This document shows, piece by piece, positions 1 through 64,000 of a stretch of DNA of 64,000 bases; positions within the stretch are counted from its first letter, which is position 1; each line of letters starts with the position of its first letter. The notes below the pieces were generated by a model. It had not been told where the DNA came from. It did not search any database and was given only the letters and a program-made list of their open reading frames with translations. Source of the stretch: Clostridia bacterium (lineage in GTDB: Bacteria; Bacillota; Clostridia; Lachnospirales; Lachnospiraceae); NCBI GenBank assembly GCA_910574255.1, contig CAJTAK010000012.1:62001-126000 (forward strand), given 5' to 3'. The translations under genes were made by a program, and so were the position numbers.

Positions 1-35
1 ATAATCATGGGAAATAAAAGAATTGCGGCAGAAAA

Positions 36-65
36 ATCGGGACGAGTGGAAGGCTTCGTCCCGAT
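36..65 (-). terminator. Intrinsic terminator of the SpoIID-like gene
   Basis: A 10-bp perfect inverted repeat (ATCGGGACGA at 36-45, TCGTCCCGAT at 56-65) is followed on the minus strand by a run of T. It lies just past the stop of the minus-strand gene ending at 87. Confidence 0.75.
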
Positions 66-86
66 CTTTGTATAAAGACACAAGCT

Positions 87-1355
87 TTAGGAAGTTAATT
101 CCGCAATCCTGGATACACCTACAAATATTTCTGAGATTTTATACCAGGTAGGATAATCTACAATGCCGGTAGACGGAAGCCCGAAGATAGACTGGAAGAT
201 ACGTACGGAATTCTCGGTGGCAGGGCCAAAGATTCCATCCTCGGCAATGACTGGCAGTGCCGGATAAGCCTGTGCGATTCGGTTTAGCTGCTCCTGCATC
301 TGCAGGACCTTCTGCCCCCGGGAGCCAACTGTCAGATCAGAACCGGGCCAGGAATAGGGAACGCCGGAGATCTCTTCCGCAGTGTTGATATAAATACTGC
401 TGCCATAATAATTTCGAAGGATCTCAATGGCGGAATAACCCTGTTCTCCCAGGTATTGGCTTCCCCACTGGCTCATCCAGTTGGGACAGGTGACACGCTG
501 TCCGTCGCAGTACTGGGTTAGAATGGGCTGTTTTACGTTGGGTCTGGACAGATAATTCCCGAACATTTCGTCCACGATCTGAGAGATGTTTTCAAATATA
601 TTCCGGCCATTGATCCATTTGTGGTCAAAGGCGGTAGACGAAGTGATGGTGAAGTCGTATCCTTTGTTCCGATACCACTCTGTATAAACACGGTTCAGGG
701 TAAAGGACATAATAGCAAGAACGTTAGCACGAATCGCCGCATCGCTCCAGGTTGCATAGATCTCGCTGGAGGCCACATTTTTGATATAGTCCTTATAACG
801 GACCCAATAATTGGCAGCAGAACTGTCGGTGGGAACGCCGTCATGAACAACCACATATTCCGGCACGACTACCCGGCTTAGGACAATTTCACCGGTTTCA
901 TTTACCGGCTTAATCTCAGCTTCCGCAATCTTGGGAGGATAATCGCCAAAAAGGGTATGGGCCGGAATTACAAAGCGTTCATAATCTTCGCCCTCCTGAC
1001 GGGGACGCATTTGGATACTCTGCAGGGCAGTTACATTGGGTAAAATTTCGGCACCGGAAACTTCTACCGGCTCGTAACCAGGGGCGGTTACTTCGATGGT
1101 GTATTCGGAATAAGGCTGTTGTTCGCTGGGCTCCACGCTGTATTCCAGGGGAGGAGCCGAAAGCTCCAGTTCTGCTGTCTGGCCGGAATCATTGGTGGTA
1201 ACTTCTTCTAATTCTTTTTCCGGTTCTCCGGTATAGTAAATGGCTACCGTCGCCCCCGGAATAGGCGTTGCTCCAAGAGCTGATGTAACATTGATCTGCA
1301 GACGGCCTTTGTCGGTGTTTTCTGTCTGCATGGCTTTTATGGGATACTCGTACAT
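87..1355 (-). CDS. SpoIID/LytB-domain protein with C-terminal peptidoglycan-binding domain
   Basis: A 422-residue protein of cell-wall type. Residues about 15-115 resemble a carboxypeptidase-regulatory-like beta-sandwich (VTSALGATPIPGATV, then TAPGYEPVEV). Residues about 165-320 resemble the SpoIID/LytB region: VVPEYVVVH, a segment on an internal YKDYIKNVASSEIYATW, then LAIMSFTLNRV and a late GYSAIEILRNYYG. The C-terminus (about 340-410) is a PG_binding_1 repeat with VGSRGQKVLQMQEQLN, EDGIFGPATENSVRIFQ and GIVDYPTWYKI. No N-terminal signal peptide is visible, which is unusual for a wall-acting protein. The role is inferred to be peptidoglycan or spore-cortex related. It is transcribed away from hisA, with its own terminator downstream. 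Confidence 0.8.
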   Translation of the reverse strand: MYEYPIKAMQTENTDKGRLQINVTSALGATPIPGATVAIYYTGEPEKELEEVTTNDSGQTAELELSAPPLEYSVEPSEQQPYSEYTIEVTAPGYEPVEVSGAEILPNVTALQSIQMRPRQEGEDYERFVIPAHTLFGDYPPKIAEAEIKPVNETGEIVLSRVVVPEYVVVHDGVPTDSSAANYWVRYKDYIKNVASSEIYATWSDAAIRANVLAIMSFTLNRVYTEWYRNKGYDFTITSSTAFDHKWINGRNIFENISQIVDEMFGNYLSRPNVKQPILTQYCDGQRVTCPNWMSQWGSQYLGEQGYSAIEILRNYYGSSIYINTAEEISGVPYSWPGSDLTVGSRGQKVLQMQEQLNRIAQAYPALPVIAEDGIFGPATENSVRIFQSIFGLPSTGIVDYPTWYKISEIFVGVSRIAELTS

Positions 1356-1412
1356 AAAAATTCCTCGTAGCAGTTCTTTTTATAGCCTATGCAGGAACAG
1401 CTTTTCTGTTAC

Positions 1413-1441
1413 TTGTGATTTCGGCGAAAATATAGTATAAT
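1413..1441 (+). promoter_or_regulatory. Sigma-A-type promoter upstream of hisA
   Basis: TTGTGA (1413-1418) is separated by 17 bp from TATAAT (1436-1441). It is the only strong promoter match in the gap between the divergent SpoIID-like gene and hisA. Confidence 0.6.
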
Positions 1442-1519
1442 GCCCATAATTTGTACGGCGGGAAACATGTTTTGGGATTCCGCTATGCACAGAAAACATG
1501 TGCAGGAAAGGAGTTTAAT

Positions 1520-2290
1520 ATGCGCTTTCGCCCATGTATTGACATTCACAACGGAAAAGTAAAACAGATTGTAGGCAAAAGCCTGGCAGATGAAAATGAT
1601 TTCGCCCAAGAAAACTTTGTATCGGAGCAGGATGCTGTCTGGTATGCCAGGCTGTATCAAAAAGATGGACTGAAAGGCGGTCATATCATTCAATTGAACA
1701 GTGCGGATTCTGCTTATTATCAGACAACAAAGGATCAGGCCCTTGCCGCTCTTAAAGCTTATCCCGGCGGTCTTCAGGTGGGGGGCGGTATTACGGCGGA
1801 GAATGCGCAGGAATATCTGGATGCAGGAGCTTCCCACGTAATCGTAACGTCTTACGTCTTTCGGAATGGACAGATTTATTATAAAAACCTGAAACGCATT
1901 TCGGATACGGTTGGAAAAGGCAAACTGGTATTGGATTTAAGCTGCCGGAAAAGGGATGAAGTATATTATATTGTTACGGATCGCTGGCAGAAGTTTACGG
2001 ATGTGCAGGTGACAAAAGAACTTCTAACGGAGCTTTCCGGCTGGTGTGATGAGTTCCTGATTCATGCGGTAGATGTGGAGGGCCGGGCATCAGGAATTGA
2101 GGAAGAGCTTGCAGTTCTCTTGGGAGAATGGCAGGGAATTCCTGTTACCTATGCAGGAGGCGCAGGCAGTATGGAAGATGTGAGGAAATTAAAGGAGCTG
2201 GGGAGAGGACGCCTGGATGTGACCATCGGAAGTGCTCTTGACCTCTTTGGTGGTTGTATCCCTTATCAAAATGTGGTATACTTGGAATAA
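1520..2290 (+). CDS. hisA: Eukaryotic-type HisA, ProFAR isomerase
   Basis: A 256-residue TIM-barrel protein predicted to isomerise ProFAR to PRFAR in histidine biosynthesis. The start at 1520 follows AAAGGAG at a good distance; an in-frame upstream ATG at 1451 lacks such a site. Motifs: RPCIDIHNGKVKQIVGK at the N-terminus, LQVGGGI near residue 80, KVIVTS-like HVIVTSYVF near 105, LVLDLSCRK near 138, EFLIHAVDVEG near 180 and YAGGAGSMEDV near 210. From memory of the families, this pattern (CID.HNG.VKQIVG, SCRK, EFLIHA.DVEG) matches the fungal/plant HIS6 type rather than the usual bacterial HisA. It stands alone, with no other his gene in the window. Confidence 0.85.
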   Translation: MRFRPCIDIHNGKVKQIVGKSLADENDFAQENFVSEQDAVWYARLYQKDGLKGGHIIQLNSADSAYYQTTKDQALAALKAYPGGLQVGGGITAENAQEYLDAGASHVIVTSYVFRNGQIYYKNLKRISDTVGKGKLVLDLSCRKRDEVYYIVTDRWQKFTDVQVTKELLTELSGWCDEFLIHAVDVEGRASGIEEELAVLLGEWQGIPVTYAGGAGSMEDVRKLKELGRGRLDVTIGSALDLFGGCIPYQNVVYLE

Positions 2291-2351
2291 GATTCCTGAT
2301 GCGAAGGATATGGTGTCAGAGGTCTGAGTATAGGGTAAAGGAGTTGATTAT

Positions 2352-2876
2352 ATGCGTTATATTATCAGCGGGAAAAACATCGAAGTAACAGAAGGTCTTC
2401 GGACGGCGATTACGGACAAGCTAGGAAAGCTAGAGCGCTATTTTACTCCGGACACGGAGGTTCATGTAACCTTAAGTGTTGAGAAAGAGAGACAAAAGAT
2501 TGAAGTGACGATTCCTGTAAAGGGAACGGTGATCCGTTCCGAGCAGGTAAGCAATGATATGTATGTATCCATTGATCTGGTAGAAGAGGTAATTGAGCGT
2601 CAGCTTCGGAAGTATAAGAACAAGCTGGTGCAGAGAGAGCAGGGAGGCGGAAGCTTCCGTCAGGAATTTATTGAGCGTGAGGCGGAGGATGAGGAAGTAA
2701 AGATCATCCGCACCAAGATGTTTGACCGGAAGCCCATGTATCCGGAGGATGCCTGCATTCAGATGGAGATGCTGGGACACAGCTTCTACGTATTTGTAAA
2801 TGCGGAGACGGATCAGGTGAATGTGGTATATAAGAGAAAAGGTAATACCTATGGGTTGTTGGAGCCGGAGGATTAA
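2352..2876 (+). CDS. hpf: Long-form ribosome hibernation promoting factor
   Basis: 174 residues. The N-terminal domain (about 1-100; MRYIISGKNIEVTEGLR, KLERYF, VTLSVEKERQKIEVTIPVKG) is the ribosome-binding RaiA/YfiA fold. The C-terminal domain (about 118-174; IIRTKMFDRKPMYPEDACIQMEMLGHSF split over positions 118-145, then YVFVNAETDQVNVVYKRKG) is the dimerisation domain that identifies the long form used by Firmicutes to make 100S ribosomes. The start at ATG 2352 follows AAAGGAG. It lies upstream of secA, as is common in Firmicutes, but one membrane-protein gene intervenes. Confidence 0.95.
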   Translation: MRYIISGKNIEVTEGLRTAITDKLGKLERYFTPDTEVHVTLSVEKERQKIEVTIPVKGTVIRSEQVSNDMYVSIDLVEEVIERQLRKYKNKLVQREQGGGSFRQEFIEREAEDEEVKIIRTKMFDRKPMYPEDACIQMEMLGHSFYVFVNAETDQVNVVYKRKGNTYGLLEPED

Positions 2877-2887
2877 GTAAGAGAATG

Positions 2888-2924
2888 ATATGGCGGCATG
2901 GCTGTTTCGGTCGTGCCGCCATAT
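2888..2924 (+). terminator. Hairpin after hpf
   Basis: ATATGGCGGCA (2888-2898) pairs perfectly with TGCCGCCATAT (2914-2924). The following tract (TTGTAAAAG) is poor in T, so termination may be partial and readthrough to the next gene is possible. Confidence 0.6.
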
Positions 2925-2956
2925 TTGTAAAAGTTTGCCACAGAAGGAGAATATTT

Positions 2957-4609
2957 ATGTTGAGTAATATTGCAAAACTATGTGCAAAACGCCGACTTTT
3001 GTATTCCCTTATTTTGGGAGGCTTTGCCGGTCTTTTTTTGACCTTGGGTCGTGCCTGGGAATTTGGGGGAAGTCTTAAGTGGATGGGAATAGGAAGCCTG
3101 CTCCGTATTGTGGCCTACAGTGTGCTTTTTACAGCATTAAACTATGTACTTCTCTCAAAAATCACGATTCGGGAGAAAAATACTTTCAATAAGGAAGAAA
3201 TTTTTTCAAGACGCTGGTTTTTCATACTCTGGCTGGGGATATTTCTATGCTGGATTCCGGTTTTTCTGGCTTATTATCCTACGATTTGGGCCTACGACGT
3301 CGGCGATCAGGTGCCTGTTATCCGGGGAAATGTGGTAACAAATCATCATCCCTTACTGCATACATTGTATCTTGAGACGGTTGTAAGGATAGGAAGTAAG
3401 CCTGGAGATTATGAGTTGGGAATGACTTTGCTTTCGCTAACTCAGATGCTGGGGCTGTCCGGTATGTTTTCTTATGGAATTGAGTATACACGCAGATGGG
3501 GAAGCGGTAAATGGTGTCGGGTAATCCTATTTTGTTTTTTTGCTTTTCTTCCGTTCAATTCCATCTTGTCCATAAGTATGACTAAAGACGTTTTATTCTC
3601 GGGCTACTGGATGGTTTGCAGCTTGAAGCTTTATGATATGATTGATAATCCGGAAAGGTTTTTTCATTCAAAGAAAAAATTAATCTCCTTTGCTTTATTT
3701 CTTTGTATTATGCTGTCATTGCGTTCCAATGCAGTCTATGCATTTGTGGCGGCTGCAATTCTGGGAATTTTTGTGTTGCAGAGAAACTGGCGTAAGCAAT
3801 TTGCTCTGCTTTGCCTTGCAGGACTTTTTCTATATGGGGGCTTTCAAAGCTGCCTTTTTCATATTATGAAGGCAGAAAAGGGATATTCACAGGAGGCTTT
3901 CTGCATTCCTATGCAGTGTTTGGTGGGGACGGCCATTCGTCATCAAGAGTTGATTCCGGAATATGGGACAGGGCAATTGCTGATGGAGGTTATCCCAAGA
4001 GATTGGTTTACAGAAAATCTGGAGAGCAGCTATGATCCCCATCTGGTGGATCCCGTAAAAATGCGTTGGTGGTTGATTGGACGTGATGAGTTTGACCCTG
4101 TTCATCTGATAAAGGTCTGGATTTCTTATGGAATGAAATATCCTGCAGATTATTTGGATATTTGGGGAACCCTTACATTGGGAGCCTGGTATCCCTTTGA
4201 TGAGACCCATGCCCGCATTTATGATAATTATGAGCCGGAACGGCAAGGATATTTGCTGACGGATTATAGAAATGTACCAGAGATGGCAATGGAAAGGCCA
4301 GCCAGCAAATGGCCTGGATTAGAAAGGATATATGAGAAAGTTGCAACAGAGAATGTGCATCAAAGGATCCCGGTGATTTCTTTGCTGTTTGCGCCGGCAA
4401 CTTACTGCTGGATTATGTTTTTTGCTCTTTTTTTGGCTTTGTATCAAAGAAGATATCAGGAATTGCTGCCGCTGGGAATGCTGTTTTTGTATTGGGGAAC
4501 AGTGCTGCTGGGACCAACCGTCGTTGTTCGATACTTATATCCTGTAATGGTAACTATGCCGTTTATCCTTTGCAGGCTCACGATCCGGCGGTATCAGCCT
4601 ATTGAATAA
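2957..4609 (+). CDS. Polytopic membrane protein, DUF6020-like
   Basis: 550 residues from ATG 2957, which follows AGAAGGAGA; an in-frame upstream start at 2885 runs through the hpf terminator and is unlikely. There are about ten to twelve hydrophobic segments: early ones near residues 12-30, 40-58 and 80-100, a cluster at 160-300, and a final group after about 460. The segment DVGDQVPVIRGNVVTNHHPLLHTLYLE (DVGDQV plus NHHPLLHT) is characteristic of DUF6020-family proteins, which are thought to be GT-C-like membrane enzymes. The function is not known. It separates hpf from secA, an uncommon arrangement. Confidence 0.7.
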   Translation: MLSNIAKLCAKRRLLYSLILGGFAGLFLTLGRAWEFGGSLKWMGIGSLLRIVAYSVLFTALNYVLLSKITIREKNTFNKEEIFSRRWFFILWLGIFLCWIPVFLAYYPTIWAYDVGDQVPVIRGNVVTNHHPLLHTLYLETVVRIGSKPGDYELGMTLLSLTQMLGLSGMFSYGIEYTRRWGSGKWCRVILFCFFAFLPFNSILSISMTKDVLFSGYWMVCSLKLYDMIDNPERFFHSKKKLISFALFLCIMLSLRSNAVYAFVAAAILGIFVLQRNWRKQFALLCLAGLFLYGGFQSCLFHIMKAEKGYSQEAFCIPMQCLVGTAIRHQELIPEYGTGQLLMEVIPRDWFTENLESSYDPHLVDPVKMRWWLIGRDEFDPVHLIKVWISYGMKYPADYLDIWGTLTLGAWYPFDETHARIYDNYEPERQGYLLTDYRNVPEMAMERPASKWPGLERIYEKVATENVHQRIPVISLLFAPATYCWIMFFALFLALYQRRYQELLPLGMLFLYWGTVLLGPTVVVRYLYPVMVTMPFILCRLTIRRYQPIE

Positions 4610-4630
4610 TTTCTTTGTTAGTGTTACAAT
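4602..4630 (+). promoter_or_regulatory. Sigma-A-type promoter of secA
   Basis: TTGAAT (4602-4607), a 17-bp spacer, and TACAAT (4625-4630). It overlaps the 3' end of the upstream gene and sits 52 bp before the secA start. Confidence 0.5.
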
Positions 4631-4682
4631 GTGACGATAGGGGTATGGAACCCGGAAAACGAAAAACAGGAGTTTAAGTTCG

Positions 4683-7247
4683 ATGAGTATATTAACGAAA
4701 ATGTTCGGAACCCACAGTGAGCGTGAGTTAAAGCTGATTTATCCGACAGTAGACAAGATAGAGGCCTTAAGGCCCGCTATGATGGAGTTGTCCGATGAGG
4801 AGCTTCGAGGGAAGACAAAGGAGTTCAAGGAGCGTTTGGCGGAGGGCCAGACACTGGATGATATTCTGGTAGAAGCATTTGCAGCTGTTCGGGAAGCAGC
4901 CAGGCGTGTTCTTGGGATGGAGCATTACCGGGTTCAGTTAATCGGAGGCATCATTCTGCATCAGGGCCGTATTGCCGAGATGAAGACCGGTGAAGGTAAA
5001 ACTCTGGTATCCACCCTTCCGGCATATTTGAATGCACTGGAAGGAAAGGGCGTTCATATCGTAACCGTCAACGATTATTTGGCACATCGTGATGCTGAGT
5101 GGATGGGAAAGGTTCATGAAGCTCTTGGCCTTACAGTAGGTGTTGTGCTTAACAGCAATACCAACGATGAGCGCCGGGCGGCTTATAACTGTGATATTAC
5201 CTATGTGACCAATAACGAGCTGGGCTTTGATTATCTTCGTGATAATATGGTCATTTACAAGGAGCAGCTGGTTCAGCGGGAGCTGCATTATGCAATTATC
5301 GACGAGGTGGATTCCGTACTCATTGACGAGGCCCGGACACCGCTTATTATATCCGGACAGAGCGGCAAGTCCACAAAGCTCTATGAGATCTGCGATGCGC
5401 TTGCTAAGACGATGAAGCGAGGCGAGGCCAGCGGAGAGTTTTCCAAGATGAATGCCATTATGGGCGAGGAGATTGAGGAGACCGGAGAGTTTATTGTCAA
5501 TGAAAAGGACAAGGTAGTGAATCTGACTGCTGACGGTGTTAAGAGAGTAGAGCAGTATTTCCATATTGAGAACCTGGCAGATCCGGAGAATCTGGAGATT
5601 CAGCACAATATTATCCTGGCTCTAAGAGCCAATTATTTGATGTTCCGGGATCAGGATTATGTGGTAAAGGACGATCAGGTCCTGATTGTAGATGAATTTA
5701 CAGGCCGTATTATGCCGGGCCGCCGTTATTCTGACGGACTGCATCAGGCTATTGAGGCGAAAGAGCATGTGAAAGTAAAGCGCGAGAGCAAGACGCTGGC
5801 AAATATTACTTTCCAGAATTTCTTTAATAAATATGAGAAAAAAGCAGGTATGACCGGTACGGCGCTCACAGAGGAGAAGGAATTCCGTGAGATTTACGGT
5901 ATGGATGTTATTGAAATTCCCACCAACCGTCCCGTAGTCCGGCAGGATCTTCAGGATGCCGTGTACAAGACCCGGAAAGAGAAACTCTTTGCGGTGGTAA
6001 ATGCCATCGAGGAGGCTCACAAGAAAGGTCAGCCGGTACTGGTGGGTACGATTACCATTGAGGCTTCCGAAGAATTGAGCGTGCTGCTGCGCAGGAGAGG
6101 CATTCCCCATGAAGTATTGAATGCAAAGTTCCATGAGCGTGAGGCAGAGATTGTGGCGCTGGCAGGCCGTCACGGGGCAGTGACCATTGCCACCAATATG
6201 GCAGGCCGTGGTACGGATATTAAGCTGGACGATGAGGCGAGAGAGGCCGGAGGTCTTCGGATCATCGGTACGGAGCGCCATGAATCCCGGCGTATAGATA
6301 ATCAGCTTCGTGGACGTTCCGGACGTCAGGGAGATCCGGGTGTGTCCCGTTTTTATATCTCTCTGGAGGATGACTTGATGCGTCTCTTTGGCTCTGAGCG
6401 TCTGATGGGTATCTTTAATACTTTAGGCGTGCCTGAGAATGAAGAGATTGAGCATAAGATGCTTTCCGATGCCATTGAAAAAGCGCAGAAGAAGATTGAG
6501 AACAACAACTTTGGAATCCGTAAGAATCTTCTGGAATATGACCAGGTGATGAATGAGCAGCGTGAGATTATTTATGCGGAGCGCCGCCGGGTGCTGAATG
6601 GCGAGAGCATGCGTGATGCCATTTACAAGATGCTGACAGATACGGTGGAAAACACGGTAGATACCTTGATAGGCGATGATCAGGATACGGAAGAATGGGA
6701 TCTGAAAGGATTAAATGAGATACTGCTGCCTGCGATTCCCCTAAAGCCTATTACACCGGAGCGTGTAAACGGAAAGAAGAAAAATGAGCTGAAGCATATG
6801 CTGAAAGAGGAAGCTGTCAAGCTGTATGAGCTGAAAGAGGCGGAATTCCCCAACTCAGAGATGCTTAGGGAGCTGGAGCGTGTATTCCTCTTAAAGGTGA
6901 TTGACCGGAAGTGGATGGATCACATTGACGATATGGATCAGCTTCGTCAGGGCATTGGCCTGCAGGCATTTGCACAGAGAGATCCTCTGGTTGAGTATAA
7001 GCTAAGCGGCTATGAGATGTTCTCGGCCATGACCTCCAGTATCCAGGAGGAGACTGTGCGCATTCTTCTGCATGTACGGGTAGAGGAAAAGGCGGAGCGT
7101 GAGCAGGTAGCCAAGGTAACGGGAACCAACAAGGATACAAGCCTTGCCAAGGCGCCCAAGAAGCGTGAGAGCGAGAAGATTTATCCAAACGATCCCTGCC
7201 CCTGCGGAAGCGGCAAGAAGTATAAGCAGTGCTGCGGCAGGAAATAA
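4683..7247 (+). CDS. secA: Preprotein translocase ATPase SecA
   Basis: 854 residues, a full-length SecA motor that pushes unfolded preproteins through SecYEG. Visible features: the Walker A loop MKTGEGKTL (about residue 100), [19 protein letters not shown] with the Walker B acidic residues (about 205-223), the second motor motifs NMAGRGTDI and [11 protein letters not shown] (about 505-555), the scaffold/wing region, and a C-terminal zinc motif [18 protein letters not shown] that binds SecB or ribosomes in other species. In many Firmicutes prfB follows secA, but here the next gene encodes a small spore protein. Confidence 0.97.
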
Positions 7248-7340
7248 AAATCATTACAGCGATCACTAAAAATTGGAATAAGGATAAAGAAAATGGCCAT
7301 ACTCCTAATAAATGGAAATAGAAAGGGGTATGGTTATTTT

Positions 7341-7577
7341 ATGTCTAAAGCAAAAAAAGTAGATTTGAAAAACCTGGAGCCGGAGGAGCAGTTAAAGTAT
7401 GAGATTGCCGAGGAGCTGGGGCTTTTGGATAAGGTAGTAGCCGAAGGGTGGAAATCCCTTTCCGCCAAGGAGACCGGCCGCATCGGCGGCTTAATGACAA
7501 AGAAAAAGAAAGAAATGCAGGCAAAGCTTCAAAAGGAGGATGAAGAGAGGGAGCTTTTGATTGAGGAGCTTCTTTAA
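7341..7577 (+). CDS. Small acid-soluble spore protein, alpha/beta type
   Basis: A 78-residue charged protein starting at ATG 7341 behind AAAGGGG; an in-frame start at 7293 would add 16 residues without a ribosome site. LKYEIAEELGLLDKV matches the first conserved SASP block (K.EIA.E.G), and TGRIGGLMTKKKKE matches the second (G.VGG.ITK.L). SASPs coat and protect DNA in dormant spores. This member is divergent, with a longer spacer between the blocks and a very charged C-terminus. Expression by the forespore sigma factor is expected, but no such promoter was identified. Confidence 0.75.
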   Translation: MSKAKKVDLKNLEPEEQLKYEIAEELGLLDKVVAEGWKSLSAKETGRIGGLMTKKKKEMQAKLQKEDEERELLIEELL

Positions 7578-7640
7578 GAAATATTTATTGACATTGACAG
7601 CCGGATCTTATAGAACATGTGACTTTATATGATTTCGCTC

Positions 7641-7668
7641 TTGCATAATTCCATAGGTATGGTATAAT
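7641..7668 (+). promoter_or_regulatory. Sigma-A-type promoter of the suf operon
   Basis: TTGCAT (7641-7646), a 16-bp spacer, TATAAT (7663-7668). It would give a leader of about 140 nt before sufC. Confidence 0.6.
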
Positions 7669-7689
7669 AAATAAATCCGAGTATAATAG

Positions 7690-7800
7690 TCGGATTTACA
7701 GCGAGAAAGCGGCAGAATCCGTACGGTGCATAGAAGCTTTGAAAGCCTGAAGTTTTATAGCTGTAAATGCTTCCGAATGGGCATGCGGGTTCTGCGGAAC
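7690..7800 (+). ncRNA. Structured suf leader with pseudoknot potential
   Basis: Two long-range pairings interleave. TTTACAGC (7695-7702) pairs with GCTGTAAA (7760-7767), and GCAGAATCCG (7712-7721) pairs with CGGGTTCTGC (7786-7795, one G-U). The order a-b-a'-b' is that of an H-type pseudoknot. The leader ends with GCGGAACTAAGTATAG, which resembles the right end of the element A family described below. A regulatory role is inferred only from structure and position. Confidence 0.4.
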
Positions 7801-7816
7801 TAAGTATAGAAAGAAG

Positions 7817-8599
7817 ATGAGACAAATGCTTGAAGTAAAGCACCTAACCTATCAGGTCATGGAAAATGGAGCAGAGCGGAAGCTGGTAGATGATGTAAGC
7901 TTTTCTGTGAAAGACGGCGAGATGCTGGTGATTACCGGTCCAAACGGAGGCGGAAAGTCCACCATCGCCAAGCTTTTGATGGGAATTGAGAAAGCCCATA
8001 AGGGAGAGCTTCTGCTGGATGGCCGGAATATCTCGGATTTGAATGTGGATGAACGGGCCAATGCAGGCATTGGCTATGCTTTCCAGCAGCCCCCTGCTTT
8101 CAAGGGAATGACTGTGGAGCGCCTGTTAAATCTGGCGGCGGGAAAGCCCCTGTCGGAAGCTGTCTGCTGTGAGCTTTTAAGCAGTGTGGGCATGTGCGCC
8201 AGGGAATATCTGAAGCGTGAGGCGGATGCCACCCTTTCCGGAGGGGAACGAAAGCGAATCGAGATAGCTACCGTGCTGGCAAAGTCCCATAAGATCTGTA
8301 TCTTTGACGAGCCGGAGGCAGGCATTGATCTGTGGAGCTTTTCCATGCTGGTGGATCAGTTTGAGCGGATTCACGAGAAAAAGCAGGAAAGCCTGCTTCT
8401 CATTTCCCATCAGGAGCGGATTATCCGCATGGCAGACCGGATTTTGGTAATAGATGAGGGACGCATTCAGGATGAGGGAAGCAGAGACGAGATGCTGCCC
8501 AAGCTGTTTCCGGAGGATAGCGGCTGTGCCTGCAGGGGTGAAAATGGCGGAAGGGAGGATGGAAGCTGTGAATGTGAAGCTGGATGCGGCAGCAGATAA
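7817..8599 (+). CDS. sufC: Fe-S assembly ATPase SufC
   Basis: A 260-residue ABC-type ATPase that partners SufB/SufD-type scaffolds in Fe-S cluster assembly in the cytosol. Walker A GPNGGGKST is at residues 41-49, the signature LSGGERKRIEIA follows in the second half, and Walker B with its D-loop reads ICIFDEPEAGID. No membrane partner is adjacent. The C-terminal 25 residues carry five cysteines (GCACR, then SCECEAGC), which is not usual for SufC, and that tail overlaps the sufB start. The nearest ribosome site is weak (GAAAGAAG), and ATG 7826 is an alternative start. Confidence 0.85.
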   Translation: MRQMLEVKHLTYQVMENGAERKLVDDVSFSVKDGEMLVITGPNGGGKSTIAKLLMGIEKAHKGELLLDGRNISDLNVDERANAGIGYAFQQPPAFKGMTVERLLNLAAGKPLSEAVCCELLSSVGMCAREYLKREADATLSGGERKRIEIATVLAKSHKICIFDEPEAGIDLWSFSMLVDQFERIHEKKQESLLLISHQERIIRMADRILVIDEGRIQDEGSRDEMLPKLFPEDSGCACRGENGGREDGSCECEAGCGSR

Positions 8600-9497
8600 A
8601 GTATTAAAGGTAATTGATAAGTCCGTGGCAGATCAGAAAGGCGCCTATAACGTCCGTTACAACGGACAGCCCTTGTGCCATGGAGACAGTGAGCATATTA
8701 AAATACGCAGAAAAGAGGATAAACAGGGGATTGACGTGTACATTGACAAGGATGCCAAGGGCGAACAGGTACATATTCCCGTGGTGGTATCCGTATCCGG
8801 CATGACGGACATCGTATACAATGATTTCTATGTGGAGCCGGGAGCGGAGGTTGTGATTGTGGCAGGCTGCGGCATACACAATTCCGGCTGTGATTCTGCA
8901 AGACATGACGGAATCCATGCTTTCCATATCGGAAAAGGCGCCAATGTGCGCTATGAGGAAAAGCATTACGGAGAGGGCGAGGGAAGCGGCGAACGGATCT
9001 TAAATCCGGTGACAAAGATTTATATGGATGAGGATTCCGTATTTACCCTGGATACGGCTCAGATTCGTGGTGTGGATTCTACGGTCCGGGAGACTGAGGT
9101 GGAGATGGGAGCCAGAGCCAGACTTCAGGTGACGGAACGTCTGATGACACACGATAAGCAGACAGCGGTTTCCAATATGGAGGTTCGGATGAACGGAGAC
9201 GGAAGCTCGGCGCAGATTATTTCCCGATCTGTGGCAAAGGGAAGCTCCGTGCAGACCTTTCATCCAAAGGCGGTAGGCAATGCGGGCTGCCATGCCCATA
9301 TTCAGTGCGATTCTATCATTATGGACCAGGCGGAGGTGTGCTCCATTCCGGAGATCAATGCCCGGCACATTGATGCGCAGATTATCCATGAGGCAGCTAT
9401 CGGGCGCATTAATGATGAGCAGCTATTGAAGCTTCGGAGCCTTGGGCTTACGGAGGAAGATGCGGAAGCGGTGATTATTGAGAATTTTTTGCAGTAA
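8544..9497 (+). CDS. sufB: SufB/SufD-family Fe-S scaffold protein
   Basis: About 317 residues if started at ATG 8544; ATG 8559 or GTG 8568 behind GGGAGG are equally plausible. The C-terminal half is a SufBD right-handed beta-helix core. It ends in PEINARHIDAQIIHEAAIG and RINDEQLLKLRSLGLTEEDA, which match the SufB/SufD tail motif (HEA..G.I..EQL.YL.SRGL.E..A). It overlaps sufC by up to 56 nt, implying translational coupling. With SufC it forms a two-gene minimal SUF unit (SmsCB type); no sufD, sufS or sufU lies nearby. The length is shorter than SufB of full SUF operons (about 460-490 residues). Confidence 0.8.
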   Translation: MAEGRMEAVNVKLDAAADKVLKVIDKSVADQKGAYNVRYNGQPLCHGDSEHIKIRRKEDKQGIDVYIDKDAKGEQVHIPVVVSVSGMTDIVYNDFYVEPGAEVVIVAGCGIHNSGCDSARHDGIHAFHIGKGANVRYEEKHYGEGEGSGERILNPVTKIYMDEDSVFTLDTAQIRGVDSTVRETEVEMGARARLQVTERLMTHDKQTAVSNMEVRMNGDGSSAQIISRSVAKGSSVQTFHPKAVGNAGCHAHIQCDSIIMDQAEVCSIPEINARHIDAQIIHEAAIGRINDEQLLKLRSLGLTEEDAEAVIIENFLQ

Positions 9498-9597
9498 TCA
9501 AAAGAGTGCTGTCAGGTTTATAGGATTTAAGAAAAACAATGCAAAACCAAATGGAATCACCGTATGCATTTATAACTGGTAAAGCGGTATAAAAATA

Positions 9598-9642
9598 GGA
9601 CTGCAGGTAAAAAGCTGGCTGGCTTCCCTGCAGTTCTTATTT
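9598..9642 (+). terminator. Terminator after sufCB (possibly bidirectional)
   Basis: GGACTGCAGG (9598-9607) pairs with CCTGCAGTTC (9627-9636), followed by TTATTTT. It lies between the convergent suf operon and the ROK gene. Confidence 0.75.
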
Positions 9643-9663
9643 TATGCCCTAATATTATAAATT

Positions 9664-10830
9664 TCAGAATGGCTTTTCCTGAGGTTTTCTAAGCTTTAGA
9701 TGCTGTATCCCAAGAAACTGCCGGATACACAGGCAGGCGGCCCCCAGTAAAATGGAGGTATCCTGCAGGCCGGAGGGAACCAGGATACAGTGCATCCGCA
9801 TACGGTTCTGAAGCCGGTTCTGGATCTGCCGAAGTACCTCCGGGAAATAGGTGGTAAAGGAGCTGTTGATCACGATCATATCCGGATTAAAGGTATTCAG
9901 CAGATTGTTGATTCCATAGGACATATAGCGGATAAAATCCTCAAGAAGCGACAGGGCGTCATCGTCCTGCTTGTGGCAGGCTGCTACGAAAACGTCGATA
10001 TCCGCATGTTCCAGTCCTTTTACGGAGGCAAATTGCTTCAAAATGGAACGCTCGGAGGCATATTGTTCCAGACAGCCCAGGTTGCCGCAGGGACAAGGAC
10101 GGCCGTTCGGCTCTATGATAGAATGGCCGAATTCTCCCGCATTGCCGTTGGCTCCGGTGTAGAGCTGATTGTTGATGAGGATTCCTACGCCGATTCCGGT
10201 GTGGATGCTGATTCCGATGAGATTTGGTGTATGGTAGTAAAAGGTGTGTTCTCCGATAACGGAGAGGTTGGCCTCGTTTTCCAGATAAATGGGGACGCCG
10301 AATTCCTGTTCCAACACTTCCTGGAACGGAAGCTCTTCATAGGGGGAATAGGGGGTGAAAGTTACCTGGTTTTCGTATACGGTTCCGTGGATGCCAAGGC
10401 CGATTCCCACTACGCCGTAGGGAGTTGGATCCAGGGAGGCGGTCATGTCACGGATAATGGTGATTAGCAGAGGGATGATCTCCCTGCGGCCGGCATGATT
10501 GGGGTATAGCTTTAATCGGCAGTTTTCACCTTTCAGGTTGCAGATCATGGCGGAAATGGTGTTGGCATTCACGTCGATGGACAGGGCATAACCGCAGTTG
10601 GCGTGGAAAGTTAAAAGGATGGGCTTGCGGCCTAAGGTGGTGTTGTCGTTTCCTACTTCTATTACCAGGTTTTGTTCTATTAGCTTTTGGACAATGGCGG
10701 AGACGGTGGCTTTGGTGAGGCCGGAGCTTTTGGCGAGGGAGGCTCGGGAGATGGTGCCCTCTTTTAGAATCATCTCCAAGATTAGATGGCTGTTCATGTC
10801 ACGTATCAGTTCTTTGCTTCCGGTTATCAT
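9664..10830 (-). CDS. ROK-family transcriptional repressor, XylR-like
   Basis: 388 residues. An N-terminal winged helix (about 10-70; HLILEMILKEGTISRASLAKSSGLTK split around residue 20-45, then ATVSAIVQKLIEQNLV) precedes a ROK kinase-like domain. Visible ROK features are an ATP/phosphate-loop region GIGLGIHGTV, TGIGVGILINNQL, and the zinc signature CPCGNLGCLEQYASE. The zinc signature and HTH together are typical of sugar-responsive repressors such as XylR and NagC. It is next to a xylose-type regulon, and TTTAGTRAAT boxes occur at its own promoter and upstream of xylF, so it is likely the xylose repressor and autoregulated. Confidence 0.85.
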   Translation of the reverse strand: MITGSKELIRDMNSHLILEMILKEGTISRASLAKSSGLTKATVSAIVQKLIEQNLVIEVGNDNTTLGRKPILLTFHANCGYALSIDVNANTISAMICNLKGENCRLKLYPNHAGRREIIPLLITIIRDMTASLDPTPYGVVGIGLGIHGTVYENQVTFTPYSPYEELPFQEVLEQEFGVPIYLENEANLSVIGEHTFYYHTPNLIGISIHTGIGVGILINNQLYTGANGNAGEFGHSIIEPNGRPCPCGNLGCLEQYASERSILKQFASVKGLEHADIDVFVAACHKQDDDALSLLEDFIRYMSYGINNLLNTFNPDMIVINSSFTTYFPEVLRQIQNRLQNRMRMHCILVPSGLQDTSILLGAACLCIRQFLGIQHLKLRKPQEKPF

Positions 10831-10872
10831 AGGGGGATGTCACTTTCTGTTTTTTGGAATTTGTTATGTTCA

Positions 10873-10901
10873 AGTATAATATAAGTTTTGGGTTTAGTAA
10901 A
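10873..10901 (-). promoter_or_regulatory. Promoter of the ROK gene with overlapping TTTAGTAAAT box
   Basis: Read on the minus strand, TTTACT (10901-10896), 17 bp, TATACT (10878-10873). The box TTTAGTAAAT (10893-10902) overlaps the -35 and recurs as TTTAGTGAAT upstream of xylF, consistent with autorepression. Confidence 0.45.
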
Positions 10902-10920
10902 TATGAAATGAGGGGGGAGG

Positions 10921-11126
10921 GGCAGGCACGAAATAAGCCCTCCGATTTTTCCATATCTCTGTTCGGACGGTTCACGTACACGGTGTCTGCTATGCTCGAA
11001 CATTGCCGTGGAAATTTTTGTGTTATTGTGGATTATGAAGGCAATATTCGTTCATATCAGATGCCGTGTGCGTGAACAGCCGGACACACGATATCGGAAA
11101 AACCGGAGGGCTTATTTCGGGCCTGC
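10921..11126. repeat. Element C, copy 1: about 205-bp long-arm hairpin
   Basis: Two arms of about 86 nt (10921-11007 and 11040-11126) are imperfect reverse complements around a loop of about 33 nt. It lies in the 473-bp gap between the ROK gene (minus) and the sugar-sensor operon (plus). A second copy is at 23806-24014. The copies share core motifs (CCATATCT, GTTCGGACG, CGTACAC and their partners) but differ in paired positions: TTCACG/CGTGAA here (10971-10976, 11071-11076) against TTTGCG/CGCAAA there. No credible coding frame is present. The rest of the gap carries only the two promoters. Confidence 0.8.
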
Positions 11127-11179
11127 TCCATGGGGACGGAAGGGTGAAAGGCGGAATGCAGTGGATTTTTTGGTATTAC

Positions 11180-11208
11180 TTGCTATTGTGTTTTGTAGGT
11201 GATACTAT
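11180..11208 (+). promoter_or_regulatory. Promoter of the sugar-sensor operon
   Basis: TTGCTA (11180-11185), 17 bp, TACTAT (11203-11208), about 95 bp ahead of the first gene. No activator site could be assigned. Confidence 0.4.
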
Positions 11209-11303
11209 TAATAGAGATTAATTTAATGAGTGAACAAAGTGTGCGGCTTTGTTTTGGCAGGGTTTGCTGAGTGTTGTATTACATGTAGGGATAAGGGTAA
11301 AAA

Positions 11304-12341
11304 GTGGATATGTTGGAGAAGAGTGAGAGAAAGAAGATAGCGGCAGTACTGGCGGTGGTGATGCTGATCGGGTTGGGAGTTTATGGGTCGGCGCTTTTTC
11401 TGGGGAAGCTTCAGGTGACGGCTATGGATTCGCCTAAGGGAAATGAGTTTTATGATGCGTACTATGTGTTGATTGAGGACGGACATGATATGGCGCTGTG
11501 GAATTCTATTTATGAGGGAGCGAGAAAAGAGGGGGAAGAGAACTGCAATGCTTATGTGGAGTACTTAGGGAAGAATCTGACGGCGGATTATACGGTGCAG
11601 GATAAGCTGCGGATTGCCATTGATTCTGGCGTGGATGGGATTATTTTAAATGGGGGAAGCTCTGAGGAAACGGATCGGCTTCTCAGTGAGGCGGTTGGGA
11701 AAGGGATTCCGGTGGTGACTGCTCTGGATGACAGTGCTTATAACCTGCGGAAGTGTTTTGTGGGGGTAAATAACTATATTCTGGGACAGGAGTACAGCCG
11801 GCTCTGCTGGGAGCTTCTTTCGGAGAATCCCAGGGACAGTCATGTGGTGGTTCTTATGGATTCGTCTGCTACGGGGACCGGGAAGAATACCATGTTCTGG
11901 GGAATGAGGGAGACTATGGATGAAAAAATTCTGGAGACCGGATGGGAGTATGACATTAAGGTGCAGGCCGTCTCCATTGACAGCAGCAATGCCTTTATGA
12001 CGGAGGAAACCATACGGAAGCTTCTGGTAACAGAGGAGGATCATCCGGATATTCTGATCTGCCTTAGTGAGACAGATACACGGCGGGCTTATGAGGCTGT
12101 GGTGGATTATATTAAGGTGGGGGAGGTACGGATTCTGGGATATTATAAGTCGGATGGGATTCTGGATGCCATTCAGAAGAAGATTATTTCGTCTACGGTG
12201 GTGGTGGACGGGGAGCAGCTTGGGAGCTTCTGCGTTCAGGCCCTTACGGAGTATCGGGAGACGGGGTATGTGAATGGGTATTTTCCGGTTGACACTTATG
12301 TGATTGACGAGACCAATGTGGGACAGTATCTGCTGCCATAA
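11304..12341 (+). CDS. Membrane-anchored periplasmic-type sugar-binding sensor (XylFII-like)
   Basis: 345 residues. One N-terminal hydrophobic anchor (about 10-35) lacks a lipobox cysteine, so the protein is a tethered binding protein, not a transport lipoprotein. The rest is a Peripla_BP_4 fold (NSIYEGARKEGEENC, DKLRIAIDSGVDGIILNGG, GKGIPVVTALDD, NNYILGQEYSRLC, VVLMDSSATGTGKN). It is followed directly by a LytS/YesM kinase and a YesN regulator, the arrangement described for XylFII-LytS-YesN in solventogenic clostridia, where the anchored protein presents xylose to the kinase. The start is GTG 11304 or ATG 11310, both behind AAGGG. Confidence 0.8.
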   Translation: MDMLEKSERKKIAAVLAVVMLIGLGVYGSALFLGKLQVTAMDSPKGNEFYDAYYVLIEDGHDMALWNSIYEGARKEGEENCNAYVEYLGKNLTADYTVQDKLRIAIDSGVDGIILNGGSSEETDRLLSEAVGKGIPVVTALDDSAYNLRKCFVGVNNYILGQEYSRLCWELLSENPRDSHVVVLMDSSATGTGKNTMFWGMRETMDEKILETGWEYDIKVQAVSIDSSNAFMTEETIRKLLVTEEDHPDILICLSETDTRRAYEAVVDYIKVGEVRILGYYKSDGILDAIQKKIISSTVVVDGEQLGSFCVQALTEYRETGYVNGYFPVDTYVIDETNVGQYLLP

Positions 12342-12386
12342 AGGTATGGGATTTCAGTTTTCTACAAATGACCAGGAGCAAAACGT

Positions 12387-13904
12387 ATGAAGAAATGGAA
12401 AAATCTCTCCATCCAATTAAAGCTGATTGCGGCGTTCTTACTTACTTTTTTTCTTATTTTTTTCGTGAATCTGATTTTATATGCCAATATTAATTTTATG
12501 TCGGGAAGAATTGATCAGGTCTATCAGAGCAACAGCAGTCTCAATGAGCTGTCGGAGGCTTTGAGTGCGGTGCATGGCAGTATGACGGAATATCTGAATG
12601 TGAAGAGCTCGGATACGCTGGATTCCTACTATCGGAACAGCCAGGAATTGAACCTCCGGCTCCAGGAGCTGAATACGGAGATTTGCAGTGACGAGCTTCT
12701 GATGATGGAGCGCAATATCCGGAATATGATCCTGGAATATTTACATATCACAGACGAGGCAACACAGGCAAAGCGTGGGCGGAATATTGAAAAATACCGG
12801 CTGCGCTATGAGGAGGCCGTGGAGCGGTTTGAATATATCAATACCTATATTTACAGTCTGAATAACCGCAGGTTTAAGACGAATACCGACAGCTACGAGG
12901 CGCTGGCCCGGGCGCTTCGCAAGTTTGAGCTGGCGGGGACAGTGATTCTGGCAGTTGTGGGTGCGGTGATCACAGCATTGATTTATGCCATTACCAAAAG
13001 CATTACGGGGCCTTTAAGCCATCTGGCCCGAAGGGCAAATGAGGTGGCGGAAGGGAATCTGGAGGTGGCGGTGGTTCCGGTCCGCAGTATGGACGAGGTA
13101 GGAATAGTGACCACAGCCTTTAATCAGATGGTAGCCAGCATCCGGATTCATATGGAACGGATTAAGGAAAATATGGAGAAAGAGGCGGCCATGAAAGAAA
13201 AAGAGCTGATGATGGAGGGACATTTAAAGGATGCCCAACTAAAATATCTTCAGGCCCAGATCAATCCCCATTTTCTGTTTAATACCCTGAATGCCGGGGC
13301 GCAGCTTGCCATGATGGAGGGAGCGGACAAGACGTGTCTCTTTGTGGAAAATATGGCGGATTTTTTTCGGTACAATGTGAAGAAGATCAACCAGGATGCA
13401 ACCATACGGGAGGAACTGGAACTGGTGGACAGCTATCTCTATATTCTGAATGTGCGTTTTGGGGGCGAGATTCATTTTCGAAAGCAGGTGGATGAGACGC
13501 TCCTGGATCTGCGTGTTCCAAGCATGATTCTTCAGCCGATTGTGGAAAATGCGGCTAATTACGGTATCCGGGGCATTGACTGGGAGGGATGGATCGAGCT
13601 TCTTCTATACCGGGAACCGGAGCGCATCTGTATCTCCATCCGGGACAACGGCGTGGGGATGAGCAGGGAGAAGATTCAAGAGGTTATGGAGGGAAAGGTC
13701 CGGGAAGCGGATTTGTCCAGAAATTCCACAGGCATTGGTCTTGGAAATGTGATCAGCCGTCTAAGGCTTTATTATAACAGGGAAGAGGTATTTGAGATTC
13801 AAAGCCATGGGGAAAACAAGGGAACCCAGGTATTCGTTTATCTTCCGCTGGGGGAGATTATGGAACAGTACCCTTTAGTACCGTTGCGCAGCAACTTAAG
13901 ATAG
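12387..13904 (+). CDS. LytS/YesM-type sensor histidine kinase
   Basis: 505 residues. TM1 at about 12-33, an extracytoplasmic coiled-coil-like segment to about 180, TM2 at about 183-204, then HAMP (about 205-258; ITGPLSHLARRANEVAEGNLEV and DEVGIVTTAFNQM). The His_kinase domain carries QINPHFLFNTLN with the predicted phospho-acceptor His295. It is followed by HATPase motifs IVENAANYGIRG, RDNGVGM and STGIGLGNVISRL. The last 13 residues (from EQYP to NLR) are encoded by element B copy 1, which also supplies the stop codon and the next gene's ribosome site. The partners are the preceding sugar sensor and the following AraC-type regulator. Confidence 0.9.
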   Translation: MKKWKNLSIQLKLIAAFLLTFFLIFFVNLILYANINFMSGRIDQVYQSNSSLNELSEALSAVHGSMTEYLNVKSSDTLDSYYRNSQELNLRLQELNTEICSDELLMMERNIRNMILEYLHITDEATQAKRGRNIEKYRLRYEEAVERFEYINTYIYSLNNRRFKTNTDSYEALARALRKFELAGTVILAVVGAVITALIYAITKSITGPLSHLARRANEVAEGNLEVAVVPVRSMDEVGIVTTAFNQMVASIRIHMERIKENMEKEAAMKEKELMMEGHLKDAQLKYLQAQINPHFLFNTLNAGAQLAMMEGADKTCLFVENMADFFRYNVKKINQDATIREELELVDSYLYILNVRFGGEIHFRKQVDETLLDLRVPSMILQPIVENAANYGIRGIDWEGWIELLLYREPERICISIRDNGVGMSREKIQEVMEGKVREADLSRNSTGIGLGNVISRLRLYYNREEVFEIQSHGENKGTQVFVYLPLGEIMEQYPLVPLRSNLR

Positions 13905-13908
13905 GAGG
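13868..13908 (+). repeat. Element B, copy 1 (right end only)
   Basis: The tract contains CCCTTTAGTACC, then the small hairpin GTTGC-GCA-GCAAC (13883-13895), then TTAAGATAGGAGG. AGGAGG (13903-13908) is the ribosome site of the next gene at spacing 6. It matches copies at 45031-45074, 52609-52653 and 59112-59145. Here it overlaps coding sequence. Confidence 0.75.
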
Positions 13909-13914
13909 GCAGGT

Positions 13915-15510
13915 ATGTATAAAATCATGTTGGCAGACGATGAGGGAATAGTGATTGATTCCTTAACCTATATTATCCGCCAGAACTTTGACGGAGAATG
14001 CCAGGTGGAATCCGCAAAAACAGGGCGCAGCGTTATTGAACTTGCAGAGAGCTTCCGGCCCGATATTGCATTTATGGACATTCAGATGCCGGGTATCAAC
14101 GGCATTGAAGCCATGAAAGAGATCAAGAAAAACAGTCCCAATCTGATTTTTATCGTTATGTCCGCTTACGACAAATTTGACTACGCCCAGGAAGCCATCA
14201 ATCTGGGAGTTATGGAATATCTTCATAAGCCGGTGAATCAGAAAAAGATTGTAGAGGTTCTTAAAAAGGCTATGGATATGGTGGACAGCAGAAGAGAAAA
14301 GAGGAGCCAGGATCTGGAGGCTAAGGAGAAACTGGAAATTGTAGTCCCTATGCTGGAGCAGGGATTTATTATGACTGCCCTTTTGCAGGCTCAAAATACG
14401 GCAGGAATTGAGAATTACAAAAGCTTACTGGGAATAGCACAGGATTATATGTTTACTCTGGTACTGGAATTTGGTGATGAGCGGGAGGGGCGGGAGCTAA
14501 CGAATCCGGTAGGGGCAGGCGTACGTCTGCAAAGCAGCTATCAGCAGATTCGCAATATTATCAGGGAGTATTATACCTGCTGTGTAGGGCCTTTGATGAA
14601 TAACCGCCTGGTATGCTGCGTTCCCACGGATATGGAGCAGGGGGATTATGAGAGCCGGGCAAAGGATGTGGAGCGGTGCCGCCAGATGATAGAGCATATT
14701 TCAGATGCCTGCGGCCTTGTCTGCCGGATAGGAGTGGGAAGCATTCTGACCGTGGATAAGATGGAGAAATCCTATGAGGACGGTGCAAAAGCCCTTGGCA
14801 ACTCTGACGGAAGCGTAGCTCACTGCCGGGATCTTCCGATTTTCTGTAAATATGAGGAGGACTATCCTCTGAATCTGGAGGAACAGCTTTTTGACTATGT
14901 AAAGGCAGGAAAAAGTCAGGAGGCTCAAAAAGCGGCCGGAGATTTCTTTGACTGGATGGCAGGAACACAGGCGGACTATTTGCCGAACATTCGCCTGAAA
15001 GTATTAGAGTTTATATTATTTATGGAATATACAGCCTACAAAAGCGGCGGCATGGTATATCGATTCCGGGATCGGGCGGAGTATCTTGAGGTGGTACAAA
15101 CGGATTCTTTGGACGAAATGCGGAGATGGTTTTTGCAGAAGATAAAGGAAGCGGCAGCCAATGTAGCCAGCAAAAAGAAAGAGTATTCCCATGAGGTTAT
15201 TGAAAGGGCCAGAGAATACATAGGACGCAACTATAAAAAAGATTTGTCCTTGGAAAGTATGTCCAGAGAAATGGATATGAGTCCCTATTATTTCAGCAAG
15301 CTATTTAAAGAGGTAACAGGTTCTAACTTTGTAGAGTATGTAACAGGCATTCGAATTGGGAGGGCTAAGGAGCTTCTGCGACAGGGGGGAAGCTCCATGA
15401 AGCAGATTTGTCAGGAAATCGGTTATAGTGATCCAAACTATTTCAGCCGTATTTTTAAGAAATGGACAGGGCAGACGCCCACGGAGTATAAGGAGGGAAA
15501 TGAGGAATGA
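13915..15510 (+). CDS. YesN-type AraC response regulator
   Basis: 531 residues. The receiver domain (1-120) has acidic pocket residues in MLADDEG, the phospho-acceptor Asp55 in FMDIQMPG, and the conserved lysine in YLHKPVN. A central region of about 270 residues has no clear homology by eye. The C-terminal AraC HTH (about 425-525) reads YKKDLSLESMSREMDMSPYYFSKLFKEVTG in two blocks, then ICQEIGYSDPNYFSRIFKKWTGQTPTEY. It is predicted to activate xylFGH when the kinase is stimulated by sugar. The gene stops within ATGA of the next gene. Confidence 0.9.
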   Translation: MYKIMLADDEGIVIDSLTYIIRQNFDGECQVESAKTGRSVIELAESFRPDIAFMDIQMPGINGIEAMKEIKKNSPNLIFIVMSAYDKFDYAQEAINLGVMEYLHKPVNQKKIVEVLKKAMDMVDSRREKRSQDLEAKEKLEIVVPMLEQGFIMTALLQAQNTAGIENYKSLLGIAQDYMFTLVLEFGDEREGRELTNPVGAGVRLQSSYQQIRNIIREYYTCCVGPLMNNRLVCCVPTDMEQGDYESRAKDVERCRQMIEHISDACGLVCRIGVGSILTVDKMEKSYEDGAKALGNSDGSVAHCRDLPIFCKYEEDYPLNLEEQLFDYVKAGKSQEAQKAAGDFFDWMAGTQADYLPNIRLKVLEFILFMEYTAYKSGGMVYRFRDRAEYLEVVQTDSLDEMRRWFLQKIKEAAANVASKKKEYSHEVIERAREYIGRNYKKDLSLESMSREMDMSPYYFSKLFKEVTGSNFVEYVTGIRIGRAKELLRQGGSSMKQICQEIGYSDPNYFSRIFKKWTGQTPTEYKEGNEE

Positions 15511-16613
15511 GACAATCTTACAGATTGATACTGGGGATTCTTGCAGCAGCTCTCTGCATGGCTTCGGTTCCGGGCTGTGGAAATAAGGAGGCAGAGCAGA
15601 CAAGGGAAGAGATCGGAGAGGATAAGATCCGCATAGGCTTAAGTTTTGACTCCTTTATCATAGAGCGATGGCAGAGGGATCGGGATGCCTTTGTAGCCAG
15701 AGCTTCGGGAGAGCTGGGGGCGGAGGTAAATGTCCAGTGTGCAAACGGAGACGTGGAAGAACAGATTGCACAGATCGAATATCTGATTGATAAGAATATG
15801 GATGTTATTGTGATTGTAGCGGTGGATTCTGCCCGATTGAGCGAGCCGGTAAAAAAGGCAAAGCGGGCCGGAGTTAAGGTGATTGCTTATGACCGCCTGA
15901 TTATGGATGCGGATGTGGATCTGTACATAACCTTTGACAATGAGCGTGTGGGGGAAATGATGGCGGAGACGATTATCGCCCGTACACCGGAGAAAGGCAG
16001 GATCTTTATGATGTGCGGTTCTCCGGAGGATAACAATGTATCTCTTGTGATGGACGGCTTTCACAATATGATTGACCGCACGGAACGGGAGATCGTTGAG
16101 ACTGCCTATGCAGATAACTGGCTGGCAGAGATTGGCTTTTCCAGAGTCAGTGAATTTTTGGACGGGGGCGGCGAAGCAGATGCTTATATGTGCGGGAATG
16201 ATGATATTGCCAGTCAGGTGATCCGTGTGCTCTCCGAAAGGCGAATGGCCGGAGACGTATGTGTGGTGGGCCAAGATGCGGATCTGGGAGCCTGCCAGAG
16301 AGTGGTGGAGGGAACCCAGGCTATGACCGTGTACAAACCGGTGGAAAAGCTGGCAAGACGGGCGGCTGAGTGTGCTGTGACTTTGGCAAAAACGGAGGAT
16401 CTTAAAACAGCGGGCACGTTCTTTGACGGGACACAGGAGGTTCCCTATATCGGCCTTGAGCCTATTGCCGTAACAGCGGCTAATATGGATACGGTTATTG
16501 AAGATGGATTTCATCTGAAGGAAGATATTTATTTGAATATAGGGAATGAATTAACAGTTACAGTTCAGGATGCAGAAGATGAGATTGGAGTTATGGTTCA
16601 ATTTTCCGAATGA
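15507..16613 (+). CDS. Sugar-binding lipoprotein, XylF-like
   Basis: 368 residues with a lipoprotein signal peptide ending in ASVPGC (Cys24). A Peripla_BP_4 fold follows: RIGLSFDSFIIERWQRDRD, QIAQIEYLIDKNMDVIVIVAVD, AGVKVIAYDRLI, YITFDNERVGEMM, CGSPEDNNVSLVMDGF and VCVVGQDADLGACQRVVEGTQ. The AYDRLI and FDNERVG motifs are typical of xylose/multi-sugar binding proteins. It starts at the ATGA overlap with the response regulator, so it belongs to the sensory operon rather than the transport operon. It may be a second ligand-presenting protein for the kinase, or an alternate subunit for XylGH. Confidence 0.8.
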   Translation: MRQSYRLILGILAAALCMASVPGCGNKEAEQTREEIGEDKIRIGLSFDSFIIERWQRDRDAFVARASGELGAEVNVQCANGDVEEQIAQIEYLIDKNMDVIVIVAVDSARLSEPVKKAKRAGVKVIAYDRLIMDADVDLYITFDNERVGEMMAETIIARTPEKGRIFMMCGSPEDNNVSLVMDGFHNMIDRTEREIVETAYADNWLAEIGFSRVSEFLDGGGEADAYMCGNDDIASQVIRVLSERRMAGDVCVVGQDADLGACQRVVEGTQAMTVYKPVEKLARRAAECAVTLAKTEDLKTAGTFFDGTQEVPYIGLEPIAVTAANMDTVIEDGFHLKEDIYLNIGNELTVTVQDAEDEIGVMVQFSE

Positions 16614-16638
16614 TATTTAATACCTGTACTGTTCACAA

Positions 16639-16685
16639 GGCGGAACTTCAAGTATGGACTAATCGTAGTTTTTGGTGGTTCCGCC
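16639..16685 (+). terminator. Candidate terminator of the sensory operon
   Basis: GGCGGAAC (16639-16646) pairs perfectly with GTTCCGCC (16678-16685), but the loop is 31 nt and the T tract is weak. It may instead be an mRNA 3' stabiliser. Confidence 0.4.
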
Positions 16686-16818
16686 GAGAACTTTTAATAT
16701 TAGTAAATCAAAGAAAATTTATTGTGCTATTTTTTTAGTTTGTTGTTTACACAGAACAGAAAGATAACATACGTTTGATATCAGCAAGGTTGCGACAAAA
16801 AAGAAAGGAGCATTTACT

Positions 16819-16917
16819 ATGATACGGACAGTTACCTTGGATAGAAATCAAAAACCTGCGGACGAACAGATCAAACAAATTCTTCCCTGCAATATAACAG
16901 AAAAACCAAACAAATGA
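16819..16917 (+). CDS. 32-residue ORF, possible antitoxin remnant
   Basis: The ORF starts at ATG 16819 behind AAGAAAGGAG and encodes a short polar peptide beginning MIRTVTLDRNQKPADEQIKQ and ending in TEKPNK. The start resembles the N-terminus of small Lachnospiraceae proteins of about 60-70 residues that follow the pattern MIxTVxLDRNQKPTDEQI, thought to be antitoxin-like. It stops before the conserved second half, so it may be a truncated copy. It could also be a regulatory leader peptide. The function is not known. Confidence 0.35.
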   Translation: MIRTVTLDRNQKPADEQIKQILPCNITEKPNK

Positions 16918-16942
16918 ATAGCACAAAATTGTTCTTATTTCC

Positions 16943-16980
16943 ATAGCATTGTAAAAAATGCTATAATTTGTTTAGTGAAT
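16943..16980 (+). promoter_or_regulatory. xylF promoter with overlapping palindrome and ROK box
   Basis: An extended -10, TGCTATAAT (16959-16967), has no good -35, as expected of an activator-dependent promoter. An 8-bp perfect palindrome ATAGCATT (16943-16950) / AATGCTAT (16957-16964) covers the -10. TTTAGTGAAT (16971-16980) follows. YesN-type activation and ROK repression are inferred. Confidence 0.5.
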
Positions 16981-17130
16981 GAATTAAATAACAAAATTGT
17001 CAAGAAAGTAGACAACTAATTGCTATACCAGGTGTGATATAGTACAAATGTACCAAATAAATCACCAAATGCAGTATTTCAAATATCCATAAGAAATATT
17101 GCACAACAAAAAATCAGGGAGGATGAAAAC

Positions 17131-18282
17131 ATGAAGAGAAAATTACTCAGTGTCATTCTGGCAGCAGCAATGGTAACAGCCATGCTTGCAGGCTGCGGTT
17201 CCAAGGAAGCGGAAGCTCCGGCAGCAGCAGATGGCGGGGCAGAGACAGAAGCCCCGGCAGCAGATGATGAGACAGCGGCTCCTGCAGAAAATGCAGGCGG
17301 AGAGGGCGGCCTGGTAGGTGTGGCAATGCCCACCAAGGATTTGCAGCGTTGGAACCAGGACGGCTCCAATATGAAAGCAGAGCTGGAAGCGGCAGGCTAC
17401 ACCGTTGACCTACAGTATGCAAGCAACGACAATGCGACCATGGTATCCCAGATTGAGACCATGATCTCAAACGGCTGCAAGGTTCTGGTTATTGCTTCCA
17501 TCGACGGAGACGCACTCGGAACCGTTCTTGCACAGGCAAAGGAAGCCAACATTCCGGTTATCGCTTATGACCGTCTGCTGATGAACTCCGATGCAGTTAC
17601 CTATTATGCAACCTTTGACAACTACATGGTAGGCCAGAAGCAGGGCGAGTACATCAAGGAAGCCCTGGATCTGGATAATGCAGAGGGACCCTTTAACATG
17701 GAGATCTTCACCGGTGACCCGGGGGATAACAATGCAAACTTCTTTTACGGCGGTGCTATGGACGTGCTGAATCCCTACATTGAGTCCGGCAAACTGGTTA
17801 TCCAGTCCGGCCAGAAAGAATTCGCAGAGGTTGCTACCGCAAACTGGGCAACAGAGACTGCTCAGTCCAGAATGGATGCAATCCTTGCTTCCTACTATGC
17901 AGACGGAACAGCTCTGGATGTAGTACTTTGCTCCAATGACTCCACAGCCCTTGGCGTAACCAATGCCCTGGAAGCTGCTTACACAGGTGAGTGGCCGGTA
18001 ATCACAGGTCAGGACTGTGACGTTGCCAACGTAAAGAACATGATTGCAGGAAAGCAGTCCATGTCTATCTTCAAGGACACCCGTACACTTGCAAGCCAGG
18101 TTGTAAAGATGGTTGATTCCATCATGAAAGGCGAGGAGGCCGAGGTAAATGATACCGAGACCTACGACAACGGAACAATCGTAGTTCCCTCTTACCTTTG
18201 CGAGCCGGTATTTGCAGATGCGGACAATTACAAAGAGCTGCTGGTTGATTCCGGATACTACACAGAAGCAGATCTTCAGTAA
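17131..18282 (+). CDS. xylF: Xylose/multi-sugar ABC transporter binding lipoprotein
   Basis: 383 residues. The signal peptide ends at LAGC (Cys22), followed by an Ala/Glu/Pro-rich linker to about residue 60, then a Peripla_BP_4 domain. Motifs: VAMPTKDLQRWNQDGSNM, YASNDNATMVSQIETMI, IPVIAYDRLLMNS, ATFDNYMVG, GDPGDNNANFFYGGAMDV and VITGQDCDVANVKNMIAG. It is close to the XylF/ChvE group that binds D-xylose and related aldoses. It precedes the ATPase and permease. A hairpin and element A copy 1 lie between xylF and xylG, so xylF mRNA is likely more abundant. Confidence 0.88.
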   Translation: MKRKLLSVILAAAMVTAMLAGCGSKEAEAPAAADGGAETEAPAADDETAAPAENAGGEGGLVGVAMPTKDLQRWNQDGSNMKAELEAAGYTVDLQYASNDNATMVSQIETMISNGCKVLVIASIDGDALGTVLAQAKEANIPVIAYDRLLMNSDAVTYYATFDNYMVGQKQGEYIKEALDLDNAEGPFNMEIFTGDPGDNNANFFYGGAMDVLNPYIESGKLVIQSGQKEFAEVATANWATETAQSRMDAILASYYADGTALDVVLCSNDSTALGVTNALEAAYTGEWPVITGQDCDVANVKNMIAGKQSMSIFKDTRTLASQVVKMVDSIMKGEEAEVNDTETYDNGTIVVPSYLCEPVFADADNYKELLVDSGYYTEADLQ

Positions 18283-18309
18283 TCGGTAATCGAGGCGGAA
18301 ATGAGAATA

Positions 18310-18326
18310 GGCGGGATTCTCCCGCC
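18310..18326 (+). terminator. Attenuating hairpin after xylF
   Basis: GGCGGGA-TTC-TCCCGCC (18310-18326) followed by TGTTCTGTTCT. The T tract is imperfect, so partial termination or mRNA stabilisation is likely, favouring the binding protein over the ATPase and permease. Confidence 0.55.
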
Positions 18327-18345
18327 TGTTCTGTTCTATGAAAAA

Positions 18346-18468
18346 GGAACTGGAATCAGCAATCACATTCCGGTGCACAGAACAATTTACAGACACATGC
18401 ATCTGTGGCTGGGAATTGTTCTCAGTAATCGTGTAGCGGAATGTGATTGCGGAACTGGAATAGGGGGA
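18346..18468 (+). repeat. Element A, copy 1
   Basis: A folded element flanked by GGAACTGGAAT on both sides. Outer stem GCAATCACATTCC (18359-18371) pairs perfectly with GGAATGTGATTGC (18438-18450). Inner stems are AGAACAATT with AATTGTTCT, and apex CACA (18394-18397) with TGTG (18404-18407). The right end supplies GGGGGA, the ribosome site of xylG. Other copies keep the same helices with different bases. Confidence 0.85.
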
Positions 18469-18476
18469 TTTTAAAG

Positions 18477-20015
18477 TTGGCGAAGATTTTATTGGAAATG
18501 AAAAGCATCACCAAAACATTCCCGGGTGTCAAGGCATTGGATAACGTGAATCTGAGAGTAGAGGAGGGCGAGATCCATGCACTGGTAGGCGAGAACGGTG
18601 CAGGAAAGTCAACGCTTATGAACGTCTTAAGCGGCATTTACCCTTACGGAACCTACGAGGGAGATATCATCTATAACGGGGAAGTCTGTAAGTTCGCAAA
18701 GATTAAGGACAGTGAAGAAAAGGGAATCGTTATTATTCATCAGGAACTGGCCCTGATTCCCTATATGACCATAGGGGAAAATATGTTCCTGGGAAATGAA
18801 AGAGGAAAGAAAGCGGCCATTGACTGGAGCGAAACCTACGGACAGGCAGACGAATATTTACGGCAGGTAGGCTTAAAGGAGTCCTCACGGACGCTGATCA
18901 AAGACATTGGCGTGGGAAAGCAGCAGCTGGTGGAGATTGCAAAGGCATTGGCAAAGCATGCCAAGCTGTTGATTCTGGATGAGCCGACGGCTTCTCTGAA
19001 TGAATCGGATTCCCAGGCACTTTTGGATCTGATGCTGGAATTCAAGAAGCAGGGCATGACTTCGATTATTATTTCTCATAAATTGAATGAGATTTCTTAT
19101 GTAGCAGATAAAATTACGGTAATCCGAGACGGCTCCACCATTGAAACCCTGGATAAGGCAGTGGATGATATCAATGAAGACCGGATTATCAAGGGAATGG
19201 TAGGCCGTGATTTGACGGACCGTTTCCCAAAACGGACGGAAAAACAGATTGGGGAGATCAACCTGGAGGTCAAAGACTGGACCGTGTATCACCCCCTTTA
19301 TACGGAACGCAAGGTGGTCGACTGTGTATCCATGAATGTGCGAAAGGGCGAGGTGGTAGGAATCTCCGGCCTTATGGGTGCCGGGCGGACGGAACTTGCC
19401 ATGAGCATTTTCGGAAAGAGCTACGGAACGAATATTTCCGGTGTCCTTAAGATCGGGGGAAAAGAGGTCGAGCTTAAGAATTCCCGGGAAGCCATTAAGA
19501 ATAAGCTGGCTTACGTAACGGAGGATCGGAAAGGCAACGGTCTGATTCTTTCCAACCCCATTAAGATTAACACCACACTGGCCAATCTGGACAGTATCAG
19601 TGCCCGTGGAGTGATTGACAAGGACAAGGAATATCAGATTGCAGTGGAGTATAAAGACAAGTTGAATACAAAGTGTCCTACGGTAGAGCAGAACGTGGGA
19701 AACTTAAGCGGCGGCAATCAACAGAAAGTTCTGCTGGCCAAATGGATGTTTGCGGATCCGGATGTTTTGATTCTTGACGAGCCTACCCGTGGTATCGATG
19801 TAGGTGCAAAATATGAGATTTATTGCATCATTAACAGCCTGGTGGCAGAGGGAAAATCCGTAATTATGATTTCTTCGGAATTGCCGGAGGTCTTGGGAAT
19901 GTGCGATCGAATTTATGTAATGAATGAGGGCAAAATGGTGGGCGAGCTTAATGCAGAGGAAGCCACACAGGAACGGATTATGGCCCAGATTTTAAAATCG
20001 AGTAAAGGAGAATAA
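18477..20015 (+). CDS. xylG: Sugar ABC transporter ATPase, XylG/MglA type
   Basis: 512 residues from TTG 18477 (eight bases after GGGGGA); the first residues then read as the usual [20 protein letters not shown]. It contains two fused ABC domains: the first with GENGAGKST (about 38-46), [11 protein letters not shown] being the signature of the second, and DEPTASLN and [16 protein letters not shown] as Walker B regions. The second Walker A is the degenerate LMGAGRTE, normal in this carbohydrate CUT2 class. It energises import with the XylH permease. TTG 18447 is the longer alternative start and lies inside element A. Confidence 0.9.
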
Positions 20016-20020
20016 ACGCT

Positions 20021-21196
20021 ATGGATAAAGCAAACATGAAAGCAATTCTACAAAAATATACCATGATTATTGTTTTGATTCTGGTTACGCTGTTTTTTAC
20101 ATGGAGAACCGGAGGAAAGATTTTACTTCCTCAGAATATTTCAAACCTGATTTCCCAGAATGCTTATGTATTTGTGCTTGCTACCGGTATGCTGCTCTGC
20201 ATCCTGACAGGCGGTAACATCGACCTTTCCGTAGGTTCTGTTGTCTGCTTTGTAGGTGCGGTGGGTGCCGTTTTAATGGAGAATTACAAGATGAATATGG
20301 GTGTGGCGGTAGTAGCCATGCTTGTGATTGGAACCCTGATTGGTGCATGGCAGGGATATTGGATTGCCTTTGTGCGGATTCCGCCCTTTATCACAACCCT
20401 TTCGGGCATGCTTGTATTCCGGGGCTTGTCCAACGTGGTACTGAACGGACTGACCATATCTCTAAATTCCGAAACCTTTATCAAAATCTTCGGCGGCGGT
20501 GCCAACTGCTTTGTGCCGGATTTCTTTGGGATGGAGGGCTTCAACCTGACCTGTATGCTGGCGGGTATTATCGCTGTTGTGATTTACATACTGCTTCAGG
20601 TAAAAGGGAGGTTGAATCGTGTAAAGAAAGGCTACGAGGTAGATCCTCTGTCCGGCATGCTCATTAAAACCGTTCTGATTTCTGCGGTGATTCTGATATT
20701 TGCCTATAAGCTGTCTCAGTATAAAGGAATACCCTCCGCCCTTCTTTGGGTTCTGATTGTGGTCCTGGTTTATGGCTACATCACTTCCAATACGACCACA
20801 GGACGCTATTTTTATGCGGTGGGCGGCAATGAAAAAGCAACAAAGCTTTCCGGTATCAATACGGATAAGGTTTACTTTATCGCTTATCTGAATATGGGCT
20901 TTCTGGCAGCCCTTGCCGGTATGCTGACCATCGCCCGTATGACATCCGCACAGCCAACCTATGGGCAGAACTACGAGATGGATGCCATCGGTTCCTGCTT
21001 TATCGGTGGTGCTTCTGCTTACGGCGGCGTGGGAACGGTTCCCGGCGTTATCGTGGGCGCTATTCTGATGGGTGTTATCAACCTGGGAATGAGCATTATG
21101 GGCGTGGATGCCAACTATCAGAGAGTTGTAAAGGGCCTTGTGCTTCTGGCAGCCGTAATCTTTGATGTGGTTTCCAAGAAAGAAGCCCAGAAATAA
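20021..21196 (+). CDS. xylH: Sugar ABC transporter permease, XylH type
   Basis: 391 residues with about ten transmembrane segments; BPD_transp_2 family. Motifs: LPQNISNLISQNAYVFVLATGMLLCI, split as ILLPQNISNLISQNAY and VLATGMLLCILTGGNIDLSVG, IPPFITTLSGMLVFRGL, TGRYFYAVGGNEKATKLSGI, IGSCFIGGASAYGGVGTVPG and GANYQR-like VDANYQRVVKGLVLLAAV. The start at 20021 follows AAAGGAG five bases past xylG. An insert of about 60 residues around positions 190-245 is typical of the XylH/GguB subgroup. Confidence 0.9.
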   Translation: MDKANMKAILQKYTMIIVLILVTLFFTWRTGGKILLPQNISNLISQNAYVFVLATGMLLCILTGGNIDLSVGSVVCFVGAVGAVLMENYKMNMGVAVVAMLVIGTLIGAWQGYWIAFVRIPPFITTLSGMLVFRGLSNVVLNGLTISLNSETFIKIFGGGANCFVPDFFGMEGFNLTCMLAGIIAVVIYILLQVKGRLNRVKKGYEVDPLSGMLIKTVLISAVILIFAYKLSQYKGIPSALLWVLIVVLVYGYITSNTTTGRYFYAVGGNEKATKLSGINTDKVYFIAYLNMGFLAALAGMLTIARMTSAQPTYGQNYEMDAIGSCFIGGASAYGGVGTVPGVIVGAILMGVINLGMSIMGVDANYQRVVKGLVLLAAVIFDVVSKKEAQK

Positions 21197-21424
21197 GAAA
21201 AGGAATTTTGTATGTAAAATACTTGTGCCTGCCGCTGTAAAGTGCTACTATAAAAATGGTTAGTTTAGTGATGAAACTAAATGGCAGGATTCAGGAACGC
21301 AGCAGAATAAGCTTTGAAACGGCAAGCTTTGTAAAGGTAAGGTGCGGCGGAACTGGAACAGAAACACCCTGCGGGTATCCCTTTATACACAAAAACATGT
21401 GCAGATCAAAGAAAGGAGAAGAGA

Positions 21425-22042
21425 ATGCAGATAAAAAGTGTAACGGACAAGGCATTTGAGAAGTATGGAAGAGTATTGGAGGTAAAGGTTCCGGATTTGC
21501 TGAAACGCTTGGAGGGAACTCCCTGTCCGGAGGATGTGGTGTATGTTGCATCTGCCTCGGAGCTTGAGGCATGTGAGGAATTTGATATGATTCAGGACAG
21601 CATTTTCGGAGGAATGCCTATTCAGATCGGTTACTGCAATGGAAATAATAATACCTTGAATGCGGTGGAGTATCACCGCAATTCGGAAATTAATATTCCT
21701 CTAACGGGCGCTGTTTTGCTGGTGGGAATGCAGCAGGATGTGGAAGCGGATTTTACATATGATACATCCAAAATGGAGGCTTTTGAAGCTCCGGCCGGCT
21801 GTGTGGTGGAGCTTTATGCCACAACTCTTCACTATGCACCCTGCAATCTCAGGGAGGATGGTTTCCGGGTGGTTATCATTCTTCCCAAGGGAACGAATAC
21901 GGAGCCGCCTGTCTTAAAAGGAGCTTCGGCAGAAGATAAGCTGATGACAGCCAGAAATAAATGGCTGATTGCACATGAGGAATCAGGGCTTGGGGCTGAC
22001 GGCGCATTTGTAGGCCTTAAAGGTGAGAACCTGAAATTGTAG
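21425..22042 (+). CDS. DUF4867-family cupin-like protein
   Basis: 205 residues, acidic and probably cytosolic. It starts at ATG 21425 behind AAAGGAG. The centre (about 85-160) resembles a cupin barrel: EINIPLTGAVLLVGMQQD, then APAGCVVELYATTLHYAPC and VVIILPKGTNTEPP. DUF4867 proteins recur beside pentose and deoxy-sugar isomerases. By analogy with cupin sugar isomerases it could act on the sugar or its anomers, but no catalytic function is known. It is in the xyl operon, ahead of the isomerase. A 228-bp spacer to xylH contains a degenerate element A left end (GGAACTGGAACAG near 21349). Confidence 0.65.
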   Translation: MQIKSVTDKAFEKYGRVLEVKVPDLLKRLEGTPCPEDVVYVASASELEACEEFDMIQDSIFGGMPIQIGYCNGNNNTLNAVEYHRNSEINIPLTGAVLLVGMQQDVEADFTYDTSKMEAFEAPAGCVVELYATTLHYAPCNLREDGFRVVIILPKGTNTEPPVLKGASAEDKLMTARNKWLIAHEESGLGADGAFVGLKGENLKL

Positions 22043-22044
22043 TT

Positions 22045-22272
22045 GGAACTTAAAACAGTAATATCCATGCAGTGCACAAATCGAATTACAAGCGCATGGA
22101 CTTGTGATTGTAATTTGATTTAGATAAAGGTGTACTGAAAGGATATTACGGAACTTAAAACAGTAATATCCTTGCAGTGCACAAATCGAATTACAAGCGC
22201 ATGGACTTGTGATTGTAATTTGATTTAGATAAAGGTGTACTGAAAGGATATTACGGAACTTTAAATAGGAGG
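22045..22272 (+). repeat. Element A, copies 2 and 3: near-perfect 105-bp tandem duplication
   Basis: Units at 22045-22149 and 22150-22254 differ at one visible position (CCATGC against CCTTGC), and a third GGAACT follows at 22255 with TTTAAATAGGAGG. Each unit folds: GTAATATCC (22058-22066) with GGATATTAC (22141-22149), CAGTGCAC with GTGTACTG, and AAATCGAATTACAA with TTGTAATTTGATTT (one G-U). The right end supplies the ribosome site for the isomerase gene at 22281. Confidence 0.9.
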
Positions 22273-22280
22273 TACATATT

Positions 22281-23765
22281 ATGATTAATATTCCATCTGT
22301 AAAAGTGGGAATTGTAGCAGTAAGTCGAGATTGTTTCCCGGAATCTCTGTCCGTAAACAGGAGAAAAGCTCTGGTAAAGGCTTATGAGGACAAATACGGA
22401 ACAGCAGACATTTACGAATGTCCCATCTGCATCGTGGAGAGTGAGATCCATATGGTGCAGGCCTTAGAGGATGTAAAGAAAGCCGGATGTGACGCTTTAG
22501 CAGTTTACCTGGGCAACTTCGGACCGGAGATATCCGAAACACTTCTGGCAAAGCATTTTGACGGTCCCGTTATGTTTGTGGCGGCAGCCGAGGAATCGGG
22601 AGATTCCCTGATCCAGGGCCGTGGCGATGCCTACTGCGGCATGCTGAATGCAAGCTACAACTTAAAGCTCCGCAACGTGCGTGCCTATATTCCCGAGTAT
22701 CCGGTGGGAACCGCAGAGGAATGCGCCGACATGATACACGAGTTTCTCCCTATTGCCCGTGCCATCGTAGGATTAAGCAGTCTCAAGATCATCAGCTTTG
22801 GACCGAGACCCTTAAACTTCCTGGCCTGCAATGCACCCATTAAGCAACTCTACAACCTGGGTGTGGAGATTGAGGAGAACTCCGAACTGGATCTCTTTGA
22901 GGCATTCAATAAACATGCGGATGATCCCAGGATTCCCGATGTGGTAAAGGACATGGAAGAAGAGCTGGGCGAGGGCAACCAGAAACCCCAGATTCTCTCC
23001 AAGCTGGCCCAGTATGAGCTGACCTTGCTTGACTGGGTGGAGGAGCACAAGGGCTACCGGAAATACGTTGCCATCGCAGGAAAATGCTGGCCGGCGTTCC
23101 AGACCCAGTTCGGCTTTGTTCCCTGTTATGTAAACAGCCGTCTTACCGGGCGTGGGATACCCGTATCCTGCGAGGTAGATATCTATGGAGCGCTCAGTGA
23201 GTTTATTGGAACCTGCGTAAGCCAGGATGCGGTGACGCTGCTTGACATTAACAATACGGTTCCCGCAGATATTTATAAAGAAGAGATCGCACCGAAGTAC
23301 GATTATACACACAGGGATACCTTTATGGGCTTCCACTGCGGCAATACCTGTTCCAAGAAGCTGTCCTCCTGCTCCATGAAGTATCAGCTTATCATGGCAA
23401 GAAGCCTGCCGGAGGAAGTAACCCAGGGAACCCTGGAGGGCGATATTGTGCCTGGCGATATTACGTTCTTCCGTCTGCAGAGTACGGCTGACTGCAAGCT
23501 GCGGGCATATGTGGCACAGGGGGAGGTGCTTCCTGTTGCGACACGTTCTTTCGGAGCCATCGGTATCTTCGCCATTCCGGAGATGGGACGTTTCTATCGC
23601 CATGTACTCATTGAGGGGAATTATCCTCATCACGGCGCCGTGGCTTTTGGGCATTACGGGAAAGCGCTGTTTGAGGTATTTAAGTACCTGGGTGTGGAGC
23701 CGGATGAGCTTGGCTTCAATCAGCCTAAGGGGATGCTGTATAAGACGGAGAATCCTTTTGGGTAA
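22281..23765 (+). CDS. L-fucose/L-arabinose isomerase-family protein
   Basis: 494 residues. By family this is a metal-dependent aldose-ketose isomerase. Candidate catalytic residues are the Glu in CEVDIYGALSEF, the Asp in LLDINNTV and the His pair in GNYPHHGAVAFGH, spaced as in fucose isomerase (Glu, Asp, His). It sits between the xylFGH/DUF4867 genes and xylulokinase, and no xylA is present in the locus, so it is inferred to isomerise the imported pentose (D-xylose or a related aldopentose) to the ketose used by the kinase. It is preceded by tandem element A. The alternative is an L-arabinose or D-arabinose isomerase. Confidence 0.8.
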   Translation: MINIPSVKVGIVAVSRDCFPESLSVNRRKALVKAYEDKYGTADIYECPICIVESEIHMVQALEDVKKAGCDALAVYLGNFGPEISETLLAKHFDGPVMFVAAAEESGDSLIQGRGDAYCGMLNASYNLKLRNVRAYIPEYPVGTAEECADMIHEFLPIARAIVGLSSLKIISFGPRPLNFLACNAPIKQLYNLGVEIEENSELDLFEAFNKHADDPRIPDVVKDMEEELGEGNQKPQILSKLAQYELTLLDWVEEHKGYRKYVAIAGKCWPAFQTQFGFVPCYVNSRLTGRGIPVSCEVDIYGALSEFIGTCVSQDAVTLLDINNTVPADIYKEEIAPKYDYTHRDTFMGFHCGNTCSKKLSSCSMKYQLIMARSLPEEVTQGTLEGDIVPGDITFFRLQSTADCKLRAYVAQGEVLPVATRSFGAIGIFAIPEMGRFYRHVLIEGNYPHHGAVAFGHYGKALFEVFKYLGVEPDELGFNQPKGMLYKTENPFG

Positions 23766-23805
23766 AATGGAGAGATGATATTACGGTAATGTGTTGATGG
23801 CGGAC

Positions 23806-24014
23806 GGAGTTGCCGCAAAATAAGCCGGCAGACATTTCCATATCTGTGTTCGGACGATTTGCGTACACTCTGTATGCTCTGAACGGACACCACCTGGGAG
23901 CTTTTCGTTAGTTGAACAGCTTTTGAGGTAGTGTCCGTTCATATCATACATAGCGTTCGCAAATAGCCGGACACCTGATATCGGAAATGCCTGCCGGCTT
24001 ATTTTGCGGCAACT
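23806..24014. repeat. Element C, copy 2: about 209-bp long-arm hairpin
   Basis: Arms of about 90 nt (23806-23896 and 23924-24014) are reverse complements with few mismatches, including a GC-rich base that differs from copy 1 yet still pairs. The internal helix TTTGCG (23858-23863) / CGCAAA (23958-23963) replaces TTCACG/CGTGAA of copy 1. It lies in the 400-bp gap between the isomerase and xylB, next to element A copy 4. No coding frame of interest is present in this gap. Confidence 0.8.
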
Positions 24015-24036
24015 CCTGTGAAAGTGGTAATATTGC

Positions 24037-24160
24037 GGAACTGTAAACAGTAATATCCCTTGCAATGCACAAATTGATTTACAGACATATGCTTTTATGG
24101 CTGTAAATTGATTTAGGCTAGGGTGTATTGGAAAGGATGTTATGGAACTGGAATGGAGGC
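24037..24160 (+). repeat. Element A, copy 4
   Basis: GTAATATCC (24050-24058) pairs with GGATGTTAT (24135-24143, two wobbles). The apex is CATA (24086-24089) with TATG (24096-24099), a third Watson-Crick solution for this helix. It is flanked by GGAACTG on both sides and ends in GGAGG, the ribosome site of xylB. Confidence 0.8.
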
Positions 24161-24165
24161 TTTAT

Positions 24166-25638
24166 ATGTTGTATGTAGGAATTGATCTGGGAACCTCGGC
24201 GGTGAAGCTGTTGTTGATGGATGGAACAGGAAAGATTGAGAAAATTGTATCCAGGGAATATCCCCTGTATTTTCCCAATCCCGGCTGGTCCGAGCAGAAT
24301 CCTGAGGACTGGTATACACAGTCCCTGGATGGCTTAAAGGAACTGCTTGCAGACTGCGACCGGTCTCAGGTGGCAGGGATCAGCTTTGGCGGCCAGATGC
24401 ATGGTCTTGTGGTTCTTGACAAGGATGATCAGGTGATACGCCCGGCCATTCTCTGGAACGATGGAAGAACGGGTGAGGAGACGGATTACTTAAATCAGGA
24501 GATTGGGAAAGATAAGCTGTCCGAATACACTGCAAATATTGCGTTTGCGGGATTTACGGCACCAAAGGTGCTTTGGGTGAGGAATCATGAGCCGGAGAAT
24601 TTTGCACGGATTGAGAAGCTGATGCTGCCTAAGGATTACCTTGCTTACCGGCTGTCCGGGACTTTCTGCACGGATGTGTCAGATGCTTCCGGTATGCTGC
24701 TCTTTGATGTGAAAAATAAATGCTGGTCCAGGGAAATGATGGAGATCTGCGGCATAAAGGAGACACAGCTTCCGAAGATTTTTGAGAGTTATGAGATTGT
24801 GGGAACGCTGAAGCCGGAGCTGGCAGAGGAATTGGGGCTTTCGGAAAATGTAAAGATTGCAGCAGGAGCCGGAGACAATGCCGCCGCCGCTGTGGGAACG
24901 GGAACCGTAGGGGAAGGAAGCTGCAACATTTCTCTGGGAACCTCGGGAACCATTTTCATCTCCAGTGAAAAATTCGGTGTTGATGCCCACAACGCACTTC
25001 ACTCCTTTGCCCATGCGGACGGCCATTTTCACTTAATGGGCTGTATGCTGAGCGCCGCTTCCTGCAATAAGTGGTGGATGGATGAGATTCTAAAAACCAA
25101 GGACTATGCAGGAGAGCAGACGGGCATCAAAGAGCTTGGAAAGAACAATGTATTTTTCCTGCCCTATCTTATGGGCGAGCGCAGCCCCCACAACAATCCC
25201 AACGCCAGGGGGACCTTTATGGGAATGACCATGGACACTACAAGAGAGGATATGACCCAGGCAGTTTTGGAGGGCGTTGCCTTTGCTCTTCGGGATTCCT
25301 TTGAGGTGGCAAAGGCCCTGGGAATCCGGATTGAACGGACCAAGATCTGCGGCGGAGGAGCCAAGAGCCCTCTGTGGAGGCAGATGATTGCGGATATCTT
25401 CAATATTATGGTGGACATTCCTGAGAGTGAGGAGGGTCCGGCCATGGGCGGCGCTATGCTGGCAGCCGTGGCCTGCGGCGAGTACGCAAGTGTGGAGGAA
25501 GCGGCTTCTAAGATTGTGAAGATTGTAGACACAGTAGAGCCAATTCCGGAGAATGCGGCACGCTATGAGAAGCAGTATCAGAAGTTCCGCCAGATTTATC
25601 CGGCGGTAAAGGAATTATTTGATGTGATACAGCCATAA
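24166..25638 (+). CDS. xylB: Xylulokinase
   Basis: 490 residues, FGGY carbohydrate kinase. The start is ATG 24166 behind GGAGG; ATG 24142 lies inside element A. The ATPase-fold N-terminus reads YVGIDLGTSAVKLLLMDG. ISFGGQMHGLVVLD carries the GQMHG motif typical of D-xylulokinase, followed by AILWNDGRT. The second domain has AGAGDNAAAAVGTG, SLGTSGTIF and GGGAKSPLWRQMIADI. It phosphorylates the ketopentose from the isomerase to xylulose 5-phosphate, which enters the pentose phosphate pathway. It is the last gene of the operon, before a strong terminator. Confidence 0.92.
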   Translation: MLYVGIDLGTSAVKLLLMDGTGKIEKIVSREYPLYFPNPGWSEQNPEDWYTQSLDGLKELLADCDRSQVAGISFGGQMHGLVVLDKDDQVIRPAILWNDGRTGEETDYLNQEIGKDKLSEYTANIAFAGFTAPKVLWVRNHEPENFARIEKLMLPKDYLAYRLSGTFCTDVSDASGMLLFDVKNKCWSREMMEICGIKETQLPKIFESYEIVGTLKPELAEELGLSENVKIAAGAGDNAAAAVGTGTVGEGSCNISLGTSGTIFISSEKFGVDAHNALHSFAHADGHFHLMGCMLSAASCNKWWMDEILKTKDYAGEQTGIKELGKNNVFFLPYLMGERSPHNNPNARGTFMGMTMDTTREDMTQAVLEGVAFALRDSFEVAKALGIRIERTKICGGGAKSPLWRQMIADIFNIMVDIPESEEGPAMGGAMLAAVACGEYASVEEAASKIVKIVDTVEPIPENAARYEKQYQKFRQIYPAVKELFDVIQP

Positions 25639-25661
25639 GAAAGGGATGCGAATAAAAAGAA

Positions 25662-25705
25662 ACCCTCAATGGACAAGGTGTGTGGTTCTCTTGTCCGTTG
25701 AGGGT
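25662..25705 (+). terminator. Terminator of the xyl operon
   Basis: A 16-bp stem (25662-25677 with 25690-25705, one G-U) and a 12-nt loop, followed by ATTATTTAA. It is strong and close to the xylB stop. Confidence 0.8.
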
Positions 25706-25717
25706 ATTATTTAATAG

Positions 25718-25918
25718 CTATTCCATTTGAAAATCAATATGCATAAATCGATTTTTCAACTTATGATTCTTACCCATCAACAGATTTTCAAAAAACATAT
25801 CCAGAAATTTTGTTGTTTCATGGATTCCGTTCTGCCAATCATTATAATTGGCACGAACCAAAGCATTTCTAAAATACCACGAGTTTTCTGCAAATGGCGC
25901 TTGTCTCTTTTTTGTTAA
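25718..25918 (-). pseudogene. Remnant of a Fic-family protein (C-terminus only)
   Basis: The minus-strand frame gives about 66 residues, including NSWYFRNALVRANYND and GIHETTKFLDMFFENLLMG, then NRFMHIDF. This matches the C-terminal tail of Fic/DOC-domain proteins. The catalytic HPFxxGNG region is absent and no upstream frame continues it. It is a decayed gene fragment filling the otherwise empty stretch 25706-26034. Confidence 0.65.
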
Positions 25919-26034
25919 ACAGACGGCAAAAACTGGACTGGTTAATTTTTTCATTACTGGCTATTTTGTTCAAGCCAGAGTTGCAATACAATGTGAGAGA
26001 ACAAAAAAGTCATGGAAAGAAAAGAGGTTTTGTT

Positions 26035-26571
26035 ATGAATTCTAAGCTGAAAAAAATTGTTATGGCAGCGCTGTTTGCAGCGTTTGCATGTGTTGCAACC
26101 ATGTCCATACGCATTCCCACCCCTGGAACGGGCGGATATATTCATCCTGGTGATGCCATTGTGATTCTCTCCGGTGTAATTCTCGGGCCGGTCTGGGGGC
26201 TTCTGGCAGCAGGCATCGGCTCCGCTATGGCGGATTTGATTGGCGGATATTTTATCTATGTGCCTATCACCTTTGTGATTAAGGGGCTGATTGCATTTGC
26301 AGCAGGAGTGCTTTATCAAAAAGTTGGAAAGACCTCCAAAAGCAGTTATATAGCCGTCATTCTTGGAGGTGTGGCAGATATTGTTTTGGTAGCCGGGGGA
26401 TATTTCCTCTGTGAAATATTTCTTTATGGCACCGCCGCAGCTCTGGCAAGTGTGCCGGCAAATATTATTCAGGGAATCGGTGGTCTGATAATCAGCGCCG
26501 TGCTGTATCCGATTCTGCTTGCTGTTCCAGATATTCGCCGGGTGGCGCAGGAGGCAAAGGTACAAGCATAA
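26035..26571 (+). CDS. ECF transporter S component
   Basis: 178 residues with about six hydrophobic segments, an ECF substrate-binding membrane subunit. The start at ATG 26035 follows AAGAGG. Motifs: KKIVMAALFAAFACVATMSI, PGTGGYIHPGDAIVILSGVI, GPVWGLLAAGIGSAMADLIG and YVPITFVIKGLIAF. The GY.HPGD and GS..AD..GG features are common to PF07155-type S components. The substrate, probably a vitamin or small metabolite, cannot be told from sequence. The energising EcfA/T subunits are not in the window. It appears monocistronic. Confidence 0.8.
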   Translation: MNSKLKKIVMAALFAAFACVATMSIRIPTPGTGGYIHPGDAIVILSGVILGPVWGLLAAGIGSAMADLIGGYFIYVPITFVIKGLIAFAAGVLYQKVGKTSKSSYIAVILGGVADIVLVAGGYFLCEIFLYGTAAALASVPANIIQGIGGLIISAVLYPILLAVPDIRRVAQEAKVQA

Positions 26572-26576
26572 ATATT

Positions 26577-26605
26577 TTGCTTTTATCCAAAAAAACTGTT
26601 ATAAT
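26577..26605 (+). promoter_or_regulatory. Promoter of the glycine riboswitch transcript
   Basis: TTGCTT (26577-26582), 17 bp, TATAAT (26600-26605), starting transcription about 20 nt before the riboswitch. Confidence 0.6.
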
Positions 26606-26629
26606 GTATCCAGTTATATAAACCGGCAG

Positions 26630-26806
26630 AGGATAACCCTAGAGACTTTTTGTTTGATATAACAAAAAGCGCCGAAGAAGCAAACGGGGAGCGGATCGGC
26701 TCCTTTGTGGAAACTGACAGGCAAAAGGAAGGTTATCTGACGGAACTCTGGAGAGAGCGGGAAACCGCCGCCTACGTGGCTATAACCAACTGGTAAAAGG
26801 ACAGAG
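26630..26806 (+). ncRNA. Tandem glycine riboswitch
   Basis: Aptamer 1 (about 26630-26738): P1 GATAACC (26632-26638) with GGTTATC (26731-26737), core GCGCCGAAGAAGCAAAC and ACTGACAGGCAAAAGGA. Aptamer 2 (about 26746-26806): P1 CTCTG/CAGAG, GAGAGAGCGGG, core GCCGCCTACGTGGC and TGGTAAAAGGACAGAG. These match the glycine aptamer consensus (GCRCCGAAGGRGCAAA ... CAGGCAAAAGGACAG). The last P1 strand overlaps the terminator stem, the layout of a glycine-activated switch. Confidence 0.85.
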
Positions 26807-26843
26807 AGACAGATGCTCAAGTGCATTTTGTCTCTCTTTTTTT
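26803..26843 (+). terminator. Riboswitch-controlled terminator
   Basis: AGAGAGACAGATGC (26803-26816) pairs with GCATTTTGTCTCTCT (26823-26837) with a small internal mismatch, followed by seven T. Its left arm shares bases with the P1 of aptamer 2. Confidence 0.8.
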
Positions 26844-26850
26844 ATAGCTA

Positions 26851-26992
26851 TGAGCCGGGCAGCCAGGGATATACAGGCACCCTCTGAGGTGCTGGCACAT
26901 CAGAGGGTGCCTGTATATCCCTGGCTATGCGGCGACAGCCGCATAGCGAAAAAACGAAAGTTTTTGAGCGTGCCCGGCGGGGTAAATTTAGC
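26851..26992 (+). repeat. Element D, copy 1: branched hairpin element
   Basis: Outer stem GCCGGGCA (26854-26861) with TGCCCGGC (26971-26978) encloses three hairpins: a perfect 26-bp stem (26862-26887 with 26900-26925) whose loop is GGTGCTGGCACA, TATGCGGC-GACA-GCCGCATA (26926-26945), and AAAAAC-GAAA-GTTTTT (26950-26965). It ends in CGGCGGGGTAAATTTA. A related copy at 57541-57686 keeps the loop and 3' end, but the long stem is different and still perfect. It lies between the riboswitch terminator and the next gene. Confidence 0.8.
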
Positions 26993-27057
26993 AGGCAGCA
27001 CCTAAAATCTCGGCAGAGTTTTTCCGGACATTTTGAAAAGAAAGAAGGATTCACGCT

Positions 27058-28374
27058 ATGAGAATGATGCTGGTAGGCGCAGGAGCCGTAGGAGAATGTA
27101 TCTTAAAAGTTCTGAAAAAACGGGACCCCAAAGGAGAATGGCTGGAATATGTGTTAATCAGCGATTTCAGTATGGAACGGGCAAGAGAGGTTTGGGAGCA
27201 TCTGAAAGTATGGCCAGGTACGGAATGTGAAATGGCTGAGAACCGAGAGATGGTCATGGATATAGAGAGCCAAAAGAAATGCACACGCTGCGAAACCGCC
27301 TGTGTGGATGCTCATAAAAAATCAGAACTGGTGCGTCTGATGAAAGAACATGCCATTGATTTTGTAATGGATGCCGCATCTCCATTTGTGAGCAACTATA
27401 TCTTTGACGCAGCCTACGAAGCAGGAGCCGCCTATGGAAGTATGGGAACCTGGTCGGTGCCCCGGGAGCATCCACAGTTTGGAATCGGGTTTGAGGGAAG
27501 CTATCTGGAGCCTATGACAAAATACAACTTTGACCGCCATGAGCAGTGGAAAGAAAAGGGTCTCATTGCCTGCATCTGCTTAGGGATCGATCCGGGCGTG
27601 GTCAATGTATTTGCTAAGTATGCGGCAGAATATCTTTTCGACGAGCTGTGGGAGGTTCATGTAAAGGACGGGGGAAATCTTCAGGAACCGGGAGCCCATA
27701 AGGATGTGGTGCAGTTCGGCTTCAATGTGTGGACGGTGTTGGATGAGGTTATGAATCCCAATGCGGAGTGGAGCAAAGAGGAAGGCTTTCGCATAGAGGA
27801 TGCCTTTGCCGGGGAAGAAGAATTCCCCATGCCGGAGCCTTTTGGCGTAAACCGGTTGGTAAAGGTAGAACATGAGGAAGTAGTCACCATGCCCAGGTAT
27901 CTGCAAAAATACGGACTTCAAAGAGCAAGCTTTAAGATTGCTTTGGACGATAATCTGCTGAATGCATTGAAAGTAATCAATGCCCTGGGACTTCGCAGTA
28001 CCCATCCGGTAGAAGTAGACGGCGTCAGGGTAATTCCCAGGGATGTGGTGGCGGCCTGCGCTCCGCAGCCAAAGGATATTGGCGCCAAAATGACAGGAGG
28101 AATGTGCGTAGGTGTCCATTGCATCGGAAAAAAGGATGGTAAGAAAAAAGAATATTTTATCTATCAGCCATTTGACAATGAGGAATCCATGAAAACCTGG
28201 GGAATGCAGGCGGTAGTGGCTCAGACAGGCTTTGGGGCGGCGCTTGGAATTGAGCTTCTTGGAAAGGGAATCTGGAAAGAAGCGGGAGTGTTTTCGCCAG
28301 AATATTTTCCGTCAAAGCCATATATGGAGCTGATGAAGGAAGCAGGACTAATATACCAGATCGAGGAGCGGTAA
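27058..28374 (+). CDS. Saccharopine dehydrogenase-like oxidoreductase
   Basis: 438 residues. The N-terminal Rossmann fold starts with MLVGAGAVGECILKVLKKR (GxGxxG), and FVMDAASPFVSNYIFDAAYEAG follows. GIDPGVVNVFAKYAAEYLFDELWEV corresponds to the conserved block G.DPG..NVFA of saccharopine dehydrogenase / carboxynorspermidine synthase-like enzymes. Such enzymes make or split secondary amines between an amino acid and a carbonyl compound with NAD(P). The substrate is unknown here. It is the only gene downstream of the glycine riboswitch, so the reaction may involve glycine or a product of it. The start is ATG 27058 behind AAGAAGGA. Confidence 0.7.
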   Translation: MRMMLVGAGAVGECILKVLKKRDPKGEWLEYVLISDFSMERAREVWEHLKVWPGTECEMAENREMVMDIESQKKCTRCETACVDAHKKSELVRLMKEHAIDFVMDAASPFVSNYIFDAAYEAGAAYGSMGTWSVPREHPQFGIGFEGSYLEPMTKYNFDRHEQWKEKGLIACICLGIDPGVVNVFAKYAAEYLFDELWEVHVKDGGNLQEPGAHKDVVQFGFNVWTVLDEVMNPNAEWSKEEGFRIEDAFAGEEEFPMPEPFGVNRLVKVEHEEVVTMPRYLQKYGLQRASFKIALDDNLLNALKVINALGLRSTHPVEVDGVRVIPRDVVAACAPQPKDIGAKMTGGMCVGVHCIGKKDGKKKEYFIYQPFDNEESMKTWGMQAVVAQTGFGAALGIELLGKGIWKEAGVFSPEYFPSKPYMELMKEAGLIYQIEER

Positions 28375-28420
28375 AGAGGAAAAGAAAAGCGCTGTGCATC
28401 AGGAATTTAATATTGGAATA

Positions 28421-28454
28421 AAAGGCTGTTGCAGTTGACTGCGGCAGCCTTTTA
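28421..28454. terminator. Bidirectional terminator
   Basis: AAAAGGCTG (28421-28429) pairs with CAGCCTTTT (28446-28454). It sits between two converging genes and has A and T tracts on the two sides. Confidence 0.75.
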
Positions 28455-28470
28455 AGCAGCATGAACGATG

Positions 28471-29358
28471 CTATGGCAAATGATAAAGGAAACGAATACT
28501 GTTTTCAGCCTCCTGGATTAATCCTTCTAATGTGGGTTTATCTGTCATATTACGCCAGGTTCTAAAGCTGTGTGCCGCCGGCGCCTGAGAAAGAACCATA
28601 GATTCCAAAATAATTGTTCCGCCATAATTGCCATTCTTTAATGTGTTCATAACATCGGACCAGTTTATATCGGTTTTTGTAAGGCCGGGAAGACGGCGAT
28701 TAGATTCACTGATATGGAGATGGCCGAGACAGTCTGAAAGCAGTGCCTGTGAAAGAGAATCACAGATACTGTCCTCTTCAATGTTCATATGAAAAACATC
28801 CAGTAAAAGTTTAATATTTGAGCGTTTGATATCTGAGATAAAGCGAATTCCATCCGCAGCAGTATTGATTAGATAAGCTTCAAATCGATTAACGATCTCA
28901 ATACAGATATTAACTCCAAGGGGAGCTGCAAAATCACATAGTTCCTGAACAGAAGCCGCAGCCCGTTTCCACATCCGTGTCTTCTGATCGGGAGTGAATA
29001 CCGTTTCAGGCATGGAGAGCCATTTTGCATAAATAACACCGCTCCAAATACGGCAATTCAGCTCTGCTGCGGCCCGGACTGCCTGCTTGCATTTTTGCAA
29101 GCCTATCTTTCGTATGTTTGAGTCGGGATGTGAGATTTCGGCATCTGAAATCCCTCCATTCAGTGATAAAGTAATTCCCATTGCTTTAGCTTTTTTTGCG
29201 TATTCATGGCGTTCCTGCAAAGACATGTGAAGGGCATAGGAAGTTGCGAAATCCATGGCGTCTGCGCCTGTTTGAGCGGTTAATTCCAAAAGGCGGAGCG
29301 GATCACCTTCAGCGCCAGTTCCGTTCCAGTAGTTGCAGTGCAATCCGATTTTTAACAT
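28471..29358 (-). CDS. Sugar phosphate isomerase/epimerase, ketose 3-epimerase-like
   Basis: 295 residues from ATG 29358 behind GGGAGAT. An AP_endonuc_2 TIM barrel: LKIGLHCNYWNG at the N-terminus, ICIEIVNRFEAYLINTA (metal Glu), LLLDVFHMNIEEDSI (metal Asp and His) and LGHLHISESNRRLPG, then TIILESMV (metal Glu). The FHMNIEE and GHLHxxExNRRxPG motifs are those of D-tagatose/D-psicose 3-epimerases. It is the second gene of a minus-strand operon, 44 bp after the FGGY kinase, so a free ketose is probably epimerised at C3 before or after phosphorylation. Confidence 0.8.
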   Translation of the reverse strand: MLKIGLHCNYWNGTGAEGDPLRLLELTAQTGADAMDFATSYALHMSLQERHEYAKKAKAMGITLSLNGGISDAEISHPDSNIRKIGLQKCKQAVRAAAELNCRIWSGVIYAKWLSMPETVFTPDQKTRMWKRAAASVQELCDFAAPLGVNICIEIVNRFEAYLINTAADGIRFISDIKRSNIKLLLDVFHMNIEEDSICDSLSQALLSDCLGHLHISESNRRLPGLTKTDINWSDVMNTLKNGNYGGTIILESMVLSQAPAAHSFRTWRNMTDKPTLEGLIQEAENSIRFLYHLP

Positions 29359-29402
29359 AATATGATCTCCCTGTTTTGCATAATTTTCATGGTTTTTGGC
29401 TG

Positions 29403-30920
29403 CTATGAGACTTCTGATGAAAAATATTGTTCCATATATTTGCGTCCGGAACAATAGGCTTTATATGCATTTGCTGCAGAATTAACCCTTTGGGGGAAAT
29501 AGGTCCTGACCGGAAATCGGCGAATTGCCTGCTGAATTTCTTCATAGGATAGATCACCGCGGCCTACACAGGCCAATAGAGCAGCTCCAAGGCAGGCAGC
29601 TTCCTGCATATGGGGAACTTGTATGACTGTGTTGCAAAAGTTTGCTTTTCTCTGCATGAGATAGGGGGATTGAGACGGACCACCCACCACACGGATTGTA
29701 TGAGGAAGTGTGTCTGTTACCTTTAAGAGATCGTATAACTGAAATGTAAATTCTTGGCAAAGTCCGTCAAGCAGAGCCTTGGCAAAATGCTCTGTTTTAT
29801 GATAATCACGGATACCTAGAAAAACTCCGCCAGCATTGGGACAGGCGAGAGAGCCACGCAGGAACGGATAATATAAAAGCTCCGGACATGCTTCGCAATG
29901 GGCAGCGGTCTCCTGTAAATGAACAATGGGGCTTCTTTTTAAGTGTTCTGCTTCACGGGATATACTTTCTCCAATGCTTTCCAAGAACCAATTCATAGAA
30001 GCACCGCAGGCCTGCATGGAAGTCAGGGCACGGTACAAAAGGCCGGAACAGTGCGGATAAATACTGATTCGGGCAAGGAACATTTCATGAGTAGTCAAAG
30101 GCTGTGCAAGTGGGAGCACAGTAACTTCAGAGGTCCCCATGGAATCCAAAACAGTGCCGGGGATGAAGGAACCGCTTCCAATAGCGGCGCAGGAGTGATC
30201 GTGTCCGCCTGTTACAATGGAAAGATTCTTAGGCAGGCCCAGGCGTGCGGCCAAATCAGGTAAAATGGAGCCAATGGCCGTGCCGCCGGGAACTGCTTCC
30301 GGGAAAAAACTCTGACATAGGTTTATGACATCCAAAATTTTGGGGGACCAAGTCAGCTGATGAATATCAAAGGCCATAGTTCTGGATGCAATTGAATAGT
30401 CGCTGACAAGCCTTCCGGATAAACGATAAAGGATATAGTCATTAATACTTGCCCAGTGTAAAGCTTTTGAAAATAATTCCGGCTGATGCTTTTTGAACCA
30501 TAAAAGCTTTGTGATCCCAAACTTACCGGATGAGATTTGGCCGGTAAGACGGTATATTTCTTCTTTTCCAATCAAAGTATTTAATTCTTCAGCCTGAGGG
30601 ATGCTGCGGGTATCAAACCAGGGGACGGCACGGCATAACGGGCGGTTTTTGTCATCCAATAAGATACCGGATTCTCCCATACTGGAAACTGCTAAAGAGC
30701 GCACATGACCGTCAGAAAGCAGTGCTGATAATTGACTAAGAACATTACAGCAGGCGCTGAAAAGCATGTCTGCATCGTACTCGTATGCGGTACGGGATGA
30801 TGCGGAATATGAACGTGGAGTAGATATAGAGACACATGGCATCCGTCGGTCGATTTGAGAGCAGAAAGCGCAGGCTTTAATATTTGTGGTGCCAATATCC
30901 AGACCAATATACCAATTCAT
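29403..30920 (-). CDS. FGGY-family carbohydrate kinase
   Basis: 505 residues from ATG 30920, which follows AAAGGAGAGG. The N-terminal phosphate loop reads WYIGLDIGTTNIKACAF. Others are AVSSMGESGILLDD, VPWFDTRS, GGHDHSCAAIGSG (with the catalytic-type Asp) and VGGPSQSPYLMQRKANF. It is a kinase of ketoses or polyols; the sequence is closer to the fuculokinase/YgcE side than to XylB, judged by the absence of GQMHG. It is the first gene of the minus-strand operon with the epimerase, and divergent from the aldolase. It likely makes the phosphorylated ketose that the aldolase cleaves. Confidence 0.8.
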   Translation of the reverse strand: MNWYIGLDIGTTNIKACAFCSQIDRRMPCVSISTPRSYSASSRTAYEYDADMLFSACCNVLSQLSALLSDGHVRSLAVSSMGESGILLDDKNRPLCRAVPWFDTRSIPQAEELNTLIGKEEIYRLTGQISSGKFGITKLLWFKKHQPELFSKALHWASINDYILYRLSGRLVSDYSIASRTMAFDIHQLTWSPKILDVINLCQSFFPEAVPGGTAIGSILPDLAARLGLPKNLSIVTGGHDHSCAAIGSGSFIPGTVLDSMGTSEVTVLPLAQPLTTHEMFLARISIYPHCSGLLYRALTSMQACGASMNWFLESIGESISREAEHLKRSPIVHLQETAAHCEACPELLYYPFLRGSLACPNAGGVFLGIRDYHKTEHFAKALLDGLCQEFTFQLYDLLKVTDTLPHTIRVVGGPSQSPYLMQRKANFCNTVIQVPHMQEAACLGAALLACVGRGDLSYEEIQQAIRRFPVRTYFPQRVNSAANAYKAYCSGRKYMEQYFSSEVS

Positions 30921-31092
30921 GGAAACCTCTCCTTTTAAGTACAATATAACAAGCTTATATACAAAATGATGATGATATTATAGCACAATATAATCATAAA
31001 TGCATCAATAAAGTTTTGAAAAGTGATTATATAATTGTGAAGTCTTGAGATATATGGGAATTATTTTTTTAAAATATGACCATAAAAAGCGA

Positions 31093-31153
31093 TTTTGGAT
31101 AAATTTTTGGTAAGTTTTGATAAAAAATTGGTGAAATTATTGGTACATATTGG
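31093..31153 (+). promoter_or_regulatory. Helically phased TTTTGGTAA operator array
   Basis: Six half-sites of the form (A/T)TTGG occur with GG (or GA) at 31097, 31109, 31119, 31130, 31142 and 31152, that is, steps of 10-12 bp, one helix turn. Three similar sites on the opposite strand (CC at 42519, 42531 and 42542) lie upstream of the DeoR gene. The array abuts the aldolase -35 box, so it is a candidate binding region for that regulator. Confidence 0.5.
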
Positions 31154-31155
31154 CA

Positions 31156-31184
31156 TAGACAAAGAGAAAAAAATCATCTAAAAT
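31156..31184 (+). promoter_or_regulatory. Promoter of the aldolase operon
   Basis: TAGACA (31156-31161), 17 bp, TAAAAT (31179-31184), directly downstream of the phased array. Confidence 0.55.
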
Positions 31185-31249
31185 AAAAAATATGAACAAA
31201 CAATGACAATTTTGTTGATGATGTAAAGCGAAGATAAGCGGAGGATAAA

Positions 31250-32098
31250 ATGAGGTTTGACTTAAAAGAAATCTTATTAGATGCAGATCAAAGAGGTTAT
31301 GCGGTACCGGCATTCAATTTTTCCGATGGCTGGGAGCTGATGGCAATATTGGAGGCGGCAAGAGAACTGCGGGCCCCTGTGATAGCCGCTTCGAATATGC
31401 AGGTTGTTACGGTGCATGGAGCACAACTTTTGGGAGCTCTTTATAAGCATTATAGTCAAACCGCAAAAACACCGGTTATTTTTCATCTGGATCACTCCAA
31501 TACACCGGAGCTTTGCAAACAAATGCTGGAATGCGGATATCCCTCCGTAATGTTTGACGGTTCGGCCCTTCCTTTGGAAGAAAATATCCGTAAGAGCAGA
31601 GAGGTTACTTCATATGCAGCATCCTTTGAAGCCTGTGTGGAGGTGGAAATTGGCCGTATCATCGGGCGCAATGAGGAATCAATGTATGAAGGAGAGGATT
31701 ATCTAGGAACAGCAGAAGATGCGCTTCGTTTGGTACAGGAAAGCAATTGCGGTTCCCTGGCAGTAGGGCTGGGCAATGCTCATGGTTTTTATCGTGAGAA
31801 GCCGAGACTTCGGTTTGAACGGCTGGCAGAAATCAATGAGATGGTAGATACGCCTCTTGTACTTCACGGAGGGACAGGGATCCCCGAAGAGGATATTCAA
31901 AAAGCCATCAAAAACGGAATCAATAAAGTAAATGTTGGTACGGAGCTTCATTTTACCTATCTAAGTACATTGCAAAAGCAGTTAAGTGAAGATACATTTG
32001 AGCCAAATGTGGTAAAGCATATGGAACATGTGGTAGAGAAAGTAAAAGAGCCGGTAAAAAAATGGATACGGATTTGTATGGCAGAGAATAAAGCGTAA
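31250..32098 (+). CDS. Class II fructose-bisphosphate/tagatose-bisphosphate-type aldolase
   Basis: 282 residues. Zinc-ligand and substrate motifs: VIFHLDHSNTPELCKQ (first His, catalytic Asp), SVMFDGSALP, VEVEIGRIIG (Glu), LGNAHGFY (His) and LVLHGGTGIPEEDIQKAI (His and the GG phosphate loop), then GINKVNVGTEL. These are the conserved positions of the FbaA/GatY family, which splits ketose phosphates into dihydroxyacetone phosphate and an aldehyde. It starts at ATG 31250 behind GCGGAGG. It heads the plus-strand operon and faces the kinase, so it probably cleaves the kinase product. Confidence 0.88.
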   Translation: MRFDLKEILLDADQRGYAVPAFNFSDGWELMAILEAARELRAPVIAASNMQVVTVHGAQLLGALYKHYSQTAKTPVIFHLDHSNTPELCKQMLECGYPSVMFDGSALPLEENIRKSREVTSYAASFEACVEVEIGRIIGRNEESMYEGEDYLGTAEDALRLVQESNCGSLAVGLGNAHGFYREKPRLRFERLAEINEMVDTPLVLHGGTGIPEEDIQKAIKNGINKVNVGTELHFTYLSTLQKQLSEDTFEPNVVKHMEHVVEKVKEPVKKWIRICMAENKA

Positions 32099-32114
32099 GG
32101 AGGCAATACAAAAG

Positions 32115-33155
32115 ATGGAGAAGGTTATGAAAGGAGTTGTAGCAGTTAAGACAGGGGAGGTTGTATTGAAGAATGATATTCCCATGCCGGTTTTGAAGGA
32201 TTATGAATGCCTGGTAAAGGTTCATACTTGCGGCTTCTGCAATGGGACGGATATGCAGATTATTCATGGAACACTGACTGCGGATGAGGGGATGATGCCG
32301 TTTCCTACTCTGCTCGGACATGAAGCAGTCGGGGAAGTAATTCAGATAGGCAATAAAGTGCGCCATATAGCCCTTGGGGATCGCTTTATCCGTCCTGACA
32401 CTCCAAAATGGTATGGAAAATATTCTTGTACCTTCGGCACGATGGCAGAGTATGCGGTAGCTACGGATCGGAAAGCGATGATAGAGGATGGCATACCCGA
32501 AGAACAGATGCCGGATGAGGGCAAATGTGAAAGAATACCGAGTGACATTTCATATGAAGATGCGGCGGTAATGCTGTCATTGCTGGAATGCATCAGCGCT
32601 GTCCACAACTTCGGGTTGAAGAAGGACATGGATGTATTAATCTATGGAGCCGGACCTATGGGAATGGGTGTGGCAAATTATCTGCAGGTCATAGGAGCAC
32701 ATGTGGTGTTGGTGGATGGTATTCAAAAACGTCTGGATTATGCGAAAAAGTATTTTGGTATAGAACAAACCGTTAATATACAAGTCCGGAAGCTTAGTGA
32801 ATGCTGTGCACCAAAAAGTTTTGATGCGGTTATGGATATAGTGGGGGACACAGGGATTTTGCTGGAAGGAACTAATTATCTAAAACAGGGGGGGACGCTT
32901 TGCAGTATGGGGGTGCTCAAGGAGAGCGACGCAATGTTGAACCTGCTGAAGCTGCAGAATAATACAAAGCTGCATATGCTCAATTTACCTTATAGGCGTA
33001 TGGACTATATGGATGAGCTTGTAAAGCTGATCCGTGAAGAGAAGATTGTGCCGAAACACTATTATTCTCATGTACTGCCGGCGGAGAAAATATCAGAGTG
33101 TGTTCAGCTGATTCGAAATAAAGATGCATTAAAAGTAGTTCTTTCGTTTGACTAA
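32115..33155 (+). CDS. Zinc-type alcohol dehydrogenase (MDR family)
   Basis: 346 residues. The GroES-like N-terminal domain has HTCGFCNGTDMQI (Cys ligand) and LLGHEAVGEV (His-Glu). The Rossmann domain has VLIYGAGPMGMGVANYLQ followed by an acidic residue at the end of the second strand (VVLVDG), suggesting NAD preference. The four-cysteine structural zinc lobe is absent. Likely an NAD-dependent reductase or dehydrogenase of a sugar or polyol in this operon. It starts 16 bp after the aldolase. Confidence 0.8.
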   Translation: MEKVMKGVVAVKTGEVVLKNDIPMPVLKDYECLVKVHTCGFCNGTDMQIIHGTLTADEGMMPFPTLLGHEAVGEVIQIGNKVRHIALGDRFIRPDTPKWYGKYSCTFGTMAEYAVATDRKAMIEDGIPEEQMPDEGKCERIPSDISYEDAAVMLSLLECISAVHNFGLKKDMDVLIYGAGPMGMGVANYLQVIGAHVVLVDGIQKRLDYAKKYFGIEQTVNIQVRKLSECCAPKSFDAVMDIVGDTGILLEGTNYLKQGGTLCSMGVLKESDAMLNLLKLQNNTKLHMLNLPYRRMDYMDELVKLIREEKIVPKHYYSHVLPAEKISECVQLIRNKDALKVVLSFD

Positions 33156-33174
33156 AGGATTTACTGATACGTAT

Positions 33175-33200
33175 TTAACTATCTCCATAGTGATAGTTAA
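33175..33200 (+). promoter_or_regulatory. Inverted repeat before the Liv-type binding protein
   Basis: A perfect 9-bp repeat TTAACTATC (33175-33183) / GATAGTTAA (33192-33200) with an 8-nt loop. It may be an operator or a 5' mRNA hairpin that stabilises the binding-protein message. Confidence 0.4.
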
Positions 33201-33229
33201 AATAAAGAAAAAGAAAGGAAGGTATTACT

Positions 33230-34561
33230 ATGAAAAAGAGACTTGCTTTAGTGATTGCGCTTGCTATGGTTTTGGGACTGATCGGATGTTCAGGCGGATC
33301 AACAACACAGCCGGCGGCAGAGACGCCGGCGGACAGCGGCGAAGAAACCCAGGGAGAAGCTGGGCAGGAAGCGGTATCAGGGGACACGGTAAAGATTGGA
33401 GTTTTGCTGCCGTTTTCCGGTTCGTCGGCTGCAACGGGAGAGCTGCAGATGCGTGGCATTCAGATGTATGTAGATCGGATAAACGGCAATGGGGGTATTC
33501 AGTCTTTAGGCGGCGCTCAGATTGAATTGGTGAAAGCTGATACAACAGGCTCTCCCGAAGTGGGCGTGACAGAGATGGAGCGTTTGATAGCGGAAAATCC
33601 GGATATGGCAGCTATCGTGGGGCCGTACCAATCAGGGGTAGGGTCTTCTACCGTACCGATTGCCGAGAAAAATGGGGTTCCATACATGCTGGTTAATTGT
33701 ACAACGGATTCCGTACTGGGTGATGATTCCATTAAATATTCATTTCGTGCAAATCTGTCCAATATCTATTTGGCTTACGGATTTACTGATTTGATCAATG
33801 CATTTAATGAGATTGAGCCGGACTCCTGCAAAAAGATTGCCATTTTGTACGAGTCTTCTGACTGGGGTGTTGGCGTTTATGATAATTTGATGGAATATGT
33901 GGTGCCAGAAGCCGGCGTAGAGGTTGTTATGACAGAAACCTTTGACACGGGTGTATCCGATTTTTCATCAATGATTAATAAATTGAAGGCTTCGGATGCG
34001 GATCTGGTATTTCCGCTGATGTATTTGTCAGACGCTATTTTATTCACAAATCAGATGTATGAGTATGACTGTAATATTCCAATGATGGCTCAGGGTGCGG
34101 GCTTCCTGGTAAATGAATATATTCCGTCAGTTGGGGATCTGTCGAATTATATTTTCTCAGCATGTGCATGGACGGCTGATATGGTAAATTCCCGTTCGGA
34201 TGAAGCTCAGCAGATAGAAGCGGATTATGAGAAAGAGTATGGTTCCGCAATGACAGAGTATGAAGTAAATGGCTGGCTGGGCATGGCGGTTGTCGTAGAT
34301 GCACTGGAGCGCTGCGGTTCTACGGATCGTGATACTCTGGCAAATGCAATGCTGGAGACAAATCTTACACCGGAAGATGATGCTTTAATGTTCCATGACT
34401 ATGAAGGTGTATCTTTCGGCACTATGGATGGCATGACTAATCAGAATACAAAAGCAAATGCATGCTTTGTACAATGTATCGACGGAGAGTGGAAATATAT
34501 TACTACCTCTGCTGATGATGCAACAATGATATGGCCTGTTCCGGGATGGACTGAACGCTGA
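33230..34561 (+). CDS. Branched-chain-amino-acid-type ABC substrate-binding lipoprotein
   Basis: 443 residues. The signal peptide ends at GLIGC (Cys20), followed by an acidic Ala/Gly/Glu linker to about residue 45, and then a Peripla_BP_6 (LivJ-like) domain: KIGVLLPFSGSSAATGELQMRG as two motifs around residues 48-69, VDRINGNGGIQSLGG, VGPYQSGVGSSTVPIAE and ILYESSDWGVGVYDNLMEYV. Members of this family bind amino acids, amides, urea or aromatic and other acids. Here it lies among sugar-catabolic genes, so a sugar-derived ligand is possible. It is followed by a GC-rich hairpin before the permeases. Confidence 0.88.
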   Translation: MKKRLALVIALAMVLGLIGCSGGSTTQPAAETPADSGEETQGEAGQEAVSGDTVKIGVLLPFSGSSAATGELQMRGIQMYVDRINGNGGIQSLGGAQIELVKADTTGSPEVGVTEMERLIAENPDMAAIVGPYQSGVGSSTVPIAEKNGVPYMLVNCTTDSVLGDDSIKYSFRANLSNIYLAYGFTDLINAFNEIEPDSCKKIAILYESSDWGVGVYDNLMEYVVPEAGVEVVMTETFDTGVSDFSSMINKLKASDADLVFPLMYLSDAILFTNQMYEYDCNIPMMAQGAGFLVNEYIPSVGDLSNYIFSACAWTADMVNSRSDEAQQIEADYEKEYGSAMTEYEVNGWLGMAVVVDALERCGSTDRDTLANAMLETNLTPEDDALMFHDYEGVSFGTMDGMTNQNTKANACFVQCIDGEWKYITTSADDATMIWPVPGWTER

Positions 34562-34624
34562 CATATGAGAATTCGGCATAGTGCCGGCATGATTGCTCAC
34601 AGACAGGTAAAAGGGGGATTGAAG

Positions 34625-34660
34625 AGGGCGCTGTCACTTGAAAGCGGCGGCGCCCCTTTT
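34625..34660 (+). terminator. Attenuating hairpin after the binding protein
   Basis: GGGCGC (34626-34631) pairs with GCGCCC (34650-34655), extended by GTC/GGC contacts, and followed by CTTTTATA. It probably reduces transcription into the permease genes. Confidence 0.55.
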
Positions 34661-34728
34661 ATACCCAAAAACAGGGACGAGTCTACGGTTAGATGGCGGA
34701 TTTGCCTGAAGAGAGGATGGACAATTAT

Positions 34729-35607
34729 ATGAATTTATATATTCAAAGCCTGATAGATGGACTCCTGCTAGGCGGTGTTTACGCAACGATTGCGGTTGGC
34801 CTTAGCCTGTGCTTTGGCGTAATGCGTGTTGTGAATTGGGCCCATGGAGCATTGCTTATGATGGCTATGTACTTGACTTATTATCTGGTAACCTTTACGG
34901 GAATTGACGTTTATCTTTGCTGCATTATATCGGCGGTTATCATGTTCTGCATCGGATATTTTCTGCAGAATACGGCGATTAATCGTTTGCTGGCAAGGGA
35001 TAAAGACAGGGAGCCAATGAGTGTGCTGTTTTTTACATCAGGTCTCAGCACGGCGCTGGAGGCACTGGCACTTATTGTATTTGGAGGGTTTGCTCTGCAG
35101 GCGCAGACAAGCTATATGGGAAAAAGTATTCGTCTGGGCGAATACATTATTTCTCAAACAAAATTAATTTCTTTTGTAATTGCGATTATTTGCACGATTG
35201 CATTGTATCTTTTTTTACAGAAGACAGAGACGGGACGGGCCATGCGTGCGGCGTCTCAGGATCGGGCGGTGGCACGCCTGATGGGAATTAACGAAAGAAA
35301 AACCTACTGTCTTGCCATGGCGATTGCGCAAATGATGGTTGGCATTTCGGCAGCACTTATGGTCTCTTTCTATCCGGTAACCAATACAACGGGGCAGATT
35401 TTCCAGAATAAGTCCTTTATTATTGTGGTGCTGGGTGGAAAGGGAAGTGTGATAGGCTGCCTCATAGGCGGATTATTGGTTGGCGTAATTGAAAGGCTAT
35501 TCGGAACGATTTTTAGTGATTCTATTTCTCAGATTATGTTGTTTTTATTGTTTGTTGCCATATTGCTGTTTAAACCTTCCGGCATCTTAGGCAAAGAAAA
35601 GGGGTGA
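34729..35607 (+). CDS. LivH-type ABC permease
   Basis: 292 residues with about eight transmembrane helices. The start at ATG 34729 gives the standard LivH beginning (MNLYIQSLIDGLLLGGVYAT); ATG 34693 and 34717 are upstream alternatives. Conserved parts: GLSLCFGVMRVVNWAHGAL, TGRAMRAASQDRAVARLMGI and VLGGKGSVIGCLIGGLLVG. It forms the membrane channel with the LivM-type subunit that follows six bases later. Confidence 0.88.
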   Translation: MNLYIQSLIDGLLLGGVYATIAVGLSLCFGVMRVVNWAHGALLMMAMYLTYYLVTFTGIDVYLCCIISAVIMFCIGYFLQNTAINRLLARDKDREPMSVLFFTSGLSTALEALALIVFGGFALQAQTSYMGKSIRLGEYIISQTKLISFVIAIICTIALYLFLQKTETGRAMRAASQDRAVARLMGINERKTYCLAMAIAQMMVGISAALMVSFYPVTNTTGQIFQNKSFIIVVLGGKGSVIGCLIGGLLVGVIERLFGTIFSDSISQIMLFLLFVAILLFKPSGILGKEKG

Positions 35608-35613
35608 TATTTC

Positions 35614-36627
35614 ATGAAGGAGAAGTTTAAGCAGCCATGGAATATTTTTATTATTCTTGTATTTGCGGCACTGTTTTTGTTTCCGGCATTTCAGTCACAG
35701 CAGTTTATTATTAATTCCCTCTGTTTGATTTTATTATATGCATTTTGGGCGTCATCCTGGAATATTCTCGGCGGTTATGCAGGACAGTTTTCATTGGGAC
35801 ATGCGTGCTTTTTGGGAATAGGAGCTTATACAACCGGAATTTTGTTTCAGCATTTTAATTGCTCTCCCTGGATTGGGCTTCTGATATCCGGCTTGATAGC
35901 AGGCGGGGTTTCATTGCTGATTGGGATCCCCTGTTTCCGGCTGAGCGGATCGTATTTTACGCTTTCAACAATTGCGCTGTGCAGTGTAATACGTATTATC
36001 TTTAACACAAACAGAACTTTATTTGGCCTGGAAACAGGAGCTGCGTCAGGAATGAAGCTGAGTTGGAGAGGCAGCCTTATAGATATGCAGTTTTTGGATA
36101 AACGTGGTTTTTATTATGTGATTCTTGGGATGTTGATCCTGGTGTTGCTCATTTCTTATGCGATTCAGCATTCTAAAATGGGGTACTATCTGGCTGCCAT
36201 TCGAACGAATCAGGATGCGGCGGCTTCATTGGGTGTTAATGTCATGGGAATGAAGATGAGCGCTATGTTTATCAGTGCTTTTTTGACTGCCATGGGCGGA
36301 GGAATTTACGCCATGTTTTTACAGTATATTGATCCTGCTACCGTATTTTCCAATTCACTTTCCACCAAAATCATGGTGCTTGCCGTAGTTGGAGGAAGCG
36401 GTACCCTTTGGGGGCCTGTGGTTGGGGCGGCTTTGCTGATTCCCATTCAGCAGATTCTCAATTCCCGTCTGGGAGCCAGTCTTGCGGGAATAGCAGATGT
36501 GGCTTACGGAATTATGCTGATGTTCGTAATATTTTGTATGCCAAAGGGATTTAAAGACAGTTTAGTAAAGTGGATTCAGGCTTTATGCAGAAGAGTTATC
36601 AAGATAAAGAAGAAAGAGCAGGTGTGA
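35614..36627 (+). CDS. LivM-type ABC permease
   Basis: 337 residues, about ten transmembrane helices. Family motifs: SWNILGGYAGQFSLGHACFLGIGAY (two blocks near residues 47-71), GSYFTLSTIALCSVIRII, SKMGYYLAAIRTNQDAAASLGVN and VVGGSGTLWGPVVGAALL. It is the partner of the LivH-type subunit. The start at ATG 35614 is behind AAAGGGG. It ends two bases before the ATPase start. Confidence 0.88.
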   Translation: MKEKFKQPWNIFIILVFAALFLFPAFQSQQFIINSLCLILLYAFWASSWNILGGYAGQFSLGHACFLGIGAYTTGILFQHFNCSPWIGLLISGLIAGGVSLLIGIPCFRLSGSYFTLSTIALCSVIRIIFNTNRTLFGLETGAASGMKLSWRGSLIDMQFLDKRGFYYVILGMLILVLLISYAIQHSKMGYYLAAIRTNQDAAASLGVNVMGMKMSAMFISAFLTAMGGGIYAMFLQYIDPATVFSNSLSTKIMVLAVVGGSGTLWGPVVGAALLIPIQQILNSRLGASLAGIADVAYGIMLMFVIFCMPKGFKDSLVKWIQALCRRVIKIKKKEQV

Positions 36628-36629
36628 TA

Positions 36630-37364
36630 ATGAGTGAATACATACTTGAAACAAAGAACCTTGTAATGCAGTTTGGTGGGCTCATTGCGGTCAAGGATGT
36701 TTCCATCTGCTGTAAAACAAATGAAATTGTTGGGTTGATTGGAGCCAATGGGGCAGGCAAAACAACGCTGTTTAATATGATTTCCGGACAATTAAAGCCA
36801 AAGTCCGGTAAGATTCTCTTTCAGGGGAAAGAGATTCAGGGAACTTTGCCTCATAAAGCATGCCGCATTGGAATAGGCAGAACACACCAAATTGTGCAGC
36901 CTTTCGGAGATTTAACGGTTTTGGAAAATGTCATGGTTGGTGCGCTTATGAAGCATGGAGCTGTTCATACGGCGCAGCAAAAAGCAGAGGAAATTTTGGA
37001 ATTAGTGGGACTTGCATATAGACGGGATGTGCGGGGAGCGGATCTGAATCTGCCGGAATTAAAACGTCTTGAATTGGCACGTGCCATGGCTACGGAACCA
37101 AGCCTGCTTTTGCTTGATGAAGTGATGGCCGGCTTAAATCCTGTAGATTGTCAGGGCGTGGTGGATTTGATTCAAAAGATACGAGATAGGGGAATGTCTA
37201 TTATTCTGATAGAACATGTGATGAAAGCGGTTATGACTTTGTCGGATCGGGTGTATGTGTTAAATCAGGGTACGTTGATTTCTCAGGGAACGGTGAAAGA
37301 AGTTACGGAAGATCCTGCTGTAATAGCGTCTTATTTAGGGGAGAAGAAACATGCTGAAGCTTGA
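36630..37364 (+). CDS. LivG-type ABC ATPase
   Basis: 244 residues from ATG 36630; an in-frame ATG at 36570 lies inside the upstream gene. Walker A GANGAGKTT is near residue 39, followed by the LivG-specific RIGIGRTHQIVQPFGDLTV. Signature LPELKRLELARAMA replaces the usual LSGGQ motif (NLPELKR), a degenerate form. Walker B reads LLLLDEVMAGLNP, and the H-loop is IEHVM. It provides ATP hydrolysis with the LivF-type subunit. It overlaps that gene by 14 bp. Confidence 0.88.
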   Translation: MSEYILETKNLVMQFGGLIAVKDVSICCKTNEIVGLIGANGAGKTTLFNMISGQLKPKSGKILFQGKEIQGTLPHKACRIGIGRTHQIVQPFGDLTVLENVMVGALMKHGAVHTAQQKAEEILELVGLAYRRDVRGADLNLPELKRLELARAMATEPSLLLLDEVMAGLNPVDCQGVVDLIQKIRDRGMSIILIEHVMKAVMTLSDRVYVLNQGTLISQGTVKEVTEDPAVIASYLGEKKHAEA

Positions 37365-38055
37365 CAATATCAAAGTAAATTACGGAAAATTTGAAGTTTT
37401 GCGGGGAATCTCTCTTGAGATTGAACAGGGGGAGATTGTAGCGCTTTTGGGCAGTAACGGTGCAGGTAAGACCACGACAATTAACACAATTATGGGATTA
37501 AATTCTTTAAAAGAGGGAGATATTCTGCTGGATGGCGTTTCAATAAGGGAACTGCCAACACATGAGCGTGTTCAGCATGGAATTGTAATTTGCCCGGAAG
37601 GGCGCAGGCTGTTTCCCTATATGAGTGTATATGACAATATGCTGGTTGGCTCCTATTCACCTCATGCAAGGAAAAAACGGGCGGAGAATATAGAGATGTG
37701 TTTTCAGCTTTTTCCAAAACTAAAGGAACGCCGCAATCAGCTGGCAAGAACCTTATCCGGCGGCGAGCAGCAAATGTGCGCAATTGCCCGGGCGCTGATG
37801 GCCTGCCCGGAAGTCCTGATTTTGGATGAACCATCTCTGGGCCTTGCACCTGTAGTGGTACAGAAGATTTTTGAGATTCTGGAACAGATTAATAAGATGG
37901 GCGTGACAATTATGCTTGTGGAACAGAATGTTATGTCCTCTCTGGAGATCGCTTCCAGAGGATATATTATAGAAACCGGTGAAAATGTAGTGGCAGGTAC
38001 TGCGGAAGAATTATTGGGCAGTGAAGATGTGAAAAAGGCATATTTAGGCATTTGA
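37351..38055 (+). CDS. LivF-type ABC ATPase
   Basis: 234 residues. Walker A GSNGAGKTT, Q-loop region GIVICPEGRRLFPYMSVYDN, signature LSGGEQQMCAIARALM, Walker B VLILDEPSLGLAP and VEQNV as H-loop region, all typical of LivF. The start at ATG 37351 overlaps the LivG-type gene, so translation is likely coupled. It completes a five-gene importer of the Liv class. Confidence 0.92.
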   Translation: MLKLDNIKVNYGKFEVLRGISLEIEQGEIVALLGSNGAGKTTTINTIMGLNSLKEGDILLDGVSIRELPTHERVQHGIVICPEGRRLFPYMSVYDNMLVGSYSPHARKKRAENIEMCFQLFPKLKERRNQLARTLSGGEQQMCAIARALMACPEVLILDEPSLGLAPVVVQKIFEILEQINKMGVTIMLVEQNVMSSLEIASRGYIIETGENVVAGTAEELLGSEDVKKAYLGI

Positions 38056-38082
38056 GAATGATGATTGAAAAAGGAGAAAGAG

Positions 38083-39108
38083 ATGAAAGCTGCGGTTATC
38101 AATCAATGGAAACAATTTGATATACAGGAAGTTCCCGAGCCGGTGTTGGAAAAGGATGAGGTTCTTATTCGGATCGCTTATACAGGCATCTGCAAATCTG
38201 ACATTAGTATTTTCCTGGGAGCGCATCCCATTGCAAAAACACCAATAACGCCAGGGCATGAGTTTTCCGGTTATGTTGAAAAAATTAATTCTGACGATAA
38301 AGTGCCCTTTGCAGTGGGAGATAAGGTTGCCGGACATATCACACTGCCCTGCGGACATTGCGATGCATGCATTGACGGACATCCCAACTGCTGCCGGAAC
38401 CTTAAAGTTTTGGGAACACAGACGGCCGGAACCTTTTCCCAATATGTAAAGCTGCCTGTTTCCAAAGTATATAAGCTTCCGGATGATGCGGATTTGAGAA
38501 AATTTGCTTTGGCCGAGCCTTTGGCAGTAGCAATGTATGCCACGCAGGAGGTAGGATTGCGGGTTAGCGAGACAGTGGCAATTATTGGCGGAGGTCCGAT
38601 TGGATTGTGCTGCGGATTGATCGCACGGAATGCAGGGGCTTCCAAGATAGTTATTTTTGAAGTGAATCCGGATCGTGCCAGGGAAATACGTAAAAATTTC
38701 GGGTTTGAAGTGCTCGATCCTACAAAATCAGGGGCACAGGAAGAAGCAATGGCTATGACAGATGGGCTGGGCTTTCAGCGAATATATGAAACATCGGGAT
38801 CAGAGCCGGGATTCCGAATGGTTACAGAGCTAGGACGAGTTCGGGCGCATGGGGTAATTATTGGAATTACAAAAGAGCCGGCACCCCTGGATACCTGGAA
38901 AATGATGCATGAAGAAATGCGTTTGACAACAATCCGTGTACATCAGCAGTATGCTTATGGGGCGGCATTGGAATTGGTAAAAAGCGGTAAACTTGACAGA
39001 GAATTGGAACTGATGATAACAGATGAGTTTGATTTGGACCAGATTCAGGAAGCCTTTGAATTTTGTCTGAAGGATACAAAACATAATAAGGTTTTAATCA
39101 AATCATGA
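38083..39108 (+). CDS. Zinc-dependent sugar/polyol dehydrogenase (MDR family)
   Basis: 341 residues from ATG 38083 behind AAGGAGAAAG. Catalytic zinc ligands: the Cys in GICKSDISIFLG and GHEFSGYVE. The structural zinc lobe is present as LPCGHCDACIDGHPNCCRN. The NAD-binding loop is AIIGGGPIGLCCGLIARN with Glu at the end of the next strand (IVIFEVNPDR), indicating NAD(H). It resembles sorbitol/L-threonine dehydrogenase-type enzymes. It lies between the transporter and a split transketolase, so it probably oxidises an imported polyol or sugar to a ketose. Confidence 0.85.
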   Translation: MKAAVINQWKQFDIQEVPEPVLEKDEVLIRIAYTGICKSDISIFLGAHPIAKTPITPGHEFSGYVEKINSDDKVPFAVGDKVAGHITLPCGHCDACIDGHPNCCRNLKVLGTQTAGTFSQYVKLPVSKVYKLPDDADLRKFALAEPLAVAMYATQEVGLRVSETVAIIGGGPIGLCCGLIARNAGASKIVIFEVNPDRAREIRKNFGFEVLDPTKSGAQEEAMAMTDGLGFQRIYETSGSEPGFRMVTELGRVRAHGVIIGITKEPAPLDTWKMMHEEMRLTTIRVHQQYAYGAALELVKSGKLDRELELMITDEFDLDQIQEAFEFCLKDTKHNKVLIKS

Positions 39109-39136
39109 AAGATTGCAGGAGAAGGGTGATTGTATT

Positions 39137-39943
39137 ATGTACGAGGAGTTAAAGGAAAAAGCAAAACAGCTTCGAAGGGATACTCTGCAGGCGATTTATG
39201 CAGGCGGTTCCGGGCATCCGGGCGGTTCTTTGTCGGCAATGGAATTGCTTGTAGCATTATACTATGGGGAATTGAAAAATATCAGCGGTACGGATCCTTA
39301 TAACATTGATCGGGACAGATTTATTTTATCGAAAGGGCATGCTTGTCCTGCACTGTATGCTATTTTGGCGGATAAGGGATATTTCCCGAAAGAAGATTTG
39401 AGAACATTACGGCATGTGGATTCCCATCTTCAGGGGCAGCCTGATAAGAAAAAGACGCCGGGTGTAGATGCCTGTGCCGGTTCTCTGGGACAGGCGGTGT
39501 CGGTTGGGGTTGGAATGGCGCTGGGAGCTAAAAAGGCAGGAAAGTCTCTCCGGGTTTATGTGATGCTGGGAGACGGGGAGCTTCAGGAAGGGCAGCCATG
39601 GGAGGCGTTTATGTCCGCAGCCCATTATCGCCTGGATAACATAACTTTTATTATTGATAATAATGGTCTTCAAATTGACGGTACAAATGAAGAAGTCATG
39701 TCTCTTGGTAATCTTGCGGATAAAATGAGAGCATTTGGAATGGAAACAATAGAGATAGATGACGGTCACGATTTTGGAACGATTTTTAGTGCGTTTTCTG
39801 CGCCTCATTGTGGAAAGCCCAAGGCAATTGTGGCTCACACGGTAAAGGGCAAGGGTGTTTCTTATATGGAAAATGCAGTTTATTGGCATGGCGCTGCTCC
39901 TAACGAGGAACAGTTAAGACAGGCTATGGAAGAGTTGAAATAG
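39137..39943 (+). CDS. Transketolase, N-terminal subunit (first pair)
   Basis: 268 residues. Thiamin-diphosphate-binding half of a split transketolase. Motifs: GGSGHPGGSLSAMELLVALY, DRFILSKGHACPALYA, GSLGQAVSVGVGMALG and the TPP motif GDGELQEGQPWEAFMSA ending with IIDNNGLQIDG. KGKGVSYMEN is near the C-terminus. The start at ATG 39137 follows GGAGAAGGG. The C-terminal subunit follows 15 bp later. Split transketolases in bacteria are often specialised for catabolic sugars rather than the general pentose phosphate pathway. Confidence 0.9.
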   Translation: MYEELKEKAKQLRRDTLQAIYAGGSGHPGGSLSAMELLVALYYGELKNISGTDPYNIDRDRFILSKGHACPALYAILADKGYFPKEDLRTLRHVDSHLQGQPDKKKTPGVDACAGSLGQAVSVGVGMALGAKKAGKSLRVYVMLGDGELQEGQPWEAFMSAAHYRLDNITFIIDNNGLQIDGTNEEVMSLGNLADKMRAFGMETIEIDDGHDFGTIFSAFSAPHCGKPKAIVAHTVKGKGVSYMENAVYWHGAAPNEEQLRQAMEELK

Positions 39944-39958
39944 AGAGGAGGTTGAACG

Positions 39959-40885
39959 ATGGAATCCATTGCAACTCGTGTGGCTTATGGAAAATCTCTT
40001 GTTACATTGGGACAGGAAAATGAAAAGGTTGTTGTATTTGATGCGGATGTAGCGATGGCTACTATGACACATTATTTTAAGTCGGCATATCCGGAACGTT
40101 TTTTTGATATGGGAATTGCGGAGGCAAATATGATTGGCGTATCGGCAGGAATGGCAGATATGGGATATATTCCTTTTGTCAGTGCTTTCGCAGTATTTGG
40201 CATTGGCCGTGCATATGACCAGATCCGAAATACGGTGGCCTATGGAAAGGCGAATGTAAAGCTGTGTATGACCCATGGAGGAATTACGGCAGGTCCGGAC
40301 GGAGGAAGCCATCAGGCGATAGAGGATATTGCCCTGACCCGTGTGCTGCCTAATATGGCAGTGATGTGCCCATGCGATGGGAATCAGACATTGAAAGCAT
40401 TGCGTATGGCTGCGGATTACCAAGGACCCATGTATCTTCGTATGTCCAGAATGCCGTCCCCTGTTTATGATGACAAGCTTTCCTTTGAACTGGGCGGTTC
40501 TCATGTAATGCGTGAAGGAAAGGATCTGGCTGTTTTTACTTTTGGATATATGGTAAGCCAATCCCTGGAAGCTGCGGAAATATTAGAAAGGCATGGAATT
40601 GATGCAGCGGTTATTGATTTGTATTCCATTAAACCAATCGATCGCCAGCGGGTAATAGAGTATGCGGAAAAATGCAAAAAAGCAGTAACAGTGGAAGAGC
40701 ATTCCATCTATGGCGGATTGGGAGATGCGATCAGTGAAGTGTTAATGGAAACCATGCCCATACCGATAAAACGGATTGGTGTTCGGGATGTTTTTGGTCG
40801 TTCCGGTGAGCCGAAACAGATCCTTAAGGCTTATGGCCTGGATGGAAAAGGAATTGCCAGCCAAATATTGGGGAAGCCGTTATGA
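39959..40885 (+). CDS. Transketolase, C-terminal subunit (first pair)
   Basis: 308 residues. Contains the pyrimidine-binding and C-terminal domains: FDADVAMATMTHYFKSAYPERFFDMGIAEANMIG, seen as VVFDADVA and FFDMGIAEANMIGVSAGMA (the Glu that activates TPP is in GIAEAN), THGGITAGPDGGSHQAIED, and VIDLYSIKPIDRQRVIEYA. It pairs with the preceding N-terminal subunit. It overlaps the next SDR gene by four bases (ATGA). Confidence 0.9.
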   Translation: MESIATRVAYGKSLVTLGQENEKVVVFDADVAMATMTHYFKSAYPERFFDMGIAEANMIGVSAGMADMGYIPFVSAFAVFGIGRAYDQIRNTVAYGKANVKLCMTHGGITAGPDGGSHQAIEDIALTRVLPNMAVMCPCDGNQTLKALRMAADYQGPMYLRMSRMPSPVYDDKLSFELGGSHVMREGKDLAVFTFGYMVSQSLEAAEILERHGIDAAVIDLYSIKPIDRQRVIEYAEKCKKAVTVEEHSIYGGLGDAISEVLMETMPIPIKRIGVRDVFGRSGEPKQILKAYGLDGKGIASQILGKPL

Positions 40886-41670
40886 TCGGAATTGATTTAA
40901 CCGGAAAAAGAGCCATTGTGACCGGAGCAGGCCAGGGGTTAGGAAAGGAAATCGGGCTTCGCTTGGCGGAGGCAGGAGCAATCGTGTATTTTGCGGATTA
41001 TGACGAAGAAAAAAGCCGCAGAGCTTGTCAGGAAGGGATAGAAAGAGAAGGGCATTGTATTCCCTGGAAAGCGATTGATGTGTCCAGTGTGAGCCAGATG
41101 AGAGAACTGATTTGGGAGGTTGCCGGACAGGGAGCTTTGGATATTATGGTTAATGCCGCAGGAATTATGTACCCGGACAGTTTGATAGATCTGGACCCGG
41201 AAAAGCTCTGGCGATTGGAGGATGTGAATATCAATGGAACCGCATATGGAACACAGTACGCAATGCAGGAGATGATGAAACAGCGATCCGGACGGATTGT
41301 TAATATAGCTTCGATTGCAGGAAGGCATGGCTGTACCACAAAGCCATATTATGCCATGTCTAAAGCGGCAGTAATTAATCTGACACAATCGGCGGCATTG
41401 TTTGGAGCAAAATATGGAGTGAATGTCAATACGGTTTGTCCTGGGATTATCCATACGGCTATGTGGGATCAGATTTTGGATTTTATGATGAGGGATACGG
41501 GAAAAAGCCGTGAAGAATGCTGGCAGGAAGCTCTTGGCTATACAATTCCCATGGGGATTGAGCAGGAGGCAATAGATATTGCAAATGCGGTGCTGTTCCT
41601 TTGTTCTGACATGGCAAGATATATTACGGCACAATCCTTGAATGTGGATGGAGGGGCCAGAATGAATTAA
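40882..41670 (+). CDS. Short-chain dehydrogenase/reductase
   Basis: 262 residues. Classical SDR: IVTGAGQGLGKEIGLRLAEAG (TGxxxGxG), an Asp after the second strand (VYFADYDEEK) suggesting NAD(H), VNAAGIMYPD, the catalytic Ser in VNIASIAGRHG and YYAMSKAAV (YxxxK). It ends in the usual ITAQSLNVDGGARMN. Likely oxidises or reduces a sugar, polyol or sugar acid of the pathway. It is translationally coupled to the transketolase and ends the operon, converging on the DeoR gene. Confidence 0.85.
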   Translation: MIGIDLTGKRAIVTGAGQGLGKEIGLRLAEAGAIVYFADYDEEKSRRACQEGIEREGHCIPWKAIDVSSVSQMRELIWEVAGQGALDIMVNAAGIMYPDSLIDLDPEKLWRLEDVNINGTAYGTQYAMQEMMKQRSGRIVNIASIAGRHGCTTKPYYAMSKAAVINLTQSAALFGAKYGVNVNTVCPGIIHTAMWDQILDFMMRDTGKSREECWQEALGYTIPMGIEQEAIDIANAVLFLCSDMARYITAQSLNVDGGARMN

Positions 41671-41676
41671 AAAGGC

Positions 41677-42429
41677 TCAAGGGCAATAGAGCTTTATCCC
41701 GCTGTTTTGCATGGCATCCAGGTAATGCTTTGGCGGTTCGGCATCGGTAATCACTGCGGAAAGATTGGAAAAGCGGCAAAATGTGTAGGTGGCGGAGGAA
41801 TCAAACTTTGTATGATCAGCCATTAAAAAGATGTTGTTGTTTTGACGGGTTATTCGTTCTTTGATGATAAATTCGTCGTAAGTATTGTTGCAAAGCCCGC
41901 ATTCCAGTGAGACTGCAGAGGCAGCCATGAAAAATGCGGTTGGATGAATAATATCCAGCAATTCATTGGTCTGGTTGATATAGGAAGCCGTAATATGGTT
42001 AAACATACCGCCAAGAGCGTAGATGTTGAGTGACGGATATTTGGCAGCCTCATACATAATATTGAGGCTGTATGTGACAACGGTAACGTTATCCTTTTCA
42101 GATAGGTAGGGAAGAATACACGGCGTGGTGGAACCGGAATCCAGAAAAATAGTGCTGTTATTTTGAACGATGGAGGCGGCAAGCTGACCAATGAGCTGTT
42201 TTTCCGCACAGCTTTTAAGGGTGCGTTCCGTGAGCGGAAGGGGAGGGACTGTTTCGACGGCAGCAACTCCGCCGTAAACCTTTCTGACTTTGCCGTGTGT
42301 AATCAATTCACGGATATCACGACGGATGGTATTCATGGAGACGGAAAAATGTGAAGCCAAATCATTTAATGAAATCATTTGATTCTGTAAGATGTATTGT
42401 TCCATCTCATTGATTCGATCCATGCGCAT
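41677..42429 (-). CDS. DeoR-family transcriptional regulator
   Basis: 250 residues. An N-terminal DeoR winged helix (about 6-60; MISLNDLASHFSVSMNTIRRDI with GKVRKVYGGV) is followed by a DeoRC sugar-phosphate-sensing domain: IFLDSGSTTPCILPYL, VVTYSLNIMYEA, LGGMFN and FFMAASAVSLECGLCNNTYDE. DeoR regulators of this type usually repress sugar operons until a phosphorylated intermediate binds. It sits between the transketolase operon and the GAPDH/PGK genes. It is probably the local regulator of the island, acting on the TTTTGG arrays. Confidence 0.88.
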   Translation of the reverse strand: MRMDRINEMEQYILQNQMISLNDLASHFSVSMNTIRRDIRELITHGKVRKVYGGVAAVETVPPLPLTERTLKSCAEKQLIGQLAASIVQNNSTIFLDSGSTTPCILPYLSEKDNVTVVTYSLNIMYEAAKYPSLNIYALGGMFNHITASYINQTNELLDIIHPTAFFMAASAVSLECGLCNNTYDEFIIKERITRQNNNIFLMADHTKFDSSATYTFCRFSNLSAVITDAEPPKHYLDAMQNSGIKLYCP

Positions 42430-42470
42430 AACATTATACTCCTATGTCAAAAGTAGTAAGTTTCTTATCA

Positions 42471-42499
42471 ATTGTACTATCTCATGGATAAGTTTTCAA
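42471..42499 (-). promoter_or_regulatory. Promoter of the DeoR gene
   Basis: On the minus strand: TTGAAA (42499-42494), 17 bp, TACAAT (42476-42471). Confidence 0.5.
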
Positions 42500-42512
42500 G
42501 AATAAAAATAAC

Positions 42513-42546
42513 ATTTTACCAGTAGTTTTACCAATAATAAACCAAA
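42513..42546 (-). promoter_or_regulatory. Phased TTGGT half-sites upstream of deoR and gap
   Basis: Three sites (TTTTACCA, TTTTACCA and AAACCAAA on the plus strand; CC at 42519, 42531 and 42542) are spaced 11-12 bp. They match the array at 31093-31153 in reverse orientation. Confidence 0.45.
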
Positions 42547-42573
42547 ATATAAATAATCACAGGAGGAATAAAA

Positions 42574-43614
42574 ATGATTAGAGTTGGAGTGGCAGGATAT
42601 GGAACGATTGGTCAGCGCCTTGCGGACGGGGTGGCTCTGCAGGAGGATATGGAGTTGGTTGGCATTGCAGACTTGGCGCCTACGCTGTCTATCCGGGCGT
42701 TGCGTGAGCGGAATATGATAGGAGCTAATCATACGAGATATGATCTGTATTTGGTAGACGGCGCTGATGAAGAGAGCTTTAAAAAAATGGATATACCGGT
42801 TTCGGGAACTTTTGAGGATTTATGTAAAAAGGTTGACATTATGTTGGATTCTTCTCCAGGCGGTGTAGGTGTCAAAAATAAAGAAATCTATAAGCGATTG
42901 GGAGTTAAAGCAATTTTTCAGGGCGGGGAAAGTAATGAGGTAGCGGATGTATTTTTCCATGGATACGCTAATTATGAAAAAGGACTTGGAGCAGATTATC
43001 TGAAGCTGACTTCCTGCAATACAACCGGTTTGATTCGTTCCGTAGACTGCCTTGACAGGGAAATCGGAATCGAAAAGGTGGCGATCACCATTGTCCGCAG
43101 AGTGGCGGATCCGGGTGATTATCATCGAGGTCTGACAAATGCACTGCAAATGGAGAAAGCACCCACACATCAGGCTGTAGATCTGATGACGATTATGCCT
43201 CATATTGAAGCCACAGGAATCTTGTTACATACACCGGTAACTCACGGACATATCATTACGGTTCTGGCCACGGCTCGAGACGGAAAGAAGATCACAAAGG
43301 AAATGGCTTTAAAGGCATTTTGCAAACATCCCAGAATTCGCGTGGTTACGATTGATGAGGGATTCAAGGGAAATGCAAGCTTCTTTAAATACGCACGGGA
43401 TTTGGGGAACCGCCGTGGAGATATGTATGAGATTGGCTTGTGGGAAGATTCCATTGTGGAATCAGGAAACGATATTATGTATGCGGTAAATATTCCTCAG
43501 GAAAGCGTTACAATACCGGAGACAATTGATGCAATCCGTGCGGCTATGAAAATGCAGGAGACTTATAAGGAAGGAACTTCCATGACAAATCGTTATCTTG
43601 GAATGAAAGAGTGA
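42574..43614 (+). CDS. gap: Archaeal-type (type II) glyceraldehyde-3-phosphate dehydrogenase-like
   Basis: 346 residues. VGVAGYGTIGQRLADGV is the dinucleotide fold. The active site is TSCNTTGLIRS with Cys148, the signature of archaeal type II GAPDH, as are PGGVGVKNKEIY, AIFQGGE, IVRRVADP, ARDLG and YEIGLWEDSI. Two substrate-region stretches differ from my recollection of the archaeal enzymes: PTHQAVDL where PSHHGPD is usual, and RGLTNAL where KGPINAI is usual. It normally oxidises GAP with phosphate, but a different aldehyde phosphate is possible. It forms an operon with the PGK-like gene 13 bp downstream. Confidence 0.85.
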   Translation: MIRVGVAGYGTIGQRLADGVALQEDMELVGIADLAPTLSIRALRERNMIGANHTRYDLYLVDGADEESFKKMDIPVSGTFEDLCKKVDIMLDSSPGGVGVKNKEIYKRLGVKAIFQGGESNEVADVFFHGYANYEKGLGADYLKLTSCNTTGLIRSVDCLDREIGIEKVAITIVRRVADPGDYHRGLTNALQMEKAPTHQAVDLMTIMPHIEATGILLHTPVTHGHIITVLATARDGKKITKEMALKAFCKHPRIRVVTIDEGFKGNASFFKYARDLGNRRGDMYEIGLWEDSIVESGNDIMYAVNIPQESVTIPETIDAIRAAMKMQETYKEGTSMTNRYLGMKE

Positions 43615-43627
43615 TGAGAGGTGGGGT

Positions 43628-44875
43628 ATGAGGTTTGGTATTCATACATTAGATGAATTTGAAGTTTCAGGCCGGGTAGTTTTGTGCAGGATTGATATCA
43701 ATCAGCCGGTGGACAAGAAGACGGGAAGCTTAAGGGATATAACACGGATTAAAGCCTGTGTGCCGACAGTCCGTGAACTGGCAGAGCGGGGAGCAAGGGT
43801 AGTTTTACTAGCACATCAGGGCAGTGATATTGAATATAAAAATTTTTATTCAACAAGACCACATAGCAAAGTGCTGTCGGAGCTTTTGGGACGGGAGGTT
43901 CAGTATGTAGAAGACGTTTGCGGTCCGGCAGCATGTACGGCAATCCGGTCCTTGAAAAACGGCCAGGTTCTGCTGTTGGATAATGTGCGGTACTGTTCGG
44001 AGGAACAGACATTGTTTGAACTGAAGCTGAAGCTTACTCACGAAGAACAGGCACAGACACAGGTGGTCAGGAAACTGGCTCCGTTGGCAGATATTTTTGT
44101 TTGTGATGCTTTTGCTGCCGCCCACAGGGATCAGCCGTCTCTTTGCGGATTCGAACAAGTACTTCCATCTGCTATGGGAAGGCTGTTTGAGCGGGAATAC
44201 TGCGTAATATCTGACATGATGGAGAATCCAAAACGTCCCTGTCTGTTTCTGCTTGGGGGCGCCAAGGTGAACGATGCATTTTTGATGATGCGGTCAGTTT
44301 TGGAAAATGGTGCTGCAGACCGGGTTTTAACCGGCGGCTTAGTGGCAAATATCCTTTTATTGGCCAAGGGCAAACATATCGGAAGAGCCAGTGAGGAATT
44401 TATTGAACGTTCAAATAACAGTGGAAATATTCGAATTGCAAAAGAACTATGGGAGAACTATGGCGAACGTATTTTGACACCAATAGATTTGGCAGGCACA
44501 GATGATGGAAAGCGGTGTGAATATACTTTGGATACAATACCGGAAATGTTTGGCGCATTGGATATCGGAAGCAGGACGGCAAAGGCATATGCAAAAGAGA
44601 TACTGGCGGCAAATACCGTATTTGTGAATGGGCCTATGGGAGTATTTGAGCAGGCTGAGACGGAATTGGGGACCAGAACCGTATGGGAGGCTCTGGGAGA
44701 GACACAAGCCTATACGGTGATTGGCGGCGGCGACAGCATTACGGCTACTAAGAAATATGGAAAAACAGATCAAATAAATTATATCTGCACAGGCGGCGGT
44801 GCATTGATTCGGTTTTTGAGTGGAGAGGAGCTGCCAGCAGTCAGGGCTTTACGGGATGCGGCTTTGCGGGAATAG
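43628..44875 (+). CDS. pgk: Archaeal-type phosphoglycerate kinase-like
   Basis: 415 residues. The layout is that of archaeal PGK: FEVSGRVVLCRIDINQPVD (Arg21, Asp23, Asn25), ITRIKACVPT (Arg40), LLAHQGSD (His63), LLLDNVRY, CDAFAAAHRDQPSL, LLGGAKVND, VFVNGPMGVFE and VIGGGDS. The position that is Arg in HLGRP or HQSRPG motifs is Ser66 here, so one residue of the basic patch that holds the substrate phosphate is missing; the others are present. Normally it makes ATP from 1,3-bisphosphoglycerate. With the neighbouring dehydrogenase it would form an ATP-generating oxidation module, possibly on another acyl phosphate. Confidence 0.85.
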   Translation: MRFGIHTLDEFEVSGRVVLCRIDINQPVDKKTGSLRDITRIKACVPTVRELAERGARVVLLAHQGSDIEYKNFYSTRPHSKVLSELLGREVQYVEDVCGPAACTAIRSLKNGQVLLLDNVRYCSEEQTLFELKLKLTHEEQAQTQVVRKLAPLADIFVCDAFAAAHRDQPSLCGFEQVLPSAMGRLFEREYCVISDMMENPKRPCLFLLGGAKVNDAFLMMRSVLENGAADRVLTGGLVANILLLAKGKHIGRASEEFIERSNNSGNIRIAKELWENYGERILTPIDLAGTDDGKRCEYTLDTIPEMFGALDIGSRTAKAYAKEILAANTVFVNGPMGVFEQAETELGTRTVWEALGETQAYTVIGGGDSITATKKYGKTDQINYICTGGGALIRFLSGEELPAVRALRDAALRE

Positions 44876-44882
44876 CAGGCTG

Positions 44883-44897
44883 CGGAACTTAAAACAG
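44883..44897 (+). repeat. Element A left-end fragment
   Basis: GGAACTTAAAACAGT is identical to the left end of element A copies 2 and 3, but the rest of the element is missing. Element B copy 2 follows at 44946. Confidence 0.6.
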
Positions 44898-44945
44898 TCC
44901 AGCTAAGAAATGTCAAGCGTTTACTAAAAATATTTTCTGCTGAAC

Positions 44946-45074
44946 GGTAAAGTCGCAAAGGCGCACGAGAGGAACTTTCATGAGTGCCCTTTCGAATGAA
45001 AGTTTCTCTCATTACAAGTGTGTCGAAGCGACTTTACCCTTTAGTACTGTTGCGTAGCAACTTAAAATAGGAGG
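44946..45074 (+). repeat. Element B, copy 2 (complete)
   Basis: Outer stem GGTAAAGTCGC (44946-44956) pairs perfectly with GCGACTTTACC (45028-45038). An inner 15-bp stem (44967-44981 with 44996-45010, one G-U) is next. Then GTTGC-GTA-GCAAC (45049-45061) and TTAAAATAGGAGG end the element. AGGAGG (45069-45074) is the ribosome site of the following TTG-started gene. It fills the 207-bp gap between pgk and the second transketolase. Confidence 0.85.
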
Positions 45075-45082
45075 ATTGAGGG

Positions 45083-45934
45083 TTGGATTCGGATAAAAAA
45101 TTAGAATTAAAAGGCTTTGCATGTGAGATTCGAATAGGAGCTTTAGAAGCGATTCGCTCACGGGGGTTCGGACACGTGGGAGGATGTCTCAGCATTGCTG
45201 ACGCACTGGCGGTTTTATACGGGGATGTGATGAAATATGATCCCAAGAATCCGTCGTGGCCGGAGAGGGATAAGCTTGTATGTTCCAAAGGACATGCTGG
45301 CCCTGCTGTGTATGCGGCGTTGGCGCTAAAGGGATTTTTCCCGTACGAAGAATTGTACACATTGAACCGTCCGGGGACGATGCTGCCAAGTCATTGTGAT
45401 TGGAATAAAACACCAGGCGTGGATATGACCACAGGGTCTCTTGGCCAGGGAACCTCACTGGCGGTGGGAATGGCTTTGGGCGATGGGCTGAAAGGGAGAG
45501 GGAATCGGGTCTTTCTGATTACCGGAGATGGTGAACTGAATGAGGGACAGGCATGGGAGGCGGCGATGTTTGCGGCTGCGAAGCAGGTGAATAACCTGGT
45601 GTGGCTGGTGGATTATAACAAGAAGCAATTGGACGGCTGCGTTAAGGATATTCTCAATCCCTTTGATTTGGAAGAAAAATTCAGGGCTTTTGGCTTTCAG
45701 GCGCATACCGTTGATGGAAACAATATTGAGCAGTTACATGAGGCATTGCATATAAAAACCCATGAGGCACCGCTTGCTTTGATTCTGGATACGGTAAAAG
45801 GAAAGGGGGTAAGGGAAATCGAGGAAACCATTTCCAATCACAGCATGTCGGCAGGGCAGGAGGTATTTGACAGATGGCTGACAGATTTGCGTGACCAGTT
45901 GGAGACACTGACCGGAGGGAAGGAGACGGCATGA
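45083..45934 (+). CDS. Transketolase, N-terminal subunit (second pair)
   Basis: 283 residues from TTG 45083, eight bases after AGGAGG of element B. Motifs: RGFGHVGGCLSIADALAVLY, DKLVCSKGHAGPAVYAAL, TTGSLGQGTSLAVGMALG and GDGELNEGQAWEAAMFAA, then VDYNKKQLDG and KGKGVREIEE. It differs clearly from the first pair (for example GHVGG for GHPGG and HCDW for LQGQ), so it is probably a different specificity and not a recent duplicate. It overlaps its C-terminal subunit by four bases. Confidence 0.9.
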   Translation: MDSDKKLELKGFACEIRIGALEAIRSRGFGHVGGCLSIADALAVLYGDVMKYDPKNPSWPERDKLVCSKGHAGPAVYAALALKGFFPYEELYTLNRPGTMLPSHCDWNKTPGVDMTTGSLGQGTSLAVGMALGDGLKGRGNRVFLITGDGELNEGQAWEAAMFAAAKQVNNLVWLVDYNKKQLDGCVKDILNPFDLEEKFRAFGFQAHTVDGNNIEQLHEALHIKTHEAPLALILDTVKGKGVREIEETISNHSMSAGQEVFDRWLTDLRDQLETLTGGKETA

Positions 45935-46878
45935 AGATTGTATACGGTGAAATAAAAGATACACGCATGATGAAGGATGTGATCGGAGAGAACATAAGAG
46001 GGATTTTGGAAACAGATCCGGATGCGGTGTATCTGGACGCCGATTTGATGGGGTGCATTGGGACGGCAAAATTGACAGATACATGTGAAAGGGCGATTAA
46101 CTGTGGAATTGCGGAGGCTAATATGGTAGGGATAGCCTGTGGGCTTTCCGCAGCAGGGTTTCATCCGATTGTGCATACATTCGGACCGTTTGCATCCCGG
46201 CGCTGCTTTGATCAGGTGTTTTTGTCCGGCGGCTATGCAGGAAACAGTGTTACGGTGATTGGTACGGATCCGGGGATCTGTGCTGCATTTAATGGGGGGA
46301 CACATATGCCTTTCGAAGATATGGCTATTTACCGCACAATACCGGGGGCGGTGATTGTAGATGTAACGGATGTGCCTATGCTGGAATATTGTCTGCACAC
46401 ATTCCCGGAAATGAAGGGAGTAAAGTATTTACGGACACCCAGAAAAGGTGCCGTACAGGTATATGAAGACGGGACGGCATTTGAGATTGGGAAAGGAACT
46501 GTTTTGCGGGACGGTACGGATTGTGTAATCGTTGCCAGCGGCATTATGGTTCACGAAGCAATGCAGGCGGCTGGCATGCTGAAGGATATGGGGATTGATG
46601 CGGCAGTGATTGATCCGTTTACCATTAAACCTTTTGATGAAGGATTAATACGAGCTTATGCGGCAAAAACAGGTATTGTAGTAACGGCAGAAAATCACAA
46701 TCGGATAGGCGGCCTGTACAGCGCAGTTAAGGAGGCGCTGAATGGGGAAGCGCTGGTGGGACATGTTGCAGTGGAGGATACGTTTGGTGAAGTGGGACCG
46801 CAGGAATATCTTCGGGAAAGATTTGACTTAACGGCAGAGCATATTGTCCTGACGATAAAAGAGATGAAAGAAGATTGA
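45931..46878 (+). CDS. Transketolase, C-terminal subunit (second pair)
   Basis: 315 residues. YLDADLMGC, AINCGIAEANMVGIACGLSA (TPP-activating Glu in GIAEAN), VIGTDPGICAAFNGGTHMPFED and AAVIDPFTIKPFDEGLI correspond to the C-terminal half of transketolase. It is coupled to the N-terminal subunit by ATGA. Having two split transketolases within 7 kb suggests two successive ketol transfers, or two substrates, in the pathway. Confidence 0.9.
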   Translation: MKIVYGEIKDTRMMKDVIGENIRGILETDPDAVYLDADLMGCIGTAKLTDTCERAINCGIAEANMVGIACGLSAAGFHPIVHTFGPFASRRCFDQVFLSGGYAGNSVTVIGTDPGICAAFNGGTHMPFEDMAIYRTIPGAVIVDVTDVPMLEYCLHTFPEMKGVKYLRTPRKGAVQVYEDGTAFEIGKGTVLRDGTDCVIVASGIMVHEAMQAAGMLKDMGIDAAVIDPFTIKPFDEGLIRAYAAKTGIVVTAENHNRIGGLYSAVKEALNGEALVGHVAVEDTFGEVGPQEYLRERFDLTAEHIVLTIKEMKED

Positions 46879-46891
46879 GCGTGTGTTGTTT

Positions 46892-47021
46892 GGAAATTGT
46901 GAAACAGTAATACCCTTTTCAGTGCACAAATCGATTTACAGACGCACGTATTTGCGGCTGGAAATTGATTTAGGCTAAGGTGTACTGAGAGGGGGATTAC
47001 GGAACTGGAATAGCAAGGAGG
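46892..47021 (+). repeat. Element A, copy 5
   Basis: GTAATACCC (46907-46915) pairs with GGGGATTAC (46992-47000, one mismatch). CAGTGCAC pairs with GTGTACTG, AAATCGATTT with AAATTGATTT (one G-U), and apex CGCA (46943-46946) with TGCG (46953-46956). It ends with GGAACTGGAATAGCAAGGAGG, giving the iolB ribosome site. Confidence 0.85.
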
Positions 47022-47029
47022 AAGCTGCT

Positions 47030-47809
47030 ATGGTAAAAGAATTTGATTATCCCAAGTTTATGCCGGATGGCGTTCAACATTTGACCCTGGATCATGGGGA
47101 GAACAGCTGGATGAGTACTTCGGTTTACAGGATGAAGGAGGGGGAAGTACGGAAGTTTCAGTTTGCAGATCAGGAACAGGCATTTTTGCTGATGTATGGA
47201 GATGCGGAATTTTGGTGGAACGATCAGAAGGAGCGTATAGCCCGTAAGACGTTTTTTGACCAGGGAGAGGGTACGGCCTGCCTGCATGTATGCAGGGGTA
47301 CGGAGGTAACTGTTACGGCTTTTGCAGAAACGGAAATTATGTGGGAAGCTACTGAAAATGAACGGGAATTTTCTGCAAAGCTTTATCATGCGGACGAGAT
47401 TTCCAATGTGATAGTGGGGGAAGAACTTTGCGGGGGAACATGCACACGCCGTGTGACTACCATTATAGATTACAATAATGCTCCATACTCCAATCTTGTG
47501 ATTGGAGAAACTTATACTATGCAAGGATCCTGGGCGGGATATCCGCCTCATGGACACCGACAGCCGGAGGTTTATTATTACCGCACGGACAAGCCCCAGG
47601 GATTTGGAGCCTGCTTTATAGGAGATGAGGCGTATGTCATTAAGGACAGAAGTGTTTCGATACTTTTGGACGGAAGAACTCATCCGCAGGTTACGGCGCC
47701 CGGATATCAGTTGTATATCGTGTGGATGATTCGGCATCTGCCGGATGATCCATGGGTTGACCGTATTGAGGATCCGGAACATGTGTGGGTGAGAAAAGCC
47801 CAATTTTAA
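47030..47809 (+). CDS. iolB: IolB-like 5-deoxy-glucuronate isomerase family protein
   Basis: 259 residues, bicupin KduI/IolB superfamily. The C-terminal cupin has GSWAGYPPHGHRQPEVYYYR (metal His/His/Glu), PQGFGACFI, VIKDRSVSIL and APGYQLYIVWMIRHL, which resemble IolB (SYPPHKH, EETYY, DRS, PAGYH). IolB converts 5-deoxy-D-glucuronate to 2-deoxy-5-keto-gluconate in inositol breakdown. No other iol gene is present, so an analogous aldose-ketose isomerisation of another sugar acid is likely. The start is behind GGAGG of element A. Confidence 0.75.
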   Translation: MVKEFDYPKFMPDGVQHLTLDHGENSWMSTSVYRMKEGEVRKFQFADQEQAFLLMYGDAEFWWNDQKERIARKTFFDQGEGTACLHVCRGTEVTVTAFAETEIMWEATENEREFSAKLYHADEISNVIVGEELCGGTCTRRVTTIIDYNNAPYSNLVIGETYTMQGSWAGYPPHGHRQPEVYYYRTDKPQGFGACFIGDEAYVIKDRSVSILLDGRTHPQVTAPGYQLYIVWMIRHLPDDPWVDRIEDPEHVWVRKAQF

Positions 47810-47829
47810 AATATGGCGGAGGGCAGTAT

Positions 47830-48618
47830 ATGAAGGCAGCATTTGATTTTAGTGGAAAAAACTGTGTGGTGGCCGGAGGAGCTTCCGGAATAGGACGCAG
47901 CACTGCGGAACATCTGGCAGCGGCTGGCGCCAATGTAGCTATAGCAGATCTCAATTTGGAGGGTGCACAGCAGGCTGCGGAAAAGATATGCACTTTGGGC
48001 GGCAGGGCTGAGGCGTTCCGGATGAATGCGGCGGATCCGGAAAGTGCAGCAAATGCGGCAGAACAAATACAAAGAAATTTTCAGCAAATTCATTGTCTGG
48101 TAAATTCTGTTGGAATTGGAGCAAAAGCCAGGGAGGGCGAAAGCTTTCAGGAGACTTTTGAACGCTTAATTAAAGTGAATTTAATGGGAATGTTTTACAG
48201 CTGTTCTGCTTTTGCGGAGCACATGATGGGAAAAGGCGGTACGATTGTCAATATTGCCTCTATGTCAGCAACAATTGTTCCGGCAAAGACTCGTCCTGGC
48301 AGAGGCGGAGAGTATGGGCTGATTGGTTACTGCACCTCTAAAGGGGCCGTTAAAATGATGACGAAATCCATGGCGATGCTGTGGTCCGAATATGGGATTC
48401 GGGCGAACAGCGTAAGTCCGGGATATGTGGATACACCATTAACTGCCGAACCGCACAGCAATCCGGAATTAAGAAAGAAACTGGAGGACAGTGTTCCCCT
48501 CCGCCGTATTGCAAGGCCGGAAGAGATTGTTCAGGTAATCTTGTTTCTCTTAAGCGATGCGTCCGGATACATTACAGGAGAAGATATATTGGCAGACGGG
48601 GGATTTACTTCCCGATAA
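47830..48618 (+). CDS. Short-chain dehydrogenase/reductase
   Basis: 262 residues from ATG 47830 (behind GGAGGG). CVVAGGASGIGRSTAEHLAAAG is the cofactor loop, ADLNLEG gives Asp after strand two (NAD), and VNSVGIG, IASMSATIV (Ser), YCTSKGAVKM (Tyr, Lys) and YITGEDILADGGF complete the classical SDR pattern. Next to an IolB/KduI-type isomerase and uxuBA, it may act on a keto sugar acid, as KduD does next to KduI. It begins 20 bp after iolB. Confidence 0.82.
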   Translation: MKAAFDFSGKNCVVAGGASGIGRSTAEHLAAAGANVAIADLNLEGAQQAAEKICTLGGRAEAFRMNAADPESAANAAEQIQRNFQQIHCLVNSVGIGAKAREGESFQETFERLIKVNLMGMFYSCSAFAEHMMGKGGTIVNIASMSATIVPAKTRPGRGGEYGLIGYCTSKGAVKMMTKSMAMLWSEYGIRANSVSPGYVDTPLTAEPHSNPELRKKLEDSVPLRRIARPEEIVQVILFLLSDASGYITGEDILADGGFTSR

Positions 48619-48634
48619 GTAAAAGGAGCGGAAG

Positions 48635-50251
48635 ATGGAATTAAATGCGGAGGGCCTGAAAAATTTACAATGGTGGAGGGAAAAGGGATATCAACTGCCT
48701 GATTTTGACAGAGAAAAAATGGAACAGGCAACAAAAGAGAAGCCTTATTGGATCCACTTTGGGGCAGGAAATATTTTTCGGGCATTTCAGGCAAATGTAG
48801 TACAGAAATTGTTAAACTGCGGGGTATTGGATCGGGGACTTCTGGCGGCGGAAGGATTTGATTATGAGATTATGGAGCATATGTATTGGCCGCACGATAA
48901 TCTCAGTATTTTAGCAACGTTAAAAACAGATGGAACAGTGGAAAAAACAGTAATCGGGAGTATAGCGGAAGCGCTGGTATTAGATTCGGCAAATGCGGTC
49001 CAATATAACAGGCTTTTGGACATTTTTCGGCAGGATTCTCTGCAGATGGCGTCATTTACCATAACGGAAAAGGGGTACGGCCTGGTAAATGGCAGCGGGG
49101 TATTCTTTCAGGAGGTGGCACATGATTTGAAAAATGGCCCCAATAAACCCCAAAGCTATATGGGGAAAATAACTGCTTTGCTGTACGCAAGATTTTTAGC
49201 CGGAAAGAAGCCCATTGCAATGGTGAGCATGGATAATTGCTCAAAGAATGGAGAACGGTTATTGGAGGCTGTCCGGTCATTTGCAGAAGAATGGGTTGAA
49301 AATGGCCAGACGGACAAAGATTTTTTATCCTATGTGACAGATGAAAGCAAGGTTGCATTTCCCTGGACTATGATTGATAAGATTACACCCCGCCCGGATG
49401 ATTCTATTCGGAGAATGCTGGTGAAAGACGGAATCCAGGGATTGGAACCGGTGATAACAACGAAGAACAGCTATGCGGCACCTTTTGTAAATGCGGAAGT
49501 GACAGAGTATCTGGTGATTGAGGACAACTTTCCCAATGGAAGGCCGGCATTAGAAGCCGGAGGTTTGATATTTACCGATCGGGAAACCGTAAGTAAGGCA
49601 GAACGGATGAAGGTATGCAGCTGTCTGAATCCCCTGCATACGGCGCTTGCCATATTTGGATGCTTGCTTGGATATTCCAGGCTTTGTGAGGAAATGGAAG
49701 ATCCGGAGCTTAGGAAGCTGGTTGAGCGTATCGGCTATGCGGAGGGACTTCCTGTGGTGGTCGATCCCGGAATCTTGGATCCCAGGGGATTTATAGATAC
49801 GGTGCTGAATATTCGGATTGCCAATCCGTTTATGCCGGATACGCCTCAGCGTATTGTGACGGATACTTCTCAGAAGCTGGCAATTCGTTTTGGAGAAACC
49901 ATAAAAGCATATCTTGCATCAAAAACTCTTGATTTAAAATCCCTGGTTGGAATACCTCTGGTATTCGCAGGATGGCTCCGTTACCTGATGGGAGCAGATG
50001 ATAATGGGAAATTAATGGATCTGAGTCCGGATCCCTTTGCGGAAGAGATAAGTCTTCGTTTGAGGGCGATTAGCTGGGAATCAGGAGAGAAAGCGGATGA
50101 AGTGATACTTCCGATACTTCGCAGAGCTGAGATTTTTGGGGTGGATTTGATGGAGGCCGGCCTGGGTGAAATGGTATCTGTGTACATGAAAGAAATGTGC
50201 ACCGGCATAGGGGCAGTGCGGCGAACCTTGAAAAAGTATTTGGGAAATTAA
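48635..50251 (+). CDS. uxuB: Mannitol dehydrogenase family, D-fructuronate reductase-like
   Basis: 538 residues. The N-terminal WIHFGAGNIFRAFQANVVQ is the family dinucleotide motif. Others are VVTDESKVAFPWTMIDKITPRP (in two parts near residue 235-255) and CSCLNPLHTALAIFGCLLGY near residue 330. It belongs to the long-chain mannitol/uronate dehydrogenases. Adjacency to uxuA (17 bp) supports reduction of fructuronate to mannonate with NADH, or the reverse oxidation of another aldonate. Confidence 0.85.
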   Translation: MELNAEGLKNLQWWREKGYQLPDFDREKMEQATKEKPYWIHFGAGNIFRAFQANVVQKLLNCGVLDRGLLAAEGFDYEIMEHMYWPHDNLSILATLKTDGTVEKTVIGSIAEALVLDSANAVQYNRLLDIFRQDSLQMASFTITEKGYGLVNGSGVFFQEVAHDLKNGPNKPQSYMGKITALLYARFLAGKKPIAMVSMDNCSKNGERLLEAVRSFAEEWVENGQTDKDFLSYVTDESKVAFPWTMIDKITPRPDDSIRRMLVKDGIQGLEPVITTKNSYAAPFVNAEVTEYLVIEDNFPNGRPALEAGGLIFTDRETVSKAERMKVCSCLNPLHTALAIFGCLLGYSRLCEEMEDPELRKLVERIGYAEGLPVVVDPGILDPRGFIDTVLNIRIANPFMPDTPQRIVTDTSQKLAIRFGETIKAYLASKTLDLKSLVGIPLVFAGWLRYLMGADDNGKLMDLSPDPFAEEISLRLRAISWESGEKADEVILPILRRAEIFGVDLMEAGLGEMVSVYMKEMCTGIGAVRRTLKKYLGN

Positions 50252-50267
50252 GAGGAGGAAAAATCTT

Positions 50268-51338
50268 ATGCAGATGACTTTAAGATGGTATGGTTCAGCA
50301 TTTGACACGGTGACATTGGAGCAGATTCGTCAAATTCCGGGGGTCACAGGAGTTATTTCCACCTTGTATGATACTGCTCCGGGAGAGGTATGGAGCAGAG
50401 AGCGAATCCGGGCATTGAAGAATGAGATTGAAGCTTCGGGATTAACATTGGCCGGCATTGAGAGTGTAAATATTCATGATGATATTAAAGCAGGCGGGAA
50501 AAGCAGAGACAAGTATATTAAAAATTATATTGAAACCCTTGCAAATCTGGGAGAAGAAGATGTACATCTTGTCTGCTATAACTTTATGCCGGTTTTTGAT
50601 TGGACCAGAACGGAACTGGCACGCATAAGAGAGGACGGCTCCACTGTGCTTGCTTATACCCAGGAAGCGGTAGATGCGCTGGAACCGGAAAAAATGTTTG
50701 ATTCTATTTCCGGAGATATGAACGGTACGGTAATGCCGGGATGGGAACCGGAACGTATGGCAGGAATTAAAGAATTGTTTGCGCTGTACAAGGGGGTAGA
50801 CGAAGAACAGTTATTTGATAATCTTAAGTATTTTTTGGAACGGATTATGTCTGTATGTGAACAGTATGACATTCAAATGGCCATTCATCCCGATGACCCG
50901 GCTTGGAGCGTATTTGGGCTTCCCCGGATTATGACTACAAAAGAAAATATTTTAAGAATGACAAGGATGGTGGATAATTCGCATAATGGAGTGACATTCT
51001 GCTCCGGTTCTTATGGGACAAACCGGGAAAACGACTTGCCGGATATGATTCGCTCATTAAAAGGAAGAATCCATTTTGCACATGTACGTAATCTGAAATT
51101 TATTACGTCAACAAATTTTGAAGAAGCGGCACATTTATCGTCTGACGGAAGCTTTGACATTTATGAGATTATGAAAGCTCTTTATGATATCGGATTTGAC
51201 GGTCCTATCCGTCCGGATCATGGACGGATGATCTGGGGAGAAAAGGCTATGCCGGGATATGGCCTGTATGATCGTGCGTTAGGAGCGGCTTACTTAAATG
51301 GTTTATGGGAGGCGATTGAGAAGGGAAGGACACGATGA
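50268..51338 (+). CDS. uxuA: Mannonate dehydratase
   Basis: 356 residues. MTLRWYGSAFDTVTLEQIRQIPG begins the TIM barrel as in UxuA (two motifs, MTLRWYG and VTLEQIRQIPG). IHPDDPAWSVFGLPRI, GVTFCSGSYG, IHFAHVRN and PIRPDHGRMIWGE with PGYGLYDRALGA are family-specific metal and substrate segments. It dehydrates D-mannonate to 2-keto-3-deoxy-D-gluconate. No KDG kinase or aldolase gene is in the window. It shares ATGA with the LarA gene, so the two are probably cotranslated. Confidence 0.93.
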   Translation: MQMTLRWYGSAFDTVTLEQIRQIPGVTGVISTLYDTAPGEVWSRERIRALKNEIEASGLTLAGIESVNIHDDIKAGGKSRDKYIKNYIETLANLGEEDVHLVCYNFMPVFDWTRTELARIREDGSTVLAYTQEAVDALEPEKMFDSISGDMNGTVMPGWEPERMAGIKELFALYKGVDEEQLFDNLKYFLERIMSVCEQYDIQMAIHPDDPAWSVFGLPRIMTTKENILRMTRMVDNSHNGVTFCSGSYGTNRENDLPDMIRSLKGRIHFAHVRNLKFITSTNFEEAAHLSSDGSFDIYEIMKALYDIGFDGPIRPDHGRMIWGEKAMPGYGLYDRALGAAYLNGLWEAIEKGRTR

Positions 51339-52591
51339 AAGTAAAATTGCCTTTTGGAAAGGAACAAGTAGAAATAATCATTCCGGACGAAAATTATATG
51401 CAGACTTTGATGCCAAATGACTTGGGGGAGGGGGAGAAGGCATCCGAAGAGGAAGAGATTGCCCGCAGTCTGGAAAATCCCATTTGTTCTAAGGGATTGC
51501 GGGAGCTGGTAACGCCTGGACAGCGGGTTGTGATTGTCACCAGCGACATTACAAGACCGATGCCGTCTTACCGGGTGCTTCCGCAGGTATTAAGAGAATT
51601 GAATGAAGGCGGGATTTCGGACGGAAATATTACAATTGTTTTTGCGCTGGGAAGCCATCGGGCGCACACAGAGGAGGAAAAAGAGAGACTGGTAGGAAAG
51701 GAAATTTACCGCCGGGTGTTGTGTATTGATGCAAAGGATGATTTTGTACATTTGGGATTTACGAAGCGGGGAACACCTGTGGATATTTTTAAGCCTGTGG
51801 CAGATGCGGATGTACGCATCTGTATGGGAAATATTGAGTTTCATTACTTTGCAGGCTACAGCGGAGGCGCCAAGGCAATTATGCCGGGAGTGTCTACAAG
51901 AGAAGCTATCCAATGTAATCATTCCCGCATGATAAAGGAGGAAGCTAAGGCAGGGGCCCTTAAAGGAAATCCTATCCGGGAGGATATCGACGAGGTGTGC
52001 GAAAGATTTGTACCGATTGATTTCATTATTAATGTGGTTTTGGATGAAAAAAAACGTATTCGCCATTGTGTATCGGGCCATTATTTGAAAGCACATCGTG
52101 CAGGCTGCCGCTTTTTAGATCAACTATATAAGATAAAAATTCCGGAAAAAGCGGATGTTGTATTAGTGTCGGCAGGCGGATATCCCAAGGACATCAATCT
52201 TTATCAGGCGCAGAAGGCATTGGATAATGCGAAGCAGGCGGTGAAAGACGGCGGCTGTATTATTTGGGCAGCCGAGGCCGGAGAAGGGCTTGGGGAAAAC
52301 ACGTTTGAGAAATGGATGATCGGTCATGAAAAGGCGCAGGATATGATAGAGCATATTTCCAAAGAATTTCAGTTGGGGGGACATAAGGCTGCTGCAATTG
52401 CCATGGTTTTGACTAAGGTAAATATTATTCTTTATAGTAATTTAAATCCGGATTTTGTACGGCAGATTCATCTGAAACCCTGTGATGATTTGCAGCTGGA
52501 GCTTGATACCGCTATTTCTGGCTATGGAAGAGGGGCGAAGGTAATTGTGATGCCTTATGGGGGATCTACACTTCCATGTGTATGTTCTTAA
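51335..52591 (+). CDS. larA: LarA-family nickel-dependent hydroxyacid racemase/epimerase
   Basis: 418 residues, DUF2088/LarA fold. The catalytic and pincer-cofactor residues are present: SHRAHTEEE (His108), FHYFAGYSGGAKAIMPG (His170 and Lys180, the cofactor-linking Lys) and QCNHSRM (His196), matching His108, His174, Lys184 and His200 of lactate racemase LarA. Homologues include 2-epimerases of aldonates such as gluconate/mannonate. Coupling to mannonate dehydratase suggests gluconate to mannonate epimerisation here. The LarB, LarC and LarE cofactor genes are not in the window and must be elsewhere. Confidence 0.88.
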   Translation: MKVKLPFGKEQVEIIIPDENYMQTLMPNDLGEGEKASEEEEIARSLENPICSKGLRELVTPGQRVVIVTSDITRPMPSYRVLPQVLRELNEGGISDGNITIVFALGSHRAHTEEEKERLVGKEIYRRVLCIDAKDDFVHLGFTKRGTPVDIFKPVADADVRICMGNIEFHYFAGYSGGAKAIMPGVSTREAIQCNHSRMIKEEAKAGALKGNPIREDIDEVCERFVPIDFIINVVLDEKKRIRHCVSGHYLKAHRAGCRFLDQLYKIKIPEKADVVLVSAGGYPKDINLYQAQKALDNAKQAVKDGGCIIWAAEAGEGLGENTFEKWMIGHEKAQDMIEHISKEFQLGGHKAAAIAMVLTKVNIILYSNLNPDFVRQIHLKPCDDLQLELDTAISGYGRGAKVIVMPYGGSTLPCVCS

Positions 52592-52608
52592 GCCGGGGTG
52601 ATAAGCAG

Positions 52609-52653
52609 GACTTTACCCTTTCGTACCGTTGCGTAGCAACTTAAGATAGGAGG
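52609..52653 (+). repeat. Element B, copy 3 (right end only)
   Basis: GACTTTACCCTTTCGTACC, hairpin GTTGC-GTA-GCAAC (52628-52640), then TTAAGATAGGAGG. AGGAGG (52648-52653) is the ribosome site of the malic enzyme gene. Confidence 0.75.
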
Positions 52654-52662
52654 TATTTTATA

Positions 52663-53850
52663 ATGAAAGAATCAATGACAATTGGAGAGCGGAGTCTTAA
52701 GCTTCATGGAGAATGGAAGGGAAAGATTGAAATAATGTCCAGAGTTCCTGTAAAGACAAGGGAGGATCTGTCTTTGGCCTATACACCGGGGGTGGCGGAG
52801 CCGTGTTTGGAGATTCAAAAGGATGTGGAAAAGTCCTATGAATATACCAACCGCTGGAATAGCTGTCTGGTGGTGACAGACGGGACAGCAGTTTTGGGAC
52901 TGGGGGATATTGGCCCTGAGGCCGGAATGCCGGTGATGGAAGGAAAATGTGTGCTGTTCAAGGAATTTGGAAATGTAGATGCTTTTCCGCTTTGTATTAA
53001 GAGTAAGGATGTGGATGAGATTGTCCGCACGATCTATCTGATCTCCGGCAGCTTTGGAGGTGTAAATTTGGAAGATATCTCAGCACCCCGATGCTTCGAA
53101 ATTGAGAAGCGCTTGAAGGAGCTCTGTGACATACCCGTTTTTCATGACGATCAACATGGAACGGCAGTAATTACTTTGGCGGGCTTGACGAATGCTCTGC
53201 GGTTGGTTGGTAAAGAGATTTCGAAGATTCGGATTGTGGTAAATGGAGCCGGGGCCGCTGCTATTTCCATCAGTCGCCTGCTTTTGACTGCCGGGGCCAG
53301 GGACATTACCCTGTGCGACCGCGCAGGAGCTATTTATGAGGGCAGGGAAAAGGGAATGAACCCGGTGAAAGAGAACATAGCTCTGGTAACCAATCAAGAC
53401 AAGCGTTCAGGAAGTCTGACTGATGTGATTGCGGGAGCAGATGTATTTATTGGAGTCAGTGCTCCGGGAAGCCTCACCGCAGAGATGGTGCGGACCATGG
53501 CGGATGACGCAATTATTTTTGCCTGTGCCAATCCTGCGCCGGAGATAGATCCGGCGGATGCGAAGGCAGGGGGAGCACGGGTAATTGCTACAGGAAGAAG
53601 TGATTATCCGAACCAAATCAATAATGTACTGGCTTTTCCGGGAATTTTTCGGGGAGCCTTTGATGTACGGGCCAGGGATATTAATGATGAGATGAAGCTT
53701 GCGGCTGCTACCGCCCTTGCAGATCTCATTTCTGAAAAAGACCTCAAAGAAGACTACATCATTCCGGCAGCTTTTGACCCAAGAGTAGGGAAGGCGGTTG
53801 CCCAAGCGGTGGGTGAGGCGGCCAGGAGGACCGGGGCTGCAAGAATATGA
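52663..53850 (+). CDS. NAD(P)-dependent malic enzyme
   Basis: 395 residues, the short bacterial form. LSLAYTPGVAEPCLEI, VTDGTAVLGLGDIGPEAGMPVMEGK (blocks at about 70-94), DIPVFHDDQHGTAVI (metal-binding Asp) and IVVNGAGAAAISISRLLL (dinucleotide fold) are diagnostic. FACANPAPEI and PNQINNVLAFPG are also conserved. It converts malate to pyruvate and CO2 with reduction of NAD(P). Its start is set by the AGGAGG of element B copy 3. A link to LarA may be a hydroxyacid such as malate. Confidence 0.92.
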   Translation: MKESMTIGERSLKLHGEWKGKIEIMSRVPVKTREDLSLAYTPGVAEPCLEIQKDVEKSYEYTNRWNSCLVVTDGTAVLGLGDIGPEAGMPVMEGKCVLFKEFGNVDAFPLCIKSKDVDEIVRTIYLISGSFGGVNLEDISAPRCFEIEKRLKELCDIPVFHDDQHGTAVITLAGLTNALRLVGKEISKIRIVVNGAGAAAISISRLLLTAGARDITLCDRAGAIYEGREKGMNPVKENIALVTNQDKRSGSLTDVIAGADVFIGVSAPGSLTAEMVRTMADDAIIFACANPAPEIDPADAKAGGARVIATGRSDYPNQINNVLAFPGIFRGAFDVRARDINDEMKLAAATALADLISEKDLKEDYIIPAAFDPRVGKAVAQAVGEAARRTGAARI

Positions 53851-53920
53851 TTGGGATATCAAAGGATACGGGTTTTGAAAAATAAAAATAAGTTTTTCTG
53901 AAAATAATTTATAAAACCCA

Positions 53921-53949
53921 TTGACGTCCCCCGCACTTTTATATATAAT
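53921..53949 (+). promoter_or_regulatory. Strong sigma-A promoter of the pot operon
   Basis: TTGACG (53921-53926), 17 bp, TATAAT (53944-53949). It gives a leader of about 170 nt before potD. Confidence 0.8.
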
Positions 53950-53956
53950 GCAAAGT

Positions 53957-54085
53957 GCGGGGAAGCGTTAAAAAAGAGCCTCGCCTAATATGGTGGTTTC
54001 ATTCGGAGACGGATGGGGTTCATTGGTTAGAAGCACATAGGACGGGAAAGTCAGTAAAGCTTTCTCCAGTCCTATTTTTTTATGC
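53957..54085 (+). promoter_or_regulatory. pot leader with intrinsic terminator (attenuator candidate)
   Basis: Stem TAGGAC (54038-54043) with GTCCTA (54069-54074), extended by GGGAAAG/CTTTCTC, precedes ATTTTTTTAT. The terminator lies between the promoter and potD, so transcription must read through. The upstream 80 nt contain GGTTTCATTCGGAGACGG and GGGGTTCATTGG but match no riboswitch I can name with confidence. Confidence 0.55.
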
Positions 54086-54094
54086 ATTAGCACA

Positions 54095-54117
54095 TATTAC
54101 GGAACTAAATTGGGAGG
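54095..54117 (+). repeat. Element A right-end fragment before potD
   Basis: ATATTACGGAACTAAATTGG and the following GAGG equal the right end of element A (ATATTACGGAACTDDAATAGGAGG). No left half is present. GGGAGG (54112-54117) is the potD ribosome site. Confidence 0.55.
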
Positions 54118-54125
54118 AACATAAG

Positions 54126-55181
54126 GTGAAAAGAAGAGTAATTGCGTTATTCGTGACAACAATGCTTTTGATGACGTTATTTTCCGGATGCGGAAAAAAG
54201 GACAGTGGGGAGAAGCTGTATTTATATAACTGGACGGAGTATATACCCCAGAATGTCTATGATGCTTTCGAGGAGGAGACGGGAATCAAGGTCATAGAAT
54301 CCACATTTTCCTCTAATGAGGAGATGCTTGCCAAGCTGACGGCAGGCGGCTCTGATCAGTACGACCTGGTAATGGCAAGCTGCTATGTGGTAGAAGCTAT
54401 GGTAGAACAGGATCTGATTCAGCCAATACATAAGGAGAATCTGGAGAATCTGGGCAATATCAGTGCTACAGCTTTGAATCAGGATTTTGATCCGGATAAC
54501 GAGTACTCGATTCCCTTTATGAGCACCATTACCGTGATTGCCGTAAATAAGGAAAAATGCAAGGAACTGGGCGTGGAGATCAAAACCTTTGACGACCTCC
54601 TAAATCCGGCCCTGGAAAATAATATTGTAGCCGTGGACGACGTCCGTGAGATTGTAGGAATCGCTCTGAAAGCCCAGGGACAGGATTCCAACAGCCGTGA
54701 CCAGGCGGTTATCGAGGCCGCACTGCCCTGGCTTCTAAAGCTTCAGCCCAATATTAAGGCCTATGACAGCGACAGTCCCAAGACCCTGCTGGCGGCCAAT
54801 GACGTGGCTGTGGGCATTGTTTACAATACGGACGCAGGAATGGCAATCAAGGAAAATCCGGATATTGATGTGGTATTCACAGAAGAGCCCTGCCAGATTT
54901 CCATGGACAATTTCGTAATGACCGCCAATGCCCAGAATGTGGAGAATGCGGAGAAATTCATAGACTTTATCCACAGGCCGGAGATTTATAAAATGATTTT
55001 GGATGAATTCCCGAGCGTGTGTCTCAATGATGCGGCTCTTGAGGTTCTGGACGAGGAATATCTGAACAATCCGGGGAGCAACGTAGAAGCTTCCGAGATT
55101 GAACGGGCCGATATGATCGGGGAAGTGGGCGATGCGGTTGTCTGGTATGACGAAGTGTTTACGAAAATGAAGACCAATTAG
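54126..55181 (+). CDS. potD: Spermidine/putrescine-binding lipoprotein
   Basis: 351 residues from GTG 54126, eight bases after GGGAGG; a longer frame from 53955 reads through the terminator and is rejected. The signal peptide ends in LFSGC (Cys22). The mature protein begins KLYLYNWTEYIPQNVYDAFE, the PotD/PotF start, followed by LTAGGSDQYDLVMASCYVVE, AVDDVREIVGIALKAQG, GIVYNTDAGMAIKENP and MDNFVMTANAQNVENAEKFIDF. It delivers polyamines to PotABC. First gene of the operon. Confidence 0.92.
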   Translation: MKRRVIALFVTTMLLMTLFSGCGKKDSGEKLYLYNWTEYIPQNVYDAFEEETGIKVIESTFSSNEEMLAKLTAGGSDQYDLVMASCYVVEAMVEQDLIQPIHKENLENLGNISATALNQDFDPDNEYSIPFMSTITVIAVNKEKCKELGVEIKTFDDLLNPALENNIVAVDDVREIVGIALKAQGQDSNSRDQAVIEAALPWLLKLQPNIKAYDSDSPKTLLAANDVAVGIVYNTDAGMAIKENPDIDVVFTEEPCQISMDNFVMTANAQNVENAEKFIDFIHRPEIYKMILDEFPSVCLNDAALEVLDEEYLNNPGSNVEASEIERADMIGEVGDAVVWYDEVFTKMKTN

Positions 55182-55195
55182 TGAGGGAGGCTGCT

Positions 55196-55534
55196 ATGAA
55201 GAAGATTGAGATTATAACAAGGCCGGATAAACTGGATATTATCAAAAAAATATTGGCAAAAAACGAATACTCGGGTATGACCGTGACTGCGGCCATGGGC
55301 TGCGGGCGGCAGAAAGCAGATGCAAAGGATTTTGAGGAACTGAATCTGGATATGAATCTTTTGCCGAAGATTCATGTAATGACGGTAGTGTGGGATGAGG
55401 ATCTGGAGGAAATACTCTGCGAGCTGCAGCAGAAGCTGACCACGGGAAGCGTGGGAGACGGCAAGATCTTTATTTCAACAATTGATGATGTGATGCGGAT
55501 TCGGACAGGGGAGCGTGGATACAAAACCCTGTAG
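55196..55534 (+). CDS. P-II family signalling protein within the pot operon
   Basis: 112 residues from ATG 55196 behind GAGGGAGG. The PII/GlnB fold is recognisable: MKKIEIITRPDKLDIIKKIL, TAAMGCGRQKA at the start of the T-loop (Gln of the GRQK motif kept), LLPKIHVMTVVWDEDLEEI and TGSVGDGKIFISTIDDVMRI with RTGERG. The residue aligned with the uridylylated Tyr51 is Leu, so classical modification is excluded. It lies between potD and potA, so it probably controls or senses the transporter through ATP, ADP and 2-oxoglutarate. Membrane-complex-associated PII proteins are known for AmtB, but for this transporter it is an inference. Confidence 0.82.
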   Translation: MKKIEIITRPDKLDIIKKILAKNEYSGMTVTAAMGCGRQKADAKDFEELNLDMNLLPKIHVMTVVWDEDLEEILCELQQKLTTGSVGDGKIFISTIDDVMRIRTGERGYKTL

Positions 55535-55551
55535 CAGGGGAGGAACATTGG

Positions 55552-56700
55552 ATGGAGCGAAGCAGAGATAAGGTAATTATCCGTCTGCAGGATGTAGATA
55601 AAAACTTTGATGATGACAGGGTAGTAAAGAAGCTGAATCTTAATGTGGAAGAGGGAGAGTTTCTGACTATGCTTGGGCCCTCGGGCTGCGGCAAGACAAC
55701 GACCCTGCGGATGATAGCGGGCTTTGAATATCCCACCTCCGGACAGATTTTTCTGGAGGGCACGGACGTGGAGGGGAAGAAGCCCAATGAACGGGATGTG
55801 AATACGGTATTTCAGAATTATGCCCTTTTTCCCCATATGAATGTCTTTGACAATATCGCTTTCGGACTGGTGGAGAAGAAAGTAAAAAAGGATGAGATCC
55901 GCCGCAGGGTGGAGGAGATGATCAAACTGGTGCGTCTGGACGGACTGGAAAAGCGGATGCCCTCCCAGATGTCCGGAGGACAAAAGCAGCGGGTAGCCAT
56001 TGCCCGGGCGTTGGTGAACCGGCCCAAGGTGCTGCTTTTGGATGAGCCTTTGGGAGCACTGGATCTGAAGCTCCGCAAGCAGATGCAGGTGGAGCTGAAG
56101 CATTTGCAGAAGCAGTTGGGCATTACGTTTATCTATGTTACCCATGATCAGGAGGAAGCCCTGACCATGAGCGACCGAATTGCTGTTATGAATCAGGGAA
56201 ATCTGGAGCAGGTGGGAACGCCGGAGGAGATCTACAATCATCCGGAGACGAAATTTGTGGCGGATTTTATAGGAGAGTCCAATATTATTGAGGGCTATAT
56301 AGAGGAAATGACAGAGGATTCCATTGAAGTAACCATGGAATCGGGAAAGGCCAGAATCAGGGAGACGGGCTACCGCCTGGAAGAGATGGTATATCTCTGC
56401 GTGCGGCCGGAGAACCTGAAGCTTTCTATGGAGCCGGTGGAGGGATTCCGGTTCCGGGGGCAGGTTCGGGAGCATATCTTTGTGGGCTCTATCAATAAGA
56501 CCATGGTAGAGCTTCCCAATGGACAGATGCTCAAAGCCGAGACGCCGGCGGAGGACGATTTGATTCCGGTTGGAACCGTGGTGAATGTGTACTGGAATCC
56601 GGGAAAGGTTGTAGTGATGCGGACTAAGGAAGAGCAGATCTACAATGTGATTGAGCAGTCTGTTAAGATAGAGGGAATGACCAATGATCAAATCTTTTAA
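55552..56700 (+). CDS. potA: Spermidine/putrescine ABC transporter ATPase
   Basis: 382 residues. Walker [11 protein letters not shown]-loop [16 protein letters not shown], signature [16 protein letters not shown], Walker [17 protein letters not shown] and H-loop [16 protein letters not shown] are typical of PotA. A C-terminal TOBE regulatory domain spans about 275-365. The start at ATG 55552 is 17 bp after the PII gene behind GGGAGG-type sequence (GGGGAGG). It overlaps potB by 17 bp. Confidence 0.95.
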
Positions 56701-57538
56701 GAAGCGTCTGGGTGTGATTACTACAGTGGGACCTACGGTTCTGTGGCTGGCGGCATTTCTTATGATTCCGCTTATCTATGTGATAGGAATCACTTTTTTG
56801 ACAAAAAATGCTTATGGGGGTGTGGATTTTACATTCACCCTTTCGAATTATGCCAGTTTGTTTCAGAGCGAGTATGCAAAGGTGTTTTTTGATTCCCTTT
56901 TGCTTTCCCTGGAAACTACAGTGATCTGTCTGCTGGCGGGCTATCCCTTTGCCTATATTATTGCTAATGCACCCAGGAAATGGAAGCCTGTACTGGTGCT
57001 GCTTTTGATGCTTCCTTTCTGGACAAACTCGCTGATTCGTACTTATGGGTGGAATACGCTTCTCCGCACAGAGGGAATTATCAATCATTTTCTGCAGGGA
57101 ATCGGAATCATTGATCGTCCTTTGGAGATGCTTTATACGGACGGGGCGGTGCTGCTTGGTATGGTGTATGCCCTGCTGCCCTTTACGGTTCTGCCCATTC
57201 ATACATCTATTGAGAAGTTAGATCCCTCTCTTTTGGAAGCGGCGGGGGATCTGGGGGCAGGCAGGGTGCATGTGTTTACCAGAGTCATTCTTCCTCTCAC
57301 TATGCCAGGGATTTTTGCAGGATCGATTCAGACCTTTATTCCGTCACTTGGATTTTTCTTTATCTCGGATATGATGGGCGGGGCAAAGACCATGTATATT
57401 GGAAACTTGATTAAAAATCAGTTCCTGTCGGCCAGAAACTGGCCCCTAGGTGCGGTACTGTCCATTGTGCTGATTGTGATTACGCTGATTCTGATGAAGC
57501 TCTACACCAGAGTGGGGAGCTTGGAAGACATGGCTTAG
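56684..57538 (+). CDS. potB: Spermidine/putrescine ABC permease PotB
   Basis: 284 residues with six transmembrane segments, binding-protein-dependent permease. LPFWTNSLIRTYGWNTLL and the cytoplasmic EAA loop (LLEAAGDLGAGRVHVFTRVILPLTMPG, read as SLLEAAGDLGAGR and FTRVILPLTMPGIFAG) identify PotB. It is translationally coupled to potA. A 265-bp gap with element D copies separates it from potC. Confidence 0.93.
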   Translation: MIKSFKKRLGVITTVGPTVLWLAAFLMIPLIYVIGITFLTKNAYGGVDFTFTLSNYASLFQSEYAKVFFDSLLLSLETTVICLLAGYPFAYIIANAPRKWKPVLVLLLMLPFWTNSLIRTYGWNTLLRTEGIINHFLQGIGIIDRPLEMLYTDGAVLLGMVYALLPFTVLPIHTSIEKLDPSLLEAAGDLGAGRVHVFTRVILPLTMPGIFAGSIQTFIPSLGFFFISDMMGGAKTMYIGNLIKNQFLSARNWPLGAVLSIVLIVITLILMKLYTRVGSLEDMA

Positions 57539-57540
57539 GC

Positions 57541-57686
57541 ATGAGCCGTGCGGAAAAAGACAGATTGTGCCAGACGTTGTGCTAGCACATAAGGCTGGCA
57601 CAATCTGTCTTTTTCCATAGGGCGAAGCCCGTCCAGCGAAATGGAGCAAGGCGAAATTGAGCTGGCTCACGGCGGGGTAGATTATT
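57541..57686 (+). repeat. Element D, copy 2
   Basis: Outer stem GCCGTG (57545-57550) with CACGGC (57668-57673) encloses a perfect 22-bp stem (57552-57573 with 57595-57616) whose loop contains GTTGTGCTAGCACATAAG, then GGGC-GAA-GCCC (57620-57630) and CCAGC/GCTGG (57633-57637, 57661-57665). It ends CGGCGGGGTAGATTATTTA, as in copy 1. It begins three bases after the potB stop. Confidence 0.8.
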
Positions 57687-57703
57687 TACATGAATCAAAG
57701 GCA

Positions 57704-57780
57704 TTCAGGCGTTGTGCTGGCACATAAGCCTAAACCGGTTTGGCTTTTTCCATAGAGCGAGATAGAGCAAAGCAGAATGT
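57704..57780 (+). repeat. Element D, copy 3 (partial)
   Basis: GGC-GTTGTGCTGGCACATAA-GCC (57708-57730) repeats the conserved loop of copy 2. AAACCGGTTTGG and CTTTTTCCATAGAGCGA correspond to its right side, but the long stem is missing. It ends close to the potC start region. Confidence 0.65.
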
Positions 57781-57803
57781 TGCGGAAAAGAAAGGTGATG
57801 CAT

Positions 57804-58604
57804 ATGAAAAAGCAGAGAAACGTACGTGAATTTAAGCCGGGCAGTGTATTTTATGCCTGCCTTATTTATCTCTTTCTATACCTGCCCATCTTTGTAGTGA
57901 TTGCATTTTCTTTTAACACTTCTAAAATGAACATTACCTTTGAGGGCTTCACTCTGGAATGGTACGGAAAAATGTTTGAAAACCGGCAGCTTATGCAGTC
58001 CTTTTTCAACACCATAATCGTAGCGGGAGTGAGCACAATTCTTTCCGTAATTCTGGGGACGCTGTGTGCTCTCGGACTCTATAAATTTGAGTTTAAGCTA
58101 AAAAATGCTTTAAACAGTGCTTTATATATCCCCATTGTAATTCCGGAACTGGTATTTGCCATTGCCCTGCTGATTTTCTTTACATCCTTAAATGTCAGCA
58201 TGAGCATGGCCACGCTGATTATTGCCCATGTAACCTTTTCCATGCCCTTTGTGGTGATTACGGTTCGGGCAAGGCTGGCAGGCTTTGATCATTCCATTGA
58301 AGAAGCGGCCAGGGACCTGGGAGCCAACGAGCTTCATACCTTTTGGCGTGTAACGCTGCCTATGATCTCTCCGGGAGTAATTTCCGGAGGAATGCTGGCA
58401 CTTACCATGTCTCTGGATGATGTGGTGGTCAGCTTCTTTACCGCAGGGCCGGAGAGTACGACCCTGCCCTTAAAGATTCTTGGTATGGTTCGTAAAGGCG
58501 TGTCTCCGGATGTGAATGCGCTGTCAACCCTGATGATCGTGGGGACGATTGTGATTCTTTTGACTTCAACCATGATTCAGGGGCGTTTGGAGAGGAAGAT
58601 GTAA
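57804..58604 (+). CDS. potC: Spermidine/putrescine ABC permease PotC
   Basis: 266 residues from ATG 57804 (AAAGGTG upstream); ATG 57798 and 57777 are in-frame alternatives. Six transmembrane helices. LYLPIFVVIAFSFNTSKM and the EAA loop SIEEAARDLGANELHTFWRV with LPMISPGVISG are family-typical, as is LSLDDVVVSFFTAG-like MSLDDVVVSFFTAGPESTTL. It pairs with PotB to form the channel. The insertion of element D between potB and potC may alter the subunit ratio. Confidence 0.92.
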   Translation: MKKQRNVREFKPGSVFYACLIYLFLYLPIFVVIAFSFNTSKMNITFEGFTLEWYGKMFENRQLMQSFFNTIIVAGVSTILSVILGTLCALGLYKFEFKLKNALNSALYIPIVIPELVFAIALLIFFTSLNVSMSMATLIIAHVTFSMPFVVITVRARLAGFDHSIEEAARDLGANELHTFWRVTLPMISPGVISGGMLALTMSLDDVVVSFFTAGPESTTLPLKILGMVRKGVSPDVNALSTLMIVGTIVILLTSTMIQGRLERKM

Positions 58605-58629
58605 ATAATGAAAGGAGCTGGCAAAACCA

Positions 58630-59073
58630 TTGTTTCATATAGAGAAGATGCAGGAGAGCATGCGTGACAAGGTTCTCCCTATGGTGCAGGAGTTTTACCA
58701 TAGTGATGCGGTGTGCCATCCGGTAAAGTCTGCGGTGCTTGAGCGGACCTTTGAGGATGCGGTCAGTGAAGATCCGGTATTGGAAGGCTATGTTTTGATG
58801 GAGGATGAAGAAATCATAGGCTTTGGCTATACGACCATCTTTTATGCCTGCGAGGTAGGCGGCAGATGTATGATGTTTGAGGAGCTTTATTTAAAAAAGG
58901 AAACCAGAGGCAAAGGGTATGGAAGCCGCTTTTTTCAGGAAGTGATGAAGCAGCACCCGGAGGTGATGCGCTTTCGGCTGGAGGTAACCAGAAGCAATGA
59001 AGCGGCAGTGCGTTTGTATGAGCGTCTGGGATTTGCTTTTTTGGAATATGATCAGATGGTATTGGATCGGTAA
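58630..59073 (+). CDS. GNAT-family N-acetyltransferase
   Basis: 147 residues from TTG 58630, twelve bases after AAAGGAG. The acetyl-CoA-binding region is LYLKKETRGKGYGSRFFQEV (motif R..G.G) with VTRSNEAAVRLYERLGF, the usual GNAT motif B end. The acceptor is unknown; its position directly after potC suggests a polyamine or another amine, but this is only positional. The stop codon (59071-59073) lies inside the left end of element B copy 4. Confidence 0.85.
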   Translation: MFHIEKMQESMRDKVLPMVQEFYHSDAVCHPVKSAVLERTFEDAVSEDPVLEGYVLMEDEEIIGFGYTTIFYACEVGGRCMMFEELYLKKETRGKGYGSRFFQEVMKQHPEVMRFRLEVTRSNEAAVRLYERLGFAFLEYDQMVLDR

Positions 59074-59145
59074 AGTCGCAAAGTTTCTCTCATTACAGGT
59101 GTGCCCAAGTGACTTTACCCTTTCGTACTGTTGCATAGTAACTTA
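59069..59145 (+). repeat. Element B, copy 4 (internally deleted)
   Basis: GGTAAAGTCGC (59069-59079) pairs with GTGACTTTACC (59109-59119, one mismatch). The left arm of the inner hairpin of copy 2 is missing. GTTGC-ATA-GTAAC (59130-59142) follows, with a G-U pair. It runs straight into element A copy 6. Confidence 0.75.
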
Positions 59146-59259
59146 AAACAGTAATATCCTGCCGGTGCACAAATCGATTTACTGACGCAGATCTAAGCGG
59201 CTGGAAATTGATTTAGACAGAGGTGTACCGACAGGATATTACGGAAGTGTAATAGGAGG
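59139..59259 (+). repeat. Element A, copy 6
   Basis: GTAATATCCTG (59151-59161) pairs perfectly with CAGGATATTAC (59232-59242). CGGTGCAC (59163-59170) with GTGTACCG (59223-59230) changes an A-T pair of copies 2, 3 and 5 into G-C. Ends in AATAGGAGG (59251-59259), the ribosome site of the phosphorylase gene. Confidence 0.85.
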
Positions 59260-59265
59260 ATATAT

Positions 59266-60099
59266 ATGAATCAGGCTTATGAGAAACTGTTAAACTGCTA
59301 TGAGAGCTGTAAGAGCAAGGTGGATTTTGTACCGAAGGTTGCTTTGGTTCTTGGATCGGGATTAGGGGATTTTGCGGACACGATCCGTCAGGAAGCGGTT
59401 CTGGACTATGGGGACATCGAGGGTTTCCCCCAGTCTACGGTAGAGGGGCATCAGGGGCGTTTTATTTTTGGCTATGTAAAGGATGTTCCGGTAGTCTGCA
59501 TGCAGGGAAGAGTACATTATTATGAAGGATATCCTATGAATGATGTAGTTCTGCCTATCCGTCTGATGAAGCTGATGGGAGCGGAAATACTTTTTCTTAC
59601 CAATGCGGCAGGCGGAGTTAATCTGGACTACCGGCCGGGGGATTTGATGCTGATTCGGGATCATATTTCAGTGCTTGTGCCTTCGCCGCTGATAGGGCCT
59701 AACTGCAATGCCCTTGGGCCGCGGTTCTGTGATATGAGCGATACTTATGACGGGGCTCTGCGCAGTGTGATTCGAAAAACAGCAGAAGCTATGGGAATTT
59801 CTATTCAAGAGGGTGTGTACATGCAGTTTACAGGCCCTCAATATGAGACGCCGGCAGAGATTCGGATGGCCAGGACCCTGGGAGCTGATGCGGTAGGAAT
59901 GAGTACGGCATGTGAAGCAGTAGCGGCTAATCATATGGGAATGCATATCTGCGGAATTTCCTGCATTACCAATATGGCAGCAGGTGTGACGTCTCAGCCT
60001 TTGTCCCATGAGGAAGTTCAGGAAACGGCAGATCGAACGGCGCCCCTTTTTAAAAAGCTGGTGACAGAGAGCATTGGGGCTCTGGCGGAAGCCATTTAA
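59266..60099 (+). CDS. Purine-nucleoside phosphorylase (trimeric type)
   Basis: 277 residues. ALVLGSGLGDFADTI (phosphate loop), STVEGHQGRFIFG, MQGRVHYYEGYPM, LTNAAGGVN, GPQYETPAEIRM and AVGMSTACEAVAANHMGM (base and ribose contacts) place it with the PunA/XapA class of low-molecular-mass phosphorylases. It splits guanosine or inosine (and deoxy forms) with phosphate to free base and ribose 1-phosphate in the cytosol. It is first of a nucleoside-salvage run with cdd and add. Confidence 0.93.
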   Translation: MNQAYEKLLNCYESCKSKVDFVPKVALVLGSGLGDFADTIRQEAVLDYGDIEGFPQSTVEGHQGRFIFGYVKDVPVVCMQGRVHYYEGYPMNDVVLPIRLMKLMGAEILFLTNAAGGVNLDYRPGDLMLIRDHISVLVPSPLIGPNCNALGPRFCDMSDTYDGALRSVIRKTAEAMGISIQEGVYMQFTGPQYETPAEIRMARTLGADAVGMSTACEAVAANHMGMHICGISCITNMAAGVTSQPLSHEEVQETADRTAPLFKKLVTESIGALAEAI

Positions 60100-60135
60100 T
60101 TTAAGAAAGCGTAAAATATTTGATAGGAGAACAAA

Positions 60136-60561
60136 ATGGATTACAAAGAGTTAATGAAACAGGCAATTGAGATCAGAAACCGTGCATACACACCATACTC
60201 CAATTATCAGGTGGGAGCAGCGTTGCTTTCTGAGTCCGGAAAAGTTTTCTGCGGCTGCAATGTGGAGAACGCAGCCTATTCGCCGGGAATATGTGCAGAG
60301 AGGACTGCTTTTGTAAAGGCAGTCAGTGAAGGAGAGAGAGAGTTCCATGCCATTGCTGTGATTGGCGGAGCGGCAGGCGGTCCCTTAGAGCTTGCGCCGC
60401 CCTGCGGGATCTGCCGTCAGGTAATGAGAGAGTTTTGCGATCCGGATACCTTTGAGATAGTGTTGGGGACAGGCACGGAGGATTATCAGGTCTATACACT
60501 TTCTCAGCTTCTTCCCATGAGCTTTGGACCGGATAATTTGGAAAAGAAGGAAATGGCATGA
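60136..60561 (+). CDS. cdd: Cytidine deaminase
   Basis: 141 residues. YTPYSNYQVGAALL, the catalytic CNVENAAYSPGICAERTA (Cys ligand and catalytic Glu in CAERTA) and the zinc Cys pair PPCGICRQVMREF are diagnostic of the small tetrameric cytidine deaminase. It hydrolyses cytidine or deoxycytidine to uridine forms. The start is 36 bp after the phosphorylase. It overlaps the following gene by four bases (ATGA), so that membrane protein is likely co-expressed. Confidence 0.95.
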   Translation: MDYKELMKQAIEIRNRAYTPYSNYQVGAALLSESGKVFCGCNVENAAYSPGICAERTAFVKAVSEGEREFHAIAVIGGAAGGPLELAPPCGICRQVMREFCDPDTFEIVLGTGTEDYQVYTLSQLLPMSFGPDNLEKKEMA

Positions 60562-62600
60562 CAAGCAGCTGGAGGCAGAGAATTTCAAGGAAGGAACTGC
60601 TGCTGTTTCTTTTTATGGCAGGGATGGGCCTGCTGAAGCAGTTTTTGGTGTATAATCTTCCTATTATGGCGGTTCCCAAGGGAATCCATGATGACTGGAT
60701 AATGGTGCATCTGGCGGAAACCCTGCGAAATGGGCAGTGGCTCGGAGAATACAATGATCTTACTCTGACCAAAGGGATGTTTTTTCCTTTGTATCTGGCG
60801 GTGTGCAATTTTCTTCACCTGTCCTATCTAAATGTCACTGCTTTGTGCTATACGGTGAGCTGTATGCTGTTTGTCTATGGACTGCGTCCGCTGTTAAAGA
60901 AGGCGTGGGCTATGGGACTGCTGTATCTGGCGCTGCTGTGGAATCCGATTTCTTATTCTGTGCAGGCGTTTCAGAGGGTGTACCGCAACAGTATTTCTTA
61001 TATTCAGGTACTGTTGATTTTTGGCGGATTTCTGGCAATGTACCTTCGAAGAAAAGAGCCGCTGAAAAGGCAGATAATTTGGATGCTGGCTGCTGTTTTT
61101 GGAACAGTGAGTTTTTTCTATACACGGGAGGATGCCATCTGGGTGGTACCCTTCCTGCTTGTATTTCTGGCGGTTTATCTGGGAAGTATTTTCGGACTTT
61201 GGAGGAAGTCCAAAGAGAAGGGTTATATAGGAAAAGGGATTCTGGTGCTGGTGCCTTTTTTGTGCCTGTGGCTGGCAGGACAGTTGATAGCTGCCCAAAA
61301 TGAGAAATATTATGGAATCCATACTACCAATGAATTACAGGACAGCGGATTTGCCGAAATGTATAAAAGCATGATGGCGGTAAAGCCAAATGAGGACATT
61401 CCGGGAGTAACCCTGACCAGGGAAAAAATAGCCCGTATGTGTGATGCCTGTCCCACTTTAAAGGAGCTGGAGCCTTACTTTCAGAGCAGCAGGGAGTATT
61501 GGGCCGGGCCGGAAGGGGATGCCGATACTTGGGAGGTTCGGGACGGATGGGTGTTCTGGATTGTGCGGACCGCTCTTGCACAAGCCGGGTATTATGAGAA
61601 TGGCGCCATGGCCAATGATATCTGCCTGCAGATTCGGGATGAACTGGAATGGGCTATGGATCAGGGGATTCTGGAACGGCAGGCTACGATGCCTTCCACT
61701 TATATGTCACCCTGGCGGAAAGGCTATCTGGGAGATTTATTTGGCGCACTGGGAAAGGCGGTTGCTTATACAGCAACTTATGATGAGATGGAAACGCTGG
61801 TATATCTTTACAGTGAACCGGATGAAAATGGAGGGAACCTGCTTTTTGAACGGATAACCGGAGATAAGACTGTCTGGCATGAGTCAAATATGATTGAGAT
61901 GGCAGGCTGGTATGTGGCTTATGAGGGAATGGAAGGCGTGACCCTTCAGGCAGAGACTTCAGATGGTGCGGTTCTTGGAGCTGTGGAGTTTTCGGACAGC
62001 GGGGATATTGCTTCCTATTTGAAAGGTCAGGGGCGGAACGTGTCAGGGGCGGAAAAATGCCGTTTTTATCTGAAGCTTTATGTGGAGGATAAGACCCAGC
62101 CTGTATATTTGAATGCCTATCGGGATGGAAAGCGATTGGATACTTATGAACTTGGGTCAAGCGTAGATGGATTTGAATCGGAAAATTCACGTTTGAATCT
62201 GGACTGGTACTGGGATGTGCCGGAACGTCATGGACTATTGGCGGATATCAGCTATAAGGGCGCTGTTTTAAATGGAATCCGTCAGGTTTACCGTTATAGT
62301 GGAGGCGTGCTGGCAGCCCTCGGGTTTGTTGGGTGGCTGGTTATAAGCGCCTGGCTTTTGAGAGGGAAAAAGCTTTTAGATGAGTGGTTGGTATTGTCTT
62401 CCCTGCTGTTCAGCTATCTGGTATTGCTGGGCGGTATCTCTTATTCGGAGATTTCCGGCTGGAATGCAATTCTGTATTGGTATTTGTCGGGAGCTTATCC
62501 GGTAATGACTGGATTTGAAATTCTGGCCCTGACATTTTCCGGCCGGGGGATTGTGAAAAGAAAAGCTGCAAAAGACATGAATAATATTGAATTTGAATAG
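60558..62600 (+). CDS. Large polytopic membrane protein of unknown function
   Basis: 680 residues. About eight hydrophobic segments occur in the first 245 residues. An acidic extracytoplasmic-type region of about 320 residues (245-560) follows, and three more segments at about 575-655. HDDWIMVHLAETLRNGQWLG near residue 45 resembles the acidic first loop of GT-C-type glycosyltransferases, but no family could be assigned. A signal or export role is not evident. It is embedded in the nucleoside-salvage operon: the ATGA overlaps cdd, and add begins nine bases later. A link to nucleosides is positional only. Confidence 0.6.
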   Translation: MTSSWRQRISRKELLLFLFMAGMGLLKQFLVYNLPIMAVPKGIHDDWIMVHLAETLRNGQWLGEYNDLTLTKGMFFPLYLAVCNFLHLSYLNVTALCYTVSCMLFVYGLRPLLKKAWAMGLLYLALLWNPISYSVQAFQRVYRNSISYIQVLLIFGGFLAMYLRRKEPLKRQIIWMLAAVFGTVSFFYTREDAIWVVPFLLVFLAVYLGSIFGLWRKSKEKGYIGKGILVLVPFLCLWLAGQLIAAQNEKYYGIHTTNELQDSGFAEMYKSMMAVKPNEDIPGVTLTREKIARMCDACPTLKELEPYFQSSREYWAGPEGDADTWEVRDGWVFWIVRTALAQAGYYENGAMANDICLQIRDELEWAMDQGILERQATMPSTYMSPWRKGYLGDLFGALGKAVAYTATYDEMETLVYLYSEPDENGGNLLFERITGDKTVWHESNMIEMAGWYVAYEGMEGVTLQAETSDGAVLGAVEFSDSGDIASYLKGQGRNVSGAEKCRFYLKLYVEDKTQPVYLNAYRDGKRLDTYELGSSVDGFESENSRLNLDWYWDVPERHGLLADISYKGAVLNGIRQVYRYSGGVLAALGFVGWLVISAWLLRGKKLLDEWLVLSSLLFSYLVLLGGISYSEISGWNAILYWYLSGAYPVMTGFEILALTFSGRGIVKRKAAKDMNNIEFE

Positions 62601-62609
62601 GAGAAGGAT

Positions 62610-63593
62610 ATGATTGATCTGCATCTGCATTTTGACGGTTCACTGCTTCCGCGGACAATTTTGGAGCTGGCAAGAGAACAGCAGCTTCCGCTTCCTGCAG
62701 AGGATCCGGATGAACTGAAGCTGTTCTTGTCAGCTCCGGAAGATTGTGAGAGTTTAAATGAATATCTGGAAAAGTTTGATTTACCCTTGTCGGTGCTTCA
62801 GACAAAAGAAGCCATTCGTAAGGCAATGTATACGTTGCTTAGTTCACTGAAGGAGCAGGGAATGCTGTATGCGGAGGTGCGCTTTGCGCCCCAGTCTCAT
62901 CTTCGGAAGGGATTAACCCAGGAGGATGCGGTGAAGGCGGCGATTTTGGGGATGCAGGAGGCTACCGCAGGCTCTTTCTTTATGGCAAAGCTGATTCTCT
63001 GTTGCATGCGCGGAGGGGATAATCAGGAAGCAAATAGGAAAACCATTGAGACAGCGGCAGCATTTTTGGGACGGGGCGTGGCTGCGGTGGATCTGGCCGG
63101 AGCGGAGGCTCTCTTTCCTACGGCTGATTATGAGGAGCTGTTTGCGTATGCAAAAGATCTGGGGCTTCCCTTTACCATTCATGCAGGGGAAGCTGACGGA
63201 CCGGAGAGCATAGAGGCGGCATTAAGATTCGGAGCCGCCCGCATCGGTCATGGAGTTCGGGCAAATGAGGATGAAAAGGTGCTGGGGCTTTTGAGGGAAA
63301 GTCAGATTCCACTGGAAATGTGCCCTACCAGTAATGTTCAGACAAAGGCTGTAAGCAGCTTTTTGGAGCATCCGATTCTTAGATATCTGCGTTCCGGTTT
63401 GAAGGTAACGGTGAATACGGATAACATGACAGTCTCTGATACTACTATAGAGAGGGAATACCGAAGGCTTAAAACAGAACTGGGGATGACAGAAGAGGAA
63501 CGGAAAGCTCTTCTGTTTAATGCCGCAGATGCGGCATTCCTGACAGAAGAAGAACGTGGGCGGATGAAGGATGTAATTGGACGGATTGTGTAG
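62610..63593 (+). CDS. add: Adenosine deaminase
   Basis: 327 residues. IDLHLHFDGSLLPRTI (metal His-x-His), FTIHAGEADGPESIEAALRFG, ARIGHGVRANED (His/Glu catalytic) and VTVNTDNMTVSDTTIEREY (metal and proton-transfer Asp) match the adenosine deaminase family. Converts adenosine or deoxyadenosine to inosine forms, which feed the phosphorylase upstream. Start at ATG 62610 behind AGGAGAAGG. Ends before a strong terminator. Confidence 0.94.
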   Translation: MIDLHLHFDGSLLPRTILELAREQQLPLPAEDPDELKLFLSAPEDCESLNEYLEKFDLPLSVLQTKEAIRKAMYTLLSSLKEQGMLYAEVRFAPQSHLRKGLTQEDAVKAAILGMQEATAGSFFMAKLILCCMRGGDNQEANRKTIETAAAFLGRGVAAVDLAGAEALFPTADYEELFAYAKDLGLPFTIHAGEADGPESIEAALRFGAARIGHGVRANEDEKVLGLLRESQIPLEMCPTSNVQTKAVSSFLEHPILRYLRSGLKVTVNTDNMTVSDTTIEREYRRLKTELGMTEEERKALLFNAADAAFLTEEERGRMKDVIGRIV

Positions 63594-63609
63594 ATGAATT
63601 CAGATTTAA

Positions 63610-63654
63610 ACAGGATACGAATTGAAACACGAATTGTTTCTGTTCGTATCCTGT
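63610..63654 (+). terminator. Terminator of the nucleoside operon
   Basis: ACAGGATACGAA (63610-63621) pairs perfectly with TTCGTATCCTGT (63643-63654), with an inner GAAACA/TGTTTC stem, followed by CTTTTATTTC. Confidence 0.85.
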
Positions 63655-63694
63655 CTTTTATTTCAAAAAGCTTTATTGAAGAGTTTTAAAAAGC

Positions 63695-64000
63695 CTACTG
63701 GGAATGTATCACATCCGTAATAGACATCCGCCGGATCTGCCTGGCAGGACGTAAGATGGCTGCCACGGAAGCCAACGCCACCACCAGGAGAATCAAAGCC
63801 AAAGCCCCATAGGGAATCGTCCAGGGAGTTCCCCAGCGTGCGGTAACCATTTGATCAAACAGGAACCAGTGGAGGGGCAGACCGAAAGCACACCCAAGCA
63901 CACAGCCGCAGAAGGCATAGGCAGCAGCTTCCGCACCAAGCATTCTCGTAAACTGTCCGCAGCTCATTCCAATAGCTCTCATTGCCCCATATTGACGCAT
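63695..64000 (-). CDS. FtsX-type ABC permease, C-terminal part (cut by window edge)
   Basis: The last 101 residues of a minus-strand gene that continues beyond the right edge. RQYGAMRAIGMSCGQFTRML is the characteristic FtsX/MacB permease segment (YG.LRAIGMS..Q), followed by two hydrophobic stretches (AAYAFCGCVLGCAFGLPL and ALALILLVVALASVAAIL) and PARQIRRMSITDVI. It is probably a permease of a peptide or lipoprotein exporter of the BceB/MacB class. The real start lies outside. Confidence 0.8.
   Translation of the reverse strand: MRQYGAMRAIGMSCGQFTRMLGAEAAAYAFCGCVLGCAFGLPLHWFLFDQMVTARWGTPWTIPYGALALILLVVALASVAAILRPARQIRRMSITDVIHSQ

Follow-up and report, generated by a model that had tools for sequence, protein, structure and literature searches.

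The Correia repeats of Neisseria (CREE/NEMIS) are mostly 104–108 or 153–157 bp long; many lie 5′ of genes, their transcripts form RNA hairpins that are bound or cut by RNase III, and they are mobile between strains (PMC2649163, PMC2229807). The ERIC (IRU) repeats of enterobacteria are interspersed inside operons, with an orientation-dependent effect on mRNA reported (PMC2229807, PMC3049150). REP/RAYT sequences are described as hairpins present in many copies, whose stems show alternative paired residues and also G-T pairs (PMC3733652). The BOX, RUP and SPRITE repeats of pneumococcus are over-represented between convergent genes, where least harm is expected (PMC3049150), and the bcr1–bcr18 repeats of the Bacillus cereus group are intergenic, about half of them expressed, often in UTRs or operons, and some with conserved RNA structure (PMC3446304).

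The repeat analyzed here, element A, is about 105 nt long, begins with AACAG and ends with CGGAACTNNAAA(T). It is like CREE/NEMIS in its ~100-bp size, hairpin, mobility and position 5′ of genes, but the Correia repeats are described as ending in inverted repeats and as targeting TA or sometimes CA, whereas in A the stems covary, a clear duplication is lacking and there is one orientation, directly before Shine-Dalgarno sites. The high copy number, the alternative paired stem residues and the G-T pairs recall REP sequences; these, however, are given as 20–40 bp long and tagged with GTAG or CGTC, compared with ~105 nt and the ends AACAG and GGAACT for A. As for the cognate Y1 transposase by which REP sequences are also defined, Y1_Tnp matches are present in the genome and do not track A. 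ERIC repeats belong to other hosts and Shine-Dalgarno anchoring is absent from the ERIC description consulted; like bcr1–bcr18, which belong to another host group, they are set apart from A by description rather than by sequence. The same holds for the sequences of BOX and RUP, and the placement of A is the opposite of that of the pneumococcal repeats: A lies just 5′ of gene starts, mostly inside operons (upstream genes assigned by a longest-ORF rule), and does so more than 100 times in one genome. The initial annotation knew of no described family that matches, and we likewise obtained no match in Rfam 15 or in the literature searched. At the gathering score, Rfam places only a glycine riboswitch in the whole 64-kb stretch of DNA analyzed (the window), elsewhere than A, and among four A loci, out of about 90 available, searched with E up to 5 only a lysine riboswitch upstream of dapA reaches that score.

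All six copies first claimed for the window are present, and all lie on the + strand. In covariance-model limits, copy 1 (18355–18462) comprises the hairpin and its GGAACT tail and is followed by GGGGG (18463–18467) and a TTG start at 18477, where a gene begins that presumably encodes a sugar ABC transporter ATPase, to judge from its sequence. Copies 2 (22054–22158) and 3 (22159–22266) form a tandem pair, after which come AGGAGG (22267–22272) and an ATG at 22281. Copy 4 (24046–24155) has a bare A tail upstream (GGAACT at 24037), with GGAGG at 24155–24159 and an ATG at 24166; copy 5 (46903–47012) is followed by AGGAGG (47016–47021) and an ATG at 47030; and copy 6 (59147–59254), preceded by the 3′ part of an element of a second family, B, by AGGAGG (59254–59259) and an ATG at 59266. 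The statement that every copy ends in a ribosome site is thus accurate for five of the six, the exception being the copy at 22054, which abuts the next tandem copy. Two of the three end fragments proposed earlier are indeed A tails: GGAACTAAATT at 54101–54111 (+), with TTAC before it, GGGAGG after it and the hairpin gone, and GGAACTTAAAACA at 44884–44896 (+), directly 5′ of a B element. The third, near 21349, is only tail-like, with no Shine-Dalgarno site directly after it.

The common fold of nested helices with an apex hairpin takes the form of a single long hairpin, in which an outer helix is followed by a helix of the GTGCAC/GTGTAC type, then by a one-sided, 3′ bulge of ~8 nt, a third helix and the apical hairpin. 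Single-sequence folding of five of the six window copies (that at 22054 left out) gives z values of −5.9 to −7.9. The helix changes named at the outset, in which bases differ and pairing is kept, are correct, and further changes of this kind exist. With a covariance model built from 13 copies, 126 matches show 694 double-sided changes, compared with 204.5±10.4 after shuffling and 71–108 in slid controls; pairing is therefore kept far above chance, although these shuffle counts are not probabilities because the copies are mutually related and alignments A3 and A4 were fitted to the model. Pairing is again kept above chance in 21 copies from five other genera. Wobble pairs are asymmetric on the mRNA strand, where 301 cells are G·U (129 of them concentrated in two columns) and 42 are A·C, and the other genera show 52 against 6. 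Columns 51:160 carry an internal mismatch, A·G in 89, G·A in 24 and G·G in 6 of 124 copies, and the bulge measures 7–9 nt in 124 of 125. One antisense match within A3 (L090) was kept for the shuffle and G·U counts and dropped for the mismatch and bulge counts. Selection on the fold as RNA of the mRNA strand is supported, and the RNA fold that A preserves is detailed, conserved non-canonical pairs included. Part of the G·U excess could stem from a strand bias in mutation.

By the covariance model, the genome from which the window comes holds at least 142 non-overlapping copies, a few of them weak matches; this is a lower bound because the best 150 of 2284 first-look candidates were scored. They form 107 clusters (78 single, 23 double and 6 triple), and within each of the 29 arrays all copies lie on one strand. 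A search for 3′ tails only, in which 5′-only remnants fall outside the count, listed 79 tails, 24 of them outside the scored copies. Inspection by eye of 21 of these 24 revealed 5 full A elements, about 5 shortened hairpins with both ends, 3 5′-truncated copies and 8 that are mostly the tail alone.

A gene start lies no more than 28 nt downstream in 98 of the 107 clusters, the start being chosen by a script that confines itself to the region downstream on the strand of the element and picks the one best fitting a Shine-Dalgarno match. All six Shine-Dalgarno letters are matched in 51 of 101 cases, five in 41 and four in 9, and the GGAACT tail begins about 10–12 nt 5′ of the Shine-Dalgarno site in 83 of the 98 clusters. 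For the nine clusters without such a start, (i) a B element comes next in five (L046, L061, L074 at 302357, L089 and L120), (ii) a Shine-Dalgarno site and start are visible in three (L057, with a 47-codon ORF, L074 at 300434 and L082) and (iii) another repeat follows L041. The downstream genes that we translated are, by what we take to be their names, of unrelated kinds.

From its place, the hairpin would be present in the mRNA. Its reading as an intrinsic terminator was rejected: there is no U tract after the hairpin, and the tail GGAACTNNAAA(T) is followed by the Shine-Dalgarno site. Nor does the hairpin appear to open that site. Predicted openness is 0.534 for the native sequence and 0.524 once the element is taken out (p=0.65; the native value is the higher one in 41 of 98), and the shuffled control alone is lower (0.495, p=0.006).

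A search for further copies in Lachnospiraceae found A in 7 of 15 relatives within the genus, with the best 63 candidates of each genome scored, and in 5 other genera of the family, with the best 13 scored per genome. No matches were found in 390 other genomes of the class, where the best 9 candidates per genome were scored under strict filters that may miss copies, or in viral contigs searched with a 20-base core pattern of A. At orthologous sites, sister species have A, nothing, an eroded copy or B, and the Shine-Dalgarno site is present either way. Thus, window copy 18355 has an orthologous A copy in G007, the site of copy 24046 holds only a tail there, and the bare tail at 54101 is a tail in G007 also. 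At dapA and serC the presence of A varies across species and the Shine-Dalgarno site stays. The clean filled/empty pair comes from one site only, other sites being eroded or holding other elements: when empty it reads stop TAA followed by AAGGAGAGG (G000) or AAAGGAGAGG (G012), and in G007 it is filled by a 101-nt A match, a net gain of ~98 nt, before GGAGAGG. Eroded copies occupy the same site in G002 and G013. Apart from a few A residues, this site shows no target duplication, and no TA duplication either. Two copies, on C11 and C16, are 99.1% identical and lie at different genes, both after a B-type tail and with flanks that differ beyond it. An origin of the A tail by target duplication was rejected on the basis of this pair, which shares a 3′ tail that differs from the tail upstream.

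Because the fold is kept and close relatives carry A at different genes, A behaves as a mobile element inside mRNA. We consider it likely that A is an interspersed, non-autonomous mobile hairpin of small size (about 105 nt) in some gut Lachnospiraceae, and that it inserts, or inserted recently, in sense and directly 5′ of Shine-Dalgarno sites and is selected as RNA. Of the two functions initially offered, in RNA or in hairpin-dependent mobility, selection on the RNA-sense fold and mobility (near-identical copies, filled and empty sites) both have support; that mobility depends on the hairpin, and that the mobilizing step reads a folded strand, may be supposed. The same-orientation tandem arrays would arise if each new copy goes in after the existing tail and ahead of the Shine-Dalgarno site, as seems to be the case. 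Once in mRNA, A would fold as a long hairpin, and since the Shine-Dalgarno site is predicted to be as open as without it, A could be tolerated there. The hairpin may affect mRNA processing or decay; RNase III would be expected to accept a helix of this length as a substrate. With A, nature has set up a replicated experiment on what a long hairpin beside a Shine-Dalgarno site does to translation and mRNA decay, and A raises the concrete question of an enzyme that targets ribosome sites.

Two enzyme families, Y1_Tnp and RVT_1, were tried as the mobilizer, and neither follows the presence of A across genomes; the mobilizer may have been lost from the genome. If A were a REP-like single-stranded DNA element, a Y1 (HUH) transposase would recognize the imperfect hairpin and target CCTCCT, the Shine-Dalgarno complement, on the other strand. 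The bulged hairpin, its constant orientation relative to a short adjacent motif and the lack of a clear target duplication fit the mechanism of IS200/IS605 elements, and the genome has six Y1_Tnp matches. Y1_Tnp is, however, missing in the A-bearing genomes G004, G006 (83% complete) and G007 and found in the A-free G001, G008 and G015; a short-pattern search of the six Y1_Tnp loci gave isolated single matches and no recognizable A; there is no GTAG/CGTC tag; and the strand with the G·U excess is that of the mRNA rather than the one bearing CCTCCT. This origin is rather unlikely. Far less probable still is plain inverted-repeat (MITE) DNA, with a hairpin that only reflects the terminal repeats recognized by a DDE transposase. 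A is palindromic, about 100 bp, intergenic and of high copy number, but its stems differ between copies while pairing is kept, which leaves a transposase no constant terminal repeat to recognize, and neither the G·U/A·C asymmetry nor the lack of a clear target duplication fits.

The RNA-type conservation, seen in the G·U excess and the A·G/G·A mismatch, would suit RNA-templated mobility, in which DNA is synthesized from the RNA hairpin at a nick by a Shine-Dalgarno site. Pairing of its own AGGAGG with the target would leave new copies 3′-anchored and often 5′-truncated, and sense-only placement, the constant 3′ junction and the tail-only and 5′-truncated copies agree with this. Yet deletion can equally yield truncated copies, the tail search covered 3′ ends only, and RVT_1 is missing in the A-bearing G012 (92% complete) and G006 (83% complete); we hold the scheme to be doubtful. 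It is similarly improbable that A moves as folded RNA targeted through the Shine-Dalgarno sequence and so represents a novel type of mobile element in bacteria, with A and B as two members that share architecture and tail. Such an element would land in sense upstream of the start, leaving the gene intact, at the commonest short motif ahead of genes. The strong covariation, the conserved non-canonical pairs and the position 5′ of Shine-Dalgarno sites could also indicate a host-evolved, vertically inherited leader RNA, riboswitch-like or protein-binding, that regulates many operons, and the copy common to G000 and G007 (window 18355) is in keeping with it. Against this, the same gene differs in A presence among sister species, sites hold A, B or neither, tandem arrays occur, no alternative terminator or fold blocking the site was noticed, and the downstream genes translated are presumably unrelated in kind; a leader of this kind is an outside possibility.

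Element B is a second hairpin family. The B element at 44897–45070 (+) has the tail GCAACTTAAAATAGGAGG, like that of A, and a 7-nt 3′-side bulge at the corresponding place; it is preceded by an A tail (44884) and ends itself at a Shine-Dalgarno site. Three further B segments on the + strand belong to repeat family D2: the 3′ part at 59080–59146, upstream of A copy 6, and 3′ ends at 52609–52649, before an ORF at 52663, and at 13869–13904 (TACCCTTTAGTACCGTTGCGCAGCAACTTAAGATAG), before an ORF at 13915. At the orthologue of the last site, G005 has A, and both G007 and G013 have tandem B.

All six copies of element A noted in the window by the initial annotation are present as a ~105-nt repeat (family D1 of the repeat search), with limits under the covariance model at 18355–18462, 22054–22158, 22159–22266, 24046–24155, 46903–47012 and 59147–59254. 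When one copy was first used as a DNA query against the source genome (G000; 78 contigs, 5.04 Mb), 53 matches resulted, the query itself among them. With a covariance model built from 13 copies, every one of the best 150 of 2284 candidates scored in this genome is a match, and at least 142 copies are left once overlapping antisense matches are removed. These fall into 107 clusters (78 single, 23 double and 6 triple), and each of the 29 arrays keeps to one strand, with a period of 103–115 nt.

Folded individually, five of the six window copies give z-scores of −5.9 to −7.9 relative to dinucleotide shuffles. For the tandem pair, folding also predicts a single long duplex spanning both copies, so the copies of an array need not each fold separately. 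The 13-copy alignment has 94.9% of its cells paired and double-sided changes at 14 pairs, compared with 5.1 in shuffles. The earlier claim that pairing is kept while bases change is borne out in 126 matches from the same genome, where 92.7% of cells are paired and 694 are double-sided versus 204.5 ± 10.4 after shuffling and 71–108 in slid controls, although such pairing statistics are not probabilities because the rows are related and the alignment was fitted to the model. Twenty-one copies from five other genera (genomes G028, G212, G223, G310 and G319; 20 fetched stretches picked, mostly as the best, among the 48 matches listed there) are 90.5% paired, with 152 double-sided cells versus 47.5 ± 5.3 shuffled and 17–27 slid. 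Read on the mRNA strand, the source genome has 301 wobble pairs against 42 A·C, with 129 of the 301 in two habitually wobbling columns; for the other genera the counts are 52 and 6. One internal mismatch appears as A·G in 89 of 124 copies, G·A in 24 and G·G in 6; at another, 97 of 124 copies have A·G and 10 have G·G. The one-sided bulge, with the opposite side empty, measures 8 nt in 98 of 125 copies, 7 in 21, 9 in 5 and 6 in 1. One copy (fetched stretch L056, within 2001–2156) carries a ~48-nt palindrome inserted near the bulge, which may itself be another small mobile repeat.

Element A mostly lies just before gene starts. For 98 of the 107 clusters, a script picked a co-directional gene start no more than 28 nt from where the element ends, and in 83 of them GGAACT begins ~10–12 nt 5′ of the Shine–Dalgarno site. 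The nearest long upstream ORF is co-stranded in 93 of 107 clusters, and the pattern CGGAACTNNAAN{0,4}GGAG is present 79 times genome-wide but never when read backwards. At the other end, 95 of 142 copies begin no more than 6 nt after another tail (66 of element A, 11 A-like and 18 of element B, a second hairpin family). Inspection by eye of the 21 copies from other genera shows 15 that lead straight to a start, 12 of them through a GGAG-type site and 3 through a weaker one; another 4 continue into a further unit, and 2 are ambiguous.

Two copies on contigs C11 and C16 are 99.1% identical but adjoin different genes; each is preceded by a B-type tail, beyond which the flanks diverge. Orthologous sites in the genus also differ in occupancy. 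Among 16 genomes, the dapA site holds element A in G000 and G002 and remnants in G005 and G012, is empty in G007 and G013, and shows no element A in the other ten. At serC, element A is found in G000 and G012, element B in G002 and G005 and a 5′-shortened B in G007 and G013, with neither in the other ten. Further sites vary among syntenic stretches of five species, and the copy at 18355 is common to G000 and G007. The clearest filled and empty states precede a gene that we take to be diacylglycerol-kinase-like. Without the element, the TAA stop is followed by AAGGAGAGG (G000) or AAAGGAGAGG (G012); in G007, a 101-nt match overlaps the last A of the stop codon and extends up to GGAGAGG, a net gain of ~98 nt. 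Eroded copies occupy this site in G002 and G013, ~10 additional bases starting ACAG in G005 are perhaps a scar, and G006 and G004 have different short spacers. The eight element-free genomes mostly have another gene upstream of this site, which precludes a comparison.

A Shine–Dalgarno-type site is found at all three genes with or without the element, and thus was not brought by it. A lysine riboswitch (Rfam) lies upstream of dapA (stretch L101, 1750–1924), followed in the source genome by element A. The predicted openness of the Shine–Dalgarno site is about equal with and without element A (0.534 versus 0.524, p = 0.65), which in these folding models favours a mobile, RNA-folded insert that would be tolerated before such sites over a dedicated switch. 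Shuffled inserts give 0.495, slightly below the native value (p = 0.006). Correia and ERIC elements, as described in PMC2649163 and PMC2229807, make it plausible by analogy that element A affects mRNA processing. Of the two enzyme families considered as mobilisers, Y1_Tnp is missing from some carriers, as is RVT_1.

Element B (window 44897–45070) is ~175 nt long, and the DNA examined contains 15 unique copies of it. It differs from element A in sequence, but its long hairpin is comparable and has a bulge of 7 nt on the 3′ side, and its tail resembles GCAACTTAARATAGGAGG. Copies end at Shine–Dalgarno sites or at an element A. Several are nearly identical: in seven others, 91 or 92 of the 93 core positions agree with the L061 copy, so B was probably active recently. 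A motif like CCCTGCGGGTATCCCTTT, possibly a third repeat, recurs beside some A and B copies (window 21359 and stretches L041 and L046). The window also holds a ~220-nt repeat pair, 70% identical and bearing GCCGGACAC motifs (10912–11129 and 23799–24016; families D3 and D4), a 55-nt direct repeat, 78% identical (57571–57625 and 57706–57760), and a glycine riboswitch (Rfam RF03166, 26623–26808).

The initial annotation knew of no described family for element A; this holds for Rfam, where no family matches, and for the literature searched, largely open-access papers, which yielded no report. Small interspersed hairpin repeats are a known kind of element; we place element A among them, with sense-orientation Shine–Dalgarno anchoring and covarying stems as its new traits. 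Among the best candidates scored in covariance-model scans, it occurs in G000, in at least 7 of its 15 relatives in the genus and, beyond the genus, in at least 1 of 45 genomes; the best candidates scored place it in at least 6 of 299 family genomes, G000 counted, and in none of 390 other genomes of the class. A strict core pattern picks out 10 stretches in named records. These records are Lachnoclostridium sp. S30_Bin3, Bacterium 1XD21-13 and three assemblies labelled 'Clostridia bacterium' whose contigs bear MGBC names, MGBC being a mouse gut catalogue.
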